64,000 bases of DNA from NCBI GenBank assembly GCA_023105745.1, contig JALGQZ010000003.1:74498696-74562695 (forward strand), in the 5' to 3' direction. The notes under the pieces were generated by a model. It had not been told where the DNA came from, made no database searches, and was given only the letters and a program-made list of their open reading frames with translations. Each line of letters starts with the position of its first letter. Position 1 is the stretch's first letter. Origin of the DNA: Austropuccinia psidii. Taxonomy: Eukaryota; Basidiomycota; Pucciniomycetes; Pucciniales; Sphaerophragmiaceae. Below are positions 1 to 64,000 of this stretch, piece by piece. The translations under genes and the position numbers were made by a program.

Positions 1-930
1 GCGTTTTAAGAAGCTCATCACTCAACGTTACGAAATGGAAGATTTAGGGCCATTGCAGCACATTCTTGGCGTAAAAGCAGTGCGTTCATCAGATTCTTTA
101 AGCTTGTCTCAGACTAGCATGATACAGAAAATTCTTGTTGAGTTTGGAATGCAGAATGCGCACTCCGTTTCCACACCAATGGATCCTGGTGTCTACCTCT
201 CTACTGCAAACGATGAGGATCATTCTCTCTTTCTGGCTCTCAATGTCAACTATCGGCGTGCTGTTGGTCTCATCAACTACCTGGCTATCTCTACGAGACC
301 CGATCTGGCGTTTCCTGTTTCGCTTTTATCGCAGCATTTGGAGAAGCCAGGCATTCAGCATTGGCGGGCTTTTAAGCGACTTCTCCAATATCTTATTGGA
401 ACTCAGCATCTTGGTCTTACTCTCTCTCCCACTAATATCCATATTCATACTTATGCCGATGCTAGTTATGCTAACTGTCCCTCTACTAGGCGTGCTCATA
501 CAGGGCTTTTGGTGTATCTTGGTAATAATCTCATCCATTGGAAATCACGCCGGCAATCATCCGTTTCTTCGTCTTCCACTGAGGCGCAGTATAAAGCTTT
601 ATACGAAGGAGGTCAACAGATTCTTTGGTTTCGACAACTTTTGCTTGATATGTCTTTCTCCGTTTCCTCCTCTACTCTCTCTCTCTTAGGGGACAATCAA
701 CCTTCTATTTCTCTTGCTAAAAATCCAATGTCCTCAAATCGTACTATGCACATCGATGTTAAATATCATTGGCTTCGAGAGCAACTATCATTAAATCTTT
801 TTACTTTATCTTATGTTCCTACCACGGCTATGCACGTGGATCTCCTTACTAAAGCACTTCATCGTGTTAAGCATCAAGGACTATTGAAGCATGTCTGCTC
901 TTCTCCTCTGTCCTCCGTCGAATTGGGGGG
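1..930 (+). pseudogene. Partial copia (family A) pol: C-terminal reverse transcriptase and RNase H
   Basis: The window opens inside a copia internal region that appears identical to 4279-5208 of the next element. It encodes the end of the reverse transcriptase (EMEDLGPLQHILGV) and the RNase H domain (YADASYAN, STEAQYKAL, LLGDNQPS). The open frame runs to 958, into the LTR. It ends in the purine tract AATTGGGGGG (921-930), directly followed by an LTR, so it is in correct element order and not a random fragment. It shares private substitutions with the element at 931-5730 (RAHTG, SSSTEAQY, MHVD) that the copy at 16027-20748 lacks. I infer a tandem array with a shared LTR. The 5' part lies outside the window. 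Confidence 0.85.
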
Positions 931-1452
931 TGAATTGCACAATAATGAAAAACGGTGATGAGTACATTAGCAAATGTACTCAGTACTCAGTGCTGAGGAT
1001 GTATTCAACAATTCGACTTGGCAGGAAACGAAAGCAAACTCAGTTACTCAGTGAAGTGTGTAATGTGGTAATACAGAATGTATATAAGAAAGCTCTTACG
1101 ATACTTGTTGTAATTCTCTTCTCTATCCATTCTGATTATATCTCTCGTACTCATTGATTTATTTCACACTCTTAGGTGTGTTTGTCTGCTTTGTACTCAA
1201 AAGGTGATTAGTGTATTAACACTATCACACTTGCCAGGTTAGTGTTACTACATGCAATCCATTCTGATTATATCTCTTGTACTCATTGATTTATTTCACA
1301 CTCTTAGGTGTGTTTGTCTGCTTCGTACTCAAAATGTGATTAGTGTATTAACACTATCACACTTGCCAGGTGTGTTTGTCTGCTTCGTACTCAAAAGGTG
1401 ATTAGTGTATTAACACTATCACACTTGCCAGTTTACTTTGTCTCGTTTCTCA
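931..1452 (+). repeat. Copia family A LTR (5' LTR of element 1)
   Basis: This 522-bp direct repeat begins TGAATTGCAC and ends CTCGTTTCTCA, with the TG...CA ends usual for LTRs. It matches 5209-5730 with only a handful of differences seen by eye. It follows a G-rich purine tract and is followed by a primer-binding site. Internally it carries three copies of a 62-bp unit (starting GTGTGTTTGTCTG), each containing a near-palindrome around TAGTGTATTAACACTA. Confidence 0.93.
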
Positions 1453-1470
1453 GGTTATGGGCCCAGAGGA
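1453..1470 (+). other. Primer-binding site of half-tRNA type
   Basis: GGTTATGGGCCCAGAGGA starts at the first base after the 5' LTR. Read in reverse complement it holds CCCATAACC, which resembles the anticodon arm (CAU anticodon) of eukaryotic initiator tRNA-Met, and not a tRNA 3' end with CCA. Drosophila copia and yeast Ty5 are known to prime from a half-molecule of initiator tRNA-Met, so I infer the same here. The same sequence follows the LTR at 16549. Confidence 0.7.
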
Positions 1471-1492
1471 CGCAAAAATAAACTAGTTTACA

Positions 1493-2507
1493 ATGGCAGA
1501 ACTAATTACACCACAAAGAAACATTCACTCAACTTCTTGGAAAAGTAGCTTCTGTTGGCATTGTTATTGGAACTCCCGGTGATATAAAAGAATCTCTTAT
1601 GGCTGAAATCATTGTCAGCAAGTTAAGCTCAACATATAACTACACCAAAGAAATTCTACAATCACAGCGACCTCTCAACATACCAAAAGTAATAGAATAT
1701 CTTGAGCGGCGTCGTATGGATTTTTCAGAATCTAATGATATAAAAGACGAACAAGCGTTTGTTGCTCAAAATCAGTCTAAAAATCAACAAAAACAAAAAT
1801 CGAAAAAAAAATCTTATCCAAAGTGTGTTAATGGCAAACACAACCCAAAAACAAAACATTCTATTTCTGAATGTCGAGAATTAAAAAAGAATCTCATCAA
1901 TGCCAATAAAGTCGTTAAGGAAGACAGCGATTTCTCATCAATTGATGATAATTCTCCGACTGTTCACTTCGCTTTGAATACAACGTCTTCAGTCAGTGAT
2001 ATTATTGCCGATACCGGGTGTTCTCATCATATGACCTCTTTAAAATCATTGTTGAGTCAATATGAAGAAATCGATTCAACCATCACGGTAGCAAATGGTA
2101 AACAAGCTCCGATTTTTGGAAAAGGAGTTATCACCATTCTGTCCAATGGCATTTATACCAGTCTTCCTTGTCTTCACGTTCCCTCCCTCACTGCTACTCT
2201 TCTCAGTGTCGGGAAACTATGTAAGGCGGGTTTTCACTTCAAAATGAAAGGTCAACGTCGTTTCGAGCTGCTTCGCCAAGGCAAACTTCATTTGAATGGG
2301 CAAATTCTTCATGAAATCTTCTATATCAATGGGCAGCTTGTTAGTAAGCCAAAGCACTCCATGATATCAGCATATGTTCCTGCTGTTGTTAATACTAAAC
2401 TTCTGCATGCCAGAGCTGGACACCCAAGCATTGAAATTCTTCAACGATTGTTCAAAGTTAAAGGCCCTCTGAACTGTGAGGCCTGTGCTTTGTCCAAATC
2501 TCATTGA
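1493..2507 (+). pseudogene. Copia gag, protease and integrase N-terminus (element 1)
   Basis: An ATG at 1493 follows the primer-binding site but soon leaves the gag frame. Gag-like sequence (SVGIVIGTPGDIKESL) continues in another frame, and the clean stretch runs from 1599 to 2507. It contains a remnant of the nucleocapsid Cys/His region (KCVNGKHNP and TKHSISEC), the aspartic protease site IIADTGCSHHMT with its D-T-G, and the GAG-pre-integrase segment LLHARAGHPSIEIL followed by CEAC, which is the HHCC zinc region. A TGA at 2505 interrupts just after LSKSH, and homology continues in frame behind it. The 5' part of gag appears shortened compared with usual copia gag. Confidence 0.82.
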
Positions 2508-3385
2508 CATCCTTACTCTGGTATCTTTCCTAAGGCTCTCAAACCTTTGGAATATCTTCATATGGATTTAAGTGGAAAAATCTCACCGCCAACTTTAGGG
2601 GGTGCGAATTATTATTTTAAAATAACTGATCAGTTTTCGTCGTACAAACATGTTTATCTTTTAAAATCCAAATCTGAGGCGTTTAAGTTCTTTGAGAACT
2701 TCTGTGCAAAGATGTACTTAAAATTCAAAACTTATCCCATCAATGTTGTTATGGATAATGGTGGAGAATTCATCTCCACCCGTTTTAAAACCTTCTTTCA
2801 ATCCCATGGCATAATTCCCCATTACACTGCACCCTATACCCCTCAGCAAAATCCATTTGCTGAAAGGGGGAACCGTTCCACTACTGAAAAAGCAAGAGCT
2901 CTTTTGAAGCATGCTGAACTTCCCGATTTTCTTTGGGGGGAGGCAGTCGTCACTGCTGTTTTCTACGAGAATATATTACCCCTTAAAAGAAAAACACTTG
3001 CGGCTTATACTTTATGGCATCATCGGTCTTTCGATTATGATCGGCTACGGGTGTTTGGATGTCGTGCATTTGTTCATATTCCAAGGGAGCAGCGTCGAGG
3101 AAAATTCTCCGATACTTCAGTGGCTGGTATTCTTCTTGGGTATCAAATCGGGCAGAAGAACTGGAGGGTTCTCTTGCCAAATATGTCTGTCAAATACAGT
3201 CACGATGTTGTTTTTCACGAAGATGTTTTTCCCGGTCTTGCCTTTTTCAATCTCGCGCCGTCCATGTCTCCTGGTGTCTCTTCCTCTATTGACATTCCTC
3301 CTCCTTGTAATGTGTCGCCTGTTGAAAGTAGTGGCATTTCTCCCGCTCCTGACAATGATGTTTCTAATCGGGCTCCTCTCCTGTT
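2508..3385 (+). pseudogene. Copia integrase core (element 1)
   Basis: This is the same frame as the protease part, resuming after the TGA at 2505. The catalytic triad is visible: D in YLHMDLSGK, D in VVMDNGGEF, and E in NPFAERGNRS. It is followed by the usual copia integrase tail (GCRAFVHIPREQRRGK, GILLGYQIG). Near 3380 the likely frame moves by one base, because the proline-rich linker (PASPLSPGGHLDGPP) and everything downstream read in another frame. The open frame that continues to 3845 from this point is therefore out of register. The product would insert the cDNA into the host genome. Confidence 0.82.
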
Positions 3386-5236
3386 CCTGCTTCTCCTTTG
3401 TCTCCTGGCGGCCATCTGGATGGACCACCTGCTTCTACTGCAGTACGGCCTGGATGGGACATTGTTGTTCAACCGCTTCATCAAAAAGCTCCTCATGATG
3501 TCTCTTCTTAAATCTCCTCTGACAATATATTGCTGCACAAACGACACCGCAAGAATCCTGCCTTCACCAATCATGTTGTCGATGACATTAACACAAATCT
3601 TACTTTGTGCAGGCTGGTTGAAGCTGCTCCAGTTGCTTATGCTCTTCCCGATGTTCCTCCAAAAACGTACCAACAAGCATTGGTTTTGGCTGATTCCAAG
3701 CAACGGCTTATGGCAATACACCTTGAAAAACAGTCGTTTGAAAAGAAAAATGTGTGGGAAGTGGTTTCTACTCCTCCTAATGTTCATCTTCTTAACACTG
3801 TATGGGTCTTCAAACGTGTTTTTGATGGTGATGGTAATCTTGTAAAGCACAAAGCCCGCCTTTGTGCTCAGGGTTCTTCTCAGATTCCTGGAATTGAATA
3901 TGGTGATACTTATGCTCCAACTGGAGCAATGGCGACTTTGCGCCTAATATTATCAGTTGGTCTTACTCATGCTTGGCAAATTCATCATATGGACGGCAAA
4001 ACGGCGTTCTTGGATAGTACTCTCACTGAAAATCTTTATCTTCGGCCGCCTGCAGGACTAGCATTGTCTGCAGGCAAATGTTATTGCTTAAAGAAATCTA
4101 TCTACGGCTTGAAAAAGTCTCCTCGATGTTGGTATCAAGAACTGGTCTCGTTTTCCAAAAGCATTGATTTTATTCCCTCTTCTGTTGATGGGTGTTTGTT
4201 CATTTCGAAAAATACAGGCTGGCCCTGTCTTGTTCATGTTCATGTGGATGACATGACTATTGTCCGCCCCGATGTGTCGCGTTTTAAGAAGCTCATCACT
4301 CAACGTTACGAAATGGAAGATTTAGGGCCATTGCAGCACATTCTTGGCGTAAAAGCAGTGCGTTCATCAGATTCTTTAAGCTTGTCTCAGACTAGCATGA
4401 TACAGAAAATTCTTGTTGAGTTTGGAATGCAGAATGCGCACTCCGTTTCCACACCAATGGATCCTGGTGTCTACCTCTCTACTGCAAACGATGAGGATCA
4501 TTCTCTCTTTCTGGCTCTCAATGTCAACTATCGGCGTGCTGTTGGTCTCATCAACTACCTGGCTATCTCTACGAGACCCGATCTGGCGTTTCCTGTTTCG
4601 CTTTTATCGCAGCATTTGGAGAAGCCAGGCATTCAGCATTGGCGGGCTTTTAAGCGACTTCTCCAATATCTTATTGGAACTCAGCATCTTGGTCTTACTC
4701 TCTCTCCCACTAATATCCATATTCATACTTATGCCGATGCTAGTTATGCTAACTGTCCCTCTACTAGGCGTGCTCATACAGGGCTTTTGGTGTATCTTGG
4801 TAATAATCTCATCCATTGGAAATCACGCCGGCAATCATCCGTTTCTTCGTCTTCCACTGAGGCGCAGTATAAAGCTTTATACGAAGGAGGTCAACAGATT
4901 CTTTGGTTTCGACAACTTTTGCTTGATATGTCTTTCTCCGTTTCCTCCTCTACTCTCTCTCTCTTAGGGGACAATCAACCTTCTATTTCTCTTGCTAAAA
5001 ATCCAATGTCCTCAAATCGTACTATGCACATCGATGTTAAATATCATTGGCTTCGAGAGCAACTATCATTAAATCTTTTTACTTTATCTTATGTTCCTAC
5101 CACGGCTATGCACGTGGATCTCCTTACTAAAGCACTTCATCGTGTTAAGCATCAAGGACTATTGAAGCATGTCTGCTCTTCTCCTCTGTCCTCCGTCGAA
5201 TTGGGGGGTGAATTGCACAATAATGAAAAACGGTGA
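3386..5236 (+). pseudogene. Copia reverse transcriptase and RNase H (element 1)
   Basis: A TAA near 3509 interrupts the linker, and the long open stretch (568 codons) runs from 3530 to the stop at 5234. Reverse transcriptase motifs are NTVWVFKRVFDGDGN, KARLCAQG, the first catalytic Asp segment (HHMDGKTAFLDSTL, with T where most copia elements have V or K), SIYGLKKSPRCW, and the YVDD-type box as HVHVDDMTIV. RNase H follows with YADASY, STEAQYKAL and LLGDNQ. The copy at 16027-20748 reads STEAEYKAL here, so the second E has become Q in element 1. The frame ends 28 bases inside the 3' LTR. Confidence 0.88.
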
Positions 5237-5730
5237 TGAGTACATTAGCAAATGTACTCAGTACTCAGTGCTGAGGATGTATTCAACAATTCGACTTGGC
5301 AGGAAACGAAAGCAAACTCAGTTACTCAGTGAAGTGTGTAATGTGGTAATACAGAATGTATATAAGAAAGCTCTTACGATACTTGTTGTAATTCTCTTCT
5401 CTATCCATTCTGATTATATCTCTCGTACTCATTGATTTATTTCACACTCTTAGGTGTGTTTGTCTGCTTCGTACTCAAAAGGTGATTAGTGTATTAACAC
5501 TATCACACTTGCCAGGTTAGTGTTACTACATGCAATCCATTCTGATTATATCTCTCGTACACATTGATTTATTTCACACTCTTAGGTGTGTTTGTCTGCT
5601 TCGTACTCAAAAGGTGATTAGTGTATTAACACTATCACACTTGATAGGTGTGTTTGTCTGCTTCGTACTCAAAAGGTGATTAGTGTATTAACACTATCAC
5701 ACTTGCCAGTTTACTTTGTCTCGTTTCTCA
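5209..5730 (+). repeat. Copia family A 3' LTR (element 1)
   Basis: This LTR begins TGAATTGCAC directly after the tract GGGGGG and ends CTCGTTTCTCA. It is 522 bp, equal in length to 931-1452, with a handful of base differences (for example GATAGGTG instead of GCCAGGTG before the third internal unit). The flank after it, ATATGTTGGG, is the same as the flank after the 3' LTR of element 2. Confidence 0.93.
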
Positions 5731-6892
5731 ATATGTTGGGTACACGATCAACCTTCGGGGAGCAAAGGGGTACAAAGGTCAAAAAAGTACCAATCCAAAG
5801 TGACGTACATTTTTCTCGCCGATTGATGTAAAAATCATCAGTGCAAATCTGAAAGGCACTCCTGTAGGTAATATCAGTGGCGTTGCATAGCATAACAGAT
5901 AATGGTTGTATTAAAATTCCCCTAAAAATCAAAAGAAAAAAATTATCTCCCAAAACCACTTTTGTTCGCAAAACCCATTTTTTGACCCAAATTTTTATTT
6001 TTCAAACAAAAAAAAAAAAACATTTTTTGGTAATAATAAACATTCCCAGAATAGGAAAAAAAATTGTTTTCCGCTGAAAAACATTTTTAAAACATTTTTA
6101 AGAATGAAAACCTTTTTTCTCCCAGAAAAGCGATTTTTTACGAAATAAAAACTTTTTGAACAAGAAAATCATGAGTGTTAGAAGGGAATAGATCTTTAGG
6201 AGACAAGACTACATTAGTCTTGGTCAACAATTGGGAACAGGGGAGACGACAGTGAACCTGGAAACAGTAAGAAATGAAGGAAGTAACAAATGGGATTAAA
6301 TTTCAGGAAGAGAGTAGTGAACAAATTAACAAGTAGACAACAACCTTTAGGAGACGAGGAGGTATAATCATCGTTGTAAGGACTTCAGTACTCAATATGG
6401 ATATTCGAGTCAGATATTGAGATAGATGCAGGATGCAGTCTAAGAATAAAACGTAGTCTGAGAATACCGTTGCTTATAGACTAGAAATTCTTTACTAGAA
6501 AATAGGTTAGGAACTCGTATGTTAACGGATAGTAATGCATGTCTATTCTAATATTCCCCCATACTTGTTAATTTGGGACTTGATAAGATAATCTTGAGGT
6601 GAGATAGGGTTTTAGTCAGCAAGAGGTTCTTAGTAAGTAGGTCAGCTAGCATGTCAGAAGTTGGTAGGTATTTTAAGCTAAGTAGTTGTTTTTCGAGGAG
6701 GTCTCAAATAAAGTGGAGTCAAAAATCAATGTGTCAAATACCATGATGATAGATGGGTTGGAGGCTATGGCAATAGCGCTCTGGTTGTCGGAGTGGAGAG
6801 TACATGGGCAGTTTATTCCTATGGTTTCCTGAATGATCTGTTTCATCCAGGCTAAGTCTTGTGCAGATTCACTCATGGCATTGTATTCAGCC
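5731..6892. repeat. Left copy of a duplicated copia 3' flank (pairs with 20749-21912)
   Basis: The sequence from ATATGTTGGGTACACG to TTGTATTCAGCC is found again, nearly identical, at 20749-21912. The first 445 bp (5731-6175) hold no gene I can support, only AT-rich DNA with runs of A and T. The rest is the reverse-strand copia C relic. Because both family A copies carry the same downstream flank, the duplicated block includes element and flank together. Confidence 0.85.
6176..6553 (-). repeat. LTR of reverse-strand copia family C
   Basis: On the plus strand this 378-bp segment begins TGTTAGAAGGG and ends TTCTAATA; on the minus strand it therefore starts TATTAGAA and ends TTCTAACA. It lies just downstream of the RNase H relic on the minus strand and is preceded there by the purine tract GGGGGAA, as a 3' LTR should be. 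The second copy is 21196-21573. No matching 5' LTR was found in the window. Confidence 0.65.
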
Positions 6893-7759
6893 TCAGCAGA
6901 CAAAAGTGCGACTACTTTCTGCTTATGAGCTCTCCAACCTAGAGCACCATGGAAGTAAATTATAGAGCCTGAAAATGATTTCTTTTCAGTACTTCCCCCC
7001 CAGTCTGAGTGGGGGTGATTAAGGTAGTTTTGGCCAAGAGTAAGAGTAAAATGTTGAGTTCTGGAGACATATTTGAGAGTGTGAATAACAGCTTGGTAGT
7101 GGGGCTTGCAAGGTGATTCAAGGACTTGTGAAAGGTAGGAAGTGGCAAAAGATAGATTTGGTCTAGTGCATTGGACAAGGTATTGAAGAAGTCCTACTCC
7201 ACATCAGAAGTTAAATGGAGGTAGCTTAGGGGGTGTTGAGGTAAGGGTTTTTGGTTCTTTGTAGTTTCTTGGGAGAGGAGATGATGGAGCTTTTGCTTGT
7301 TCTATGCTAAATTTGACAAGAATTTGGTTGATAAACTTGTCTTGAATGAGGGAAACCAACTCTTGGGTTTGGGTAATTCTAATGCCCAATGCATACTCGA
7401 TCTTTCCAAGGTCTTCCATCTCAAAGAAAGACTGTATTTTCCTTTTGCAAAGGGAGTTTGAGGTCCCTCCAAAGATAAGATTGTCAACATGCACAAATAA
7501 CCACAAGGGTTGGTTTCTATCTTGAGAGTAGTAAAGGCATGGGTCATTATAGCATGCAGAGAAACCTATGGCTATCAAAGTATTTTTCAAAAATTGGTGC
7601 CAGCAGCAAGGACTTTGCTTAAGACCATAGAGTAATTAATTCAAGACAAATAACTTGGTGTTTGGGGTGGTCAGTGGATGTGTAACACTTCTTCAGGGGT
7701 GCCATTCAGGAAGGCACACCAAAAATCCATTTGTTTGATACGATAGTGATAGAGGTGAC
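6554..7759 (-). pseudogene. Copia family C pol relic, C-terminal part
   Basis: This is minus-strand reverse transcriptase and RNase H of a copia family distinct from family A. Recognisable pieces are the start of the catalytic region (QMDFW, FLNGTPEEV), FVHVDNLIFGG (degenerate YVDD box, second D replaced), FEMEDLGKIEYALGI, and RNase H with SAEAEYNAM, LHSDNQSA and the tail DLLTKNLLLT near 6620. Stops and frame changes break it repeatedly. At 7759 it is cut by the insertion 7760-9333 and resumes at 9339. Confidence 0.8.
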
Positions 7760-9333
7760 TGTCACAACCACAAAGAATGACCCTCCTCTATTGGTGTTTC
7801 AGCAATTCCAAACTGAGACCAAGTTGGGACCAATCGGCCACACCATATCTTGATGGCCAATTTGGCCCCCTCTGGTGCTCTATGGCCTTTTGGCCATATC
7901 ACTCTTCCCTGGCCAATTATGGCCCCAGGCTCTATCTTTGTTTTGGGGCCTGGGGGTCTGGCTGTCTCCTAGGGGTTCTGGGCCCCCTAGCCCTCATCAT
8001 TGGTTTGGGCCAAGCCTTTTCATTAGGGGGGTCCTGGCCTAAATGGCCTTTTTGGGCCATTTGGGCCCTCTACGGCCTCTACGGCCCATGGGCCAATTAG
8101 GCTCCTTTTGGCCTAATCCAATGAGGCCAAAAGGGGGCAGCCCACTAGCCTCCAAGGCTAGGTGGGTCCCAAACCACAATTGGGCCCACCTGAGCCAAAT
8201 TTGACCACAAATCACCATGGCACCAAAATGGCCATAAACCACCATGGGACCCAAATTGGCCCAGGATCACCATGGACCACTTTTCAGCCCATGGCCCCTG
8301 GTAACCACCAGAGGCCACCAGATCAGCTCAGCTCCATCCTTCCCCTCACCTTAAGGGGAATTCTTCCATTCCTCCATGCAACCCATACTCAAGGTTGCAG
8401 GAGTGGTGCATATATGGTATTACATACCATTATGAACCATTTTTGCTCAGTAATTCAATGGTGACGTTTTCAGGACCAAATTCCATCTTTCCAAATCAAG
8501 GTCCCAAAATTCAATGCCCATTTCAAAGGAGGACTCTTTAACTCATCAGTCTGGCAATCTATGGCAGCCATCAGAAGACCATTCAAGGATCCCAATCACT
8601 TGGCCCTGCAGGAGTTGGGTTGGAAATTCATTCAGGACTATTCCAAGGGCCATTCTCAGAGGTTATACATTATTTCAATCAGTTTTCAAGGCATCAAGTA
8701 TTTCAATACTCCTTGGACAACTCAATTGGTCCATACAGGTGGCAATCAATCAACCTGTATGTACTTGGCCCAATTGGGCCAATTCATATTCCACTGTGGG
8801 AATTCAGTCACACAGTTAAAATTTCAAGATGGCCAGAGCTTTATTGACCCAATTCAGACAATAAAGCCGGTGACCCACATTCCAGGATCAGTCTTTCAAC
8901 TTTTCACATATATTGGCCCCCTTTCAGCACCTGGGGACTTTTCCCCAGTTAATGAATATATTGGATTTATTTTTATCCGTATTTTCTTTTCCTCTATTAA
9001 AATAAATACTGATAATCTTAAGTCAGTCATTTGCACCTTTTCTTCTTTGCCTGTCAGTGGATAATGGTGGTCATATCCCTTTCTGGAAGGTTGAAACAGT
9101 GAATTGGGGATTCACTTGGTTGGCTTCTTGGCTTTTGGCTTTCTTATTTCTCTGGCCATTGGCTTCACTTACTCTTTCTTATCTTTGACATACTTTTGTT
9201 TATTCTTACTCTTATCCTTTTTAAAGAAATTCATTCTGCTTTATCTCTTTTATCCTTTTGGAGCCTTCCAAGTGAGTTCTTGATTCCTGAGTGCCAGGCC
9301 ACTCTTGTTTTCTGTCCAAGAGCCCCTGTGACA
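7760..9333 (+). mobile_element. Solo-LTR-like insertion, 1574 bp
   Basis: It begins TGTCACAACC, ends CCCCTGTGACA, and is bounded by the 5-bp direct duplication GTGAC (7755-7759 and 9334-9338). The host copia C relic resumes on the other side in correct domain order. It has no transposon coding sequence; the open frames inside look fortuitous. TG...CA ends and a 5-bp duplication fit a solo LTR of an LTR retrotransposon. The inverted ends (TGTCACA/TGTGACA) leave a small non-autonomous element as an alternative. It is unusually rich in GGCC words at 7830-8313. Strand is nominal. Confidence 0.72.
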
Positions 9334-9338
9334 GTGAC

Positions 9339-9610
9339 ATAGTGTGAGTAAAAGTCAAAGAGAAGATATTCAGCCTGTGGGAGAGAAGACATTGGTGTGG
9401 TTGATAGCTTCTTTTTGATGGAAACGTTGTATGCATAGTTGAGCTTTGAATTTAGCAAGATTGCCATTGTCATCGGTTGTTCTTTTGAAGACCCATGTAG
9501 CGCATAATGGTTTGATGTGATCTACCTTTTCAATAGGGGATCTGTGAGCCTTAGAAGTATTGCCATATACCCAAAAGATCACAAAGAATAAAACAAGATA
9601 CAATTATGAA
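9339..9610 (-). pseudogene. Copia family C pol relic, N-terminal reverse transcriptase
   Basis: Minus-strand sequence here encodes ATWVFKRTTDDNGNLAKFKA and NHTNVFSPTG, the usual start of a copia reverse transcriptase, followed by FDFYSHY near 9340. It is the upstream part of the relic at 6554-7759, separated from it by the solo-LTR-like insertion. The boundary with the plus-strand gypsy sequence lies between about 9545 and 9620 and is not sharp. Confidence 0.75.
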
Positions 9611-9619
9611 TAGAATTCA

Positions 9620-11261
9620 AAGGGGACAGAAACTCCCATATTGGGAATAAGTTCCTCTGAACTGCACAATGAATTTTTTAGTGCAGTACTGAAGTCTTAT
9701 GCCAAACACAAACAGTGTGGCACACTACTACAACTCCTTCAACAAAAATACAGGAGTCTAGAACTGAAATCCCAGCTGGAAGAACCCTGGTTGAGGGCCA
9801 ATAAGGATAACAAGTTCTTCCTTATAGATGGCCTGCTCTACCACAGAGAAAAACACAAAAGTGCACTCACAGTGGTAGACAGGGACCACATCCCTCTGAT
9901 CATGCAGGAATGCCATGACTGCCCCTATATGGGACACATGAGTGAGGACAGGACCAAAGAGAGGGTAGCAAGCACAGCTTGGTGGCCCAAGTGGGAATAA
10001 GAGTTGAGTGAATACATTAACACTTGTGAAAGATGCCAAAAGGCAAATAGGAAACATGGGAAGAAGTATGGGTTATTTCAACATATAGAAGAACCTAAAC
10101 ACCCATGGGAAAACATCAAAATGGACTGGGTCACAGGACCTGTCCCAGGAGGGAAAGAAAACTACAACTCCTGCTTGATCATAGTTGATAGGTTCAGCAA
10201 GAGCATGAGGTGTCTACCATGCCACAAGGAAGACACAGCCATGGATACTGCTCTGTTATTTTGGAATAACATCATATCTACCTGTGGAGTCCCTAAGATC
10301 ATCATTAGTCATAGGGACCCAAAATTCACATCTGAATTTTGGACCAACTTGTATGACATGCTTGGCACCAAGCTTGCTTTTTCCACAGCTTACCATCCCC
10401 AAACAGATGTCCTAGCTGAGAGGATGATCCAGACTATGGAAGACATCCTTAGAAGGTTCTGTGCCTATGGAATGGAATACAAGGACCATGAAGGATACAC
10501 CCATGACTGGGTTACCCTTCTACCAGCTGTCCAACTGGCTTATAGTACAAGTCAGCACTCTACCACAGGAAAAAACCTGCAGTGGTAGAGAAAGGGTGGA
10601 ATCCCCTGTTGCCTGTAGATCACTTAAAGAAGAATCTTCTGACCATCCACCCCATAGCCAAAGACTTCCATGATATGTGGAAGAGGGCTTGTGACACAGC
10701 TTCCAAATGCATAGCTGAGGCAAAGAATATAATAAACAGAGGTAGGACAAGACACCCATGGAACCTGACTTTAAGGAAGGGGACCAGGTGCTAGTGTCTA
10801 ATCTGAACTTTAATAATCTTAAAGGACCCAAGAAGATGAGGAACTCATTTGTAGGGCCTTTCACTATCATTAGGTTGATAGGAAGGAATGCAGTGGAAGT
10901 CAAATTTACATAGGAATTTTCCAGGAAGCACCCAGTCTTCCCAGTAAGTTTGGTCAAACCATACTTCCAAACAGAGGAGGATGAATTCCCCTCCAGGAAA
11001 AAGAACCCCACACCACCTGATATAGTGGAAGTGGAGGACTCCCCAGGACCTGTGAGTAAGATCATCAGGGCCAGGAAGATCAGACTTAATGGAAAGGATC
11101 AAAGACAATACTTAGTCAGATTCAAGCGCCAAACAGCTGATAAAGACAAATGGTTAGCAGAAGATTCCATACCAGATGGGAACCTTCATCTAAGGAGATT
11201 CGGGGCCTCTAGGAGGATGGAACAGTCTCATCAATGATGAGCCTTTTTTAGAGGAAGGGTA
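9620..11261 (+). pseudogene. Ty3/gypsy integrase with chromodomain (gypsy A), truncated
   Basis: The fragment starts in the RNase H-integrase linker; protease and reverse transcriptase are missing. The HHCC zinc region ([17 protein letters not shown]) is followed by the catalytic core: D in [10 protein letters not shown] in [11 protein letters not shown] in [11 protein letters not shown]. The C-terminal part holds VLVSNLNFNNLKGPKK, FPVSLVKPYF and a chromodomain (RARKIRLNG, YLVRFK, WLAEDSIPD). Lesions are a TAA at 9998, a frame change near 10580, another near 10745 and a stop near 10911. The last stop is at 11235, shortly before the purine tract GAGGAAGGG and the LTR. A gypsy chromovirus relic. 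Confidence 0.88.
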
Positions 11262-12684
11262 TCTCAGCCTGTGACTCAAACCCGGAGCACAAGCATGACA
11301 GCCAAAATACCATAAACCAATGGTATAGCCAAGATACCACCAAAACATGGAACTGACCCAAATCAGCTCAAAATGTATCAAAGGAAAGAAAAAACTCACC
11401 CCTTTCTGAAAATATAAGTCCCATCATCATAGGATAAGAAATAACAAAGTTATTCCTGCTCAAAGTTATTGCTGAGCATAAACCTTAATTTTCACCTCTC
11501 ATCTAAAATCTAGAGGGAGAGGCTTAAACCCATCAAATGGGTACTCAAAATGAAGCTCTAAGCCAGGGCTATCCAATGGTACCAGCCAAACTGAGATAGC
11601 ACCAATATCACTGGAGTTATGGTCAATTTCATGCCAAATAATGGTGAACAAAACATTCACCTCTCATCTAACTTCTACAGTTTTAGTGTGAGATACTTGA
11701 AGTGGGGTCTTTTTTGAAAGATCACAATCAGGGCGATCTGATGGTGTCATCCATTTCCCCATAGCGCAACTAGAACAAAAGTTATGGGGCAAATAAGCTC
11801 AATACAGCTTTTTGCCCATACGGTGAAAATGTACAAAAATCTTGTACATGGGATCACTTTGCCATATTCAATGATACCCATATCAAATGAGGTACCATTT
11901 TGTAGAGCACATACAGGGCTATACACTGAACCAATTTTGAGATTGATATCTCAATAATTGACAAAGTTATGGCTGTTTTAAGGTCAGATTCCCACCTGCT
12001 GTCATATACAGCCTTACCATGGGATAATATCCCATAACCATGAATATGAGGTGTCAAATAGACAAAGAAGCTTGTTTTTACTTTAATACCTCATATGTCA
12101 GTCAATACTGGGGTCCCATACAGTTTCTGTACAGCATTCTACGCGTCATACACGTCAGAATCAGGCTGTGAGGTCCCCAGATGAAATTTTTCACCCTGTA
12201 TTGGTGAAAACTGCCCAGATGTGGTTTCAAAGCCACATCTGAGCCCAATATAGGTTATACAGGCTGTTGGCAAACCACAAGCTAGTACTAGAGAGTGAAA
12301 GAATCTTCACTTCCTCTATATGGAAAGGTCTAGCACCCTTTCAACCCCATTTCAGGATAAAAAGGAGGCTTTTCACAGCCAGAATTGTTTCCTCATCCTG
12401 CTCTTGAATATCCTAGGTAGTAAACTGTCCAAAACAGTCTTACTCTTGGGTAATAATCAGGGTACAATTATAATCTTAATTATTGTAGTTCTTATTATAG
12501 TAATCCAACTGGTAAGACTGCATCCAGGGTTCTCAATATTGCTCACCACCACTATCTTTCAATAGTAGAACCCTATTATTATATTATCAAAAAACTCTTA
12601 TTTTAAAATTATTTTCACGTGTCACAGTCATAGTTCTAGTTGTAAATAGCCTAATTACTGCTTCAACATAGACTCCAGCTGACA
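11262..12684 (+). repeat. Gypsy A 3' LTR
   Basis: This 1423-bp segment matches 62334-63749 along its length (for example the GAGCACAAGCATGACAGCC region near the start and CTCACCACCACTA near the end). It begins TCTCAGCC where the other copy has TGTCAGCC, and ends GCTGACA. It follows the polypurine tract of the gypsy A integrase fragment and is followed by TTTTTTTTGATGG, which is not a primer-binding site, so it is the 3' LTR. It holds no coding sequence. Confidence 0.8.
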
Positions 12685-13034
12685 TTTTTTTTGATGGTAT
12701 GCATGCGTTGTTTATTTTGAATTGGATATCATTCTCAACAAAAGGATAGTCTTAATATCCTTACATGATTTTCAAAATTGATCTTTATTACACCATTAAA
12801 AAACACCAAATGAGGTTTTATTATTGCTCATGCAATTACAAGCTCTCTTTTTTTAATTTTGGTAAAAAGAAAAATTTTACTTCCCTTTGTTAAAGAAAAA
12901 TTTGACTTCCCTTTGTTCAAAGTGTTGTGTTATTGTTATAAAAACATATTTTCATAACTGAGAAAACTTTTTTAAAACAATGAGCTTGCAATGATAAAAC
13001 AAATCAATATTGGACCCAACTTACTTTCCACAAT
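12685..13034. other. AT-rich spacer without a recognised gene
   Basis: This lies between the gypsy A LTR and the HARBI1-like pseudogene. I see no gene. It contains CACCAAATGAG at 12804-12814, whose reverse complement occurs at 14665-14675 on the far side of the transposase; this is only a weak candidate for transposon ends. Confidence 0.4.
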
Positions 13035-14450
13035 TCATAAGAGACCCTTAACAGCCAAACAGTACTCCTGCACTTGCTTATAATGAGCTTGAGCTGCACC
13101 CCTCTCATACAAGTCCTCATTTCTCAAGACTAGAATGCCTTCATCATCACTATGCCCCTCCTCCCAGTCATCACCTTGATCAATAAGAATATTATGAAAT
13201 ACTGCACAGACATAGACCCATTTATTGATATGGATCATGTCACACACTTTATTGCAAGATAACCGCAAATTTTGCAGTGAGGCCCAGCGTGCCTTCATTA
13301 TGCCTATGCAATGTTCAATTCAAATTTGGGACTGGGCAAGATAATAATTGAACAACCGGTTGTAGGGAGATTTGGCAGCAGCCCCCTTGTAGCATGGGAT
13401 GCAATGGAGGCTGAGAGGGTAAGCAGAATCTGCAATTAAATATTGCCCTTGTCAATCCAATATTAGCCACTATCAATATGACACAAAGGAAGAATTCAAA
13501 ACTTTCTAATTTATAGCCAAAAACTCACCTGGACTGAAGAATTTGTCTGGTCGCAAATACAATCCCATTCTCTTATATATTGTGCTATCTGCGCAAGAGC
13601 CTGGCCAGCCACTCAGTAACGCAGTGATTCTTTTGGAATTATCACACACTATTTGTCAATTCAGTGAGTACCGTTTTTTGCGATCATAATAAACCTCCCC
13701 ATCCAAGCCAGGCCTTTGGAATAGAGGTATTGTTGTTCCATCCAGAAAGCCGACACAACCTGGGAATCCTTCCCCTGCCATGCTAGCTGAAATTTCACTC
13801 TGTCTTCCTTCATTTGGCCACTTTACCAGTTGAGGTCCCAATGCCAAAGGTGCCTCAATGACCCTCCGTGAAGATGAAACCACTGAGCCTTGGCTGATAC
13901 CATAAGACCTTGCTAAGCGACCAAGGGAGGCACCATTGCCATTGCAGCCAAGTCGTTCCAATGTTAGAGCCAGTTGGAGACAAACATCAAGTTGTGGACA
14001 ATTGCTTTGATTTTTGAACAATGGACTATTCTGGATCATTTCATAAATGTGTAAAAATCCCCCTTGAGTTGTGCGCACCACCTGTTTGAAGTCATTATCA
14101 CGCATTCCCAGCAACATTGGCAAATTGTATTCTTCATGAAACCTGTATGCCTGATGTCCAGTCATATACCTAAAAGTCCAAGTCAGCATCACAAAAAGGT
14201 CTCAAAGTGCGAAATCTTACCGATGGGCTATTGCTTGGTGAAACATATTATTAAGGTGATACTCATCACTGAATAACCATTCCATAATTAGAGCCATTAC
14301 TTGACTATCACCTCCCAAAATCGTTCCTATTGTTGGCACATGAGGCAACAAAAGAATTTCTAGCCATGTGTCCATGGTTTTGTTGCATGCCCTCTTCCAC
14401 CTCCTATGCAAATAACAAATAAATTGCTGGCGTCCTGATTTTTTTGGCAT
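13035..14450 (-). pseudogene. PIF/Harbinger (HARBI1-like) DDE transposase, broken
   Basis: Read leftwards, an ATG at 14450 opens an exon (MPKKSGRQQF, DTWLEILLLP, ALIMEWLFSDEYH), then a 51-bp GT-AG intron (14170-14220), then YRFHEEYNLPMLLGMRDNDF and the DDE_Tnp_4-type core. The catalytic residues are D in VGFLDGTTIPLF, D in GSCADSTIYKRMG and E in IEHCIGIMKARW, followed by the usual tail (VYVCAVFHNILID). A second intron probably lies near 13445-13530. Two in-frame TGA codons, before QIVCDNSKR and before IEHCIG, interrupt it; both are explained by CGA to TGA changes. The family cuts and pastes DNA with 3-bp target duplications. No convincing terminal repeats were found, and no Myb-like partner gene. 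Confidence 0.85.
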
Positions 14451-14621
14451 GTCACAACAAATGAGAAATTTTTCAAGTGGTTTTGCATGAGCTGGGTGTA
14501 ACCCACAAAGCAAGAGATTATTTTTAAAATATAAATGGACAAATAATTAACCAGGAAAGGGTTTCCGGTAAGGGAAAAACACCCGAGGTATTTACAGGGG
14601 ACAGAGGGGCTTAGTCTATGA

Positions 14622-14680
14622 GATACCACCAAATGCGGTTTGCCTGTTTTGAAAATGAGATAATCTCATTTGGTGGTATC
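14622..14680. repeat. Inverted repeat with 14-bp perfect arms
   Basis: GATACCACCAAATG (14622-14635) is repeated inverted at 14667-14680. Inside the loop AATGAGAT-A-ATCTCATT forms a second, nearly perfect palindrome. It sits just upstream of the HARBI1-like pseudogene and could be a decayed transposon end or a small foldback element. Confidence 0.6.
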
Positions 14681-14682
14681 GC

Positions 14683-15226
14683 ACGGCCAAATTCGGCAAA
14701 GGTTGACTCCCCCTTATATATCCTTATTAAAATTACTAATCATTTATTTTTTATTATTAATAAAATTTACCAGGTACGCTACACTCTAAGGGGAGATTTA
14801 GATTGATCAATCATATTGTAACTAGAGTAGCGAATATATTAGATTAGTAATAATAATAAGAATATAAAAGATAAAATATAAAATATAACGACACTTGTGA
14901 TTTCATTGAGGTTGACGGAGCGATGCTGAGTATTTCCCCAAGCTGTATATGGGAAAAATATTTTGGTGAGAACCTTTTCTCAACGTGGTATCACTCGTGA
15001 GATATCGTTTATTTTGCGTTATGACACTTTGAGCAGTTCATCATTTAAACTGCAATTGTGAGATATCTTCTTACGTGAGCAGAATAATTTAAAAAACTTT
15101 CGAGAGCCATAAAGGAAACGAGGCCTTTGCAGCAGCCGGACACATATATAACCCCGTTGGACTGCCGCAACGGCAACATTAGCACCCTTTCCCCAGAGAT
15201 CAGAAAGACTTGTCCATTGGATTATA
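14683..15226. other. Intergenic region upstream of the secreted-protein candidate
   Basis: This AT-rich stretch has no recognised gene. TGGTATCACTCG near 14980 resembles a copia primer-binding site, but I found no LTR to go with it. The last 100 bp would contain the promoter of the candidate gene at 15227. Confidence 0.3.
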
Positions 15227-15576
15227 ATGTTAAAATATACTCTTTTGTTATTTCCACTTTTCTTGAGTCTTACTTGGAGTCAGACTATTTCAAACCCCCA
15301 GCGATGCCAACGGGGTATGCAACCCCTTCAACACGACATAAGCGGCACGATGATCTGTAAGTGTCGACCCAAAGTTTTCTCCCAAATTATCTCGTCTATC
15401 TTGCCCGTCGACGTTGATGGATGGTACTCAATTTAATGTCATCTATTTCGGTAGTTTGTCTGAATGGGAACAAGCAGTGGTACTTATGCAAAAAGAAATC
15501 TTGTTCCACAGCCGAAGGCAGTCAGTTTCACCTCTTGTTTCTCTCATTGCTTCGAGACAAGGATATAGGATACTAA
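15227..15576 (+). CDS. Candidate small secreted cysteine-containing protein
   Basis: The ATG at 15227 opens MLKYTLLLFPLFLSLTWSQT, a typical signal peptide: one Lys, a leucine-rich core, and a likely cut after TWS. Exon 1 (15227-15356) ends at a GTAAGT donor, and an acceptor TAG at 15452-15454 restores a frame with further cysteines (FCLNGNKQWYLCKKKSC). Without more splicing the product is 83 residues with four cysteines after the signal. A second intron is possible (donor GTCAGT at 15521, branch site TACTAAC, acceptor AG at 15581-15582), but the protein-like frame beyond it (YFNNCNLNGQNKPDFYVW, KNFICKQNN) is not in register, so one base may be lost. Rust fungi secrete many such proteins, some acting as effectors; the role here is inference. 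Confidence 0.5.
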
Positions 15577-16026
15577 CACAAGGCGTTGAACAAAGAGTTC
15601 TACTTCAACAATTGCAATCTCAATGGCCAGAACAAACCAGATTTCTACGTTTGGCCCACGGAATTCACGGATAACCCTGGTCTCAAGAATTTTATCTGTA
15701 AGCAGAATAATGTCTGATTGGAGTCCTAGTTCCTTCTGACAACCATGAATTTGGCTATCGATCCAATTTCAGACGTCAAGGGTGGGTATTATAGCCCGAC
15801 ACTGCAAGGCAACCGAACCACTCTAAGCAGTCCAAACGTCATGTATTGCACCTGGGCTACTGAAAGTGACCATAACGCCATGAGACCAGGTAAGAAGCCA
15901 AATTTCTCGAACCTCACGCTCCCAAAACCTTTTACAAGCACTTTACTCACATAACCCTCATCGCACAAAAGACTGTAATCAATGCGAAAAATGGAAATGA
16001 AGGGTCAGGGGCCTTACAACGGAATA
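15577..16026. other. Flank between the secreted-protein candidate and copia element 2
   Basis: It contains a possible third exon of the secreted-protein candidate (roughly 15583-15713, with NFICKQNN then TGA) and otherwise nothing I can support. The last five bases before the LTR are GAATA and do not match ATATG after the 3' LTR, so element 2 has no target-site duplication. Confidence 0.35.
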
Positions 16027-16548
16027 TGAATTGCACAATAATGAAAAACGGTGATGAGTACATTAGCAAATGTACTCAGTACTCAGTGCTGAGGATGTAT
16101 TCAACAATTCGACTTGGCAGGAAACGAAAGCAAACTCAGTTACTCAGTGAAGTGTGTAATGTGGTAATACAGAATGTATATAAGAAAGCTCTTACGATAC
16201 TTGTTGTAATTCTCTTCTCTATCCATTCTGATTATATCTCTCGTACTCATTGATTTATTTCACACTCTTAGGTGTGTTTGTCTGCTTCATACTCAAAAGG
16301 TGATTAGTGTATTAACACTATCACACTTGCCAGGTTAGTGTTACTACATGCAATCCATTCTGATTATATCTCTTGTACTCATTGATTTATTTCACACTCT
16401 TAGGTGTGTTTGTCTGCTTCGTACTCAAAAGGTGATTAGTGTATTAACACTATCACACTTGCCAGGTGTGTTTGTCTGCTTCGTACTCAAAAGGTGATTA
16501 GTGTATTAACACTATCACACTTGCCAGTTTACTTTGTCTCGTTTCTCA
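16027..16548 (+). repeat. Copia family A 5' LTR (element 2)
   Basis: This 522-bp LTR runs TGAATTGCAC...GTTTCTCA and is followed by the half-tRNA-type primer-binding site at 16549-16566. It keeps three copies of the internal 62-bp unit. Confidence 0.93.
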
Positions 16549-16566
16549 GGTTATGGGCCCAGAGGA
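16549..16566 (+). other. Primer-binding site of half-tRNA type (element 2)
   Basis: Identical to 1453-1470: GGTTATGGGCCCAGAGGA directly after the LTR, complementary to an initiator tRNA-Met anticodon arm as far as I can judge from memory of that tRNA. Confidence 0.7.
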
Positions 16567-16588
16567 CGCAAAAATAAACTAGTTTACA

Positions 16589-17587
16589 ATGGCAGAACTA
16601 ATTACACCACAAAGAAACATTCACTCAACTTCTTGGAAAAGTAGCTTCTGTTGGCATTGTTATTGGAACTCCCGGTGATATAAAAGAATCTCTTATGGCT
16701 GAAATCATTGTCAGCAAGTTAAGTTCAACATATAACTACACCAAAGAAATTCTACAATCACAGCGACCTCTCGACATACCAAAAGTAATAGAATATCTTG
16801 AGCGGCGTCGTATGGATTTTTCAGAATCTAACGATATAAAAGACTAACAAGCGTTTGTTGCCCAAAATCAGTCTAAAAATCAACAAAAAAATCTTATCCA
16901 AAGTGTGTTAATGGCAAACACAACCCAAAAACAAAACATTCTATTTCTGAATGTCGAGAATTAAAAAAGAATCTCATCAATGCCAATAAAGTCGTTAAGG
17001 AAGACAGCGATTTCTCATCAATTGATGATAATTCTCCGACTGTTCACTTCGCTTTGAATACGACTTCTTCAGTCAGTGATATTATTGCCGATACTGGGTG
17101 TTCTCATCATATGACCTCTTTAAAATCATTGTTGAGTCAATATGAAGAAATCGATTCAACCATCACGGTAGCAAATGGTAAACAAGCTCCGATTTTTGGA
17201 AAAGGAGTTATCACCATTCTGTCCAATGGCATTTATACCAGTCTTCCTTGTCTTCACGTTCCCTCCCTCACTGCTACTCTTCTCAGTGTCGGGAAACTAT
17301 GTAAGGCGGGTTTTCACTTCAAAATGAAAGGTCAACGTCGTTTCGAGCTGCTTCGCCAAGGCAAACTTCATTTGAATGGGCAAATTCTTCATGAAATCTT
17401 CTATATCAATGGGCAGCTTGTTAGTAAGCCAAAGCACTCCATGATATCAGCATATGTTCCTGCTGTTGTTAATACTAAACTTCTGCATGCCAGAGCTGGA
17501 CACCCAAGCATTGAAATTCTTCAACGATTGTTCAAAGTTAAAGGCCCTCTGAACTGTGAGGCCTGTGCTTTGTCCAAATCTCATTGA
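16589..17587 (+). pseudogene. Copia gag, protease and integrase N-terminus (element 2)
   Basis: This is collinear with 1493-2507, but with a G-to-T change creating TAA at 16845-16847 and a 16-bp deletion in the A-rich stretch before the Cys/His remnant, which shifts the frame. From about 17054 the frame is clean again: protease IIADTGCSHHMT, then LLHARAGHPSIEIL and CEAC. It ends at the same TGA as element 1 (17585-17587). Confidence 0.82.
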
Positions 17588-18465
17588 CATCCTTACTCTG
17601 GTATCTTTCCTAAGGCTCTCAAACCTTTGGAATATCTTCATATGGATTTAAGTGGAAAAATCTCACCGCCAACTTTAGGGGGTGCGAATTATTATTTTAA
17701 AATAACTGATCAGTTTTTGTCGTACAAACATGTTTATCTTTTAAAATCCAAATCTGAGGCGTTTAAGTTCTTTGAGAACTTCTGTGCAAAGATGTACTTA
17801 AAATTCAAAACTTATCCCATCAATGTTGTTATGGATAATGGTGGAGAATTCATCTCCACCCGTTTTAAAACCTTCTTTCAATCCCATGGCATAATTCCCC
17901 ATTACACTGCACCCTATACCCCTCAGCAAAATCCATTTGCTGAAAGGGGGAATCGTTCCACTACTGAAAAAGCAAGAGCTCTTTTGAAGCATGCTGAACT
18001 TCCCGATTTTCTTTGGGGGGAGGCAGTCGTCACTGCTGTTTTCTACGAGAATATATTACCCCTTAAAAGAAAAACACTTGCGGCTTATACTTTATGGCAT
18101 CATCGGTCTTTCGATTATGATCGGCTACGGGTGTTTGGATGTCGTGCATTTGTTCATATTCCAAGGGAGCAGCGTCGAGGAAAATTCTCCGATACTTCAG
18201 TGGCTGGTATTCTTCTTGGGTATCAAATCGGGCAGAAGAACTGGAGGGTTCTCTTGCCAAATATGTCTGTCAAATACAGTCACAATTTTGTTTTTCACGA
18301 AGATGTTTTTCCCGGTCTTGCCTTTTTCAATCTCGCGCCGTCCATGTCTCCTGGTGTCTCTTCCTCTATTGACATTCCTCCTCCTTGTAATGTGTCGCCT
18401 GTTGAAAGTAGTGGCATTTCTCCCGCTCCTGACAATGATGTTTCTAATCGGGCTCCTCTCCTGTT
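17588..18465 (+). pseudogene. Copia integrase core (element 2)
   Basis: Collinear with 2508-3385, with D in YLHMDLSGK, D in VVMDNGGEF and E in NPFAERGNRS all present. The same one-base frame change in the proline-rich linker follows (near 18460). Differences from element 1 are a few single bases, for example HNFVF in place of HDVVF. Confidence 0.82.
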
Positions 18466-20318
18466 CCTGCTTCTCCTTTGTCTCCTGGCGGCCATCTGGA
18501 TGGACCACCTGCTTCTACTGCAGTACGGCCTGGATGGGACATTGTTGTTCAACCGCTTCATCAAAAAGCTCCTCATGATGTCTCTTCTTAAATCTCCTCT
18601 GACAATATATTGCTGCACAAACGACACCGCAAGAATCCTGCCTTCACCAATCATGTTGTCGATGACATTAACACAAATCTTACTTTGTGCAGGCTGGTTG
18701 AAGCTGCTCCAGTTGCTTATGCTCTTCCCGATGTTCCTCCAAAAACGTACCAACAAGCATTGGTTTTGGCTGATTCCAAGCAACGGCTTATGGCAATACA
18801 CCTTGAAAAACAGTCGTTTGAAAAGAAAAATGTGTGGGAAGTGGTTTCTACTCCTCCTAATGTTCATCTTCTTAACACTGTATGGGTCTTCAAACGTGTT
18901 TTTGATGGTGATGGTAATCTTGTAAAGCACAAAGCCCGCCTTTGTGCTCAGGGTTCTTCTCAGATTCCTGGAATTGAATATGGTGATACTTATGCTCCAA
19001 CTGGAGCAATGGCGACTTTGCGCCTAATATTATCAGTTGGTCTTACTCATGCTTGGCAAATTCATCATATGGACGGCAAAACGGCGTTCTTGGATAGTAC
19101 TCTCACTGAAAATCTTTATCTTCGGCCGCCTGCAGGACTAGCATTGTCTGCAGGCAAATGTTATTGCTTAAAGAAATCTATCTACGGCTTGAAAAAGTCT
19201 CCTCGATGTTGGTATCAAGAACTGGTCTCGTTTTCCAAAAGCATTGATTTTATTCCCTCTTCTGTTGATGGGTGTTTGTTCATTTCGAAAAATACAGGCT
19301 GGCCCTGTCTTGTTCATGTTCATGTGGATGACATGACTATTGTCCGCCCCGATGTGTCGCGTTTTAAGAAGCTCATCACTCAACGTTACGAAATGGAAGA
19401 TTTAGGGCCATTGCAGCACATTCTTGGCGTAAAAGCAGTGCGTTCGTCAGATTCTTTAAGCTTGTCTCAGACTAGCATGATACAGAAAATTCTTGTTGAG
19501 TTTGGAATGCAGAATGCGCACTCCGTTTCCACACCAATGGATCCTGGTGTCTACCTCTCTACTGCAAACGATGAGGATCATTCTCTCTTTCTGGCTCTCA
19601 ATGTCAACTATCGGCGTGCTGTTGGTCTCATCAACTACCTGGCTATCTCTACCAGACCCGATCTGGCGTTTCCTGTTTCGCTTTTATCGCAGCATTTGGA
19701 GAAGCCAGGCATTCAGCATTGGCGGGCTTTTAAGCGACTTCTCCGATATCTTATTGGAACTCAGCATCTTGGTCTTACTCTCTCTCCCACTAATATCCAT
19801 ATTCATACTTATGCCGATGCTAGTTATGCTAACTGTCCCTCTACTAGGCTTTCTCATACAGGGCTTTTGGTGTACCTTGGTAATAATCTCATCCATTGGA
19901 AATCACGCCGGCAATCATCCGTTTCTCTGTCTTCCACTGAGGCGGAGTATAAAGCTTTATACGAAGGAGGTCAACAGATTCTTTGGTTTCGACAACTTTT
20001 GCTTGATATGTCTTTCTCCGTTTCCTCCTCTACTCTCTCTCTCTTAGGGGACAATCAACCTTCTATTTCTCTTGCTAAAAATCCAATGTCCTCAAATCGT
20101 ACTATGCACATCGATGTTAAATATCATTGGCTTCGAGAGCAACTATCATTAAATCTTTTTACTTTATCTTATGTTCCTACCACGGCTATGCACGCGGATC
20201 TCCTTACTAAAGCACTTCATCGTGTTAAGCATCAAGGACTATTGAAGCATGTCTGCTCTTCTCCTCTGTCCTCCGTCGAATTGGGGGGTGAATTGCACAA
20301 TAATGAAAAACGGTGATG
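18466..20318 (+). pseudogene. Copia reverse transcriptase and RNase H (element 2)
   Basis: The open stretch 18610-20316 (568 codons) is collinear with 3530-5236. The TAA in the linker (near 18589) is shared. The RNase H here looks ancestral: RLSHTG, SLSSTEAEYKAL and MHADLLTK, against RAHTG, SSSSTEAQYKAL and MHVDLLTK in element 1. By itself this segment could encode a normal reverse transcriptase and RNase H. It cannot be reached from gag without passing two stops and a frameshift. Confidence 0.87.
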
Positions 20319-20748
20319 AGTACATTAGCAAATGTACTCAGTACTCAGTGCTGAGGATGTATTCAACAATTCGACTTGGCAGGAAACGAAAGCAAACTCA
20401 GTTACTCAGTGAAGTGTGTAATGTGGTAATACAGAATGTATATAAGAAAGCTCTTACGATACTTGTTGTAATTCTCTTCTCTATCCATTCTGATTATATC
20501 TCTCGTACTCATTGATTTATTTCACACTCTTAGGTGTGTTTGTCTGCTTCGTACTCAAAAGGTGATTAGTGTATTAACACTATCACACTTGCCAGGTTAG
20601 TGTTACTACATGCAATCCATTCTGATTATATCTCTTGTACTCATTGATTTATTTCACACTCTTAGGTGTGTTTGTCTGCTTTGTACTCAAAAGGTGATTA
20701 GTGTATTAACACTATCACACTTGCCAGTTTACTTTGTCTCGTTTCTCA
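20289..20748 (+). repeat. Copia family A 3' LTR (element 2), one unit shorter
   Basis: This LTR is 460 bp because it carries two and not three of the 62-bp units, exactly 62 bp fewer than the 5' LTR. Such loss can follow slippage or unequal pairing between the units. Confidence 0.92.
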
Positions 20749-21195
20749 ATATGTTGGGTACACGATCAACCTTTGGGGAGCAAAGGGGTACAAAGGTCAA
20801 AAAAGTACCAATCCAAAGTGACGTACATTTTTCTCGCCGATTGATGTAAAAATCATCAGTGCAAATCTGAAAGGCACTCCTGTAGGTAATATCAGTGGCG
20901 TTGCATAGCATAACAGATAATGGTTGTATTAAAATTCCCCTAAAAATCAAAAGAAAAAAATTATCTCCCAAAACCACTTTTATTCGCAAAACCCATTTTT
21001 TGACCCAAATTTTTATTTTTCAAACAAAAAAAAAAACAACATTTTTTGGTAATAATAAACATTCCCAGAATAGGAAAAAAAAATTGTTTTCCGCTGAAAA
21101 ACATTTTTAAAACATTTTTAAGAATGAAAACCTTTTTTCTCCCAGAAAAGCAATTTTTTACGAAATAAAAACTTTTTGAACAAGAAAATCATTAG

Positions 21196-21573
21196 TGTTA
21201 GAAGGGAATAGATCTTTAGGAGACAAGACTACATTAGTCTTGGTCAACAATTGGGAACAGGGGAGATGACAGTGAACCTGGAAACAGTAAGCAATGAAGG
21301 AAGTAACAAATGGGATTAAATTTCAGGAAGAGAGTAGTGAACAAATTAACAAGTAGACAACAACCTTTAGGAGACGAGGAGGTATAATCATTGTTGTAAG
21401 GACTTCAGTACTCAATATGGATATTTGAGTCAGATATTGAGATAGATGCAGGATGCAGTCTAAGAATAAAACGTAGTCTGAGAATACCGTTGCTTATAGA
21501 CTAGAAATTCTTTACTAGAAAATAGGTTAGGAACTCGTATGTTAACGGATAGTAATGCATGTCTATTCTAATA
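21196..21573 (-). repeat. LTR of reverse-strand copia family C, second copy
   Basis: This 378-bp segment is equivalent to 6176-6553, with the same ends (TGTTAGAAGGG and TTCTAATA on the plus strand). Confidence 0.65.
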
Positions 21574-21912
21574 TTCCCCCATACTTTTTAATTTGGGACT
21601 TGATAAGATAATCTTGAGGTGAGATAGGGTTTTAGTCAGCAAGAGGTTCTTAGTAAGTAGGTCAGCTAGCATGTCAGAAGTTGGTAGGTATTTTAAGCTA
21701 AGTAGTTGTTTTTCGAGGAGGTCTCAAATAAAGTGGAGTCAAAAATCAATGTGTCAAATACCATGATGATAGATGGGTTGGAGGCTATGGCAATAGCGCT
21801 CTGGTTGTCGGAGTGGAGAGTACATGGGCAGTTTATTCCTATGGTTTCCTGAATGATCTGTTTCATCCAGGCTAAGTCTTGTGCAGATTCACTCATGGCA
21901 TTGTATTCAGCC
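21574..21912 (-). pseudogene. Copia family C RNase H fragment
   Basis: Minus-strand remains of RNase H (SESAQDLAWMKQIIQETIG, LHSDNQSAIAIA), equivalent to 6554-6892. It is cut at 21912 by the gypsy B LTR before the SAEAEY motif is complete. Confidence 0.75.
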
Positions 21913-24099
21913 TGTGAGCCTGTGAGGTATGTTTAACATACCCATAAGGCCACAAATGATTTTATAAACAATTAAATTTGTCTTAAACAGACTTTTTAGT
22001 TGAATTTAAAATAAAGAATAATAAAAAATAAGTATAACTTTTTTTTGGATAAACAAAGTTATAATTATTATGTCATTTTTGGATTCTACACCAAAAATAA
22101 CCTAGGGTACACCCATAGGGTGTTATACCCAAAAACACTTATTTCTTGTGTTATTAGAAGATTTAAGAATCTCACAGTACTAATGTAACTTTTTAACATT
22201 TTTTTAAAATTGTTAAATTTAAGCTTAATTAAGCTTAAATTTAAAGTTACATAAGGTTTATGCAACTTTACCAAAATTTTAGTTAAAATTGAGGTGTGGT
22301 GTATATTTACTGAATTGGCTAAGGATTTGCCATACAGAATGTAAATCCTGCGTGAGCTCAATTTAAAAGGGTTTAAGGCCATAGTATGGCTTTAAATAAA
22401 TAAAAGGGCAAAATCCACGCAAAAAGGTGGGACAAAGGAAAAAGACCAAATAGAGCTGGGGTACCCAACTTTTTGGATCTGCAAGGATTCAATTAAGGTT
22501 GTCCACCTGTATTGGAGGATTTTCAACCTTATTTAAACTTTAAGATTAGACTTTGATCCAACCTTAAGGTTTAAACTGGTTTTATCCTAAATTGGACAGG
22601 AATTTCAAGCTGCCAAGAGGGTAAATCCCAATAAGCAGGCTTGGAATCAAGGTTTTGAGAACTGTCAAAGCTTAATCAAGCTTAAAAAGCTTAAATAAGC
22701 TTAAAACTTTAAGGTTTCAATCATCAAAACCTTATCAAAACTTAAGGTTTTGTGTGTATTGCTATTTTGCGTGGAAAAATAGTAATAACTTCAAAAATTC
22801 ATTAAAAATCCAAATCTTAATGGATTTGCTTGAAAATTTCACACAGCTTAGAATTTAATACTATCAATATATAAATTAAATTTTAAGTATCTTTTATTAA
22901 TAGGTTTCCTGGGTAATTAGCCTGGAAAATTACCTTTTAATTAAGCTTAAAGAAAATTATGATTTCTTTAAAAATTAATTAAAAATTGAGTTTAAAAGAT
23001 TTCTGCTTGAAACTCTAATTTTAAGTTGTTCATGTGATGAACTTTAATATAAATAAACTTATTTTATATTAAAACTTAAAATAATTAAACTAAATGAGGA
23101 TTAAAGTTACATGGAGTTAAGAATAACACTGGTAACTTTAAATTGGAATTAAAAACAAGTTGCCTTAAGTTAAGAACTTTGTTTTTAAGTATGGTTTTTC
23201 AGTTTTGAACTGAGCATGCCCTCTATATGCATTATGATTCATGAGAGCTGCTCTGAAGACATAAAAAGAGTCTTTTCATCACTGTTTTTGTCCATCATTC
23301 ATTATCAATCCAATCATATTAGAAATTTATACAGGTAAAGTTTTATTATTTATAAAATCCTATTATTAAAGTAATTCTTAAGTTATTTTATTCTTTATTA
23401 ATTGTAAATTAAAGAATTAAAGTCATAGAATTCAGATTATTGTTGTAATCATCAGTAATATATTTTATATCATAAAATTATCATTTTTAAATATCTTTTA
23501 AAATCCACAAATTCCTCTTAAAAACTCTTTAATCTTAAATTTTATTATAAAAAGATGTTTTATCTTTGAAATTATTGATTTTTGGAGTGTTTTTAACTTA
23601 GAATCATTATTTAATATAATAACTGTTGTATTAGACTTGTTGTATTAAATAAATCTTATAAGTAAGTTTTCTTTAAAATTCTATATTTTTTTTATCTAAA
23701 TATTAGTTTTTTTATATAGAATTCTTATTCTAAAAGAATTATTTCTGCACAGTGTGTGTTGAATTCTTTTTATAAATAATATTTATATTATTTATAACTG
23801 GTTAATATTCATATTTTCCACGTGTAATTGTCTCATTAAGAGCTTTACACTTCTTATTGTTATAACTGTCAGTGACTATAACAATAATAGAATAATTATA
23901 ATTTATTATAATTATTATAATTATTTTTATTATTATATTATTATAATAACAATTAAATTTATTCTTATATACATAATTATTTTTAAAAATTATATTTAAA
24001 TTTGTGGTTATAATATTTTATTATATTTTTCTACTGAGGACAGTCATAGTACTCTTGATATTGCTACTATTATCAAGAGTTTCATAGACAAACCTTACA
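21913..24099 (+). repeat. Gypsy B 5' LTR
   Basis: This 2187-bp LTR begins TGTGAGCCTGTGAGG, ends AAACCTTACA, and matches 54646-56833 along its full length with scattered substitutions and small indels. It is very AT-rich in its second half. It is followed directly by the primer-binding site at 24100. The last five bases before it are CAGCC. Confidence 0.93.
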
Positions 24100-24816
24100 T
24101 TTGGGGGCCTGGCCGTGATTTTAAACCAATTTTTGGGACATAAATCATATTATAGACCTTATTTTACTATTTTTTGACGTAAAATTGCCATATTTGTCTT
24201 AATATTGGCTTTTTTGGGACTTATCCCTTATAAATAATCTTTATAATATTAATAAAGTTAATTTCTTCTTAAGAATATTGTTTGAAACAATATACTATTG
24301 AGTGATTTGGAATAAATTTCTTTTGTCTAACTAGTGGCTTTTTCACATCACAGACTTGAAATTTATTCTTTGAGTTATTCTAGTATAAAGTGAATAATAA
24401 TACAATTTTGATTAATTAACTTGTTAATTGCATAATTATTATTTCTTTAAAGAAAATAATAAATCATATAAAAAATCTTTAAAAAATAAAAATCTTTACT
24501 AAAAACATTTTTTTCTTTCATCTTAGACATTTTTCTTTATTTTTGACGTAATTTGCCATAAAATTACATTAAAACAACTTTATTTAATAAGTTGAGTTTA
24601 TAAGTTATTTTTTTTTTGATAAAATAACTTATATTTTTTAATTTTCTCTAGTGTCTTCCATCAGAGAAAATTCTTCAGACTCTGAAACCTCAGAGTCCAG
24701 TATTGAAATTCAAACCAGACCACCACCAAGGGGTTTGATAACTAAAGAGCCCTTTAAAGGTCCTGCAGGTGAATTCAATTCAATTTTACTCTATTTTTTA
24801 TTAAAATTGACGTGAA
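24100..24816 (+). other. Gypsy B leader with primer-binding site
   Basis: TTTGGGGGCCTGGCC starts right after the LTR. TGG fits pairing with a tRNA CCA end, so TGGGGGCCTGGCC is the likely primer-binding site; the same word follows the gypsy A-type LTR at 63750. The rest of the leader is AT-rich. A short open stretch near 24653-24769 (ENSSDSETSESS) is bounded by splice-like sites (CTAG before, GCAGGTGAAT after), but it does not join gag in frame, so I do not call it an exon. Confidence 0.65.
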
Positions 24817-26943
24817 ATGACTCCTACTAGAAGTGGAAGTAACTACTCCATACAATCAAATGGATCTGGACCAGGACATTCCAGCCACAAATCCAAAAGG
24901 CAAGAATGTCCTCCCAGAGGAAAGGCACAAATGGAGGGTGCCAGAACTTCCACCAGTTCCCATAGGTTAGCCAGCACCTTTGAACCTCTTCTTGAGAGTC
25001 CAGAAGCTGACATAACTGCTATTGCTGTTAGACCTGAACCATTTCCAACAGGCAGCTGTGGAAATTTATCAATCCCAATGGAGAAACGGGTTCCTGGCAT
25101 CAAAACAACAAGAGTGGGAACTCCTTCCAAGTCTTTGGATAGGCACCATCAACTCTTATCTTCAAGTGAAGAAGTTCATGGGGCCAGAAAAGACAGAAGA
25201 TCCTCTGTTGGGTTGGACACCCATGTCTGTCAAAGGACAAGTCCAACAGATAAAAGCTTGGTTGAAAAACCAAAGCATGTTATCAGAGGATCAGAAGAAG
25301 AAATTGGCTCAAGGCAAGGACAACAGCCCAGTGGAAGCTCCTCAAGCATCCACCAGCAACAATCTGCCTCAACCAGTGCCAAAAAAGCCCAAGCAAGCCC
25401 CAAAAACCAACCAGAAGGGCAAGCAGAAGGCAAAGGGAAAGGCAAAGCCCAAGTGGAACAAGCCTTACCCACAGAATTACAGAATTCCAAAGAAGGAAAA
25501 AACAGCCATGGACAATGTGTTCAATATGGCAAGAACTTTGATGGAATTCAAAAACAAGGAGGAGGAAAGATTGAACCAATCCTTTCCAAAGAAGTAGATC
25601 TTGTAAAGCTTGTAACTTACTTTGAATCTTGTAATAAAGAAATTATGGCAAAATTTAAAGCATTTGATCATGTCCAACAGAAGTTGGGTAATGAAATATT
25701 ACAAGTAAAAGACCAACAAAAGACCATAATTGGCCTTGAAAATGTTAATAAGGCAAATATTTTGTCTTTGATGCAAATTTGTGAAAGACTTGAGTTTAAA
25801 GTTACCTTACTCAATCAACCAGATGAACATTCAATTTATTTTATAACTGGACAGTTAAAAGAATTGAAAATACAAGTGCAAAACTTGGAAAACTCAACTG
25901 GTCACAATGCAGCTCTTTTTCAAGAACAATTGGAAAAAAGTGATAAAGCAAGACTTGAATTGAAAGAAGATATTCAATCAAGTATTAATAATATATCACT
26001 AAAACATGAATTGCCAAGGCAATCCACACCAATTATTGACAGAAATGTGCTTAACTTGAATAATGAATTACATCATACAATTTCAAGTCATGACGTGGAA
26101 ACTGCTTGCAATTATAAGGACATTCCAAGATTAGAGGAATGGCCAACCTTCAGTGGTGAAGGAGAATATAATCATATGGAATTTATGAAAACCATTGATA
26201 TGTTTAAAGAAGACTTTAACATACCAGATGAATACATAAGTGCCAGATTACACTAATTATTTACCAAATCAGCAAAGAAATGGTATTATAAAATGAGACA
26301 AGACCATGGTAAACATTTTTCGCCTTGGTGGAAAGAACAAGTTATTTCTAAATGGGAAAATGATTCCTGGAGATTTAGAATGGAAAATTCTTTTGAAGAA
26401 GCCATTTTTAATATTGATAAGGACAGGCCCATGACTTGGTTTCTTAAACAGAAGGACAGGTTAACTGCCCTTCATCCTGATATGTCTGAAACAATGGTAA
26501 ATAAAAGGATATTAAGAAAATGTGGTGGTGACCTTGAGCATGCTATAAGAAGCAGATGTATTGAGCCTTGCTCTACAGAAGATTATGTCAATGCTATGGA
26601 GGACATCACTACTAGAACAAAAATTGGAAGAAATTGGTCCAAAACCCCGATAGACAATAAGACTATTGGGAAACCAATTTCAAGACCAAACAAACCACAT
26701 GACAGACCTCCTTTGAAATGTCATAAATGTGGAAGTACATCTCATTTGGCAAACACTTGTCCAAAAAAGACAAGAGTCAATGAGATGAATGTTGAAAAAG
26801 TGGAAGACACAAAAGAAACTGATGTATCTTTACATGACAGTGATTCTGAGCCTTCAGAAGAAGAAGAAATATCAGAAGAACTGGGTATAGAGAACATTAA
26901 TGTCTCTTTTGAGGTCACTGAGGTACATACTCACTTACCATAG
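24817..26943 (+). pseudogene. Gypsy B gag
   Basis: The ATG at 24817 (MTPTRSGSNYS) opens a long gag. It has a low-complexity Ser/Gln/Lys-rich N-terminus, a predicted coiled coil near residues 280-400 (LVTYFESCNKEIMAKFKAF to KEDIQSSIN), a capsid-like region (YKDIPRLEEWPTFSGEGEY, FTKSAKKWYYKM), and a CCHC zinc knuckle, CHKCGSTSHLANTC, near 26719-26760, followed by an acidic tail. One in-frame TAA (26254-26256) splits it between SARLH and LFTKSAKKW, and a TAG at 26941 ends it. Gag would assemble the particle and package RNA. The stop is a decay mark. Confidence 0.85.
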
Positions 26944-27964
26944 TATAGTGATGAATGTATGGATCTCATACATGTGCAAGATGCCAGGATGCAAAAAACC
27001 AAACCTGCCAGAGGTAAAGGTTATACAGCTGGGTAATCTTGTATCACTAATATTGTGATAAATAACATGGAAGCCAAGATACATCTTGACTCAGGTGCTT
27101 TTTGCACTTGTGTTGGAAAGGATTATCTTGACAAAATTTATACCAATTGGCAAGACAAATTAATGCCAATTGAGGGTATAACATTCAGCAGTGCTAGCCA
27201 AAATATGCACCCCTTGGGCATATTTGAAGCAGCAATCATATTTCCTCATCCTGCAGGAAGTACAAGACTGAAAGTTGAATTTTTTGTTATGAATAATTGT
27301 ACTTCACAACACTTTATACTTGGAAAAGATTATCTCAATATCCATGGTATTGATATTAATAATCATAAAGACAGGTATTTCACTATAGGGAAAAATAAAA
27401 GACAAAAATTTGCTTTTCCTCTGGAAAAGAGAGAAATAACTGTCATTAAACAAGTAAAAAATGTTAATAAGGACAAATTTGTGTCAAGTCAATTGGTTGA
27501 AGCACAAATTAGTCCTGAATTGACACCAGAAATGAAGGAAGAGCTTATTGAAATTTTATTTCAATACAAGGACGCCTTTGCTTCAGATAATGAACCACTT
27601 GGAGCTATAAAAGGCCATGAGGTGGACATTATGCTTAATGTGGAAAGGCCTTATCCGCCACTATTAAGAAGACCAGCTTACCCAGCTAGCCCTAGGGCTA
27701 GAGAAGCATTAGAAAATCATATTAATGAACTAATGAAACTGGGAGTTCTTAGAAAAGTTGGACACAATGGGGAAGTAGAAGTCACAACCCCAGTAATCAT
27801 TACTTGGCATAATGATAAGTCAAGGATGTTGGGTGATTTTAGAGCACTGAATACCTATACTATCCCAGACAGGTATCCAATCCCCAGAATTCATGAGACT
27901 TTGACTCAATTATCCAAAGCAAAATTCTTTACTTCCATGGATGCTCTAAAAGGCTTTCACCAGA
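26944..27964 (+). pseudogene. Gypsy B protease and N-terminal reverse transcriptase
   Basis: This continues in the same frame as gag after the TAG, with another TAA at 27034-27036. The protease active site reads HLDSGAFCTC (D-S-G). The reverse transcriptase begins with the linker PELTPEMKEELIEILFQYKDAF, then LRRPAYPASPRAREAL, TPVIITWHNDKSRMLGDFRALN, and the first catalytic Asp in FFTSMDALKGFHQ. It stops in mid-domain at 27964, where the giant DNA transposon is inserted, and resumes at 51889 in register once the insertion and one AGA are discounted. Confidence 0.88.
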
Positions 27965-28010
27965 CACCAGGGCGAATCTCGCGTCAATCGTCGGCGATTG
28001 ACTTCACGTC
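27965..28010 (+). repeat. Left terminal inverted repeat of the giant transposon
   Basis: This 46-bp repeat begins CACCAGGGCGAATCTCGCG. It contains an internal palindrome, CAATCG-TCGG-CGATTG. Compared with the right end it differs at two positions, both C here and T there, and both in CG context. It is preceded by AGA. Confidence 0.92.
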
Positions 28011-28330
28011 GCACCGCGGTCAGTATAAAAGCTTGCTTCAGTCGCGTTAGTGTCACTTTATAGTCACTGGATTTAGTGGGTCACGTCACGTCAGCGTCAA
28101 GACAACTTCAATCGTCACATGTGTCACATGAGAATGTCACTCAAAGCCCAAACCCATTTCAACACTATGCGCAACGTTCGTGTAATTTCACCTCATTGGC
28201 TTCCGCCTCCCCGACGCTTAGCATGCTTACGCACCCGCACTGCCCTCCATCCAGATGAGACTCCGCCACTGCCCGCCCCTCTCCGTCCTCACCACTCCTT
28301 ACACTTTCACACCCCCGCCCCTACCATCCT
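28011..28330. other. Left subterminal region of the giant transposon
   Basis: No gene is seen. ACGTCA words are clustered (near 28083-28100), the reverse complement of the TGACGT core found four times near the right end. A TATAAAAG at 28023-28030 could be a promoter element. Confidence 0.4.
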
Positions 28331-29040
28331 TACGCTTGTGTAGTACCCTCCCGACATGCCTCCGACAACGCTTACCATCCTTACGCTCATGTAGTGCCCT
28401 CCCGACATGCCCCCGACAACGCTTACCCTCCCTCCCGACATTCTCCCGACACTGCTTACCATCCTTACGCTCATGTAGTGCCCTCCCGACATGCCTCTGA
28501 CAACGCTTACCCTCCCTACAGACATTCTCCCGACACTGCTTACCATCCTTACGCTCATGTAGTGCCCTCCCGACATGCCTCCGACAACGCTTACCCTCCC
28601 TACAGACATTCTCCCGACACTGCTTACCATCCTTACGCTCATGTAGTGCCCTCCCGACATGCCTCCGACAACGCTTACCCTCCCTCCCGACATTCTCCCG
28701 ACACTGCTTACCATCCTTACATTCATGTAGTGCCCTCCCGACATGCCTCCGACAACGCTTACCCTTCCTACAGACATTCTCCCGACACCGCTTACCATCC
28801 TTACGCTCATGTAGTGCCCTCCCGACATGCCTCCGACAACGCTTACCCTCCCTCCCGACATTTTCCCGACACCGCTTACCATCCTTTCGCTCATGTAGTG
28901 CCCTCCCGACATGCCTCCGACAACGCTTACCCTCCCTCCCAACATTCTCCTGACACTGCTTACCATCCTTACGCTCATGTAGTGCCCTCCCGACATGCCT
29001 CCGACAACACTTACCCTCCTCACGCTTCTGTATTACATCC
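28331..29040. repeat. 84-bp tandem repeat array, about 8 copies
   Basis: Units of 84 bp begin near ACCATCCTTACGCTCATG (for example at 28458, 28542, 28626, 28710). Single-base differences and a few variants (TCCCGAC versus ACAGACA) separate them. Since 84 is 28 codons and no unit holds a stop in several frames, long open frames exist on both strands (plus 28394-29044, minus 28299-29156). I treat these as by-products of the repeat and not as genes. The position, 0.4-1.1 kb from the element end, fits a subterminal array. Confidence 0.9.
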
Positions 29041-29050
29041 ATAGTGTACA

Positions 29051-29072
29051 GTACGGTGGCTTGTTGGCGTAC
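29051..29072. other. 22-bp palindrome-like site P1 (degenerate)
   Basis: GTACGGTGGC...GGCGTAC: the outer GTACG/CGTAC arms pair and the centre does not. It is a member of the family seen best at 33841 and 38766. It lies between the left repeat array and gene A. Confidence 0.5.
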
Positions 29073-29572
29073 ACGATGAACGCAATTGCCGAAATATGCT
29101 GAGTGGCCTTCTCTGCCAACAGGACCTAAGGGGATATTGGTCAGTATATTCACCATGTTGTGGTTAGGGTTTAAATCATGAGACTCACAAATTAAAACCT
29201 AATAAGTGGACTATTTAAGACAAGAATTGTGTCTCCTGTTTTGCCGACAAAACTATTTTATTTCATATCAATCAAATGAACACTTTGCTTAGTCCTTACC
29301 TCATGAGCGTTGAATAGTTCAAAAGTTGACTTTAGTAGGTTTCTCACTAGTCAACTTTATTCAATGTCTCACAGGGAAGTGATTTCATTTGCATGATATG
29401 AAATAATTTGCAAAACATTGCCTCCTTCAATTTCCCGACAAATCGCATTTTGCAAATGCGATTATTTTACTTGCACCTTTTTTCTTGAATTTGGATCTTT
29501 TTATTCAAAAATTTTCAAACAAGTTATCAATCAACTCGTCACCATCTATTTGCTTAATAAACTACCTCCGCT
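29073..29572. other. Region upstream of gene A
   Basis: No coding sequence is recognised in this stretch, which would hold the promoter and 5' untranslated region of gene A. It carries no further palindrome. Confidence 0.3.
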
Positions 29573-31808
29573 ATGGCCCGAACCCCGGGAAATTCGACTG
29601 AATTCAATGAACGACCAACTTCAGCCCCAGAGAGTGGAAGTGAAATCTCTGATATCGCCAGTAGTCGTGAATTAGGCATTGAAGTAGAGAGCCAGTCACA
29701 TGAAGATAATCAAGATCCACCAGTTCTTCCAGAATGTGAGTATGCATCCATCTTGAATATTTCAAATCTCTCAAAACCTGATATTGTGTCATAGCCTTTA
29801 TTTCAGGTCAACCTCCAAGCGCTCAGAAACCAAATTTTAAAAGTTATGAGAAGGAAAAGACTGTTGAACCTTGTTCACCGACAGAAGATGATGGGCAAGA
29901 TGATGTAATTTTCAGTGGGGAGGTGGAAATTATATCCAAGGAACAATTTGTCTCCAACATTGCTCAAACAATCCCAAGGCTCGAAAAAATCCAAAATGAT
30001 AGTAAAATTCCTGATTATGTGCGTCAAAAGATTGCTGAAGCCATGAGCCTGCTCAAAATGGATTTGAACCGTAAGTCCATTAATAATTCAAAACAAAATT
30101 GATAAAAATAGCTGCTTACAATATATGGGCAGGTGTGGAGGTGGGAGAATCTCTACCTGAAGGATCTCGAGTCGTAATTGGATTTCCAGGCAAAGGATTA
30201 GGAAAAAGACCAAATATACATGCGACCAAAAAAACAAACAAAAAACGCCGTACCTTTGAAGCCGCAAACGATTCTCGCGATCAAGGTCATGAAATTATCA
30301 ATGTTGAAGGGGACCATATTGATAATCAACCTCCGCATACTGAACCCCCCCCAATACTCAATGAAACAATCCATGATGAAGCTCCACATACTGAAAGCCC
30401 CCCGAGACCCAATGAAACAATGCATGATGCAACCCCTCCCGCCTCTCCTCGGAATATTCAAGCCTTTCAAGAAAGGGAAACAATTAAAAATGATACAATG
30501 GGACGAGATATGACTGATATAATTCCCGACGCTGAGCCCGAAGTGTCATCTGCTGCGAATTTTCAAGGGATATTTTTATCCCGCATGGAAGAGTTTGCAG
30601 GCATTTTGAATTATCATTCCAATATTTCTCAACAATCATGGAAAAGGGGGCTTGATAATATCAATAGGATTTACAAAAATAGATGGGACAATTTACCAAC
30701 AAAGGATGCTCATACATTCCTTCCTGTTGGTATTAAGGTGATCAGTAACCGAGAGCTTAAAATGTCGGCCTGGCTGGAGGACCTTGAGATGGCAGGTGAG
30801 TTTTATCTTTGTGCATGATACATGATTATTGGCTGTTGACTGGTGATATAAATTGCAATATACAGGGTTAGATTTTTTTAAGCCAACCGAAACAGAAGCG
30901 TTTTTTGATCACAACATTTGGAATCTCAAATTGATGAAGGAATCAGCTAAACCTCCAGATAATCTCCCAAAATCAGAACACTCCTTCTTCAAAATGGTTC
31001 AGAGCCTTCTTTACCCCGCCAATCCAGTTAAACATTTTTGGGCAAATGTTATGTTTGAATCCATTAGTTTAGTCTCATACGATGTGATTGCACCCAAATC
31101 ATATGTTGCACCAACATCAAATTCGACCGATCCTCTTGGACTTGAACGGGGAGCAGTTGAATACCTTGCCTCCTGCTTGAGTAAATCGAAGCAACGTGCA
31201 ACCCAACTCAGCATTGAAGGTGGCGGGGCTGACAATGAGATATCCACAAAGCCGCACAAGAACCTGGAGGATCTAATGGATACAGTTATCCATTTGATGA
31301 TTGCGTACAACATGGTACGTGCACATACAAAGGTCGAAGTTAATGGCATCAAAGGCAAACTCACAAACTCAAAAAAAATGAGGCCATCAAAGATCTTTTG
31401 AGGTGTCACAAGAATCTCGGAATAAATCGAATTTGCTATGGTATATTAGCGGCATTCTGTGCGGCGGGGGTTTGTGGTTTGATGGTATGCTCAGATGACT
31501 GGAGAACAAGCTCAGTTAAAGGGGCTTTATCACTAATTGACATTTCCGCAAAACTTTCAGAAAGTAAAAATCTAGTGGAGCCAGTGTGGCTACGTACTAA
31601 TAAGTATATATGTGATTTACTGAATAAAAGTTTCTTCTCATCAGAGTCTTTTAACCCCGCTGTACCTCTTAGATTTGAATTTGCACGATGCTTAGTATTA
31701 GACTTTGGTGATGCCTGGGTGGCGAAACGCGGTCTTGGTTCAAGTGATGAGGTCACCTTGACGGTACCCAGGTCAGCTAAACTCACAACCAGGATTGACC
31801 CGTTTTAG
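29573..31808 (+). pseudogene. Unknown gene A of the giant transposon (multi-exon, one frameshift)
   Basis: I do not recognise the family. The start is ATG 29573 (MARTPGNSTEFNERP). Three introns with GT...AG ends keep the frame: 29736-29806, 30071-30132, 30796-30865. The N-terminal half is acidic and proline-rich with a basic patch (ATKKTNKKRR, a possible nuclear signal) and repeats of the type HTEPPPILNETIHDE. The second half is globular (FLSRMEEFAGILNYHSN, SFFKMVQSLLYPANPVKHFW, GINRICYGILAAFCAAGVCG). In a run of eight A at 31373-31380 the frame changes by one base; behind it the coding resumes to TAG at 31806. Expected length about 590 residues. With the frameshift this copy is probably inactive at the C-terminus. 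Confidence 0.65.
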
Positions 31809-31927
31809 ATTAGCTTTGTACTAGATAGATTGTAATTTAATTTTGCAAAGTTATTTATGAATTTAATAATCATGACTTCCTATCCTACTACTGCCCGGAT
31901 GCCACAGTCTGAGTACCAATAGTAATT

Positions 31928-31949
31928 GTATGGCAGCATACCTCCGTAC
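31928..31949. other. 22-bp palindrome-like site P2
   Basis: GTATGGCAGCA facing TACCTCCGTAC: an imperfect inverted pair of the same family, located between genes A and B, 120 bp after the stop of gene A. Confidence 0.45.
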
Positions 31950-32385
31950 ATCATTGCAAAGACTCCGACAAGACGCAAGCTGAGTCAGGCGATGTGCCCG
32001 CGAGTAGCACACGCGGGTGCATTGCGGGAAGTCGCGTTTATCACTTCCCGCCAGCCCATAATAGGCCAAATGTTCCTGTGTCTTTCAAGAGGACTAGGAT
32101 AGCTAGGGATCCGCAGCAGGATGCAAATTGCATTTGCGTGTGCTTGCAAGATTCCAAATGGTTGGATTGGAAAGTGATTGCATGGGAACATCAATGTGTA
32201 AAATTGAATAATGCACTATCCACTGCAATTTTCAGGTTCAGGTATTTGAGATCGTCAATTTGCCATGGTCAGGCGTGAGCTTTCTTTTTAGCCGCATTTA
32301 AAAAAGATTCATCCACCGCAATCCAATTTAGGTGATATTAAGAAATCAGTAATCATTCGGTTTCATTTCATTTTCTGCTGAAAGC

Positions 32386-33714
32386 ATGCCATTCACGAAA
32401 AAAGGAAAAGAGCGTAAAAGGGAACTCGCGAGAAAGCGTCGGGCTGAGGAAGGAAAGTGTGAGTTACTCGCTTAATCTCAGTGTATATATGCTTCCACAT
32501 TTATGTGGCACCCTCATTGGGCCCCACGGAAGAACATTGGCTTTAGTCGGTTCAGATTGTGCCAATGTCATGTGGGCTCCAACAGGGAAGTCAAAGGATG
32601 TGTGCCAAAGAAAGCTCCTTGGCAGTATCTGATATCTTGTGTGCTTCAACACATAGTGATCCCTCAACCACTCGGGAATAGTAGCAGATCCCAAAAGACA
32701 AATGAGCGCAAAACAAGCCGAATGAATAGGTTGTTTTCCTCCTCTCGCCCAACAGCACAAATATCAATGCCAGTATCAGCAAATATCACCCCAAGTGAAA
32801 TTCGGAGGGTTGTGGATGTCAATCAGATCAAACGCATTCACTTTGGCCGTGTGGCAATTTTCTCTTCAACCGGATTACTCATTGCCCTTGTCGAATTCCG
32901 ACCATTCACAACAATGAGTGAAGTCGAGGTCGATCAATGGGATGAATTATCACAATTCCTATTTCGCGAAAAGAGATTCACCGACCTGATTGCAACCAAT
33001 GGAGCATTACTGGAGGGATTTATGTTCGCAATTGGGTGGCGCAAATGCAGCACCAAGAATGAACAATTTGGTCTGTATGGAAGTGTTGGGAAAATTGAAA
33101 ACGCAAAAGATGAATGGCAGAACCGAGGTCCCAATCTTAGCTCGGTGGGTTGCATTCTAGGTCAATCCTTACGATATGTTGGGGATAATTTATTTGAGAG
33201 GATTCAAAATTGCTACAATTCATTGGGGGTTCCGTCTTTTGATCAAGTCAACTATGAAGGCGATATTCCGGCAAATCAGGGTGCATTCGAGTTCGCTTCC
33301 GCACTCACTTTCACCATGAATGGATTCAAAAACTCACCTCATCTTGATAAGGATGCATCGCTGTATGCTTTGGGATGGTGGTTTCAAGCTGATAAGCGGA
33401 CCAGCCAAATTCAAAGAGATGCGTCAAAGCGGTGTACAGGTGGAAAATTGATTTTCCCAAATGAGCATTTTTGGATTGATCTATCCGCATGTCATGGGCT
33501 CATTCAGGTAGTGTGAGCCAGTAGTACATTTGTTCATTATACTGATCCAGCACAGGACAACGAAAGCACGACACTAGTGGGTATGTCCGCACAATGTTCA
33601 AGCAGGTTAGCAAAAACAATGCGGCAAAAAAGCCATGGCTATTATGAGATTGCCGAGAGAGCGGGCTATCAAATCAGGGATGGTAATACAATCTCATGCC
33701 AATTCAAAGATTGA
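32386..33714 (+). pseudogene. TET/JBP-like 2OG-Fe(II) oxygenase, one in-frame TGA
   Basis: A short basic first exon (MPFTKKGKERKRELARKRR, 32386-32458, donor GTGAGT) is followed by an intron whose acceptor I cannot fix. From about 32760 the protein is continuous: VDVNQIKRIHFGRVAIF, FTTMSEVEVDQWDELSQF, ATNGALLEGFMFAIGWRK, FASALTFTMNGFKNSPHLDKD. The HxD iron-binding pair is H 33340-33342 and D 33346-33348. GGKLIFPNEHFWIDLSACHG follows, and the distal iron ligand is the His of FVHYTDP (33535-33537). A TGA at 33514-33516 stands where I expect TGG (Trp); coding then continues to TGA 33712. This matches the Tet-like oxygenases of basidiomycetes, relatives of enzymes that oxidise 5-methylcytosine or thymine in DNA. 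The activity here is inferred. Confidence 0.8.
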
Positions 33715-33840
33715 GGAGATTTGCATGTGTGTTGGGTAAGTAATGGTGGGGTAAGGAAGAGGACAATATACACAAGGATTGGATGGATTCTAGTGCGGGA
33801 GATGGGGTGTCTGACATGAAAAAGGGGTGAAGTGGATTAT

Positions 33841-33862
33841 GTACGGTGGCATGCCATCGTAC
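33841..33862. other. 22-bp palindrome P3
   Basis: Half-site GTACGGTGGCA followed by its inverse with one mismatch (TGCCATCGTAC). It is 126 bp after the end of the oxygenase gene, in the gap between convergent genes B and C. Confidence 0.75.
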
Positions 33863-33894
33863 ATCTGTCCTGGTTTGTTGCTATTGTCCAGGAT

Positions 33895-34440
33895 GCCAAT
33901 GCTTCACACGCGAATCCTCATGCTTGTGCAGGTTCTGACAATGCTAAAAGTTCCTTACGCCTATGCGGGGTGCCAACGCTACACACGCCAATCCTTGGGC
34001 CTGTGCAGGCTCCCGAAAATTTACACGCCAATCCTTACGCCTTTACAGGCTTTCGACGATTCACACGCCAATTCTTACGCTTGTGAAGCTTCCCCACAAT
34101 GCTGAAAATTTCTTGGCCTGTGCAGGATCCCAAGAATTCACACGCCAATTCTTACGCCTGTGCAGGCTCCCAACAATTCACACGCCAATCCTTATGCTTG
34201 TGAAGGGTCCCAAAAGTGCTAAAATTCCTTACGCCTGTACAGGCTTCCGACGATTCACACGCCAATCCTTACGCATGGGAGGGTTGCCAACAATGCTGAC
34301 AAATTCTTACGCCTGTGCAGGCTCCCAACAATTCACACGCCAATCCTTATGCCTGTGCAGGCTCCCAACAATTCACACGCCAATCCTTACGCCTGTGCAG
34401 CCTCCCGACAAGTCACACGCCAATCCTTTTGCTTTTTAAG
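33895..34440. repeat. 40-bp minisatellite array, about 12 decayed copies
   Basis: The unit is close to CAGGCTCCCAACAATTCACA plus CGCCAATCCTTACGCCTGTG, seen cleanly at 34317-34396 and with drift further left. Open frames across it are repeat artefacts. It lies between the oxygenase and the Zn2Cys6 gene. Confidence 0.85.
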
Positions 34441-34869
34441 GTTCCAGACAATTTAAACAATTTGATACATGAGTAAGATTAATAGCGTGTGACCATAGGA
34501 AAGGCCATGTTTCACGAATCTGGACTGGATTGCTCACATACGGGAACCTGCCGCTTTTTTACAGTTAAGAATGGATATGGCTCTAAACCATGGAAGAAGA
34601 AAATATAGGAGACGGTAATGGTAACTATTGGCGCATTTTGGGAAAAAGAGGTTCACAAAAACAAATACTCACTCAAACTCTTGGTGGGGCACTTACAAAA
34701 ATAATTCTCACGCAATCAGGGTTTTTCTCTAAGGAGGAAATATATAATTTTTACGTGAACAAAGAATGTAATAGAAATTGAACATAAAAATGATTGAATA
34801 CAAATAGCTTATTTAAAAGAAAGTATTACAAAAGATAAAAAGTGGAAATAATGAGATTTTTTTAATTTT
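34441..34869. other. Spacer 3' of the Zn2Cys6 gene
   Basis: No supported gene. A 63-codon plus-strand open frame (34590-34781) has no recognisable features. The region would contain the terminator of the minus-strand gene. Confidence 0.3.
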
Positions 34870-36243
34870 TTATTTTTCTAAGTATTTTGAGACTATTCCG
34901 GTAATGTCCTCCTTTGGATAAGCCTCCAGTGCCTGGGCAAGGAGGCGGTTTAGTTCGTCCCGGAATTCCCGGTGCAGCTCATTTCGATGAGTTGCATCCA
35001 CGAAAGGAATCATGTGGAGCAAGCAACGATGCTCCAACAAGATTTGGTTGATCGAATCGTGGACGATAGCTCGAGGAATCATTAGGGTCGGTCGCAGGTC
35101 GGTGAATTCGTGGGAATGAGACGAGCTTGGCACCGGGGGGGAGGAGGCGTTGGGGTTCTCGGGGGCACTGGAAGGGATATCTGGGGAGGGAACCGGGGTT
35201 GGAGTGGAGGGGGGGGAATGGAAGGGGAAGGTGGGCGAGTCGGGTAAGAAGAAGGGGGAGGGGGATGGGGATTGGGAATTGGGGATCCCACGGGCGTATC
35301 GTCGATGATGATGATCGAGCGAGGAGTGGCGGGACGATCTGGAGATGGTCAAAGAAAAGGTGAGGAAAAGTTGAGAGGAGTGAAGAAAGAGAAGTGGTGA
35401 CTTACCATTAGGTTCCTCCGTGGATTGCGTAGGAGCCACCTCAGGTTCTGGCTCACAAGTCGTATTGTCCTCAGGTGGTTGGGACGATGGACTTGGGCCA
35501 GGAATAGGTGGCTCTTCCGTTTGGGAGGGTTCTAGAAAAGGAGTAAGAGTCAGTTCACTCGACTCGAAAGTGAAAGTGAAAATGAAATGAAACTTTGGCT
35601 GCTTACCGCGGAATAATTCCTCAGACCATCGGGTGCCACTCGGGCCTGGAGTGGGTTGCCAGGGGGTTTGCTCGCGAGGCAAACTAGCAACGGGAGAGTC
35701 TTGTCGGGGGGGATTCGGGGGGTTTTGTTCTATGCGAAATGGAAAAAAGTCAATATTATTGCGTGAAGAGAAATGAGATAAGGAGGAGAAAGAAAACTTA
35801 CTTTGGCGTTTGAATCCCATCGGTGACAAGACATGGTGACGATCAGCCCAAGCTCGAATGTCCTCTCGCCATCGCCATCCTTCATTGGCCGGATAATCAC
35901 TTCGCTCCGGTCGAGGAGTGAAGTGACCATCGGATGGTGGCCTAGGAGGGGGAGTGGACAAATCGATACTGGAGGGGACAGGGCTAATCGTCCGGAATCG
36001 TTCCCGTTGGCCTGTTTGGGGGCCCAGCGTCCATTCACGCTCGGAAATGGTTTCATCATCGCCGACCACAAAGGAGTCCTTGCGAGGGCGTCTTGGGCGA
36101 GAACTCCTCTGGCCTCGTGGTCGGAAGGGGCGGACAACGAACGAACATTTCTTGTGTGCTTGTCGGCAAGCATCACAAGCGTCGTTCGTTGTCGAGGAAC
36201 GAATGCAGGGGATACCCTGCTTGGTGCATAAAGTGCACGACAT
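34870..36243 (-). pseudogene. Zn(II)2Cys6-cluster protein, proline-rich (gene C), probable frameshift
   Basis: Start ATG at 36243 (minus). Residues 3-33 carry C-x2-C-x6-C-x9-C-x2-C-x6-C, the spacing of the fungal Zn(II)2Cys6 DNA-binding cluster, with basic residues behind it (RPRGQRSSRPRRPRKD). A long Pro/Ser-rich part follows, then a helical C-terminus (IPRAIVHDSINQILLEH, LLAQALEAYPKEDITGIVSKY). Three introns fit GT-AG rules: 35730-35801, 35532-35606 and 35339-35405. After the third, the sensible frame (RSIIIIDDTPVGSP) differs by one from the frame of the C-terminus, so a base is probably lost or gained among the G-runs at 35130-35220. By family it would be a transcription factor in the nucleus; its targets are unknown. 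Confidence 0.7.
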
Positions 36244-36821
36244 CTAAAAACAAAACAAGCGAGGTTAGTAACTGCATACAAAGTAAACAATCAAGAAAGA
36301 AAATGAAGGCATACAATGAATTATATAAATTTAAAACGGAATCAAATTAAAAATGCTCTAGTCGGAAGTTTTTAAAAGTCTGGAAGGAAGTCGTGAAGAA
36401 AGAAAAATATTAATATCGGTACATAATGTTGACAAAAGTTAAAAAACGAGGTAACGCACGAGGTGGATAGAAGGGAGCTTCTGAGCGGATCAGAAGAATA
36501 AACAAAAAGCGAGCAGGAAGGGGAGTGGGTTAGTTGAGTGCGAAAGAAAAGACTGGAAAGGCAGGAAGACGAGGGGCAATACGCACAAGGACAAACGCGG
36601 GTGAGGTTGAACGAAGTGGAGCGGGTGAGAAAGAAAGTGAAGTGCGTGTCGTGTGAAGATGGTCTTTTATAGCGTGGTGAAGCTGAGACGATCTCAGCAG
36701 TTTCAGCACCCGCAAAAGTCTCAGCTTCAAGGCGTGTGGGCAAAATTGAAGCTGAGTCTCAGCGAATGCTGCAACTGGGAAGTGAAATGCTCGCGTGGTG
36801 CAGAAGAACAATGGGGGTCTG
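36244..36821. other. Upstream region of the Zn2Cys6 gene
   Basis: No gene is seen. From about 36660 the words GCTGAG and CTCAGC become frequent, and they continue to about 37840. This is the likely promoter side of gene C. Confidence 0.35.
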
Positions 36822-37568
36822 GCTGAGTATTTCAATTTATTGAATTGTCAAGCTGAGTCAAATCCCCTTTGTTTCCTTAAATTGCCACCCGATCACCCAG
36901 GAGGGTGGTCGTGAGGCCCTTGTTGAATGTGCATTGTGGGTGCAATGCACAAGTGACCCATGCAGATATGCACCCGGTGCATTTGGTCACAAGTGACCGC
37001 AGCAAGATCACCGGCCTTATGGCCTGGTGATAGTATTTGAACAAAGGGGGGGGCTGTAGGACAAGTGAATACAGCGTGAGCTTGCCTCGACCCATTGCTC
37101 AGGTTTGCTTTTGGGTCATAATTGAAATGCTCAGTGGCTGAACATTTTAATTGCACAGTAATTGAACAATTGATATAACAATATCAAATGCACCGCTGAG
37201 TATTGCAATTTATTAAATTGTCAAGCTGAGTCAAATCCCCTTTCTTTCCTTAAATAGCCACCCGATCACCCGGGAGGGTGGTCGTGAGGCCCTTGTTGAA
37301 TGTGCATTGTGGGTGGAATGCACAAGTGACCCATGCAGAAATGCACCCGGTGCATTTGGTCACAAGTGACCGCGGCAATATTACCAGCCGTATGGCTTGG
37401 TAATAGTATGTGAACAAAGGGGGGGCTGTAACACAAGTGAATACAGCGTGAGCTTGCCTCGACCCATTGCTTAGCTTTGCTTTCGGGTCATAATTGAAAT
37501 GCTCAGTGGCTGAACATTTTAATTGCACAGTAATTGAACGATTGATATAACAATATCAAATGCACCAT
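36822..37568. repeat. Two tandem copies of a 373-bp unit
   Basis: Copy 1 is 36822-37194 and copy 2 is 37195-37568, both starting GCTGAGTATT and containing GAGGGTGGTCGTGAGGCCC and TTTAATTGCACAGTAATTG. They differ by scattered substitutions. No coding potential is evident; the short open frames in both copies are equivalent and appear spurious. Confidence 0.85.
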
Positions 37569-38763
37569 GCTGAGCCATTGCTCAGTCGTCTTTGTATGCC
37601 CACAATCTGAGCATTTGGCACAGCATCGGGTGACATTTCAGCCAGCTGCAGCATTTCACACGCTTTGGTGAAGTGCTCCAAACTGAGCCTTCCAATGAAC
37701 TATTGCAAAAATAGTTCATTCCATGGCTTTACTGAGCACTTTCACACGGTGCTTTTGACCATGATATGCTCAGCTTGCGTGTGCAAATCGGGTGAAACGC
37801 AATGCTGAGCATGTGGCACATGAGCTACGTATATGCAAACGATCCGAAGGTGCATGCACATTCGCTATATGCATGCAGGCTCAAGTAGTATAACACCTTC
37901 CTGATCTGTACAGCCAACACTGTAGTACACAGTACACCTGTGTAAATGTATGCTGCGGGGCAGAGCAAAAGCTGTTCAGCAATGTAACATGAAAATCACG
38001 TCAAGCCATTGAGTCAAATATCTCAACTGCATACCTTTGGTGCACCTTTTTGCAGAGCTCTGCCTAACAATGGCATAGACGCGGGTGTAATCCGAGTTAA
38101 TGAAAGTGGGTCATAATGGGATGACTTATTATTTGGGTAATACACAAACAGTGGATTCACTCCGGTGCCATTGTCGGGGCCAACAATGACTGGCCCTGCT
38201 TGTTCATTGGCGGGAAGCCACACGCTTTCATACGCACCCCCGATGGGTCATACGCAGGCAACTTTCACACGCCTGGAAGACATTTGACTGCCAGTCTTCC
38301 AGCTGCCTATTTTCTTGGTCGGGTTGTCAGCGTGACTGCAGACGCTCACCCGCTTGCGCGTGGAAACCTGAGGCCAATCAGTGTGGATTTGCTTCAGCCT
38401 CATCCACATTAGAATAACAATCCCAGCCTATGATTGCTGAGGCTGGACATGTTTGCGTGGGTATCTCCCACCGCGGGTCATTTTCTTCACGTTCTCACAC
38501 ACCCCGCCCAAGTTGTGGCACCTGGCTTGCAGCCAAAAAATCCCTTGGGCGTGTGGCCTCTTTCCTCCGGAGTTCTGTACGCGCGTGAGGCAAAGACCCG
38601 GATGCCAATCTCGGTAGATTAGTACTCGCCTCAAACGCCATAGGGGTGAATGTATATGTGGATCACGGCTCACGGCTGGCGCCCCCTTTGATCATCCCAC
38701 ACATTCCCCCCTGAAAGCCCAGTATGCATCAGTCAGCAAAAAACTTCAGGCAAAACCAAAGTC
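37569..38763. other. Non-coding interval between gene C and the SNF2 gene
   Basis: No gene I can support. The GCTGAG/GCTCAG word continues until about 37840. Several short open frames lack any family features. Confidence 0.35.
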
Positions 38764-38789
38764 ATGTTCGGTGGCATGCCACCGAACAT
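38764..38789. other. 26-bp perfect palindrome P4
   Basis: ATGTTCGGTGGCA is followed directly by its exact inverse, giving a perfect 26-bp palindrome. It is the best member of the palindrome family and lies in the divergent gap between the Zn2Cys6 and SNF2 genes. Confidence 0.85.
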
Positions 38790-38900
38790 AACTCACCCGC
38801 CCACACACAAACATCCCTACAGTGAGATTGCCCTTTGAAACTGCCAACATTGCCCAGTAGGTCCCTGTGCAACAATTAACCTGGGGAGGATACGCTCATT

Positions 38901-38922
38901 GTTCGCTGTCACACCAGCGAAC
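38901..38922. other. 22-bp palindrome P5
   Basis: GTTCGCTG...CAGCGAAC with an unpaired centre (TCACAC). It is 112 bp beyond P4 and 368 bp before the SNF2 start codon. Confidence 0.7.
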
Positions 38923-39289
38923 ATGACTGCATGCCTCTAATATGCCCTCCACAATAACTTGCTCCAACCCACCCAATTTCAGATATGCTAATGTCAACCT
39001 TGTTCCACCAAAGGTTTTGTACCTTGCTGCAGATCCAGCAAAATATCGGTGCACCCACATTTTGGCCACCTTGCCTTGATATATGCCCCAAATTGGATAT
39101 GAAAATTGTCAGCCCAAGACGCCCACCCCCATCAAGACCATGCACGTAACCACAGGCCATCCCCCTTTTGGCCTGTTGCTGCCACTCATATAAGTTCCCC
39201 ACCTGCGCTTATTCCTCTTCATTCCCTTTAGCTAACCCTTCCCAATCATATAATTCTCAACTGTCCCCAAATAATTGAACATAGCCATA

Positions 39290-41857
39290 ATGTCAACCCC
39301 TTCACAACCACTTTGCATTGGGATGATTAATATTTGTATTCAAATAAATAGTGATATAACCTTAAAGCCTGAGAATTCCCACTTAGGTTCTTGGATTATC
39401 CTATGGTACAATCAACACAACATATTCGTATATCTCCCCAATCACCAGCATGCTATTGGCTCTCTCCCGGGAACCCTTTCCCAAACGTTGATACCATTCC
39501 TTGGGGCACCAAAAACGTTCATGCACTGTGGTCCTGGTGGGGCATGGATTGAAAATTGCCAAACCAATCCTACTCAAATATTATTTGTTGAGGGAGTATT
39601 TATGACTGATGCCAATGATCCCTCCTCATCTCAGAAACCCAATCTAGCATTGATGTTCTTCACATGGTATCCAAACATTCTATTCATAATGGAAAGCTTT
39701 CGAACGCAAGATTTCAAGCTTAAAATGCCCAAAGAATATGACTGTACTACTCATTGTCAATGTCAACTCTTTACTCCGACATTTCCCGCTTCAAACTCGA
39801 CGCCTGCTTCATATCCTGCTGTTTCATCATTGATTTCCAAGCAAAAACTGATACAATTACCCAGTGGATCAGACCTCCCCATGATGACCCCGCCCCATGC
39901 CATTATTCAAACCCCCCTCCTCCCTCATCAAAAGACCGGACTAGCGTTTCTCTGGGATCGAGAAATCCCCAATGGCCAATCAGCCCGTAACCTTTGGGCC
40001 ACCTCACCCCCAGGATCCACTTTCAATGCCAGGCACATCATTACAAACAAGGTCGTTAGCTCATTTGAATCCCTTTCGACCAATACCCCTCTTGGAGGCC
40101 TGCTCGCGGATGATATGGGATTAGGTAAAACCATTCAGGCCATTGCTCTAATTGGTACCTCCAAGGAGCGGATGATTGCAAACCCCCATCGCTCCACGCC
40201 CACCATGATCATCTGCCCCCCTCGCTTAATTACCAACTGGCAATCAGAAATATCCAAGCATGCTCAGGCTGGAGCGCTGCATTCCAAAATCTACCATGGT
40301 CCCACTCGTCACTCATTATCCAAAGACGACATCTTAAAAAATGATATCATCATCACTTCTTACAATACTATCACCCAAGAATTTAAGCAAACCAATCCCT
40401 CTACATCATTCATTTTTCAAATCAATTGGCATCGTATAATTTTGGATGAAGCACAGTGAGTGGCTGAGCTTAAATGATTCAAATTACCTTTTATATCCAA
40501 TAACCCTTGCCCCATCTTATAGCTATATTCGCTCTCAATACACTGCCACTCACCGTGCCATTAATAGCCTCCTTTCATCCCGTCGAATATGTTTAACGGG
40601 CACACCTATTCACAACACCATTTATGACCTTTTGGGCATAATATCATTCATCACTCAACCCCAGAGCGCCAATCAAGATAACTGGTCACCATTTATCCTG
40701 AGTAGTCTTTCCAAAGGTTGCAATGATATCTTGCATTTGGCATTGCGGCATTTAAGTTTGCGCCGCACCAAAACCACACATCTCGAATCCCTCCCCACTA
40801 TTAGCCATCATTATGAGCTGCTCCCACTCAACCCGACCATGCAGCAAGAATATTCCATATTATATGAAGAATTCCTATCATCCAAAAGCAAAGCACCAGG
40901 AGAATTTTTCAGAAATATTAATAAGCTGCGAATATGTTGTAACCATCACATCATGCTTAACACAATTGCGGAGGCGGATTTGGAAGACCCCGAGGGCAGG
41001 AGCACTCAGGATAAATCGCCAACAATCACACGAACTATTGTGGATGTCGAAACATGCATGATGAGTAGTAAAATTGCCCACCTCCTACAAAGATTAATGA
41101 AGAACAAACAAACAAGGTGTGGTCCAACCAAATCGGTGGTTTACTCCCAATGGACCCAATATCTAGATTTGTGCGTTAATTCTAATATGCATCCATTACC
41201 AATTGAATCCATCTGACTTTTTTATATTGTAGAATTGGTATTGCCCTTGCCCATCACTCTATCATTTCAGCACGAATTGATGGAACAATTACAGCACGAG
41301 CACAGGAGAAGGCACTGGATACTTTCTTCAATAATCCTGAATGTGAAGTACTGATTGCATCCATTGCCGCAGCTGGAACTGGCCTCAATATAACTTGTGC
41401 TAATACGGTCTATTTAATGGTGAGGGGACCCCCAAAATTCTGCCCTGATTTGCGGCCCCTGACATCCACATTTCCAGGAGCCCAATTGGAACCCAGCCAT
41501 TGAGGCTCAGGCTGTTGATCGTCTACATCGTATTGGCCAACAACGACCTGTACAGGTCATCCACTATATCACTCCTCATTCAGTTGAGGTCAACATGCGG
41601 AAGGTACCTTTCAAGATCATCTTTGAGCCTAATTGTATTTCTATTCTAAAATCCTTCCTTATGGAAATGCCATTTTCCAAACACCAATAGGTCCAAGAAA
41701 AGAAAAAATCATTAACTGCGTGAGCCTTACTGATATTCTATAATTTGTGTTTGACCGAGTTGATAACTCTTGTTCACCCTGGCATAGGTCCACAATTATG
41801 AACACCATGAGTTGGATCGAACTCCTTCAATATTTCCTCAATGAAAATGAGCAATAG
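39290..41857 (+). CDS. SNF2-family ATPase (RAD5/RAD16-like core), intact
   Basis: The start is ATG 39290 (MSTPSQPLCIG). Five GT-AG introns (40456-40522, 41171-41232, 41420-41477, 41604-41690, 41720-41787) leave 2226 coding bases, 741 residues, without a stop. Motifs: PLLPHQKTGLAFLWDRE, Walker A DDMGLGKT (about 274-281), DEAH (386-389, the His codon split by intron 1), LTGTPIHNTIYDLLG, and helicase-C motifs ASIAAAGTGLNITCANTVYLM and VDRLHRIGQQRPVQV. RAD5, RAD16 and HLTF usually carry a RING finger between the lobes; none is visible here. The family uses ATP to translocate on DNA and move nucleosomes or proteins. Trypanosome JBP2 fuses an SNF2 and a TET/JBP domain, which makes the neighbourhood with the oxygenase notable. 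Confidence 0.9.
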
Positions 41858-42028
41858 AGTATTATTGCTAAGGGAGACGGTGATACATTTCAATTCATAT
41901 TGTCTATATTCTAACATATTTAGCAAGTTGTTGCATCCTTAAGAGATAATAATCCAATTTTATTACACCTGCACAAATAATTCACAAAATGACAATTTGT
42001 AACGGTGCTATAGATTTATATTACTAAG

Positions 42029-44090
42029 TTATTGCAGAGCATCACCATTCGGCCTAATAACTGGCATGTCAAGTATTTTGAGGGCGCTAGTCTGCATCTT
42101 ACTACAGCCTTTGAGCCAATCTTGATCAAATAGCTGAAATGATAAGCCTTCCGGAATATCACCATCATCTGTCGAGCGTAATTCTGGCAATCTATCAATA
42201 GTTTTTTTACCCTTTTTTTTAATGCGATTACAAAACTCTATGTCTCGATCCATTTTTAATACCAATTCATTAAATAACTGGGAGCGCCAGCGTAATCCCA
42301 CTTTGCAGTAAACTTGACGGCCATTTTCCAGTACCTCCTCAGTATCTGAACATACTCGAGGGTCATTGAATTGTGATGCTAGAATGGGAAATTTAGCCGT
42401 ATCACACCATTCACGACGGCGCTCACAGGTCTGCACATAATGAAGTAGATCATCATCAGTCTTTGCTCACAATGAAGAAGAGAGACATTAACTAACCCTT
42501 TGACGAATCTTTGCGAGCTTTTGATTCTCCTTCTTTTTAACCAAATACTCGGCATCCTTTTGAATAGACTTCCATTCTCTTTTCAAATAAGTGAAATATC
42601 GCTCCATTAAAGCCGCTACGACCCCATAGTTATTATGATCCTTGTTCCAACAGTAATGATGATACTCGGTGCTGACCAGTGCAAGACGGAATGTACGGTA
42701 AAACACCATAGACATGAGCTCATTGAACGGATGTTGCCATGAGCTCTCCCAGTCCCAAGTGAATCGCTTTAGTCCTAGCTTGTGGAGCTCATTTTCGCAG
42801 TAGCTTTGGAAACCCTGAGACTGAACCTGTGTTGATGGCTCATTGAAAACATCCTCGGGGACATATCCGAGATGACCAGCCACTTGAATTGCAATCTCAC
42901 GCTCTTCTGTGCTTGGTGGTGCTGGTAGTGAGGAAAAATCCTTATCTCTAACTTTGAGTAGGAACAGGCAATGTGCGTGTACTGCTGATCTCATTCCATG
43001 GACATTCTCTGGAAGTTCTGCTTTCAGCCATTTTTGTTGCTCCTTCTGGCTTGCACGTTTCACCACATTGTGAGCTTTACGAGCCTGGTTCCTTTGCTGT
43101 CTGACCTCGGATTGTTCAAGCATACTCTGGGCAAGGGGCATTTGAGGATGGGTGAACTCATTATTTGACTGAGTGCCATGATCATGCGCCGTGAAATTGT
43201 CACTCCTTGGTTCATCATTTGTTTCCATTTGAGTCGGAGACATGTTCTCATCCTCATCATCCACCATTTTTTCTCTTGATGAACTGGCATGAGCTGTTCT
43301 TGGTTTGGAGGAATATGGATGATGACGTCCAGTGACTTTCTCTTTATGGACCAGAGGTGAAGATGCATAAAGTTCATCACCTGCCATGCACATCATCAGT
43401 TAACACATCAAAAAATTAATGAAGACTGGTCATACTCACAATCTTCAATTGGCTCCTGAGATCGGACTGACTTGCCTTTAGGTGCCATATCTAACCCATG
43501 AAACAAACATATCAAATTGTGAAAAAGGTTATACACCAAAATTAAAATGACTTACTTTGATGAAGCGTCAATCCTGGATTTCCCTCCGACAGACCACTCC
43601 AAGTTACATTCTCCAATGGTCTTTTTTGTCGTCCCCCATCCACGTGCCTTTCATGAACCACATGAACCTGAGATCCTGATGGAATATTGAGGGTTGGCTG
43701 TTTACTTTGGCCAAAGGGATCCTGGGATGCGACTGGATTCCGACCGGGATTAAGGAGGAACTCACGTGGATATTTTGATTGGGGATTAGCGTGTGATGAC
43801 ATTTGAGGTGTGCCTTCCGGCCCCTCAGACACATGCATTTGTGTATTAGTGGGATTCGGGGGAATTGGAGTGACGGAAATATTTGGGATCGACCAAGTGC
43901 TTGAAGTTGGAGCCTTTGGATTGCCCACATCAATGTTAAGACCTGATACATTCATTGAGGATGCGATAGGGGTTGTGAGAGGAATGTTGGGGCTCAATGG
44001 TGACTGTGTTTGAACATATTCTATGCTAGATTCACTATTTGAGTCATGAACAGAACCTGAACGGGATTTATGTGACTTGAAAGATGACAT
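42029..44090 (-). CDS. Unknown gene D of the giant transposon, intact
   Basis: I do not recognise it. Start ATG 44090 (MSSFKSHKSRSGSVHDSN), stop TAA 42029. Introns 43491-43555, 43381-43439 and 42431-42496 follow GT-AG rules and leave 1872 bases, 623 residues, without lesion. The first 300 residues are Ser/Pro/Asn-rich and look disordered. The middle is basic and helical (RQQRNQARKAHNVVKRASQKEQQKW), then comes a globular part rich in aromatic residues (GLKRFTWDWESSWQHPFNEL, STEYHHYCWNKDHNNYG, RYFTYLKREWKSIQKDAEYL) and a C-terminal part (CERRREWCDTAKFPILASQF). It faces the SNF2 gene tail to tail (171 bp) and diverges from the transposase. CACTA elements often encode a second DNA-binding protein beside the transposase; this could be such a partner, which is inference only. 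Confidence 0.75.
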
Positions 44091-45051
44091 AAGGGCCGAA
44101 AAAGTACAGTAATATTTTTAACTAGATAAAACACCTCAGTATTATGATAAAATAGAGTGATATGAGATGAAATCTTTTCAAATTTAGAATAGAGAAATTC
44201 TATGAATAGTTGGAACTAAGTGTTGCGTGAAAGTCCAATAAGCCTCTTTTTAGGAGAATCCTCCCTGCCTCCTCTTGAGCTCCTCCGCTTTTATCGGAAA
44301 CCACCCGGCACGGCCTACCACCATATAATGTAATATTTCCTTGATCTCAAAGGGGACCCATCATCCATAAGTAAACATATTTGGTAACATTTCTGCCTCC
44401 CCATTGTCACATTTTGTGAATTATCCAAACTGCCAATATATGCATTGAAATTCCACAGCATTGTACATCTGTAAAGGGGTATATTCATGAAGGATTTACC
44501 CACAAAAGAGACATCACCTTTACAAGAAAGGCAAAATAATCCAAATCACACTCCAACCGATTAAAAGCCTGCTGCACTCAAACCAAATACCAAGACTTTA
44601 GGTACACTCCAACCTTTTATGTAATAGAGTTATATCGTTATGTCTGTAATAAGGTTTAAGCCATGTACGATGGCGTGCCAGCGTGCATGGTTTGAATGTC
44701 AATCCCCTCAAATCAATGTTGACACATCCCTATTGGAACACCCCTCAAGGGTCAAAACCGCAGTATCGCCATGTGTAAATAAAATAGTATATGTATGAGC
44801 ATTGAGCAGCATGGCATTTTACCCAATTAAACTCCTAACCAATTCCGCCATCCAGATGAGACATGTTACACTCCATCAGCTGCAGCTCACGCACCATTAC
44901 AAATGGGATAAAATTCTCAGATGCCTCAAATCATCTCCCCCTTCATAAATAATCACTCAATTTTTTTTCCAATTAATAACACTCCTAAACACTTTCACAT
45001 CAGCCATAGATATTTATACACAAACCAACCGTACTCCCAATTCCTGCAACA
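44091..45051. other. Divergent promoter region between gene D and the Tnp2 gene
   Basis: This 961-bp gap without a gene contains palindrome P6 at 44665-44686. Promoters of both flanking genes must lie here. No other structure was recognised. Confidence 0.45.
44665..44686. other. 22-bp palindrome P6
   Basis: GTACGATGGCG facing TGCCAGCGTGC, an imperfect member of the family, in the divergent gap between gene D and the transposase. Confidence 0.65.
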
Positions 45052-48000
45052 ATGACAACCCGCCGCTATTCCTCAATGCGTATATGCATGTGTCAACACT
45101 GCTCAACTCAAACACACCCTTCCCCTGAGGGTGATAGGCCTGGAGTTGCCTTCACACCTTTCCAATATAAACAGCACATTAAAAAGCTCAAATCAAGCAT
45201 TGCACCCAAATCTCTTCCAAACATCCCTACTTCTGCATCAGGATCTGAGTGCCCACAACTTCTTTTGGATCAAATATTCCCAGCTGATTATTCACCATTG
45301 ACCCAAAGCACCTTCTCCACAGCACAGGGGCTCAATTCAATTGCACAGAAACCATACAGCAGCAGTCAAACCCTTCCTCCACAAGACCTTGGAATGATAA
45401 TATCTGCCATTCTATCATTAAGGTATAATATACCCCGCCGGGCTTCACGCATTCTCAACCCCGCCCTAAACCTGCTGATCAAGTCCAGCATCTCAAGCTC
45501 CGGTGGTCCCCCCATTCCTGCATTCCATATACCTCAAGATCTGAGTACCATATTTGAACATCTCCAATTGGAGCCAGTGATTCAAAACTATATATGTTGT
45601 CCTCAATGTTTCTCTCTTAATGGCCTTACTGAATCAGTCACAACTGACCAACCCCACTGTCAACGCCATAATGACCCAAATGATCATGATCCCCCTTGCA
45701 CACAATCATTAGGAAAATTCATCTATTCATCTGCCCCCCCACACCCAAAACACAACCAACATGAAGCAAAAATTTATACCAACAAAACGTTTCATTTATC
45801 AACCATTCAAAAATTGGCTTGCCAGATTTCTCCAGCGGGCTGGAATTATGGACATTCTGCATCAACATCAACAATCCCAAACTCCCGAAGATTCCCCAAA
45901 ACGTGACGTCTGGGATGGATTGGTCTGGAGACGCTTCACTGGCACTAGAAATATCCATGACCCCCCATTCATGTCCATTCCTGGTGCATTGGCCTTCTCC
46001 ATATATGTTGACTGGTTTAATGCACATGGAAAGTCAACCCGGTTGGCTAGCATTGGACCTATCATGCTTATTTGTCTTAATCTCCCCCCAAGTGAAAGAT
46101 TGAAGCCCGAGAATGTCTATGTTGCAGGAATCATCCCTGGTCCAAAGGAGCCAACTGCGCTTCAATTGAATTATCTATTAATGCCACTCATCAACGAGCT
46201 CAAAGAGCTATGGCAAGGTTACCATTTTGCACCCACCTCAACAGGTCCATCAGGATCCTTTATCCGTGTTGCCATCCTCACAGCCATTGCGGATGTGGTT
46301 GCCATGCGCAAGCTTACTGGATTTATTTCCCATTCAGGAAACCACTTTTGTAATTTTTTCACCATTCACAAAGCTCAAATTGATGAAATTGGTCCTCAAT
46401 TTCACTACACGCGCTCATACCAAAGTCATAAATCAACCATTGCCAAATGGCTTCGGGCAACCCCACAACAAAGACAAGCAATTTTCTCTGAGTATGGAGT
46501 GCGATATTCAATTTTGGAAGACCTTCCGTATTGGGATGCAACCAGAATGGTTAATCTTGACATAATGCATAATTTAATACTTGGAATTTTGAAGGATCAT
46601 GCAACTTTCAAATTGTGCATTCCAGAGGCGAAATCAAAAATTTACTTCAGGTCCCGCAGGAAATCCAATGACACCAACAGTTCAGACTCAGATTCCATGA
46701 CCTCCAACAGCTCTCTTGATAAAATCACATTGAGAGAGGCCCGCTCCCTGAGAAGAGACGCAGCAAAAATAATAAATGAGCCACTCCCCACTATTTCCAC
46801 CCGAAAAAACTACTTCCCAATGCCCACCCCTAACACAGAACATCCATCTAGTGGTTCTGCGGAGATTCCTTCATTTGATGCTGATTACATCCCCACTTCT
46901 GAAATCCCCTCTGAATTGGATATCACTGCACTGAGTGATCACCAGATGTAAGGTTTGACTATGAAACAATAAGTAAAAATTACTAATTTATTACTTATTG
47001 TACTCTGAATGTCCTTATAATTGAAATAAATAAGATTAAAATAAGAATAATAATAAAGAAATATTATTATTATGGCGTAAAAATATTATATTATTAAATA
47101 AATATAATAATATAATTAATATTATATGAAATTATAATATTATAAATAATATATTAATATAAAATAATTAATATATTATAAAGCTCTTTATTATTGTTAC
47201 CAACTAATAATAAAGGCGTAAAAAATTGTTTTTTATTAATAAAAAACAATTAATAACAATAATATTACTAATATTAAAGTTATGAATTAATATAAATACT
47301 ATTTATATTAATTAAAGAATTATTAATAGAGTAATAATAGAGAAATTATTATAATAAGAGAAAATAACCTACTTTTAACACTTAGTATAATAATTTTGAA
47401 GTATTTTACGCCCAAAAATATAAATACAACTTTTTCAAATTGTACTTACAATAAAAATAAAGAAAAATTACAAATTATTCTGGATTTTTACGTGGAAATG
47501 AGTTATTAGAGAGATTTTTAACAAAAACAATTAAATAAATGATTTAATCACGTCAAAATAGATGATTATAGCAAGGTGGTATTTGGTCTTTAATAATATA
47601 ACAGTTTTATATATAAAGAATAAAGAAATTACCTTTGATTTAATTGATTTAATGTTTTTGATGCGTCTGAGGGGAAAACAGAGTAAAAAGAGCTCTATTT
47701 ATAGTAAATACCTCCCTCCTAGAGTCCAACAGGCTTCTAGTAGACGTGTACTGATCATATCCACTGGAATTGATCAATATTTTAAGGTTTGAGGGTGATT
47801 ACATCATGATCAAACCATATTACATCATTATTACACCATTATTTAGAGTTATCACTATAACTCTAAGTGTGATGACATCAGAGGCTTGGCAGAACCCCAA
47901 ATTTCGTGGATTTTATTAGTTTTAATCATAAACTAATAGTATTCACCAATATTATCACTATTAAGACTGTTAAACTTAATTTAAGGTTGCAGTATGTGAT

Positions 48001-50245
48001 CATAACAGCTCAATTTAAGCTCAAACTTTGATCCTCAATAACTTTTAAGGTTTTCACGCTACAGCAATTCAGAGAGTGAATTCTGATAGCCTGACATAAC
48101 CTTATTATGCTGCCAAGAGCTTTTCATTACATCATCAAAACTCTAATTTTGATGATTTTTCTTGTAACTCATCTTTTCTGTCGAAATTCAATATTTTAAA
48201 CTTCAAACCTTGATTTCAGGGGGTTATACCCTGAATTTAATAATAAAAATTACGTCATTCTTCACGAATGAACTAGTAGAATCCAACTGTGTACTTTTTT
48301 TTAAGTTTGGAGCACTTTCACAACAAAGTGATCAACAGCTCTGTTGATTTTTATCAATATTTCATCATAGGTTTTAACCTTGTTTATAACTTGTAAAATA
48401 AAGTTCATATCTGTGTTCTTACAGTAATTACTTGGTAACTTTATTTTTGGTTCATCATTCTATCATGTATATTTTAGAAGATATTAGCTATGATCACTGA
48501 ATATATGCGTTGACCAAAAAAGTGCATATATTCAGGATAATTCCTTAAGTATTGATTTTGGGAATTAGCTTATTAATTGTTTTATATGTGGACTTTTGTG
48601 AGGAATCCACTGGTACAATTTATTTCACATGTTGTTTCATTAGTTTCTGAGATAAATAAGGTTTTATGATTTTTATAAGGTATTATACCTTATAATTCCT
48701 TAAATATTGACTTTACAGATATGCCATAAAAGTGGTATATGTGTATTTCTCCATGGGGAATCCAATGGTATAATTTATTTCACATGTTCACTCATTGGTT
48801 TTTAAGTTAAACCAATTTTAGTACCAATTTATGGTATTTTTTGTATATTTGAGTAATTATTTTTAGTGTATAATTATTCTAATTAATTTTAATATAATTA
48901 TATTAAAGGTATAATTATTATTAATCTTTTTTGTGACCTTATTGGATATGTGGTCATATCTCAAAGGCTCACACCAGATCAAGGGTGAGGCTCTGGAGCA
49001 TCTCCGACAAATCATATCTGAGACAATAATTCCCTCATCATGGACAAGAGTACCTCGCAACATGGGTTCCCCCTCTCATGGCAGCTTAAAAGCCGCTGAA
49101 TGGGCTCTCTTATATAAGGTCTATATTCCATTTTTCATGCTCAGTCAACAGATGTCATTAGATGTACACCAATCCGCCAACATTCAAAGGCAAATGGGTC
49201 AGTCAGAAGAACTTGGAAATGAACTAACCAAGAATACATTCCATTTGATTAGTTCTATCAACATTGCCACAAGTTGGACTGTTTCAATAGGAGATGCGAC
49301 TGCATTTGCTGAACATTGGAAAAAATTCCGCCTTTCCAATCAACTCCTGTTCCCAAAACAGAAAAGTAAACCAAATCATCATTTTGCTGACCATATTCCC
49401 GAACTCTTCCAACGTTGGGGCCCAGCACAAGCCTCAGCCACATGGGGTTATGAGCGCTTGATTGGAGTATTTGCAAAAATGCCAACAAATAACAAAATAT
49501 GTATGTCAATTAATAAGATCAATATATTCACATTGATTAAACACCTGAACTGAATAAGATTAACTTCTTACAACTCTAAATAGATGATATAGATAAAACC
49601 TTACTTCAACATATCTGTCGATGTTCCAACCTTTTCGTTCTCCTGAAATCCCCATCCGTGCCATGTGAAATAAAACAGCTTTTCGAATCACAGCCACCTG
49701 CCCTGTTCAATCACCATAAATATAACAAACCATCCCGCCATGACCAAGAAAATTATGATTGCCTGGTTGAGTACTTACAGAATTTTCATGCAACAAGGGA
49801 AATAGTTGATTGGATCAGCTTAGACACTACCATGCAATCCACAAGTCATCTCACTTCAAGGATTGTCTCACCTTGGTATTTTCCAGTTTCAAACATTAAT
49901 ATTGGGAACAATATATTTTCAACTGAATCCAAAAATGTCAGCAACAGTGTGATATGTTTTCTGAGGGGCAACTCACGACAATTTGGTATTATTAATAGCA
50001 TTTTTAAAGTCTCTGAGCCATCTAGCATACTGAACAATAACTTTCTGATCTTAAAAACTTTGAAGATTGATGTGAATTTCTTACCAGATTGGCCGCATCT
50101 GAATATTTATAAAGCTGTTGGTTTTGATGATGGACACTTGATTATATCTGAAGAAGAAATAGAAGGTAACTGTGGATTGTATGATAACAAAGTTCTGTCA
50201 TGTGGACTGCTTGTAATGATAAAGCCGTTATTTCATGAAATTTAG
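45052..50245 (+). pseudogene. Tnp2-type (CACTA/Plavaka-like) transposase, split by a solo LTR
   Basis: Start ATG 45052 (MTTRRYSSMRICMCQHC, an N-terminal Cys motif). A second Cys/His cluster (CCPQCFSLNG, CQRHNDP) follows. Near 45730-45765 the frame changes by one base. Coding continues with FKNWLARFLQRAGIMDIL, DVWDGLVWRRF, YVAGIIPGPKEPTALQLNYL and MVNLDIMHNLILGILKDH, all typical of Tnp2 transposases. At 46946 a 2027-bp solo LTR (46947-48973) interrupts. The frame resumes in register with EALEHLRQIISETIIPSSW, VPRNMGSPSHGSLKAAEW, HHFADHIPELFQRWGP and YERLIGVFAKMPTNNKI. A GT-AG intron (49501-49583) precedes the last exon, ending TAG 50243. It would cut and join the inverted ends; this copy cannot make a full protein. 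Confidence 0.85.
46947..48973 (+). mobile_element. Solo LTR (family F) inside the Tnp2 gene
   Basis: It begins TGTAAGGTTTGACTATG, ends AAAGGCTCACA, is 2027 bp long, and is flanked by the 5-bp duplication CCAGA (46942-46946 and 48974-48978). It is very AT-rich and has no transposon genes. Its start matches the LTR at 58657, and its last 1.1 kb match 56834-57914. It was inserted after the giant transposon had formed. Confidence 0.9.
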
Positions 50246-50480
50246 TCTACAGAAATGCAAATATCTCAGATTCATTAGCAATTTTGCTAGTGAAATAACT
50301 GCCTCAAAATTTATTGACAGAGACATGCCATTGTGACAAGCAAAGCCCATTATTTCACATTGCCACAAAGAACTTACTATTTTGACATTTGGTTACAGTG
50401 TGAATAAGCCAAGTTCAATGATCAAATGACCCACACACTCACCTTTCACAGCATCCAAAATTTCTAACTGCGCCATCATC

Positions 50481-51600
50481 ATGTTGGAAGGGGAAGCGGC
50501 CCTTGCACACACGCCAATGCACACGCAAGCGCACCCGCACACGCCAATGCACACGCAAGCGCACCTGCACACGCCAATGCACACGCAAGCGCAACTGCAC
50601 CCACACACGCGGTATTGTGCGGCGGGCTCTACCAGTGTCACCTGCAAAACGACAATCCCGCTCAGGTGGAGTCCTTTCATGGACGACCTGGTGAAGTCAA
50701 ACCCCCCGCCAAAATTGCTAACGGCGCCATCATCATGTAGGAAGGGGAAGCGACCCTTGCGCACCCGCACCCGCAAGCGCAAGCGCACCCGCACACGCCA
50801 ATGCACACGCAAGCGCACCCGCACCCGCACACGCGGTATTGTGCGGCGGGCTCTACCAGTGTCACCTGCAAAACGACAATCCCGCTCAGGCGGAGTCCTT
50901 TCATGGACGACCTGGTGAAGTCAAACCCCCCGCCAAAATTGCTAACGGCGCCATCATCATGTAGGAAGGGGAAGCGACCCTTGCGCACCCGCACCCGCAC
51001 ACGCCAATGCACACGCAAGCGCACCTGCACCCGCACACGCGGTATTGTGCGGCGGGCTCTACCAGTGTCACCTGCAAAACGACAATCCCGCTCAGGCGGA
51101 GTCCTTTCATGGACGACCTGGTGAAGTCAAACCCCCTGCCAAAATTGCTAACGGCGCCATCATCATGTAGGAAGGGGAAGCGACCCTTGCGCACCCGCAC
51201 CCGCACACGCCAATGCACACGCAAGCGCACCCGCACCCGCACACGTGGTATTGTGCGGCAGGCTCTACCAGTGTCACCTGCAAAACGACAATCCCGCTCA
51301 GGCGGAGTCCTTTCATGGACGACATGGTGAAGTCAAACCCCCCGCCAAAATTGCTAACGGCGCCATCATCATGTAGGAAGGGGAAGCGACCCTTGCGCAC
51401 CTGCACCCGCACGCGCCAATGCACACGCAAGCGCACCCGCACACGCCAATGCACACGCAAGCGCACCCGCACCCGCACACGCACACGCGGTATTGTGCGG
51501 CGGGCCCTACCAGTGTCACCTGCAAAACGACAATCCCGCTCAGGCGGAGTCCTTTTATGGATGACCTGGTGAAGTCAAACCCCCCGCCTACATCAAGACT
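50481..51600. repeat. Right subterminal array: five copies of a 206-bp unit with GC-rich minisatellite
   Basis: GGTATTGTGCGGC recurs at 50611, 50835, 51041, 51247 and 51489. Most spacings are 206 bp; the longer ones (224 and 242) are due to extra copies of a short CACGCCAATGCACACGCAAG-type sub-repeat. Each unit also carries CCTTTCATGGACGACCTGG and ACGGCGCCATCATCATG. Open frames on both strands are caused by the repeat. It sits 0.3-1.4 kb from the right end, mirroring the left array. The gap 50246-50480 before it holds no gene. Confidence 0.9.
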
Positions 51601-51775
51601 GGCTGAAGGACCTCTTTGATGTGTGTGTTTGCAAACAGGCGGGTCTTGGGTAATTTTTACCAACCATTGGACGGTTGCGGGATGATCAGGTGGTGAGGAA
51701 TCTGAGTTGAAGGCACAGCGGAACCAATATTGGTGGATGTCACAGGATTTGGTGTAAGAAAAGAGTAGGACGTGT

Positions 51776-51844
51776 GCTTGACGTTCGCTTGATTTTTGCT
51801 TGACGTGAGCTCGACTTTTATCCTGCTTGACGTTTGCTTGACGT
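51776..51844. promoter_or_regulatory. Four GCTTGACGT motifs beside the right TIR
   Basis: Exact GCTTGACGT occurs at 51776, 51798, 51825 and 51836, plus a variant at 51787. Short subterminal motifs in one orientation near the ends are known as transposase-binding sites in CACTA elements such as En/Spm. The role here is inferred from position. Confidence 0.55.
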
Positions 51845-51885
51845 GAAGTCAATCGCCGACGATTGACACAAGATTCGCCCTGGTG
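51840..51885 (-). repeat. Right terminal inverted repeat of the giant transposon
   Basis: This is the 46-bp inverse of 27965-28010 with two mismatches (44 of 46). It ends CGCCCTGGTG and is followed by AGA, the target duplication, after which the gypsy B reverse transcriptase continues. Confidence 0.92.
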
Positions 51886-51888
51886 AGA

Positions 51889-54509
51889 ATGTTTTGACAC
51901 CTCATGCTAGAAAATTATTGAGAATAATTGCTCATTGTGGTATTTATGAATATTTGAGGATGCCTTTTGGTATTAAAAATGCACCCTCTCATTACCAAAG
52001 AATGATGAATACTATCTTCCCACATGAATTATCAGAGGGATGGTTAATCATTTATATTGATGACATTATCATTTGTTCAGAAACCTGGAAATAACATTTA
52101 GAGAGACTTTCATTAGTACTTAAGAAAATTCTACAAGTGAACATGAAAATTTCTCTTAAAAAGTGTAATTTTGGGTTTCATGAGTTAAAAGCACTAGGAC
52201 ATGTAGTCTCAGGACCAAGCCTTGGTGTTGATAAGAGCAAAGTGGCTGCAGTTTTACTGAAACAGATGCCCCAGAACAAAAAAGAAATGATGTCTTTCTT
52301 AGGGTTTGCCAGTTATTACAGGCAACACCTTAAAGATTTTGCAATCCATGCCAGATCATTATACAGAATTTGTGATCAGCAAACTGTTTTTGAAATGACA
52401 CAGGAGAGGACTCAAGCATATGAGAAAATCAAGTATACCTTGACCAATTCACCATTATTATTGATGCCAGACTGGAAACTTCCTTTCAAGCTGTATATTG
52501 ATGCATGTGGTGAAGGATTAGGAGCTGCTCTTCATCAGGTTCAAATTGTCAATGACAAGCCTTATGAGGGTCCAATTTGTTTTATTTCAAGACAAATTAA
52601 ACTTACTGAGGCCAGATATGGAGCTAGCCAAATGGAGTGCCTTTGCCTTGTTTGGGCTCTGGAAAAACTTCATTACTATCTTGATGGTAGTGTGTTTGAA
52701 GTAATTACTGATTGTAACGCAGTGAAGTCACTTCTTAACATGAAAACTCCAAACAGACACATGTTAAGATGGCAGATTGCTATACAGGAGTATAGAGGCA
52801 ATATGACTATAGTACATAAAGCTGGAAATATTCACAGAAATGCTGATGGCTTAAGTAGATGGGCATTACCCAATACACCTGAAAATCCTGCCTATGTTCC
52901 TACAAGTGCAGAACCTCAAATCCCAATTGAAGGAATTAACATCACAGATGTGGGAACAGAATTCTTTGAGGAAGTTATAGAGAGCTATAAGCAAGATAAA
53001 AATTGCCATATACTTACTGCTCTACTTGACAAAGATTGCAAAGATGCAGCATTGGCTAATTCTCTGGATGATATTTGGAAAACATCTTATGATAATGGAA
53101 GATTCCATTTATTTGATGGTATACTATATCATAGATCTAAACACACATGTGTCATGGTCCTATGTAGTAGAATGTTGATTAACACAATACTACTAGAATT
53201 CCATGATAATATTTATTCTGGACATTTGTCTGAAGACAGAACAATGAAAAGAATTAAGACATGTGCCTGGTGGCCATCTTGGAGAAGAGATGTCATTGAG
53301 TACTGTCATAGTTGTGATAGATGCCAGAAAGCCAATAAAGCTACTGGGAAAAGATTTGGTCTGATGATCCATATCCAGGAACCAAGTACCCCATGGGAAG
53401 TGGTTCACATGGATTGGGTAACCGCATTACCCCCTGGTGGTGACAAAAGTTACAATGCATGTCTTGTTATTGTATACAGATATAGCAAAACCCCAATCTT
53501 TTTACCATGTCACAAAGATGACACAGCTATGGATACAGCTCTTTTGATCTGGAATAGAGTAATATCCCATACTGGTCTCTTTAAAAATATAATTAGTGAC
53601 AGAGACCCAAAATTTACATCAGCCTTATGGACTAATTTACATAAGCTTTTGGGTACAAAATTATCATTCTCAACAGCATACCATCCACAAACAGATGGAT
53701 TAGCAGAAAGAATGATTCAAACCCTTGAGGACATGATCAGAAGATTTTGTGCTTATGGCCTGGAGTTTAAAGATTCTGATGGCTTTACCCATGATTGGTG
53801 TACTCTTATACCAGCATTGGAATTAGCCTACAAGACCTCCATCCATGCTTCAACAAGCAAGACCCCTGCAATGTTGGAAAAAGGATGGAACCCCAGACTT
53901 CCAATTGATACTTTGAAGAAAGATCTGGTTGACATTAATCCAACTGCTTCAAGCTTTAAGCTATTGCTTGATAAAGTGAGACATCATGCAAATCAAAGCA
54001 TGAATGATGCCTTTGAATATGCTAAGCAGGAATGGGATAAAAGTCATAAAAACCCAGAATTCAAAGTAGGGGACTTAATACTAGTTTCAACCTTGAACTT
54101 TAATAATATTAAAGGTCCAAAGAAATTGGAAGATTCCTTTGCAGGACCATTTATTATTAAAGCCCTTCATGGGTCAAATGCAGTACAAGTAGAACTGTCA
54201 GGAGAACTGGAAAATAAACATCCAACTTTCCCTGTCAGTCTAGTAAAGCATTACACTTCAAGTGATAAGGAATTATTTCCTTTAAGAAATGAAACACCCT
54301 TAGAAGTACCCCCACTAGATCAAAGTGAGGAGAAAAAGGTACTAAAAGTCTTGAAATAAAGAAGACTTAGGGGAAAAAATGAAAGAGAATACTTAATCAG
54401 GTATAAAAATCCACAACATGAAGATGAATGGATTGTAGAAAGCAAAATACCTGATTCCCAAAAGTTTCTCAGAAGATTCAGACATGAGAGAAGACCAATT
54501 CCTCAGTAA
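51889..54509 (+). pseudogene. Gypsy B reverse transcriptase (C-terminal), RNase H, integrase, chromodomain
   Basis: It resumes with NVLTPHARKLLRIIAHCGIY and YLRMPFGIKNAPSHYQRM, then the catalytic box IIYIDDIIICSE. A TAA at 52092 interrupts. RNase H follows ([41 protein letters not shown]). The integrase has its HHCC region ([18 protein letters not shown]) and catalytic D in [11 protein letters not shown] in [11 protein letters not shown] in [12 protein letters not shown], then VLVSTLNF-type GPF sequence and [13 protein letters not shown] at 54357 precedes an in-frame chromodomain-like end (RGKNEREYLIRYKNPQ, DEWIVESKIPD) that stops at 54507. The long open part is 52137-54359. It is a Ty3/gypsy chromovirus; the two TAA codons mark it as defective. 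Confidence 0.9.
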
Positions 54510-54645
54510 AAAGTTTGAATTGTGTGCTTTACATACTTGAAAAGTATAAGTAAAGAGGTTGGACAGTGGATTATACCCCCCTCAAATAACTTGGGGGTAT
54601 ACTACAAAGAAAAATTGTGGTACAATTTTTTTTGGTGGTAGGGAA

Positions 54646-56833
54646 TGTGAGCCTGTGAGGTATGTATAACATACCCATAAGGCCAAAAATGATTTTATAA
54701 ACAATTAATTTTCTCTTAAACAGACTTTTTAGTTGAAATTAAAATAAAAAAAACCAAAAAATAAGTATAACTTTATTTTGGATAAACGAAGTTATAAATA
54801 TTATGTCATTTTTGGATTCTACACCAAAAATAACCTAGGGTACATCCATAAGGTGTTATACCCAAAAACACTTATTTCTTGTGTTATTAGAAGATTTAAG
54901 AATCTTACAGTACTAATGTAACTTTTTTAACATTTTTTTAAAATTGTTAAACTTAAGCTTAAATAAGCTTAAATTTAAAGTTGCATAAGTTTAATGCAAA
55001 CTTCCCAAAATTTTAGTTAAAATTGAGGTGTGGTGTATATTTACTGAATTGGCTAAGGATTTGCCATACAGAATGTAAATCCTGCGTGAGCTCAATTTAA
55101 AAGGGTTTAAAGCCATGGTATGGCTTTAAATAAATAAAAGGGCAAAATCCACGCAAAAAGGTGGGACAAAGGAAAAAGACCAAATAGAGCTGGGGTACCC
55201 AACTTTTTGGATCTGAAATGATTCAATTAAGGTTTTCCACCTGTATTGGAGGATTTTCAACCTTATTTAAACTTTAAGATTAGACTTTGATCCAACCTTA
55301 AGGTTTAAACTGGGTTTATCCCAATTTGGACAGGAATTTCAAGCTGCCAAAGGGTAAATCCCAATTGGCAGGCTTGAAATCAAGGTTTTAAGAACTTTCA
55401 AAGCTTAATCAGGCTTAAAAACCTTAAATAAGCTTAAAACTTTAAAGTTACAAGCATCAAAACCTTATCAAAAGCTAAGGTTTGGTGTGTATTGCTATTT
55501 TACATGGAAAAATAATAATAACTTCAAAAATTCATTAAAAACCCAAATCTTAATGGATTTGCTTGAAAGTTTCACACAGCTTAGAATTTAATATTATCTA
55601 TATATAAATCAAATTTTAAGTATCTTTTATAAAGAAAATTCCTGGGTAATTAGCCTGGAAATTTACTCTTTTAATTAAGTTCAAAGAAAATTATGATATC
55701 TTTAAAAATTAATTAAAAATTGAGTTTAAGAGATTTCTGCTTGAAACTCTATTTTTATGTTGTTCATGTGATGAACTTTAATATAAATAAGTTTATTTAT
55801 ATTAAAAACTTAAAAATAATTAGTTTAAATGAGGATTAAAGTTACATGGAGTTAAGAATAACACTGGTAACTTTAAATTGGAATTAAAAACAAGTTGCCT
55901 TAAGTTAAGAACTTTGTTTTTAAGTATGGTTTTTCAGTTTTGACCTGAGCACGCCCTCTATATTCATTATGAATCATGAGAGCTGCTCTGAAGACATAAA
56001 AAGAGTCTTTTCATCACTGTTTTTGTCCATCATTCATTATCAATCCAATCATATTAGAAATTTATACAGGTAAAGTTTTATTATTTGTAAAATCCTATTA
56101 TTAAAGTAATTCTTAAGTTATTTTATTCTTTATTAATCGTAAATTAAAGAATTAAAGTCATAGAATTCAGATTATTGTTGTAATCATCAGTAATATATTT
56201 TATATCATAAAATTATCATTTTTAAATATCTTTTAAAATCCACAAATTCCTCTTAAAAACTCTTTAATCTTAAATTTTATTATAAAAAGTTGTTTTATCT
56301 TTAAAATTATTGATTTTTGGCGTGTTTTTAACTTATAATCATTATTTAATATAATAACTGTTGTATTAGACTTGTTCTTTAAATAAATCTTATAAGTAAG
56401 TTTTCTTTAAAATTCTTTATTTTTTTTATCTAAATATTAGTTTTTTGATATCGAATTTTTATTCTAAAAGAATTATTTCTGCACAGTGTGTGTTGAATTC
56501 TTTTTATAAATAATATTTATATTATTTATAACTGGTTAATATTCATATTTTCCACTTGTAATTGTCTCATTAAGAGCTTTACACTTCTTATTGTTATAAC
56601 TGTCAGTGACTATAACAATAATAGAATAATTATAATTTATTATAATTATTATTATTTTTATTATTATTATATTATTATAATAATAATTAAATTTATTCTT
56701 ATATACATAATTATTTTTAATAATTATATTTAAATTTGTGGCTATAATATTTTATTATATCTTTCTACTGAGGACAGTCATAGTACTCTTGATATTGCTA
56801 CTATTATCAAGAGTTTCATAGACAAACCTTACA
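54646..56833 (+). repeat. Gypsy B 3' LTR
   Basis: This 2188-bp LTR starts TGTGAGCCTGTGAGG after the purine-rich GGTGGTAGGGAA and ends AAACCTTACA. It differs from the 5' LTR by many scattered changes. The next five bases, CTATA, do not match CAGCC before the 5' LTR. The flank is the inside of another LTR (family F). Confidence 0.93.
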
Positions 56834-57914
56834 CTATAACTCTAGGTTTGATGCCATCATAGGCTTGGCAGACGCCTAAAATTCGTGTATTTTATTATTA
56901 TTGATTATACTTTAATAGTCTTCACCAGTTTTATCACTTATATGACTGTTAAACGTAAAATAAGATTACAGGGAGTGATCTTAAATGATCAAATTTAAGC
57001 TCAAACTTTGATCATTAATAAATTTCAAGCTATACAGGCTACAGCTATTCTGAGAGTGGATTCTAATAGCTTGGCATGTCCTCATTACACTACAAAGAGC
57101 ATTTCATTACATCATCAAAACTGTATTTTTGACGATTTTCCTTGTAACTCATCTTTTCTGTCAAAATTTAATATTTTAAACTCCAAACCATGATTTCAAG
57201 GGGTTATACATTGAATATTATAATAAGAAATACATCATTCTTCATGAATGAACTAGTATATTCCAACTGTCTACTTTTTTTTAGGTTTGGACCACTTTCA
57301 CAACAAAGTGGTCAACAGCTCTATTGATTTTAATCAATAATCCGTTACAGTTTTTAACCTTGGGTATAGCTTATGAAATAAAGTTCATTTCTGTGTTCCT
57401 ACAGTAATTACTTTTTTTCTTATTTTTTGGTTTATCACTCTATCATGTATATTTCAAAAGATATTAGCTAAAATCCTTGAATATATGCATTGACAAAAAA
57501 AGTGCATATATTCAGCTTAACTCCTTAAGTATTGACTTTGGAGATCGGCTTCTTAATTGTTTTATGTGTAGAATTTTGTGGGGAATCCAATTTGGTGCAA
57601 TTTATTTCACATGTTGTTTCATTGGTATTTGAAATAATTAAGGATTCATGTTTATTATAAGGTGTTATTACTTATAACTCATTAAATATTGACTTTACAG
57701 AAATGCAATAAAAATGGTATATGCCTATTTTACCATGAGGAATCCAATGGTGTAATTTATTTCACATGTTTATTCATTGGCTTTTAAGTTAAACCAAGTT
57801 TTATGCCTATTTATGGCAGTTTTGTAGTTTTAAGGTAATTATTTTTAAGGTATAATTATTTTAAATATTTCTTGTGACCTTTTTGGGTATGTGGTCATAT
57901 CTAAAAGGTTTACA
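56834..57914 (+). repeat. 3' part of a family F LTR, cut by gypsy B
   Basis: This is homologous to 47855-48973, the last 1.1 kb of the solo LTR in the Tnp2 gene, and ends GGTTTACA where that one ends GGCTCACA. Its missing 5' part should lie before the gypsy B 5' LTR but does not; copia C relic is there instead. Confidence 0.8.
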
Positions 57915-58656
57915 ATTATGATGTGACACTCAAATGCACCACCCAGATGAAATTAGCTTAAAAGGGATTGGTTGACCTAAACAATTATTTTTTATATAAA
58001 TTTTGATTTCTTAATTTTTCTTACTTCAATTTTCTTCAAATATTGTGGGTAGTAAAAATCAACAAACATATACCACAGCACAGAAGGTCCTAGTTACAAT
58101 GAGGATTCATGAAATCAAATTTCAGGGCAGAGTCGTAGCAAAATAGAGGTCATAAAAATTAATTGAAAGTTCATTTACATATCAGAAAGGTAGAATTTGG
58201 TATTTCAATGAAAATTGGTCTTCCTATTAATTTCAAGAAGGAGATGAATATTAAATTTGGGGGTTTAAATGTAGGAAAAGTGTTTAATTCAGGCTTAGGA
58301 TATCATTGAAACAAGAAAAGTACAGGTGTATTGTATTCCCTTACTCCTTTGAGGAAGTCTAGCATTACAAAAAGGAATTTAACACATTTATAAGGTTAGT
58401 AATAATTTTATGATTATCATAAGGTGGTCATTGTGATGTTAGAGGGAAAAAATTCAATGTTTAGGGTGCAGAGAGATGGTAAAATGGTGTGAAATGTGAG
58501 AAAAAATAGGCTAGGAAGAGGAGATTAGACAGTAGAGATATCACAGTAGTATTACAGAAGGTTCAGAGAAAGATTACAGAATTTTCACAAGGGTGTACTG
58601 TAATACAGCTACAGCTATAGGACACCTAGTCACATAAAAAGACAGGATAATACAGG
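57915..58656. other. Spacer without a recognised gene
   Basis: This is AT-rich sequence with no open frame of note. It ends with ACAGG, the left target duplication of the next solo LTR. Confidence 0.35.
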
Positions 58657-60579
58657 TGTAAGATTTGACTATGAAACTGATGATAATATTACTATTAATC
58701 AACAGTACTATGTCTGTTCTTATGAAATATAATAATAGAATATTATTATAACCACAATTAAATAATTGAAATTATTTCTTTCACGTGTTAAACACTACTA
58801 GTGATTTTAACAGTGAGCAAGTAATTGTCTACAAGAATCAATTACAAGAAGATTTTAATAATAAAAACTTCTTTTATTAAAATAATAAAATTATTTTAAT
58901 ATATAATTATCTTTTTCAAGAATAATTATAATGATAATTCTTTGAGAAAACTAATTTTAGAGAAAAACTTTAAGAATTAAAGATAAATCACTCACTAATA
59001 TTCCAAAGAACTTATTGAAAGATAAAGTAGAGAGATTTGACGTAGAATTGTGGATTTAAGGGATCAAAATGTATTTATAACAGTATTACAACAATATATA
59101 GTTGTATTCTATGATTTCACGTCTTTCTGATTGATTTTGAAAGATTTAAAACACTTAAGAATAGCTGTAACTAATACTTACTTGTTGGTAATAATGGTTT
59201 AAATGATTAATAAGATGATGATGATGGAAAAAACAGCAAGAGGAGGCCTCTTTTAAGTCAACAACAGCTCACAGAGGCGTTCCATGGAGCAAACTGAAAA
59301 ACCAGTGAGTGAGAAAACAATAAAATTTTTTGGATTATTGATTGCATCATCTGCTGTCATGTAAGATTATCATAATTACTTAATTAATGCATTTATGTGA
59401 CTACCAACCCCAATATGGTTAAGAATAAAAGGAGTAAAATCTGTAAATCTTCTTTTATTCTGAAATAATCATTGATTTCTCAAAGTTATCAATGTTATTG
59501 CCAATTTCATCACAGGATGTAATTACTGTGAATTGTTGAAGATTAAGTGTTTCATGTAGAATAGTCAAAAATGGACTGTAAGTAGAACTTTGAATTTTAC
59601 TAGTAAACCTGTAATTCTTTTTGGTTGTACAATATATAATACAGTTCTCCACTAGTCCTGAAAGTTTCAGAACGATTCATTACGAATTGTATTTTTAATG
59701 AATTTTTGAAGTTTTTACCTCATTTCTACATAGAATGGCAAATATCAGTGTTTCACTGGTTGCTATGAGGTAAATCAATGGATACAAGTCCAAAAAGGGC
59801 TTTAATTACTCTTTTGGGCTTTATCCATGGAAATTCATTAATAATTGACGTGGTTACAGGAGTCTAAGTAGCTCTTTACCTCCTTGGCACATCAAAATAG
59901 CAGGTTATTTGCTATTTTCTTAAGATTTACAGTAGTTGTGACATGGTAACCAAGTTCCCAAAAGTTTCTAGTTTACCAATTAGGCCAAGATCAGCCATGG
60001 ATCCAAGCTTTGGATCTGTCCACGCCTCTGAGGCCTCAGAAGTTGGGTACCCTGGCTCTCTTTGATGTCTTTTGTCCCCCTTGCTTATTTTTCACGTCAA
60101 AATAGAAATTTAAGCTTCAAGTGAGATATCCACTATGGGTTTACCAAAAGTCCATGTAAGAATACCATGATATTAAGTGCTCAAAACATGCATAACACTA
60201 TTCTTAGTGTATATGTAATGTGGGATTTCTCACTTTCCCATTATTTTGGCGTGAAATTAAGACAAACAAAAGTTTTCACGGATCTTTTATGTGGTACTGA
60301 TGATGTGGTATTGAAGTATTTTCCATTTTATCACCTCAAAGAGTTAATTTGAGCTTATTCACTCTATGGAGCTACCTTAGGTGAATTTTTGTGTAGAATC
60401 CAAATCTGGTCTTAAATACATGGATTTACTTACTCAATAAAAGGTTATTCATCTTTTCTGAAATCAAAAATGATGAATTTTGGATATATGCATGACTTAT
60501 GAGTTATAAATAATTCAAAATTTCTTTTTGAGATAATTGTGGCCTATTTGGGTATGTAAAATATACCTTAAGGCTCACA
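58657..60579 (+). mobile_element. Second solo LTR of the family F type
   Basis: This 1923-bp LTR starts TGTAAGATTTGACTATG and ends AAGGCTCACA, between 5-bp duplications ACAGG (58652-58656 and 60580-60584). The first bases match the solo LTR at 46947; the interior differs enough to be a subfamily. No genes inside. Confidence 0.85.
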
Positions 60580-60584
60580 ACAGG

Positions 60585-61012
60585 AAAACTATAGTACAGT
60601 GATCAGGGAGATAAGAATTCCAGGGTTTTCAATTGATTACCTAAGAAAATGACATCATTTCCCCACAATTTCAAGAACTCAATTGAAAATACAGGTCTCA
60701 TGATCCCACACCACCAAACCTTATTTCATAATACAGGTCACATGAGAAAAACCCAAATTGGAGAACTGAAAAATTCTAAGTCCCCTTTTTTTGACACTCC
60801 CATGGAGGCTGCAAAAACTATAAATAGAGGTTCCCTCCCCCTCAATTCTTTTTTTTCTCATGGCCTAGACAGAGTCTCATCACAAAAACATAAATTCTTA
60901 ATATTTTTCTGAGGGAAATCCCCTCCATACATCCACATTATTCTAATTTTTTAGGAATACTCAGTAGCTATGCTCAGAAGTAAAGTTATCCCATCCCCAT
61001 TCATGAATTTTG
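60585..61012. other. Spacer without a recognised gene
   Basis: An 87-codon plus-strand open frame (60649-60912) shows no family features, and I do not call it a gene. Confidence 0.3.
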
Positions 61013-61500
61013 CTCAGTAGCACTGTCTGAGTGATTTAAAATTGATACTAGTTACTGTTTGGTCTACCTTAATTCATAAACACATCTCATTGACTATCTC
61101 CATCCCATTATTGCTCAGTAGCTAAGCTCAGAAGCACTTTCTGAGTATTTTTTATAATTAATAGTAGATAAAAGTTGCTCCACATTGATTTATAAATTAA
61201 AATCATTGACTATCCCGTTGATATTATTATCCCATTCCTAAATTTTCCCAGTAGCTAAGCTCATTAGCACTGTGTGAGTGATCTATAATTAATGGTAGTT
61301 AATAGTTGGTCTACTTTAGTTCATAAACTCATCTCATTGACTACCCCAATTCCTAAATTTTCTCAGTAGTCAAGCTCACTAACATTGTCTGGGTGTTTCA
61401 TAGATAATAGTAGCCAACAGTTGGTCTACATTATTTTCTAAATCCATCCCATTGACAAATTTCTTTACTAAGTAGCCAAGCTCAGTAGTAAATTGAGCAA
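61013..61500. repeat. Decayed tandem repeat, about 5 copies of 105-125 bp
   Basis: Each copy contains a version of CTCAGTAGCTAAGCTCA, GTCTGAGTGATTTAAAATTG and GGTCTACTTTAGTTCATAAA followed by CTCATTGACTA. Starts lie near 61013, 61123, 61248, 61362 and 61470. The function is unknown. Confidence 0.7.
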
Positions 61501-61977
61501 TAGTAGTGTCTGTTATCCCAGGTTATCATCATAAAATTATTCAATCCCTAAAGAAATAGTAGTGTTTGTTATTATTAGTTATCATATTATCAACAGCGTT
61601 ATCACCAAAATTGGAAATCCCTCAACGTGTTACTGTTCTCAGTAAAGGAATTAAAAAGTCTTTTCCCATTTTCATATCTTTATTTATTTGTGTTAAGGCT
61701 TACTAAGCCATTGTTTCCAGATCAACCAAAGTCTGATGAAGTCTGTTGAATATACTTTTCTGACTAGCCAACATCAAATAAAATAAATTAATTGTGAACT
61801 AAAGCTAAGATAATGCAGCATTTTCAGGAAGGGCAGTTCAGATTATTCTGACACACAAGCCAAGCAAAGGTTAAAAGATTGACTGGAAATTCAAAACTTT
61901 TTTCTTGTAAATTCCCCTTCCAGGTACTCCCTCATTTATACCACACAGGAGGAGTTCCCACAATTCCAGTACCAATC

Positions 61978-62333
61978 AGACTCCTTCTGTCCTAGAGAAA
62001 GGATGAAATCCAACATTACCCCAAGATTCCTTGATAAAGAATTTGGCTGAGTTACATCCCACAGCTGCTAGCTTCAAAGGAATGTCAGACAAAGCTAGGA
62101 AAAATGTTTTAAGGTGCATGGAGGACTCAGTTGCATATGCCAAAGACAAGTGGGTCAAATCACATGCAACCCCAGACTTCAAAGTCAGAGATTTAGTACT
62201 TGTATCTACCACTAACTTCAATAACATCAAAGGATGTAAAAATCTCAAAGACTCCTTTTCAGGACCTTTTTTTATTAAGGCCCTCCATTGCAAAAATTCT
62301 GTATAGGTAGAACTATCTTACGAACTCAGCAGT
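61978..62333 (+). pseudogene. Gypsy integrase C-terminal fragment
   Basis: It encodes TPSVLEKGW-like sequence, then NLAELHPTAASFKGMSDKA, YAKDKWVKSHATPDFKVRD, LVLVSTTNFNNIKGCKNLKD and FSGPFFIKALH, the part between the integrase core and the chromodomain. It has a TAG at about 62304 and is cut at 62333, where an LTR begins in mid-domain. Nothing upstream (61500-61977) was recognised. Confidence 0.8.
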
Positions 62334-63749
62334 TGTCAGCCTATGACTCAAAACCAGAGCACAAGCATGACAGCCAAATACCATAAATAAATGGTATAGC
62401 CAAGATACCACCAGAACATGGAGCTGAGCCAAATAAGCTCAAAAGGTATCAAAAGAAAGGGGAAGCCCACCCCTTTCCAAATATTCAAGTCTCATCACCA
62501 TAGGACAAAGAATAAAAAAGTTATTCCTGCTCAAAGTTGTTTCTGAGCATAAACCTTAATTTTCACCTCTCATCTGAAATACAGAGTAAGAGGCTTAACC
62601 CCATCAAATGGGTATTCAAAATGAAGCTCCAAGTCAGGGCTATCCAATGGTACAAGTCACATGGAGCTAGCACCAATATTACAGAGGTTATGGCCAAATT
62701 CAGGCCAAATAAGGGTGAATAAAATATTCACCTCTAATCTAACTTCTACAGTTTTAGTGTGAGATACCTAAAGTGGGGTCTTTTTGGAAAGAGCACAATT
62801 AAGGCTATCTTATTGTGCCATTAATTTCCACATATCTCATCTACAACAAAAGCTCTAAGGCAAACAAGCCCAATACAGCTTTTTGCCCAAAACACACATA
62901 TGTACAAAAGTCTTGTAAATGGAATACCTTTTCCATAATTAATGATAACCATATCAAATGAGATACCATTGTGTAGAACCCATATGGGGCTACACACTGA
63001 ACAGGTGTTGAGGTTGATATCTCAAAAACTGACAAATCTATGGCTATTTTAAGGTCAAACTCCCAGAGCTTGGCCAATACAGGCTTACCATGGGATAATA
63101 TCCCATAACCATGATTATGAGGTGTCAAAATGACCAAGAAGTTTGTTTTTACTTCAATACCTCATATTTCATTCAATACTGGGGTCTCATACAGGTTCTG
63201 TACAGCATTCTACGCATCATACACATCAGAATCAGGCTGTGTGGTCCCCAGATGAAAATATTCACCCTCTATTGGTGAAAACTGCCCAGGTGTGGTTTCA
63301 AAGCCAAATCCAAGCCCAATACAGGCTATACAGGCCTTTTTCAAGCCACAAGCCTGTCCTAGAGTGTGAAAAATATTCACTTCCCCTACGTGAAAAGGTC
63401 TAGCAGCCTTTTCACCCCATTTCAGGATAAAAGGAGGCCTTTTCACTGCCAGAAAAGGAATCCCCATCCTGCTCTTGAATTCCTACGTAGTACAACTGTC
63501 AAAAGCAGTAATACTTTTGGAAAACAATCAGGTTATACTATAAACTTTCGTATTGTAGAATTTATTATTATAATCCAACAGATAAAGCTGCACCCAGGGG
63601 TTTCAACAGTGCTCACCACCACTAATAATCATTAGTAACTAGCTTTAATTTTATTAAAAGCTATTTTTTAACATCATTATTCGTGTCACAGTCATATTTT
63701 AGGTTGTAAATACTCTTGATTATCACCTCTTCATAGACTCAGCCTGACA
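62334..63749 (+). repeat. Gypsy A-family LTR, probably the 5' LTR of an element leaving the window
   Basis: This 1416-bp LTR begins TGTCAGCCTATGACTC and ends AGCCTGACA, and matches 11262-12684. It is followed by TTTTGGGGGCCTGGCC (63750-63765), the same primer-binding word as at 24100, and by an AT-rich leader up to 64000. I therefore read it as a 5' LTR of an element inserted into the older integrase fragment at 61978-62333. Confidence 0.78.
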
Positions 63750-64000
63750 TTTTGGGGGCCTGGCCATGTTTTTAATCTTCTTGGACCTTATAAGTTTTTT
63801 CCCTTCTTTTCTCTATTTCCAACAAATTGTTTTATCTTTTTAGGCGTAACTCTCTTTTGCAAAGTGGTTTATGTTACATACCACTAATTTATATCCTTTT
63901 TAATCATATTGTTGCGTGGTTGATTATAATTTAATCACCACAAGACCCTTCTTTTTGGTGTGCTTCACATATGCAAAAACTTTAAGCCATTAATAAAGTC
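63750..64000 (+). other. Gypsy leader with primer-binding site, cut by the window end
   Basis: TGGGGGCCTGGCC (63753-63765) follows the LTR closely. The rest is non-coding leader. Gag would lie beyond the window. Confidence 0.6.

What the first reader, a model, noticed from the sequence alone, without database searches (positions are those of the whole stretch)
27965..51885. A 24-kb CACTA/Tnp2-like transposon carrying a TET/JBP oxygenase, an SNF2 ATPase and three other genes
Seen directly: 46-bp inverted ends (44 of 46 matching), AGA duplicated on both sides, and a gypsy reverse transcriptase that continues in register once the unit and one AGA are discounted. Everything between, six genes and several repeat arrays, therefore arrived or moved as one unit. 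Known: TET/JBP genes of basidiomycetes are expanded and often linked to KDZ-type transposons, with captures by several transposon clades. A sharply delimited Tnp2/CACTA-type element with an SNF2 gene, a Zn2Cys6 gene and two orphan genes in one cargo set is, as far as I know, not a described system. Inference: the cargo may help the element adjust DNA modification or chromatin around its copies.
Basis: partly seen in the sequence, partly recalled or inferred. Interest (0 to 1): 0.95.

Follow-up and report, generated by a model that had tools for sequence, protein, structure and literature searches.

The report
Rust transposon carrying likely anti-silencing genes
In what is likely the myrtle rust fungus, a 24-kb jumping gene of the CACTA type carries, beside its transposase gene, genes for a Tet-like enzyme and an SNF2-type enzyme that are predicted to oxidise methylated DNA and to remodel chromatin, which would likely help it escape the DNA methylation that has probably worn down its sister copies and the older transposon it sits in.

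Summary
A 23,921-bp unit (27965-51885) has 46-bp inverted ends (44/46), AGA on both sides, and sits inside a gypsy-type reverse transcriptase. CpG counts change at both borders (0-2 per 500 bp outside, 37-38 just inside).

The host is very likely Austropuccinia psidii: all 47 and 43 relatives found for the two orphan genes, and the nine best for SNF2, bear that name. The order minisatellite, orphan A, TET recurs in other copies; linkage of the SNF2, orphan B and transposase half rests on this copy.

Corrections: the transposase gene holds a 2,027-bp solo LTR and a frame change; TET has an in-frame stop; orphan A has a frame change. SNF2 and orphan B are open.

TET-bearing EnSpm/CACTA elements with CAC..GTG ends and 3-bp duplications are in print (Kojima 2025); an SNF2 gene in one was not found in my searches. 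Also seen: two tandem arrays share a 17-nt core, and a 24-bp dyad lies only between this unit's genes. Sister copies have lost CGN arginines as CpG decay predicts.

Best reading: a TET+ CACTA element with a larger, probably anti-silencing cargo and candidate cis-targets. New variant of a known kind.

The parts
27962..27964 (.). target-site duplication AGA, left
27965..28010 (+). left terminal inverted repeat, 46 bp, holding an imperfect 20-bp palindrome (27983-28002)
28011..28314 (.). left subterminal GTCA repeats (10 against 2.7 expected)
28322..29019 (.). tandem array, 84-bp unit, with 8 copies of the 17-nt core TCCTTACGCNNNTGNAG
29573..31808 (+). orphan gene A (exons 29573-29735, 29807-30070, 30133-30795, 30866 on); frame change near 31366-31375
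32386..33714 (+). TET/JBP-like gene (PF20515 9.2e-39); in-frame TGA at 33514-33516
33840..33863 (.). 24-bp dyad, CGG-N10-TCG form
33952..34452 (.). tandem array, about 40-bp unit, with 9 copies of the same 17-nt core
34870..36243 (-). gene with Zn2Cys6-like cysteine spacing; below the Pfam cut-off
38765..38788 (.). 24-bp dyad, perfect palindrome, CGG-N10-CCG
38900..38923 (.). 24-bp dyad, 3 mismatches to the pattern
39290..41857 (+). SNF2 ATPase gene, six exons, 741 aa, open; helicase motifs present
42029..44090 (-). orphan gene B, four exons, 623 aa, open
44664..44687 (.). 24-bp dyad between the divergent B and transposase genes, 2 mismatches
45053..50245 (+). Tnp2-type transposase gene (PF02992 1.7e-14); frame change between about 45713 and 45770; split by the solo LTR; 3' end not settled
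46947..48973 (.). solo LTR, TG..CA, CCAGA on both sides (an insertion, not cargo)
50455..51588 (.). tandem arrays near the right end, 206-bp and shorter units; no copy of the 17-nt core
51840..51885 (-). right terminal inverted repeat, 46 bp
51886..51888 (.). target-site duplication AGA, right

Best explanation
This is a 24-kb CACTA/EnSpm-type DNA transposon, likely of Austropuccinia psidii, whose extra genes, a TET-like oxygenase and an SNF2 ATPase among them, likely form an anti-silencing kit that would keep the element readable in a genome that methylates its transposons at CpG. Shown here: the ends, the 3-bp duplication, the gene content, the sharp CpG border, the repeat motifs, and the loss of CpG-bearing arginine codons in sister copies. 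Inferred: the Zn2Cys6-like protein or an orphan protein binds the element's shared cores and dyads, the SNF2 protein opens the chromatin there, the TET protein oxidises 5mC nearby, and the transposase then finds free ends. This copy has inserted into an older, CpG-poor gypsy-type element and is itself failing: transposase, TET and orphan A carry breaks, so it would move only with help from intact relatives.
For: Ends, duplication and frame of the host gene; CpG step at both borders; TET domain PF20515 9.2e-39, SNF2 PF00176 1.1e-30, Transposase_21 1.7e-14; SNF2 open over 741 aa with its motifs, motifs mostly kept in the nine sister copies where these cover them (motif VI is covered by none of the nine); orphan A next to TET in 6 of 47 relatives; multi-copy family in A. 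psidii; CGN arginines kept in only 24-29% against 49-85% for AGR, and Arg to Cys/His/Gln/Trp 593 against 87 the other way; 17-nt core shared by two arrays, 17 matches against 0.03 expected; dyad only between genes of the unit; A. psidii transposons are CpG-methylated (PMC12774611, passages); precedent of VANC with tandem-repeat targets (PMC5735166, passages).
Against: No methylation, expression or activity was measured. CpG retention is also seen in repeat copies elsewhere in the window (0.51-0.77 per 2-kb bin at 1-6 kb and 14-22 kb), so youth alone explains it. Sister copies decay in spite of their TET genes. TET is broken in this copy. Joint inheritance of SNF2, B and transposase with TET is not shown outside this copy: 0 of 9 SNF2 and 0 of 43 B relatives carry a piece of another gene of the unit. 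The binding of any protein to core or dyad is a guess; Pfam does not accept the Zn2Cys6 domain.
Confidence: 0.6

Rival explanations
1. The cargo is passive: a large CACTA element that picked up genes by chance, some of which ride along without helping it; TET may serve the element and SNF2 not, or neither.
For: Right-half linkage rests on one copy; breaks in three genes; CpG decay goes on in sister copies.
Against: SNF2 is open with all motifs over 741 aa and has nine relatives at 74-84% in the species; TET and A stay together in other copies; TET genes recur in many transposon lineages with reading frames mostly kept (PMC12730594).
Confidence: 0.27
2. The cargo does not act on the element's own methylation: TET makes a modified base for another end (transcription control, replication timing) and SNF2 is a Rad5/Rad16-type repair helper for excision gaps.
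For: The best solved relative of the SNF2 copy P0001 is RAD5 (5e-32), and RAD5, HLTF, RAD16 and TTF2 fill much of the list of 120; Kojima leaves other TET products open.
Against: No RING domain was reported for SNF2; the family is plainly hit by CpG decay, which makes 5mC the obvious target.
Confidence: 0.1
3. The unit is a false join or a chance of assembly, or several elements nested in one another.
For: Two frame changes lie at homopolymer runs, as sequencing errors do; one nested solo LTR is certain.
Against: Matching AGA and an in-register frame with a CpG step at the exact border on both sides do not come from a misjoin; no second pair of long inverted ends among 14 inverted pairs; the left gene order recurs in the separate MF-1 assembly.
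Confidence: 0.03

Closest known systems
TET+ EnSpm families of Puccinia striiformis, and of Agaricus bisporus (Kojima 2025, PMC12730594)
   Same: CAC..GTG ends, 3-bp duplication, EnSpm-like transposase with weak Plavaka likeness, TET/JBP gene inside.
   Different: SNF2 is not named in that text; orphan A and B matched only A. psidii proteins. Whether this very family is in its Table S1 could not be looked up.
VANDAL elements with VANC anti-silencing protein (Arabidopsis; PMC5735166, passages)
   Same: Proposed logic: the element brings its own anti-silencing protein, with targets in non-coding tandem repeats of the element (here).
   Different: MuDR-type elements of plants, no TET or SNF2 gene known to me; VANC has no relative reported here.
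Maize En/Spm with TnpA (recalled, no call)
   Same: CACTA ends, subterminal repeats, an element protein said to activate the methylated element.
   Different: TnpA is not an oxygenase; Spm carries no TET or SNF2 (recalled).
Rad5/HLTF/TTF2-type SNF2 ATPases
   Same: Best outside matches of the SNF2 gene.
   Different: At best 34% identity over 70% of the query among the 120 listed; no RING domain reported by Pfam.

Membership tests
EnSpm/CACTA | 5'-CAC..GTG-3' ends in inverted repeat | tested here: met
   46 bp, 44 matching
EnSpm/CACTA | 3-bp target-site duplication | tested here: met
   AGA, host frame in register
EnSpm/CACTA | Tnp2-type transposase | tested here: met
   PF02992 1.7e-14, above its cut-off; profile positions 8-148 of 213
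EnSpm/CACTA | D, D, C(2)C, H(3-4)H, E motif set | tested here: inconclusive
   By eye YVDW and AD are there, the C(2)C site reads CNFF, so its second Cys is missing in this copy; no alignment made
EnSpm/CACTA | subterminal repeats | tested here: inconclusive
   Left GTCA 10 against 2.7 (0 of 1000 shuffles); right GTCA 4 against 2.7 (294 of 1000), CGTCA 3 against 0.6 (23 of 1000)
TET+ DNA transposons (Kojima) | TET/JBP gene between the two ends | tested here: met
   PF20515 9.2e-39 at 32476-33516
TET+ DNA transposons (Kojima) | whole catalytic triad in the TET protein | tested here: not met
   HxD (HLD) present, the in-frame stop precedes the end of the domain; relative P0208 reads to profile position 210 of 211
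TET+ DNA transposons (Kojima) | PU-type TET cluster | not tested
   no PU sequences held
Plavaka | CATCA..TGATG or TGT..ACA ends and Plavaka transposase | tested here: not met
   CACCA..TGGTG ends; Plavaka profile 23.1 bits, cut-off 26.3
KDZ (Kyakuja, Dileera, Zisupton) | 7- or 8-bp duplication and KDZ transposase | tested here: not met
   3-bp duplication; no KDZ family among the Pfam matches
SNF2 ATPase | SNF2-related domain and helicase C domain with motifs | tested here: met
   PF00176 1.1e-30 and 5.4e-14, Helicase_C 1.1e-6; open model
Zn2Cys6 proteins | six-cysteine cluster accepted by the family profile | tested here: inconclusive
   spacing fits by eye; 16.1 bits, cut-off 21
VANC-like anti-silencing | loss of methylation at the element's own repeats caused by an element protein | not testable with these tools
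   only candidate repeat targets are seen

The most novel reading that the evidence does not exclude
The element is a self-contained, self-targeting DNA-demethylation machine: its own DNA-binding protein reads a private code (a 17-nt core in two separate tandem arrays and a CGG-N10-CCG dyad between its genes), calls in its own SNF2 remodeller and its own TET enzyme, and so frees its genes and ends from CpG methylation for the short time before deamination destroys each copy. As far as my searches reach, it would be the first transposon described that pairs a methylcytosine oxidase with a chromatin remodeller.
Probability: 0.27. Interest if true: 0.87.

Novelty: new variant of a known kind. Interest (0 to 1): 0.64.

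Why it matters
Why fungal transposons keep taking up TET genes is open. An element with TET and an SNF2 remodeller together, and with repeat motifs found only in it within the window, turns 'TET helps the transposon escape silencing' into a testable scheme: methylation should dip around the cores, dyads and ends of families with intact TET and SNF2, and not in families without. A. psidii has a chromosome-level assembly with 5mC calls (PMC12774611, passages), so the test can run on existing data. The decay pattern also suggests that any protection is brief: sister copies keep only about a quarter of the CGN arginines.

Tried and rejected
Genome-wide copy search: the genome search with the left 201 bp was sent 16 times and never answered, so copy number, ends of other copies, empty sites and dN/dS remain untested. 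Viral contigs were scanned once with SNF2 relative P0001: no relative. Structure models of orphan B (mean pLDDT 53.6) and orphan A (45.7), made from relatives P0121 and P0168, were too poor for a fold search, and none was run; B comes out mostly helical or disordered. P0168 has no PDB relative by sequence up to E 1. Pfam on the 43 B relatives gave four weak families, the best 6e-4, in 3 of 43 members at most. A short intron across the TET stop was considered (three models): it would drop residues that relative P0208 keeps, so I read a stop. That high CpG proves protection by TET was rejected, because other repeat copies in the window keep CpG as well. That the dyads mark a nested element was rejected: no second pair of long inverted ends. 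Looser dyad matches at 29051 (3 mismatches) and 31928 (4) are only suggestive; at 4 mismatches there are six hits outside the unit. No third protein search was left for TET, transposase or the Zn2Cys6-like gene.
Full report
OBSERVATION. The unit runs from 27965 to 51885 (23,921 bp). Its ends are inverted over 46 bp with 44 matches, AGA stands on both sides, and leaving out the unit with one AGA lets one frame of a gypsy-type reverse transcriptase run across the site. The ends are the longest of 14 inverted pairs in the region, and their outer 15 bases occur exactly nowhere else in the window. An independent sign of the border is CpG content: 0 and 2 CpG in the two 500-bp bins left of the unit, 38 and 31 in the first two inside; 41 and 37 in the last two inside, 0 and 1 right of it. 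Over the whole unit CpG observed/expected is 0.67, against 0.09 and 0.02 in the stretches beside it (24100-27964 and 51886-54645).

HOST. All 43 relatives of orphan B and all 47 of orphan A found at E 1e-3 or better are named Austropuccinia psidii MF-1. SNF2 has nine relatives at 74-84% identity, all A. psidii MF-1; among the other 111 listed of 4,646, the best that covers half the query or more has 34% identity. These searches take only proteins of 0.55-1.75 times the query's length. The host is therefore very likely A. psidii; this is inference from protein names, for the window bears no label.

GENES. From left: orphan A (29573-31808, +); a TET/JBP-like gene (32386-33714, +; PF20515 9.2e-39); a gene with Zn2Cys6-like cysteine spacing (36243-34870, -; Pfam Zn_clus below cut-off); an SNF2 ATPase (39290-41857, +; PF00176 1.1e-30; Helicase_C 1.1e-6; six exons with GT-AG introns, 741 aa); orphan B (44090-42029, -; four exons, 623 aa); a Tnp2-type transposase (45053-50245, +; PF02992 1.7e-14). 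Pfam finds no accepted domain in the pieces of A and B. Structure models of relatives of A and B were of low confidence.

CONDITION OF THIS COPY. SNF2 and B are open. TET has an in-frame TGA at 33514-33516 near the end of the domain; relatives P0202 and P0208 read on there, so versions without the stop exist. Orphan A changes frame in a run of A near 31366-31375; relatives P0168 and P0169 do not. The transposase changes frame between about 45713 and 45770 and holds a 2,027-bp TG..CA sequence at 46947-48973 with CCAGA on both sides, partly alike to sequence right of the unit (47853-48888 and 56832-57870, 83.6%). So this copy is probably not autonomous. Whether the two frame changes at homopolymer runs are mutations or sequencing errors cannot be told.

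ORDER OF EVENTS. A gypsy-type element with LTRs at 21913-24099 and 54646-56833 (95.5% alike) was there first and has lost nearly all CpG in its inner part; the unit then inserted into its reverse transcriptase. The solo LTR entered the transposase gene before or after that.

OTHER COPIES. All 99 A. psidii relatives (9 SNF2, 43 B, 47 A) were compared with the window by tblastn. Six of the 47 A-type proteins (P0172, P0193, P0198, P0202, P0208, P0210) continue into the TET gene, and four of 47 (P0169, P0192, P0199, P0207) include the 84-bp minisatellite region; P0210 also matches the array behind TET. These are gene-model fusions, but they show that minisatellite, A, TET and array stand together in other copies. 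None of 9 SNF2 and none of 43 B relatives shows a piece of another gene of the unit. The contigs are short: 96 of the 99 are under 20 kb. The right half as a heritable set thus rests on this copy alone.

DECAY. At the window's CGN arginine codons the relatives keep Arg in 25% (SNF2, 138 comparisons), 29% (B, 449) and 24% (A, 363; 46 of 47 relatives used); at AGR arginines in 49% (39), 85% (394) and 66% (155). Window Arg against relative Cys/His/Gln/Trp occurs 593 times, the reverse 87 times, 74 of these in B. That is the mark of CpG to TpG/CpA change, and suggests that CpG methylation acts on this family and that the window copy is among the less worn. It agrees with print: A. psidii transposons are CpG-methylated, older ones CpG-poor, and CACTA ranks second among transposon classes (PMC12774611, passages; PMC8063080, passages). 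It does not show protection: repeat copies at 1-6 kb and 14-22 kb of the window keep CpG as well (0.51-0.77 per 2-kb bin).

MOTIFS. Two arrays with different units, 84 bp at the left end and about 40 bp behind TET, share the core TCCTTACGCNNNTGNAG: 17 matches with at most one mismatch in the window, eight in one array and nine in the other, none elsewhere, 0.03 expected. Copies within an array are not independent; the sharing between the arrays is the point. The right-hand array has none. A 24-bp dyad, TGTNCGNTGGCATGCCANCGNACA, has four matches (0, 0, 2 and 3 mismatches), all between genes of the unit, none in 100 shuffles: behind TET, twice before SNF2, and between the divergent B and transposase genes. 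Its core CGG-N10-CCG is of the kind that Zn2Cys6 dimers bind (recalled, yeast Put3). The left end has GTCA subterminal repeats (10 against 2.7); the right end has no GTCA excess (4 against 2.7) and a weak CGTCA excess (3 against 0.6). These patterns were drawn from the sequence itself, so the chance figures overstate the surprise.

MECHANISM. I propose: a DNA-binding protein of the element marks cores, dyads and ends; SNF2 moves nucleosomes there; TET oxidises 5mC; promoters and ends become usable; the transposase moves the unit. Shown: genes, motifs, CpG decay. Inferred: every action. Precedents: VANC, whose targets often form tandem repeats in its own elements (PMC5735166, abstract and passages); Spm TnpA (recalled).

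WHAT IS KNOWN. Kojima 2025 (PMC12730594; parts 1-5 of 7 and figure legends read) describes three TET+ EnSpm families with CAC..GTG ends and 3-bp duplications from P. striiformis, and says that related EnSpm families occur in A. psidii. So the kind is known. SNF2 does not occur in the text. Searches for SNF2 with TET dioxygenase, DNA transposon, EnSpm (3 papers), with transposon, Pucciniales, dioxygenase (none), with CACTA, transposase, captured (3 papers), and with the title phrase of the older TET/JBP paper (1 paper) listed no paper whose title or abstract start describes such cargo; the hits other than Kojima were not opened. The older PNAS paper on fungal TET/JBP is not held. So the absence is only as wide as these four searches.

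VERDICT. Observation confirmed with corrections; interpretation partly supported; a new variant of TET+ CACTA elements, with SNF2 and shared repeat motifs as the new parts.

Noticed in passing
931-6893 and 16027-21913: Two direct copies, 98% alike over 5,965 columns, with 132-bp and 62-bp tandem repeats; they keep CpG and end at the LTR that starts at 21913.
   Followed up: no
21908-24099 and 54646-56838: The LTR pair around the unit's host element has no matching 5-bp duplication (CAGCC left, CTATA right), so one side may be rearranged.
   Followed up: no
34870-36243: The Zn2Cys6-like gene is compositionally apart from the rest of the unit (GC 0.54, CpG o/e 0.94, TpG 0.92 against 1.25-1.57 in the other genes): perhaps a late arrival.
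   Followed up: partly
36822-37574: A stretch of about 373 bp is doubled in tandem, 94% alike, upstream of the Zn2Cys6-like gene.
   Followed up: no
27983-28002 and 51848-51867: Each terminal repeat holds an imperfect 20-bp palindrome, GTCAATCG TCGG CGATTGAC.
   Followed up: partly
28300-29040 and 50450-51590: CpG is richest in the tandem arrays near both ends (o/e 1.13 and 1.02) and poorest in the transposase gene (0.37-0.39) of the same unit; array turnover or local protection could both do this.
   Followed up: no
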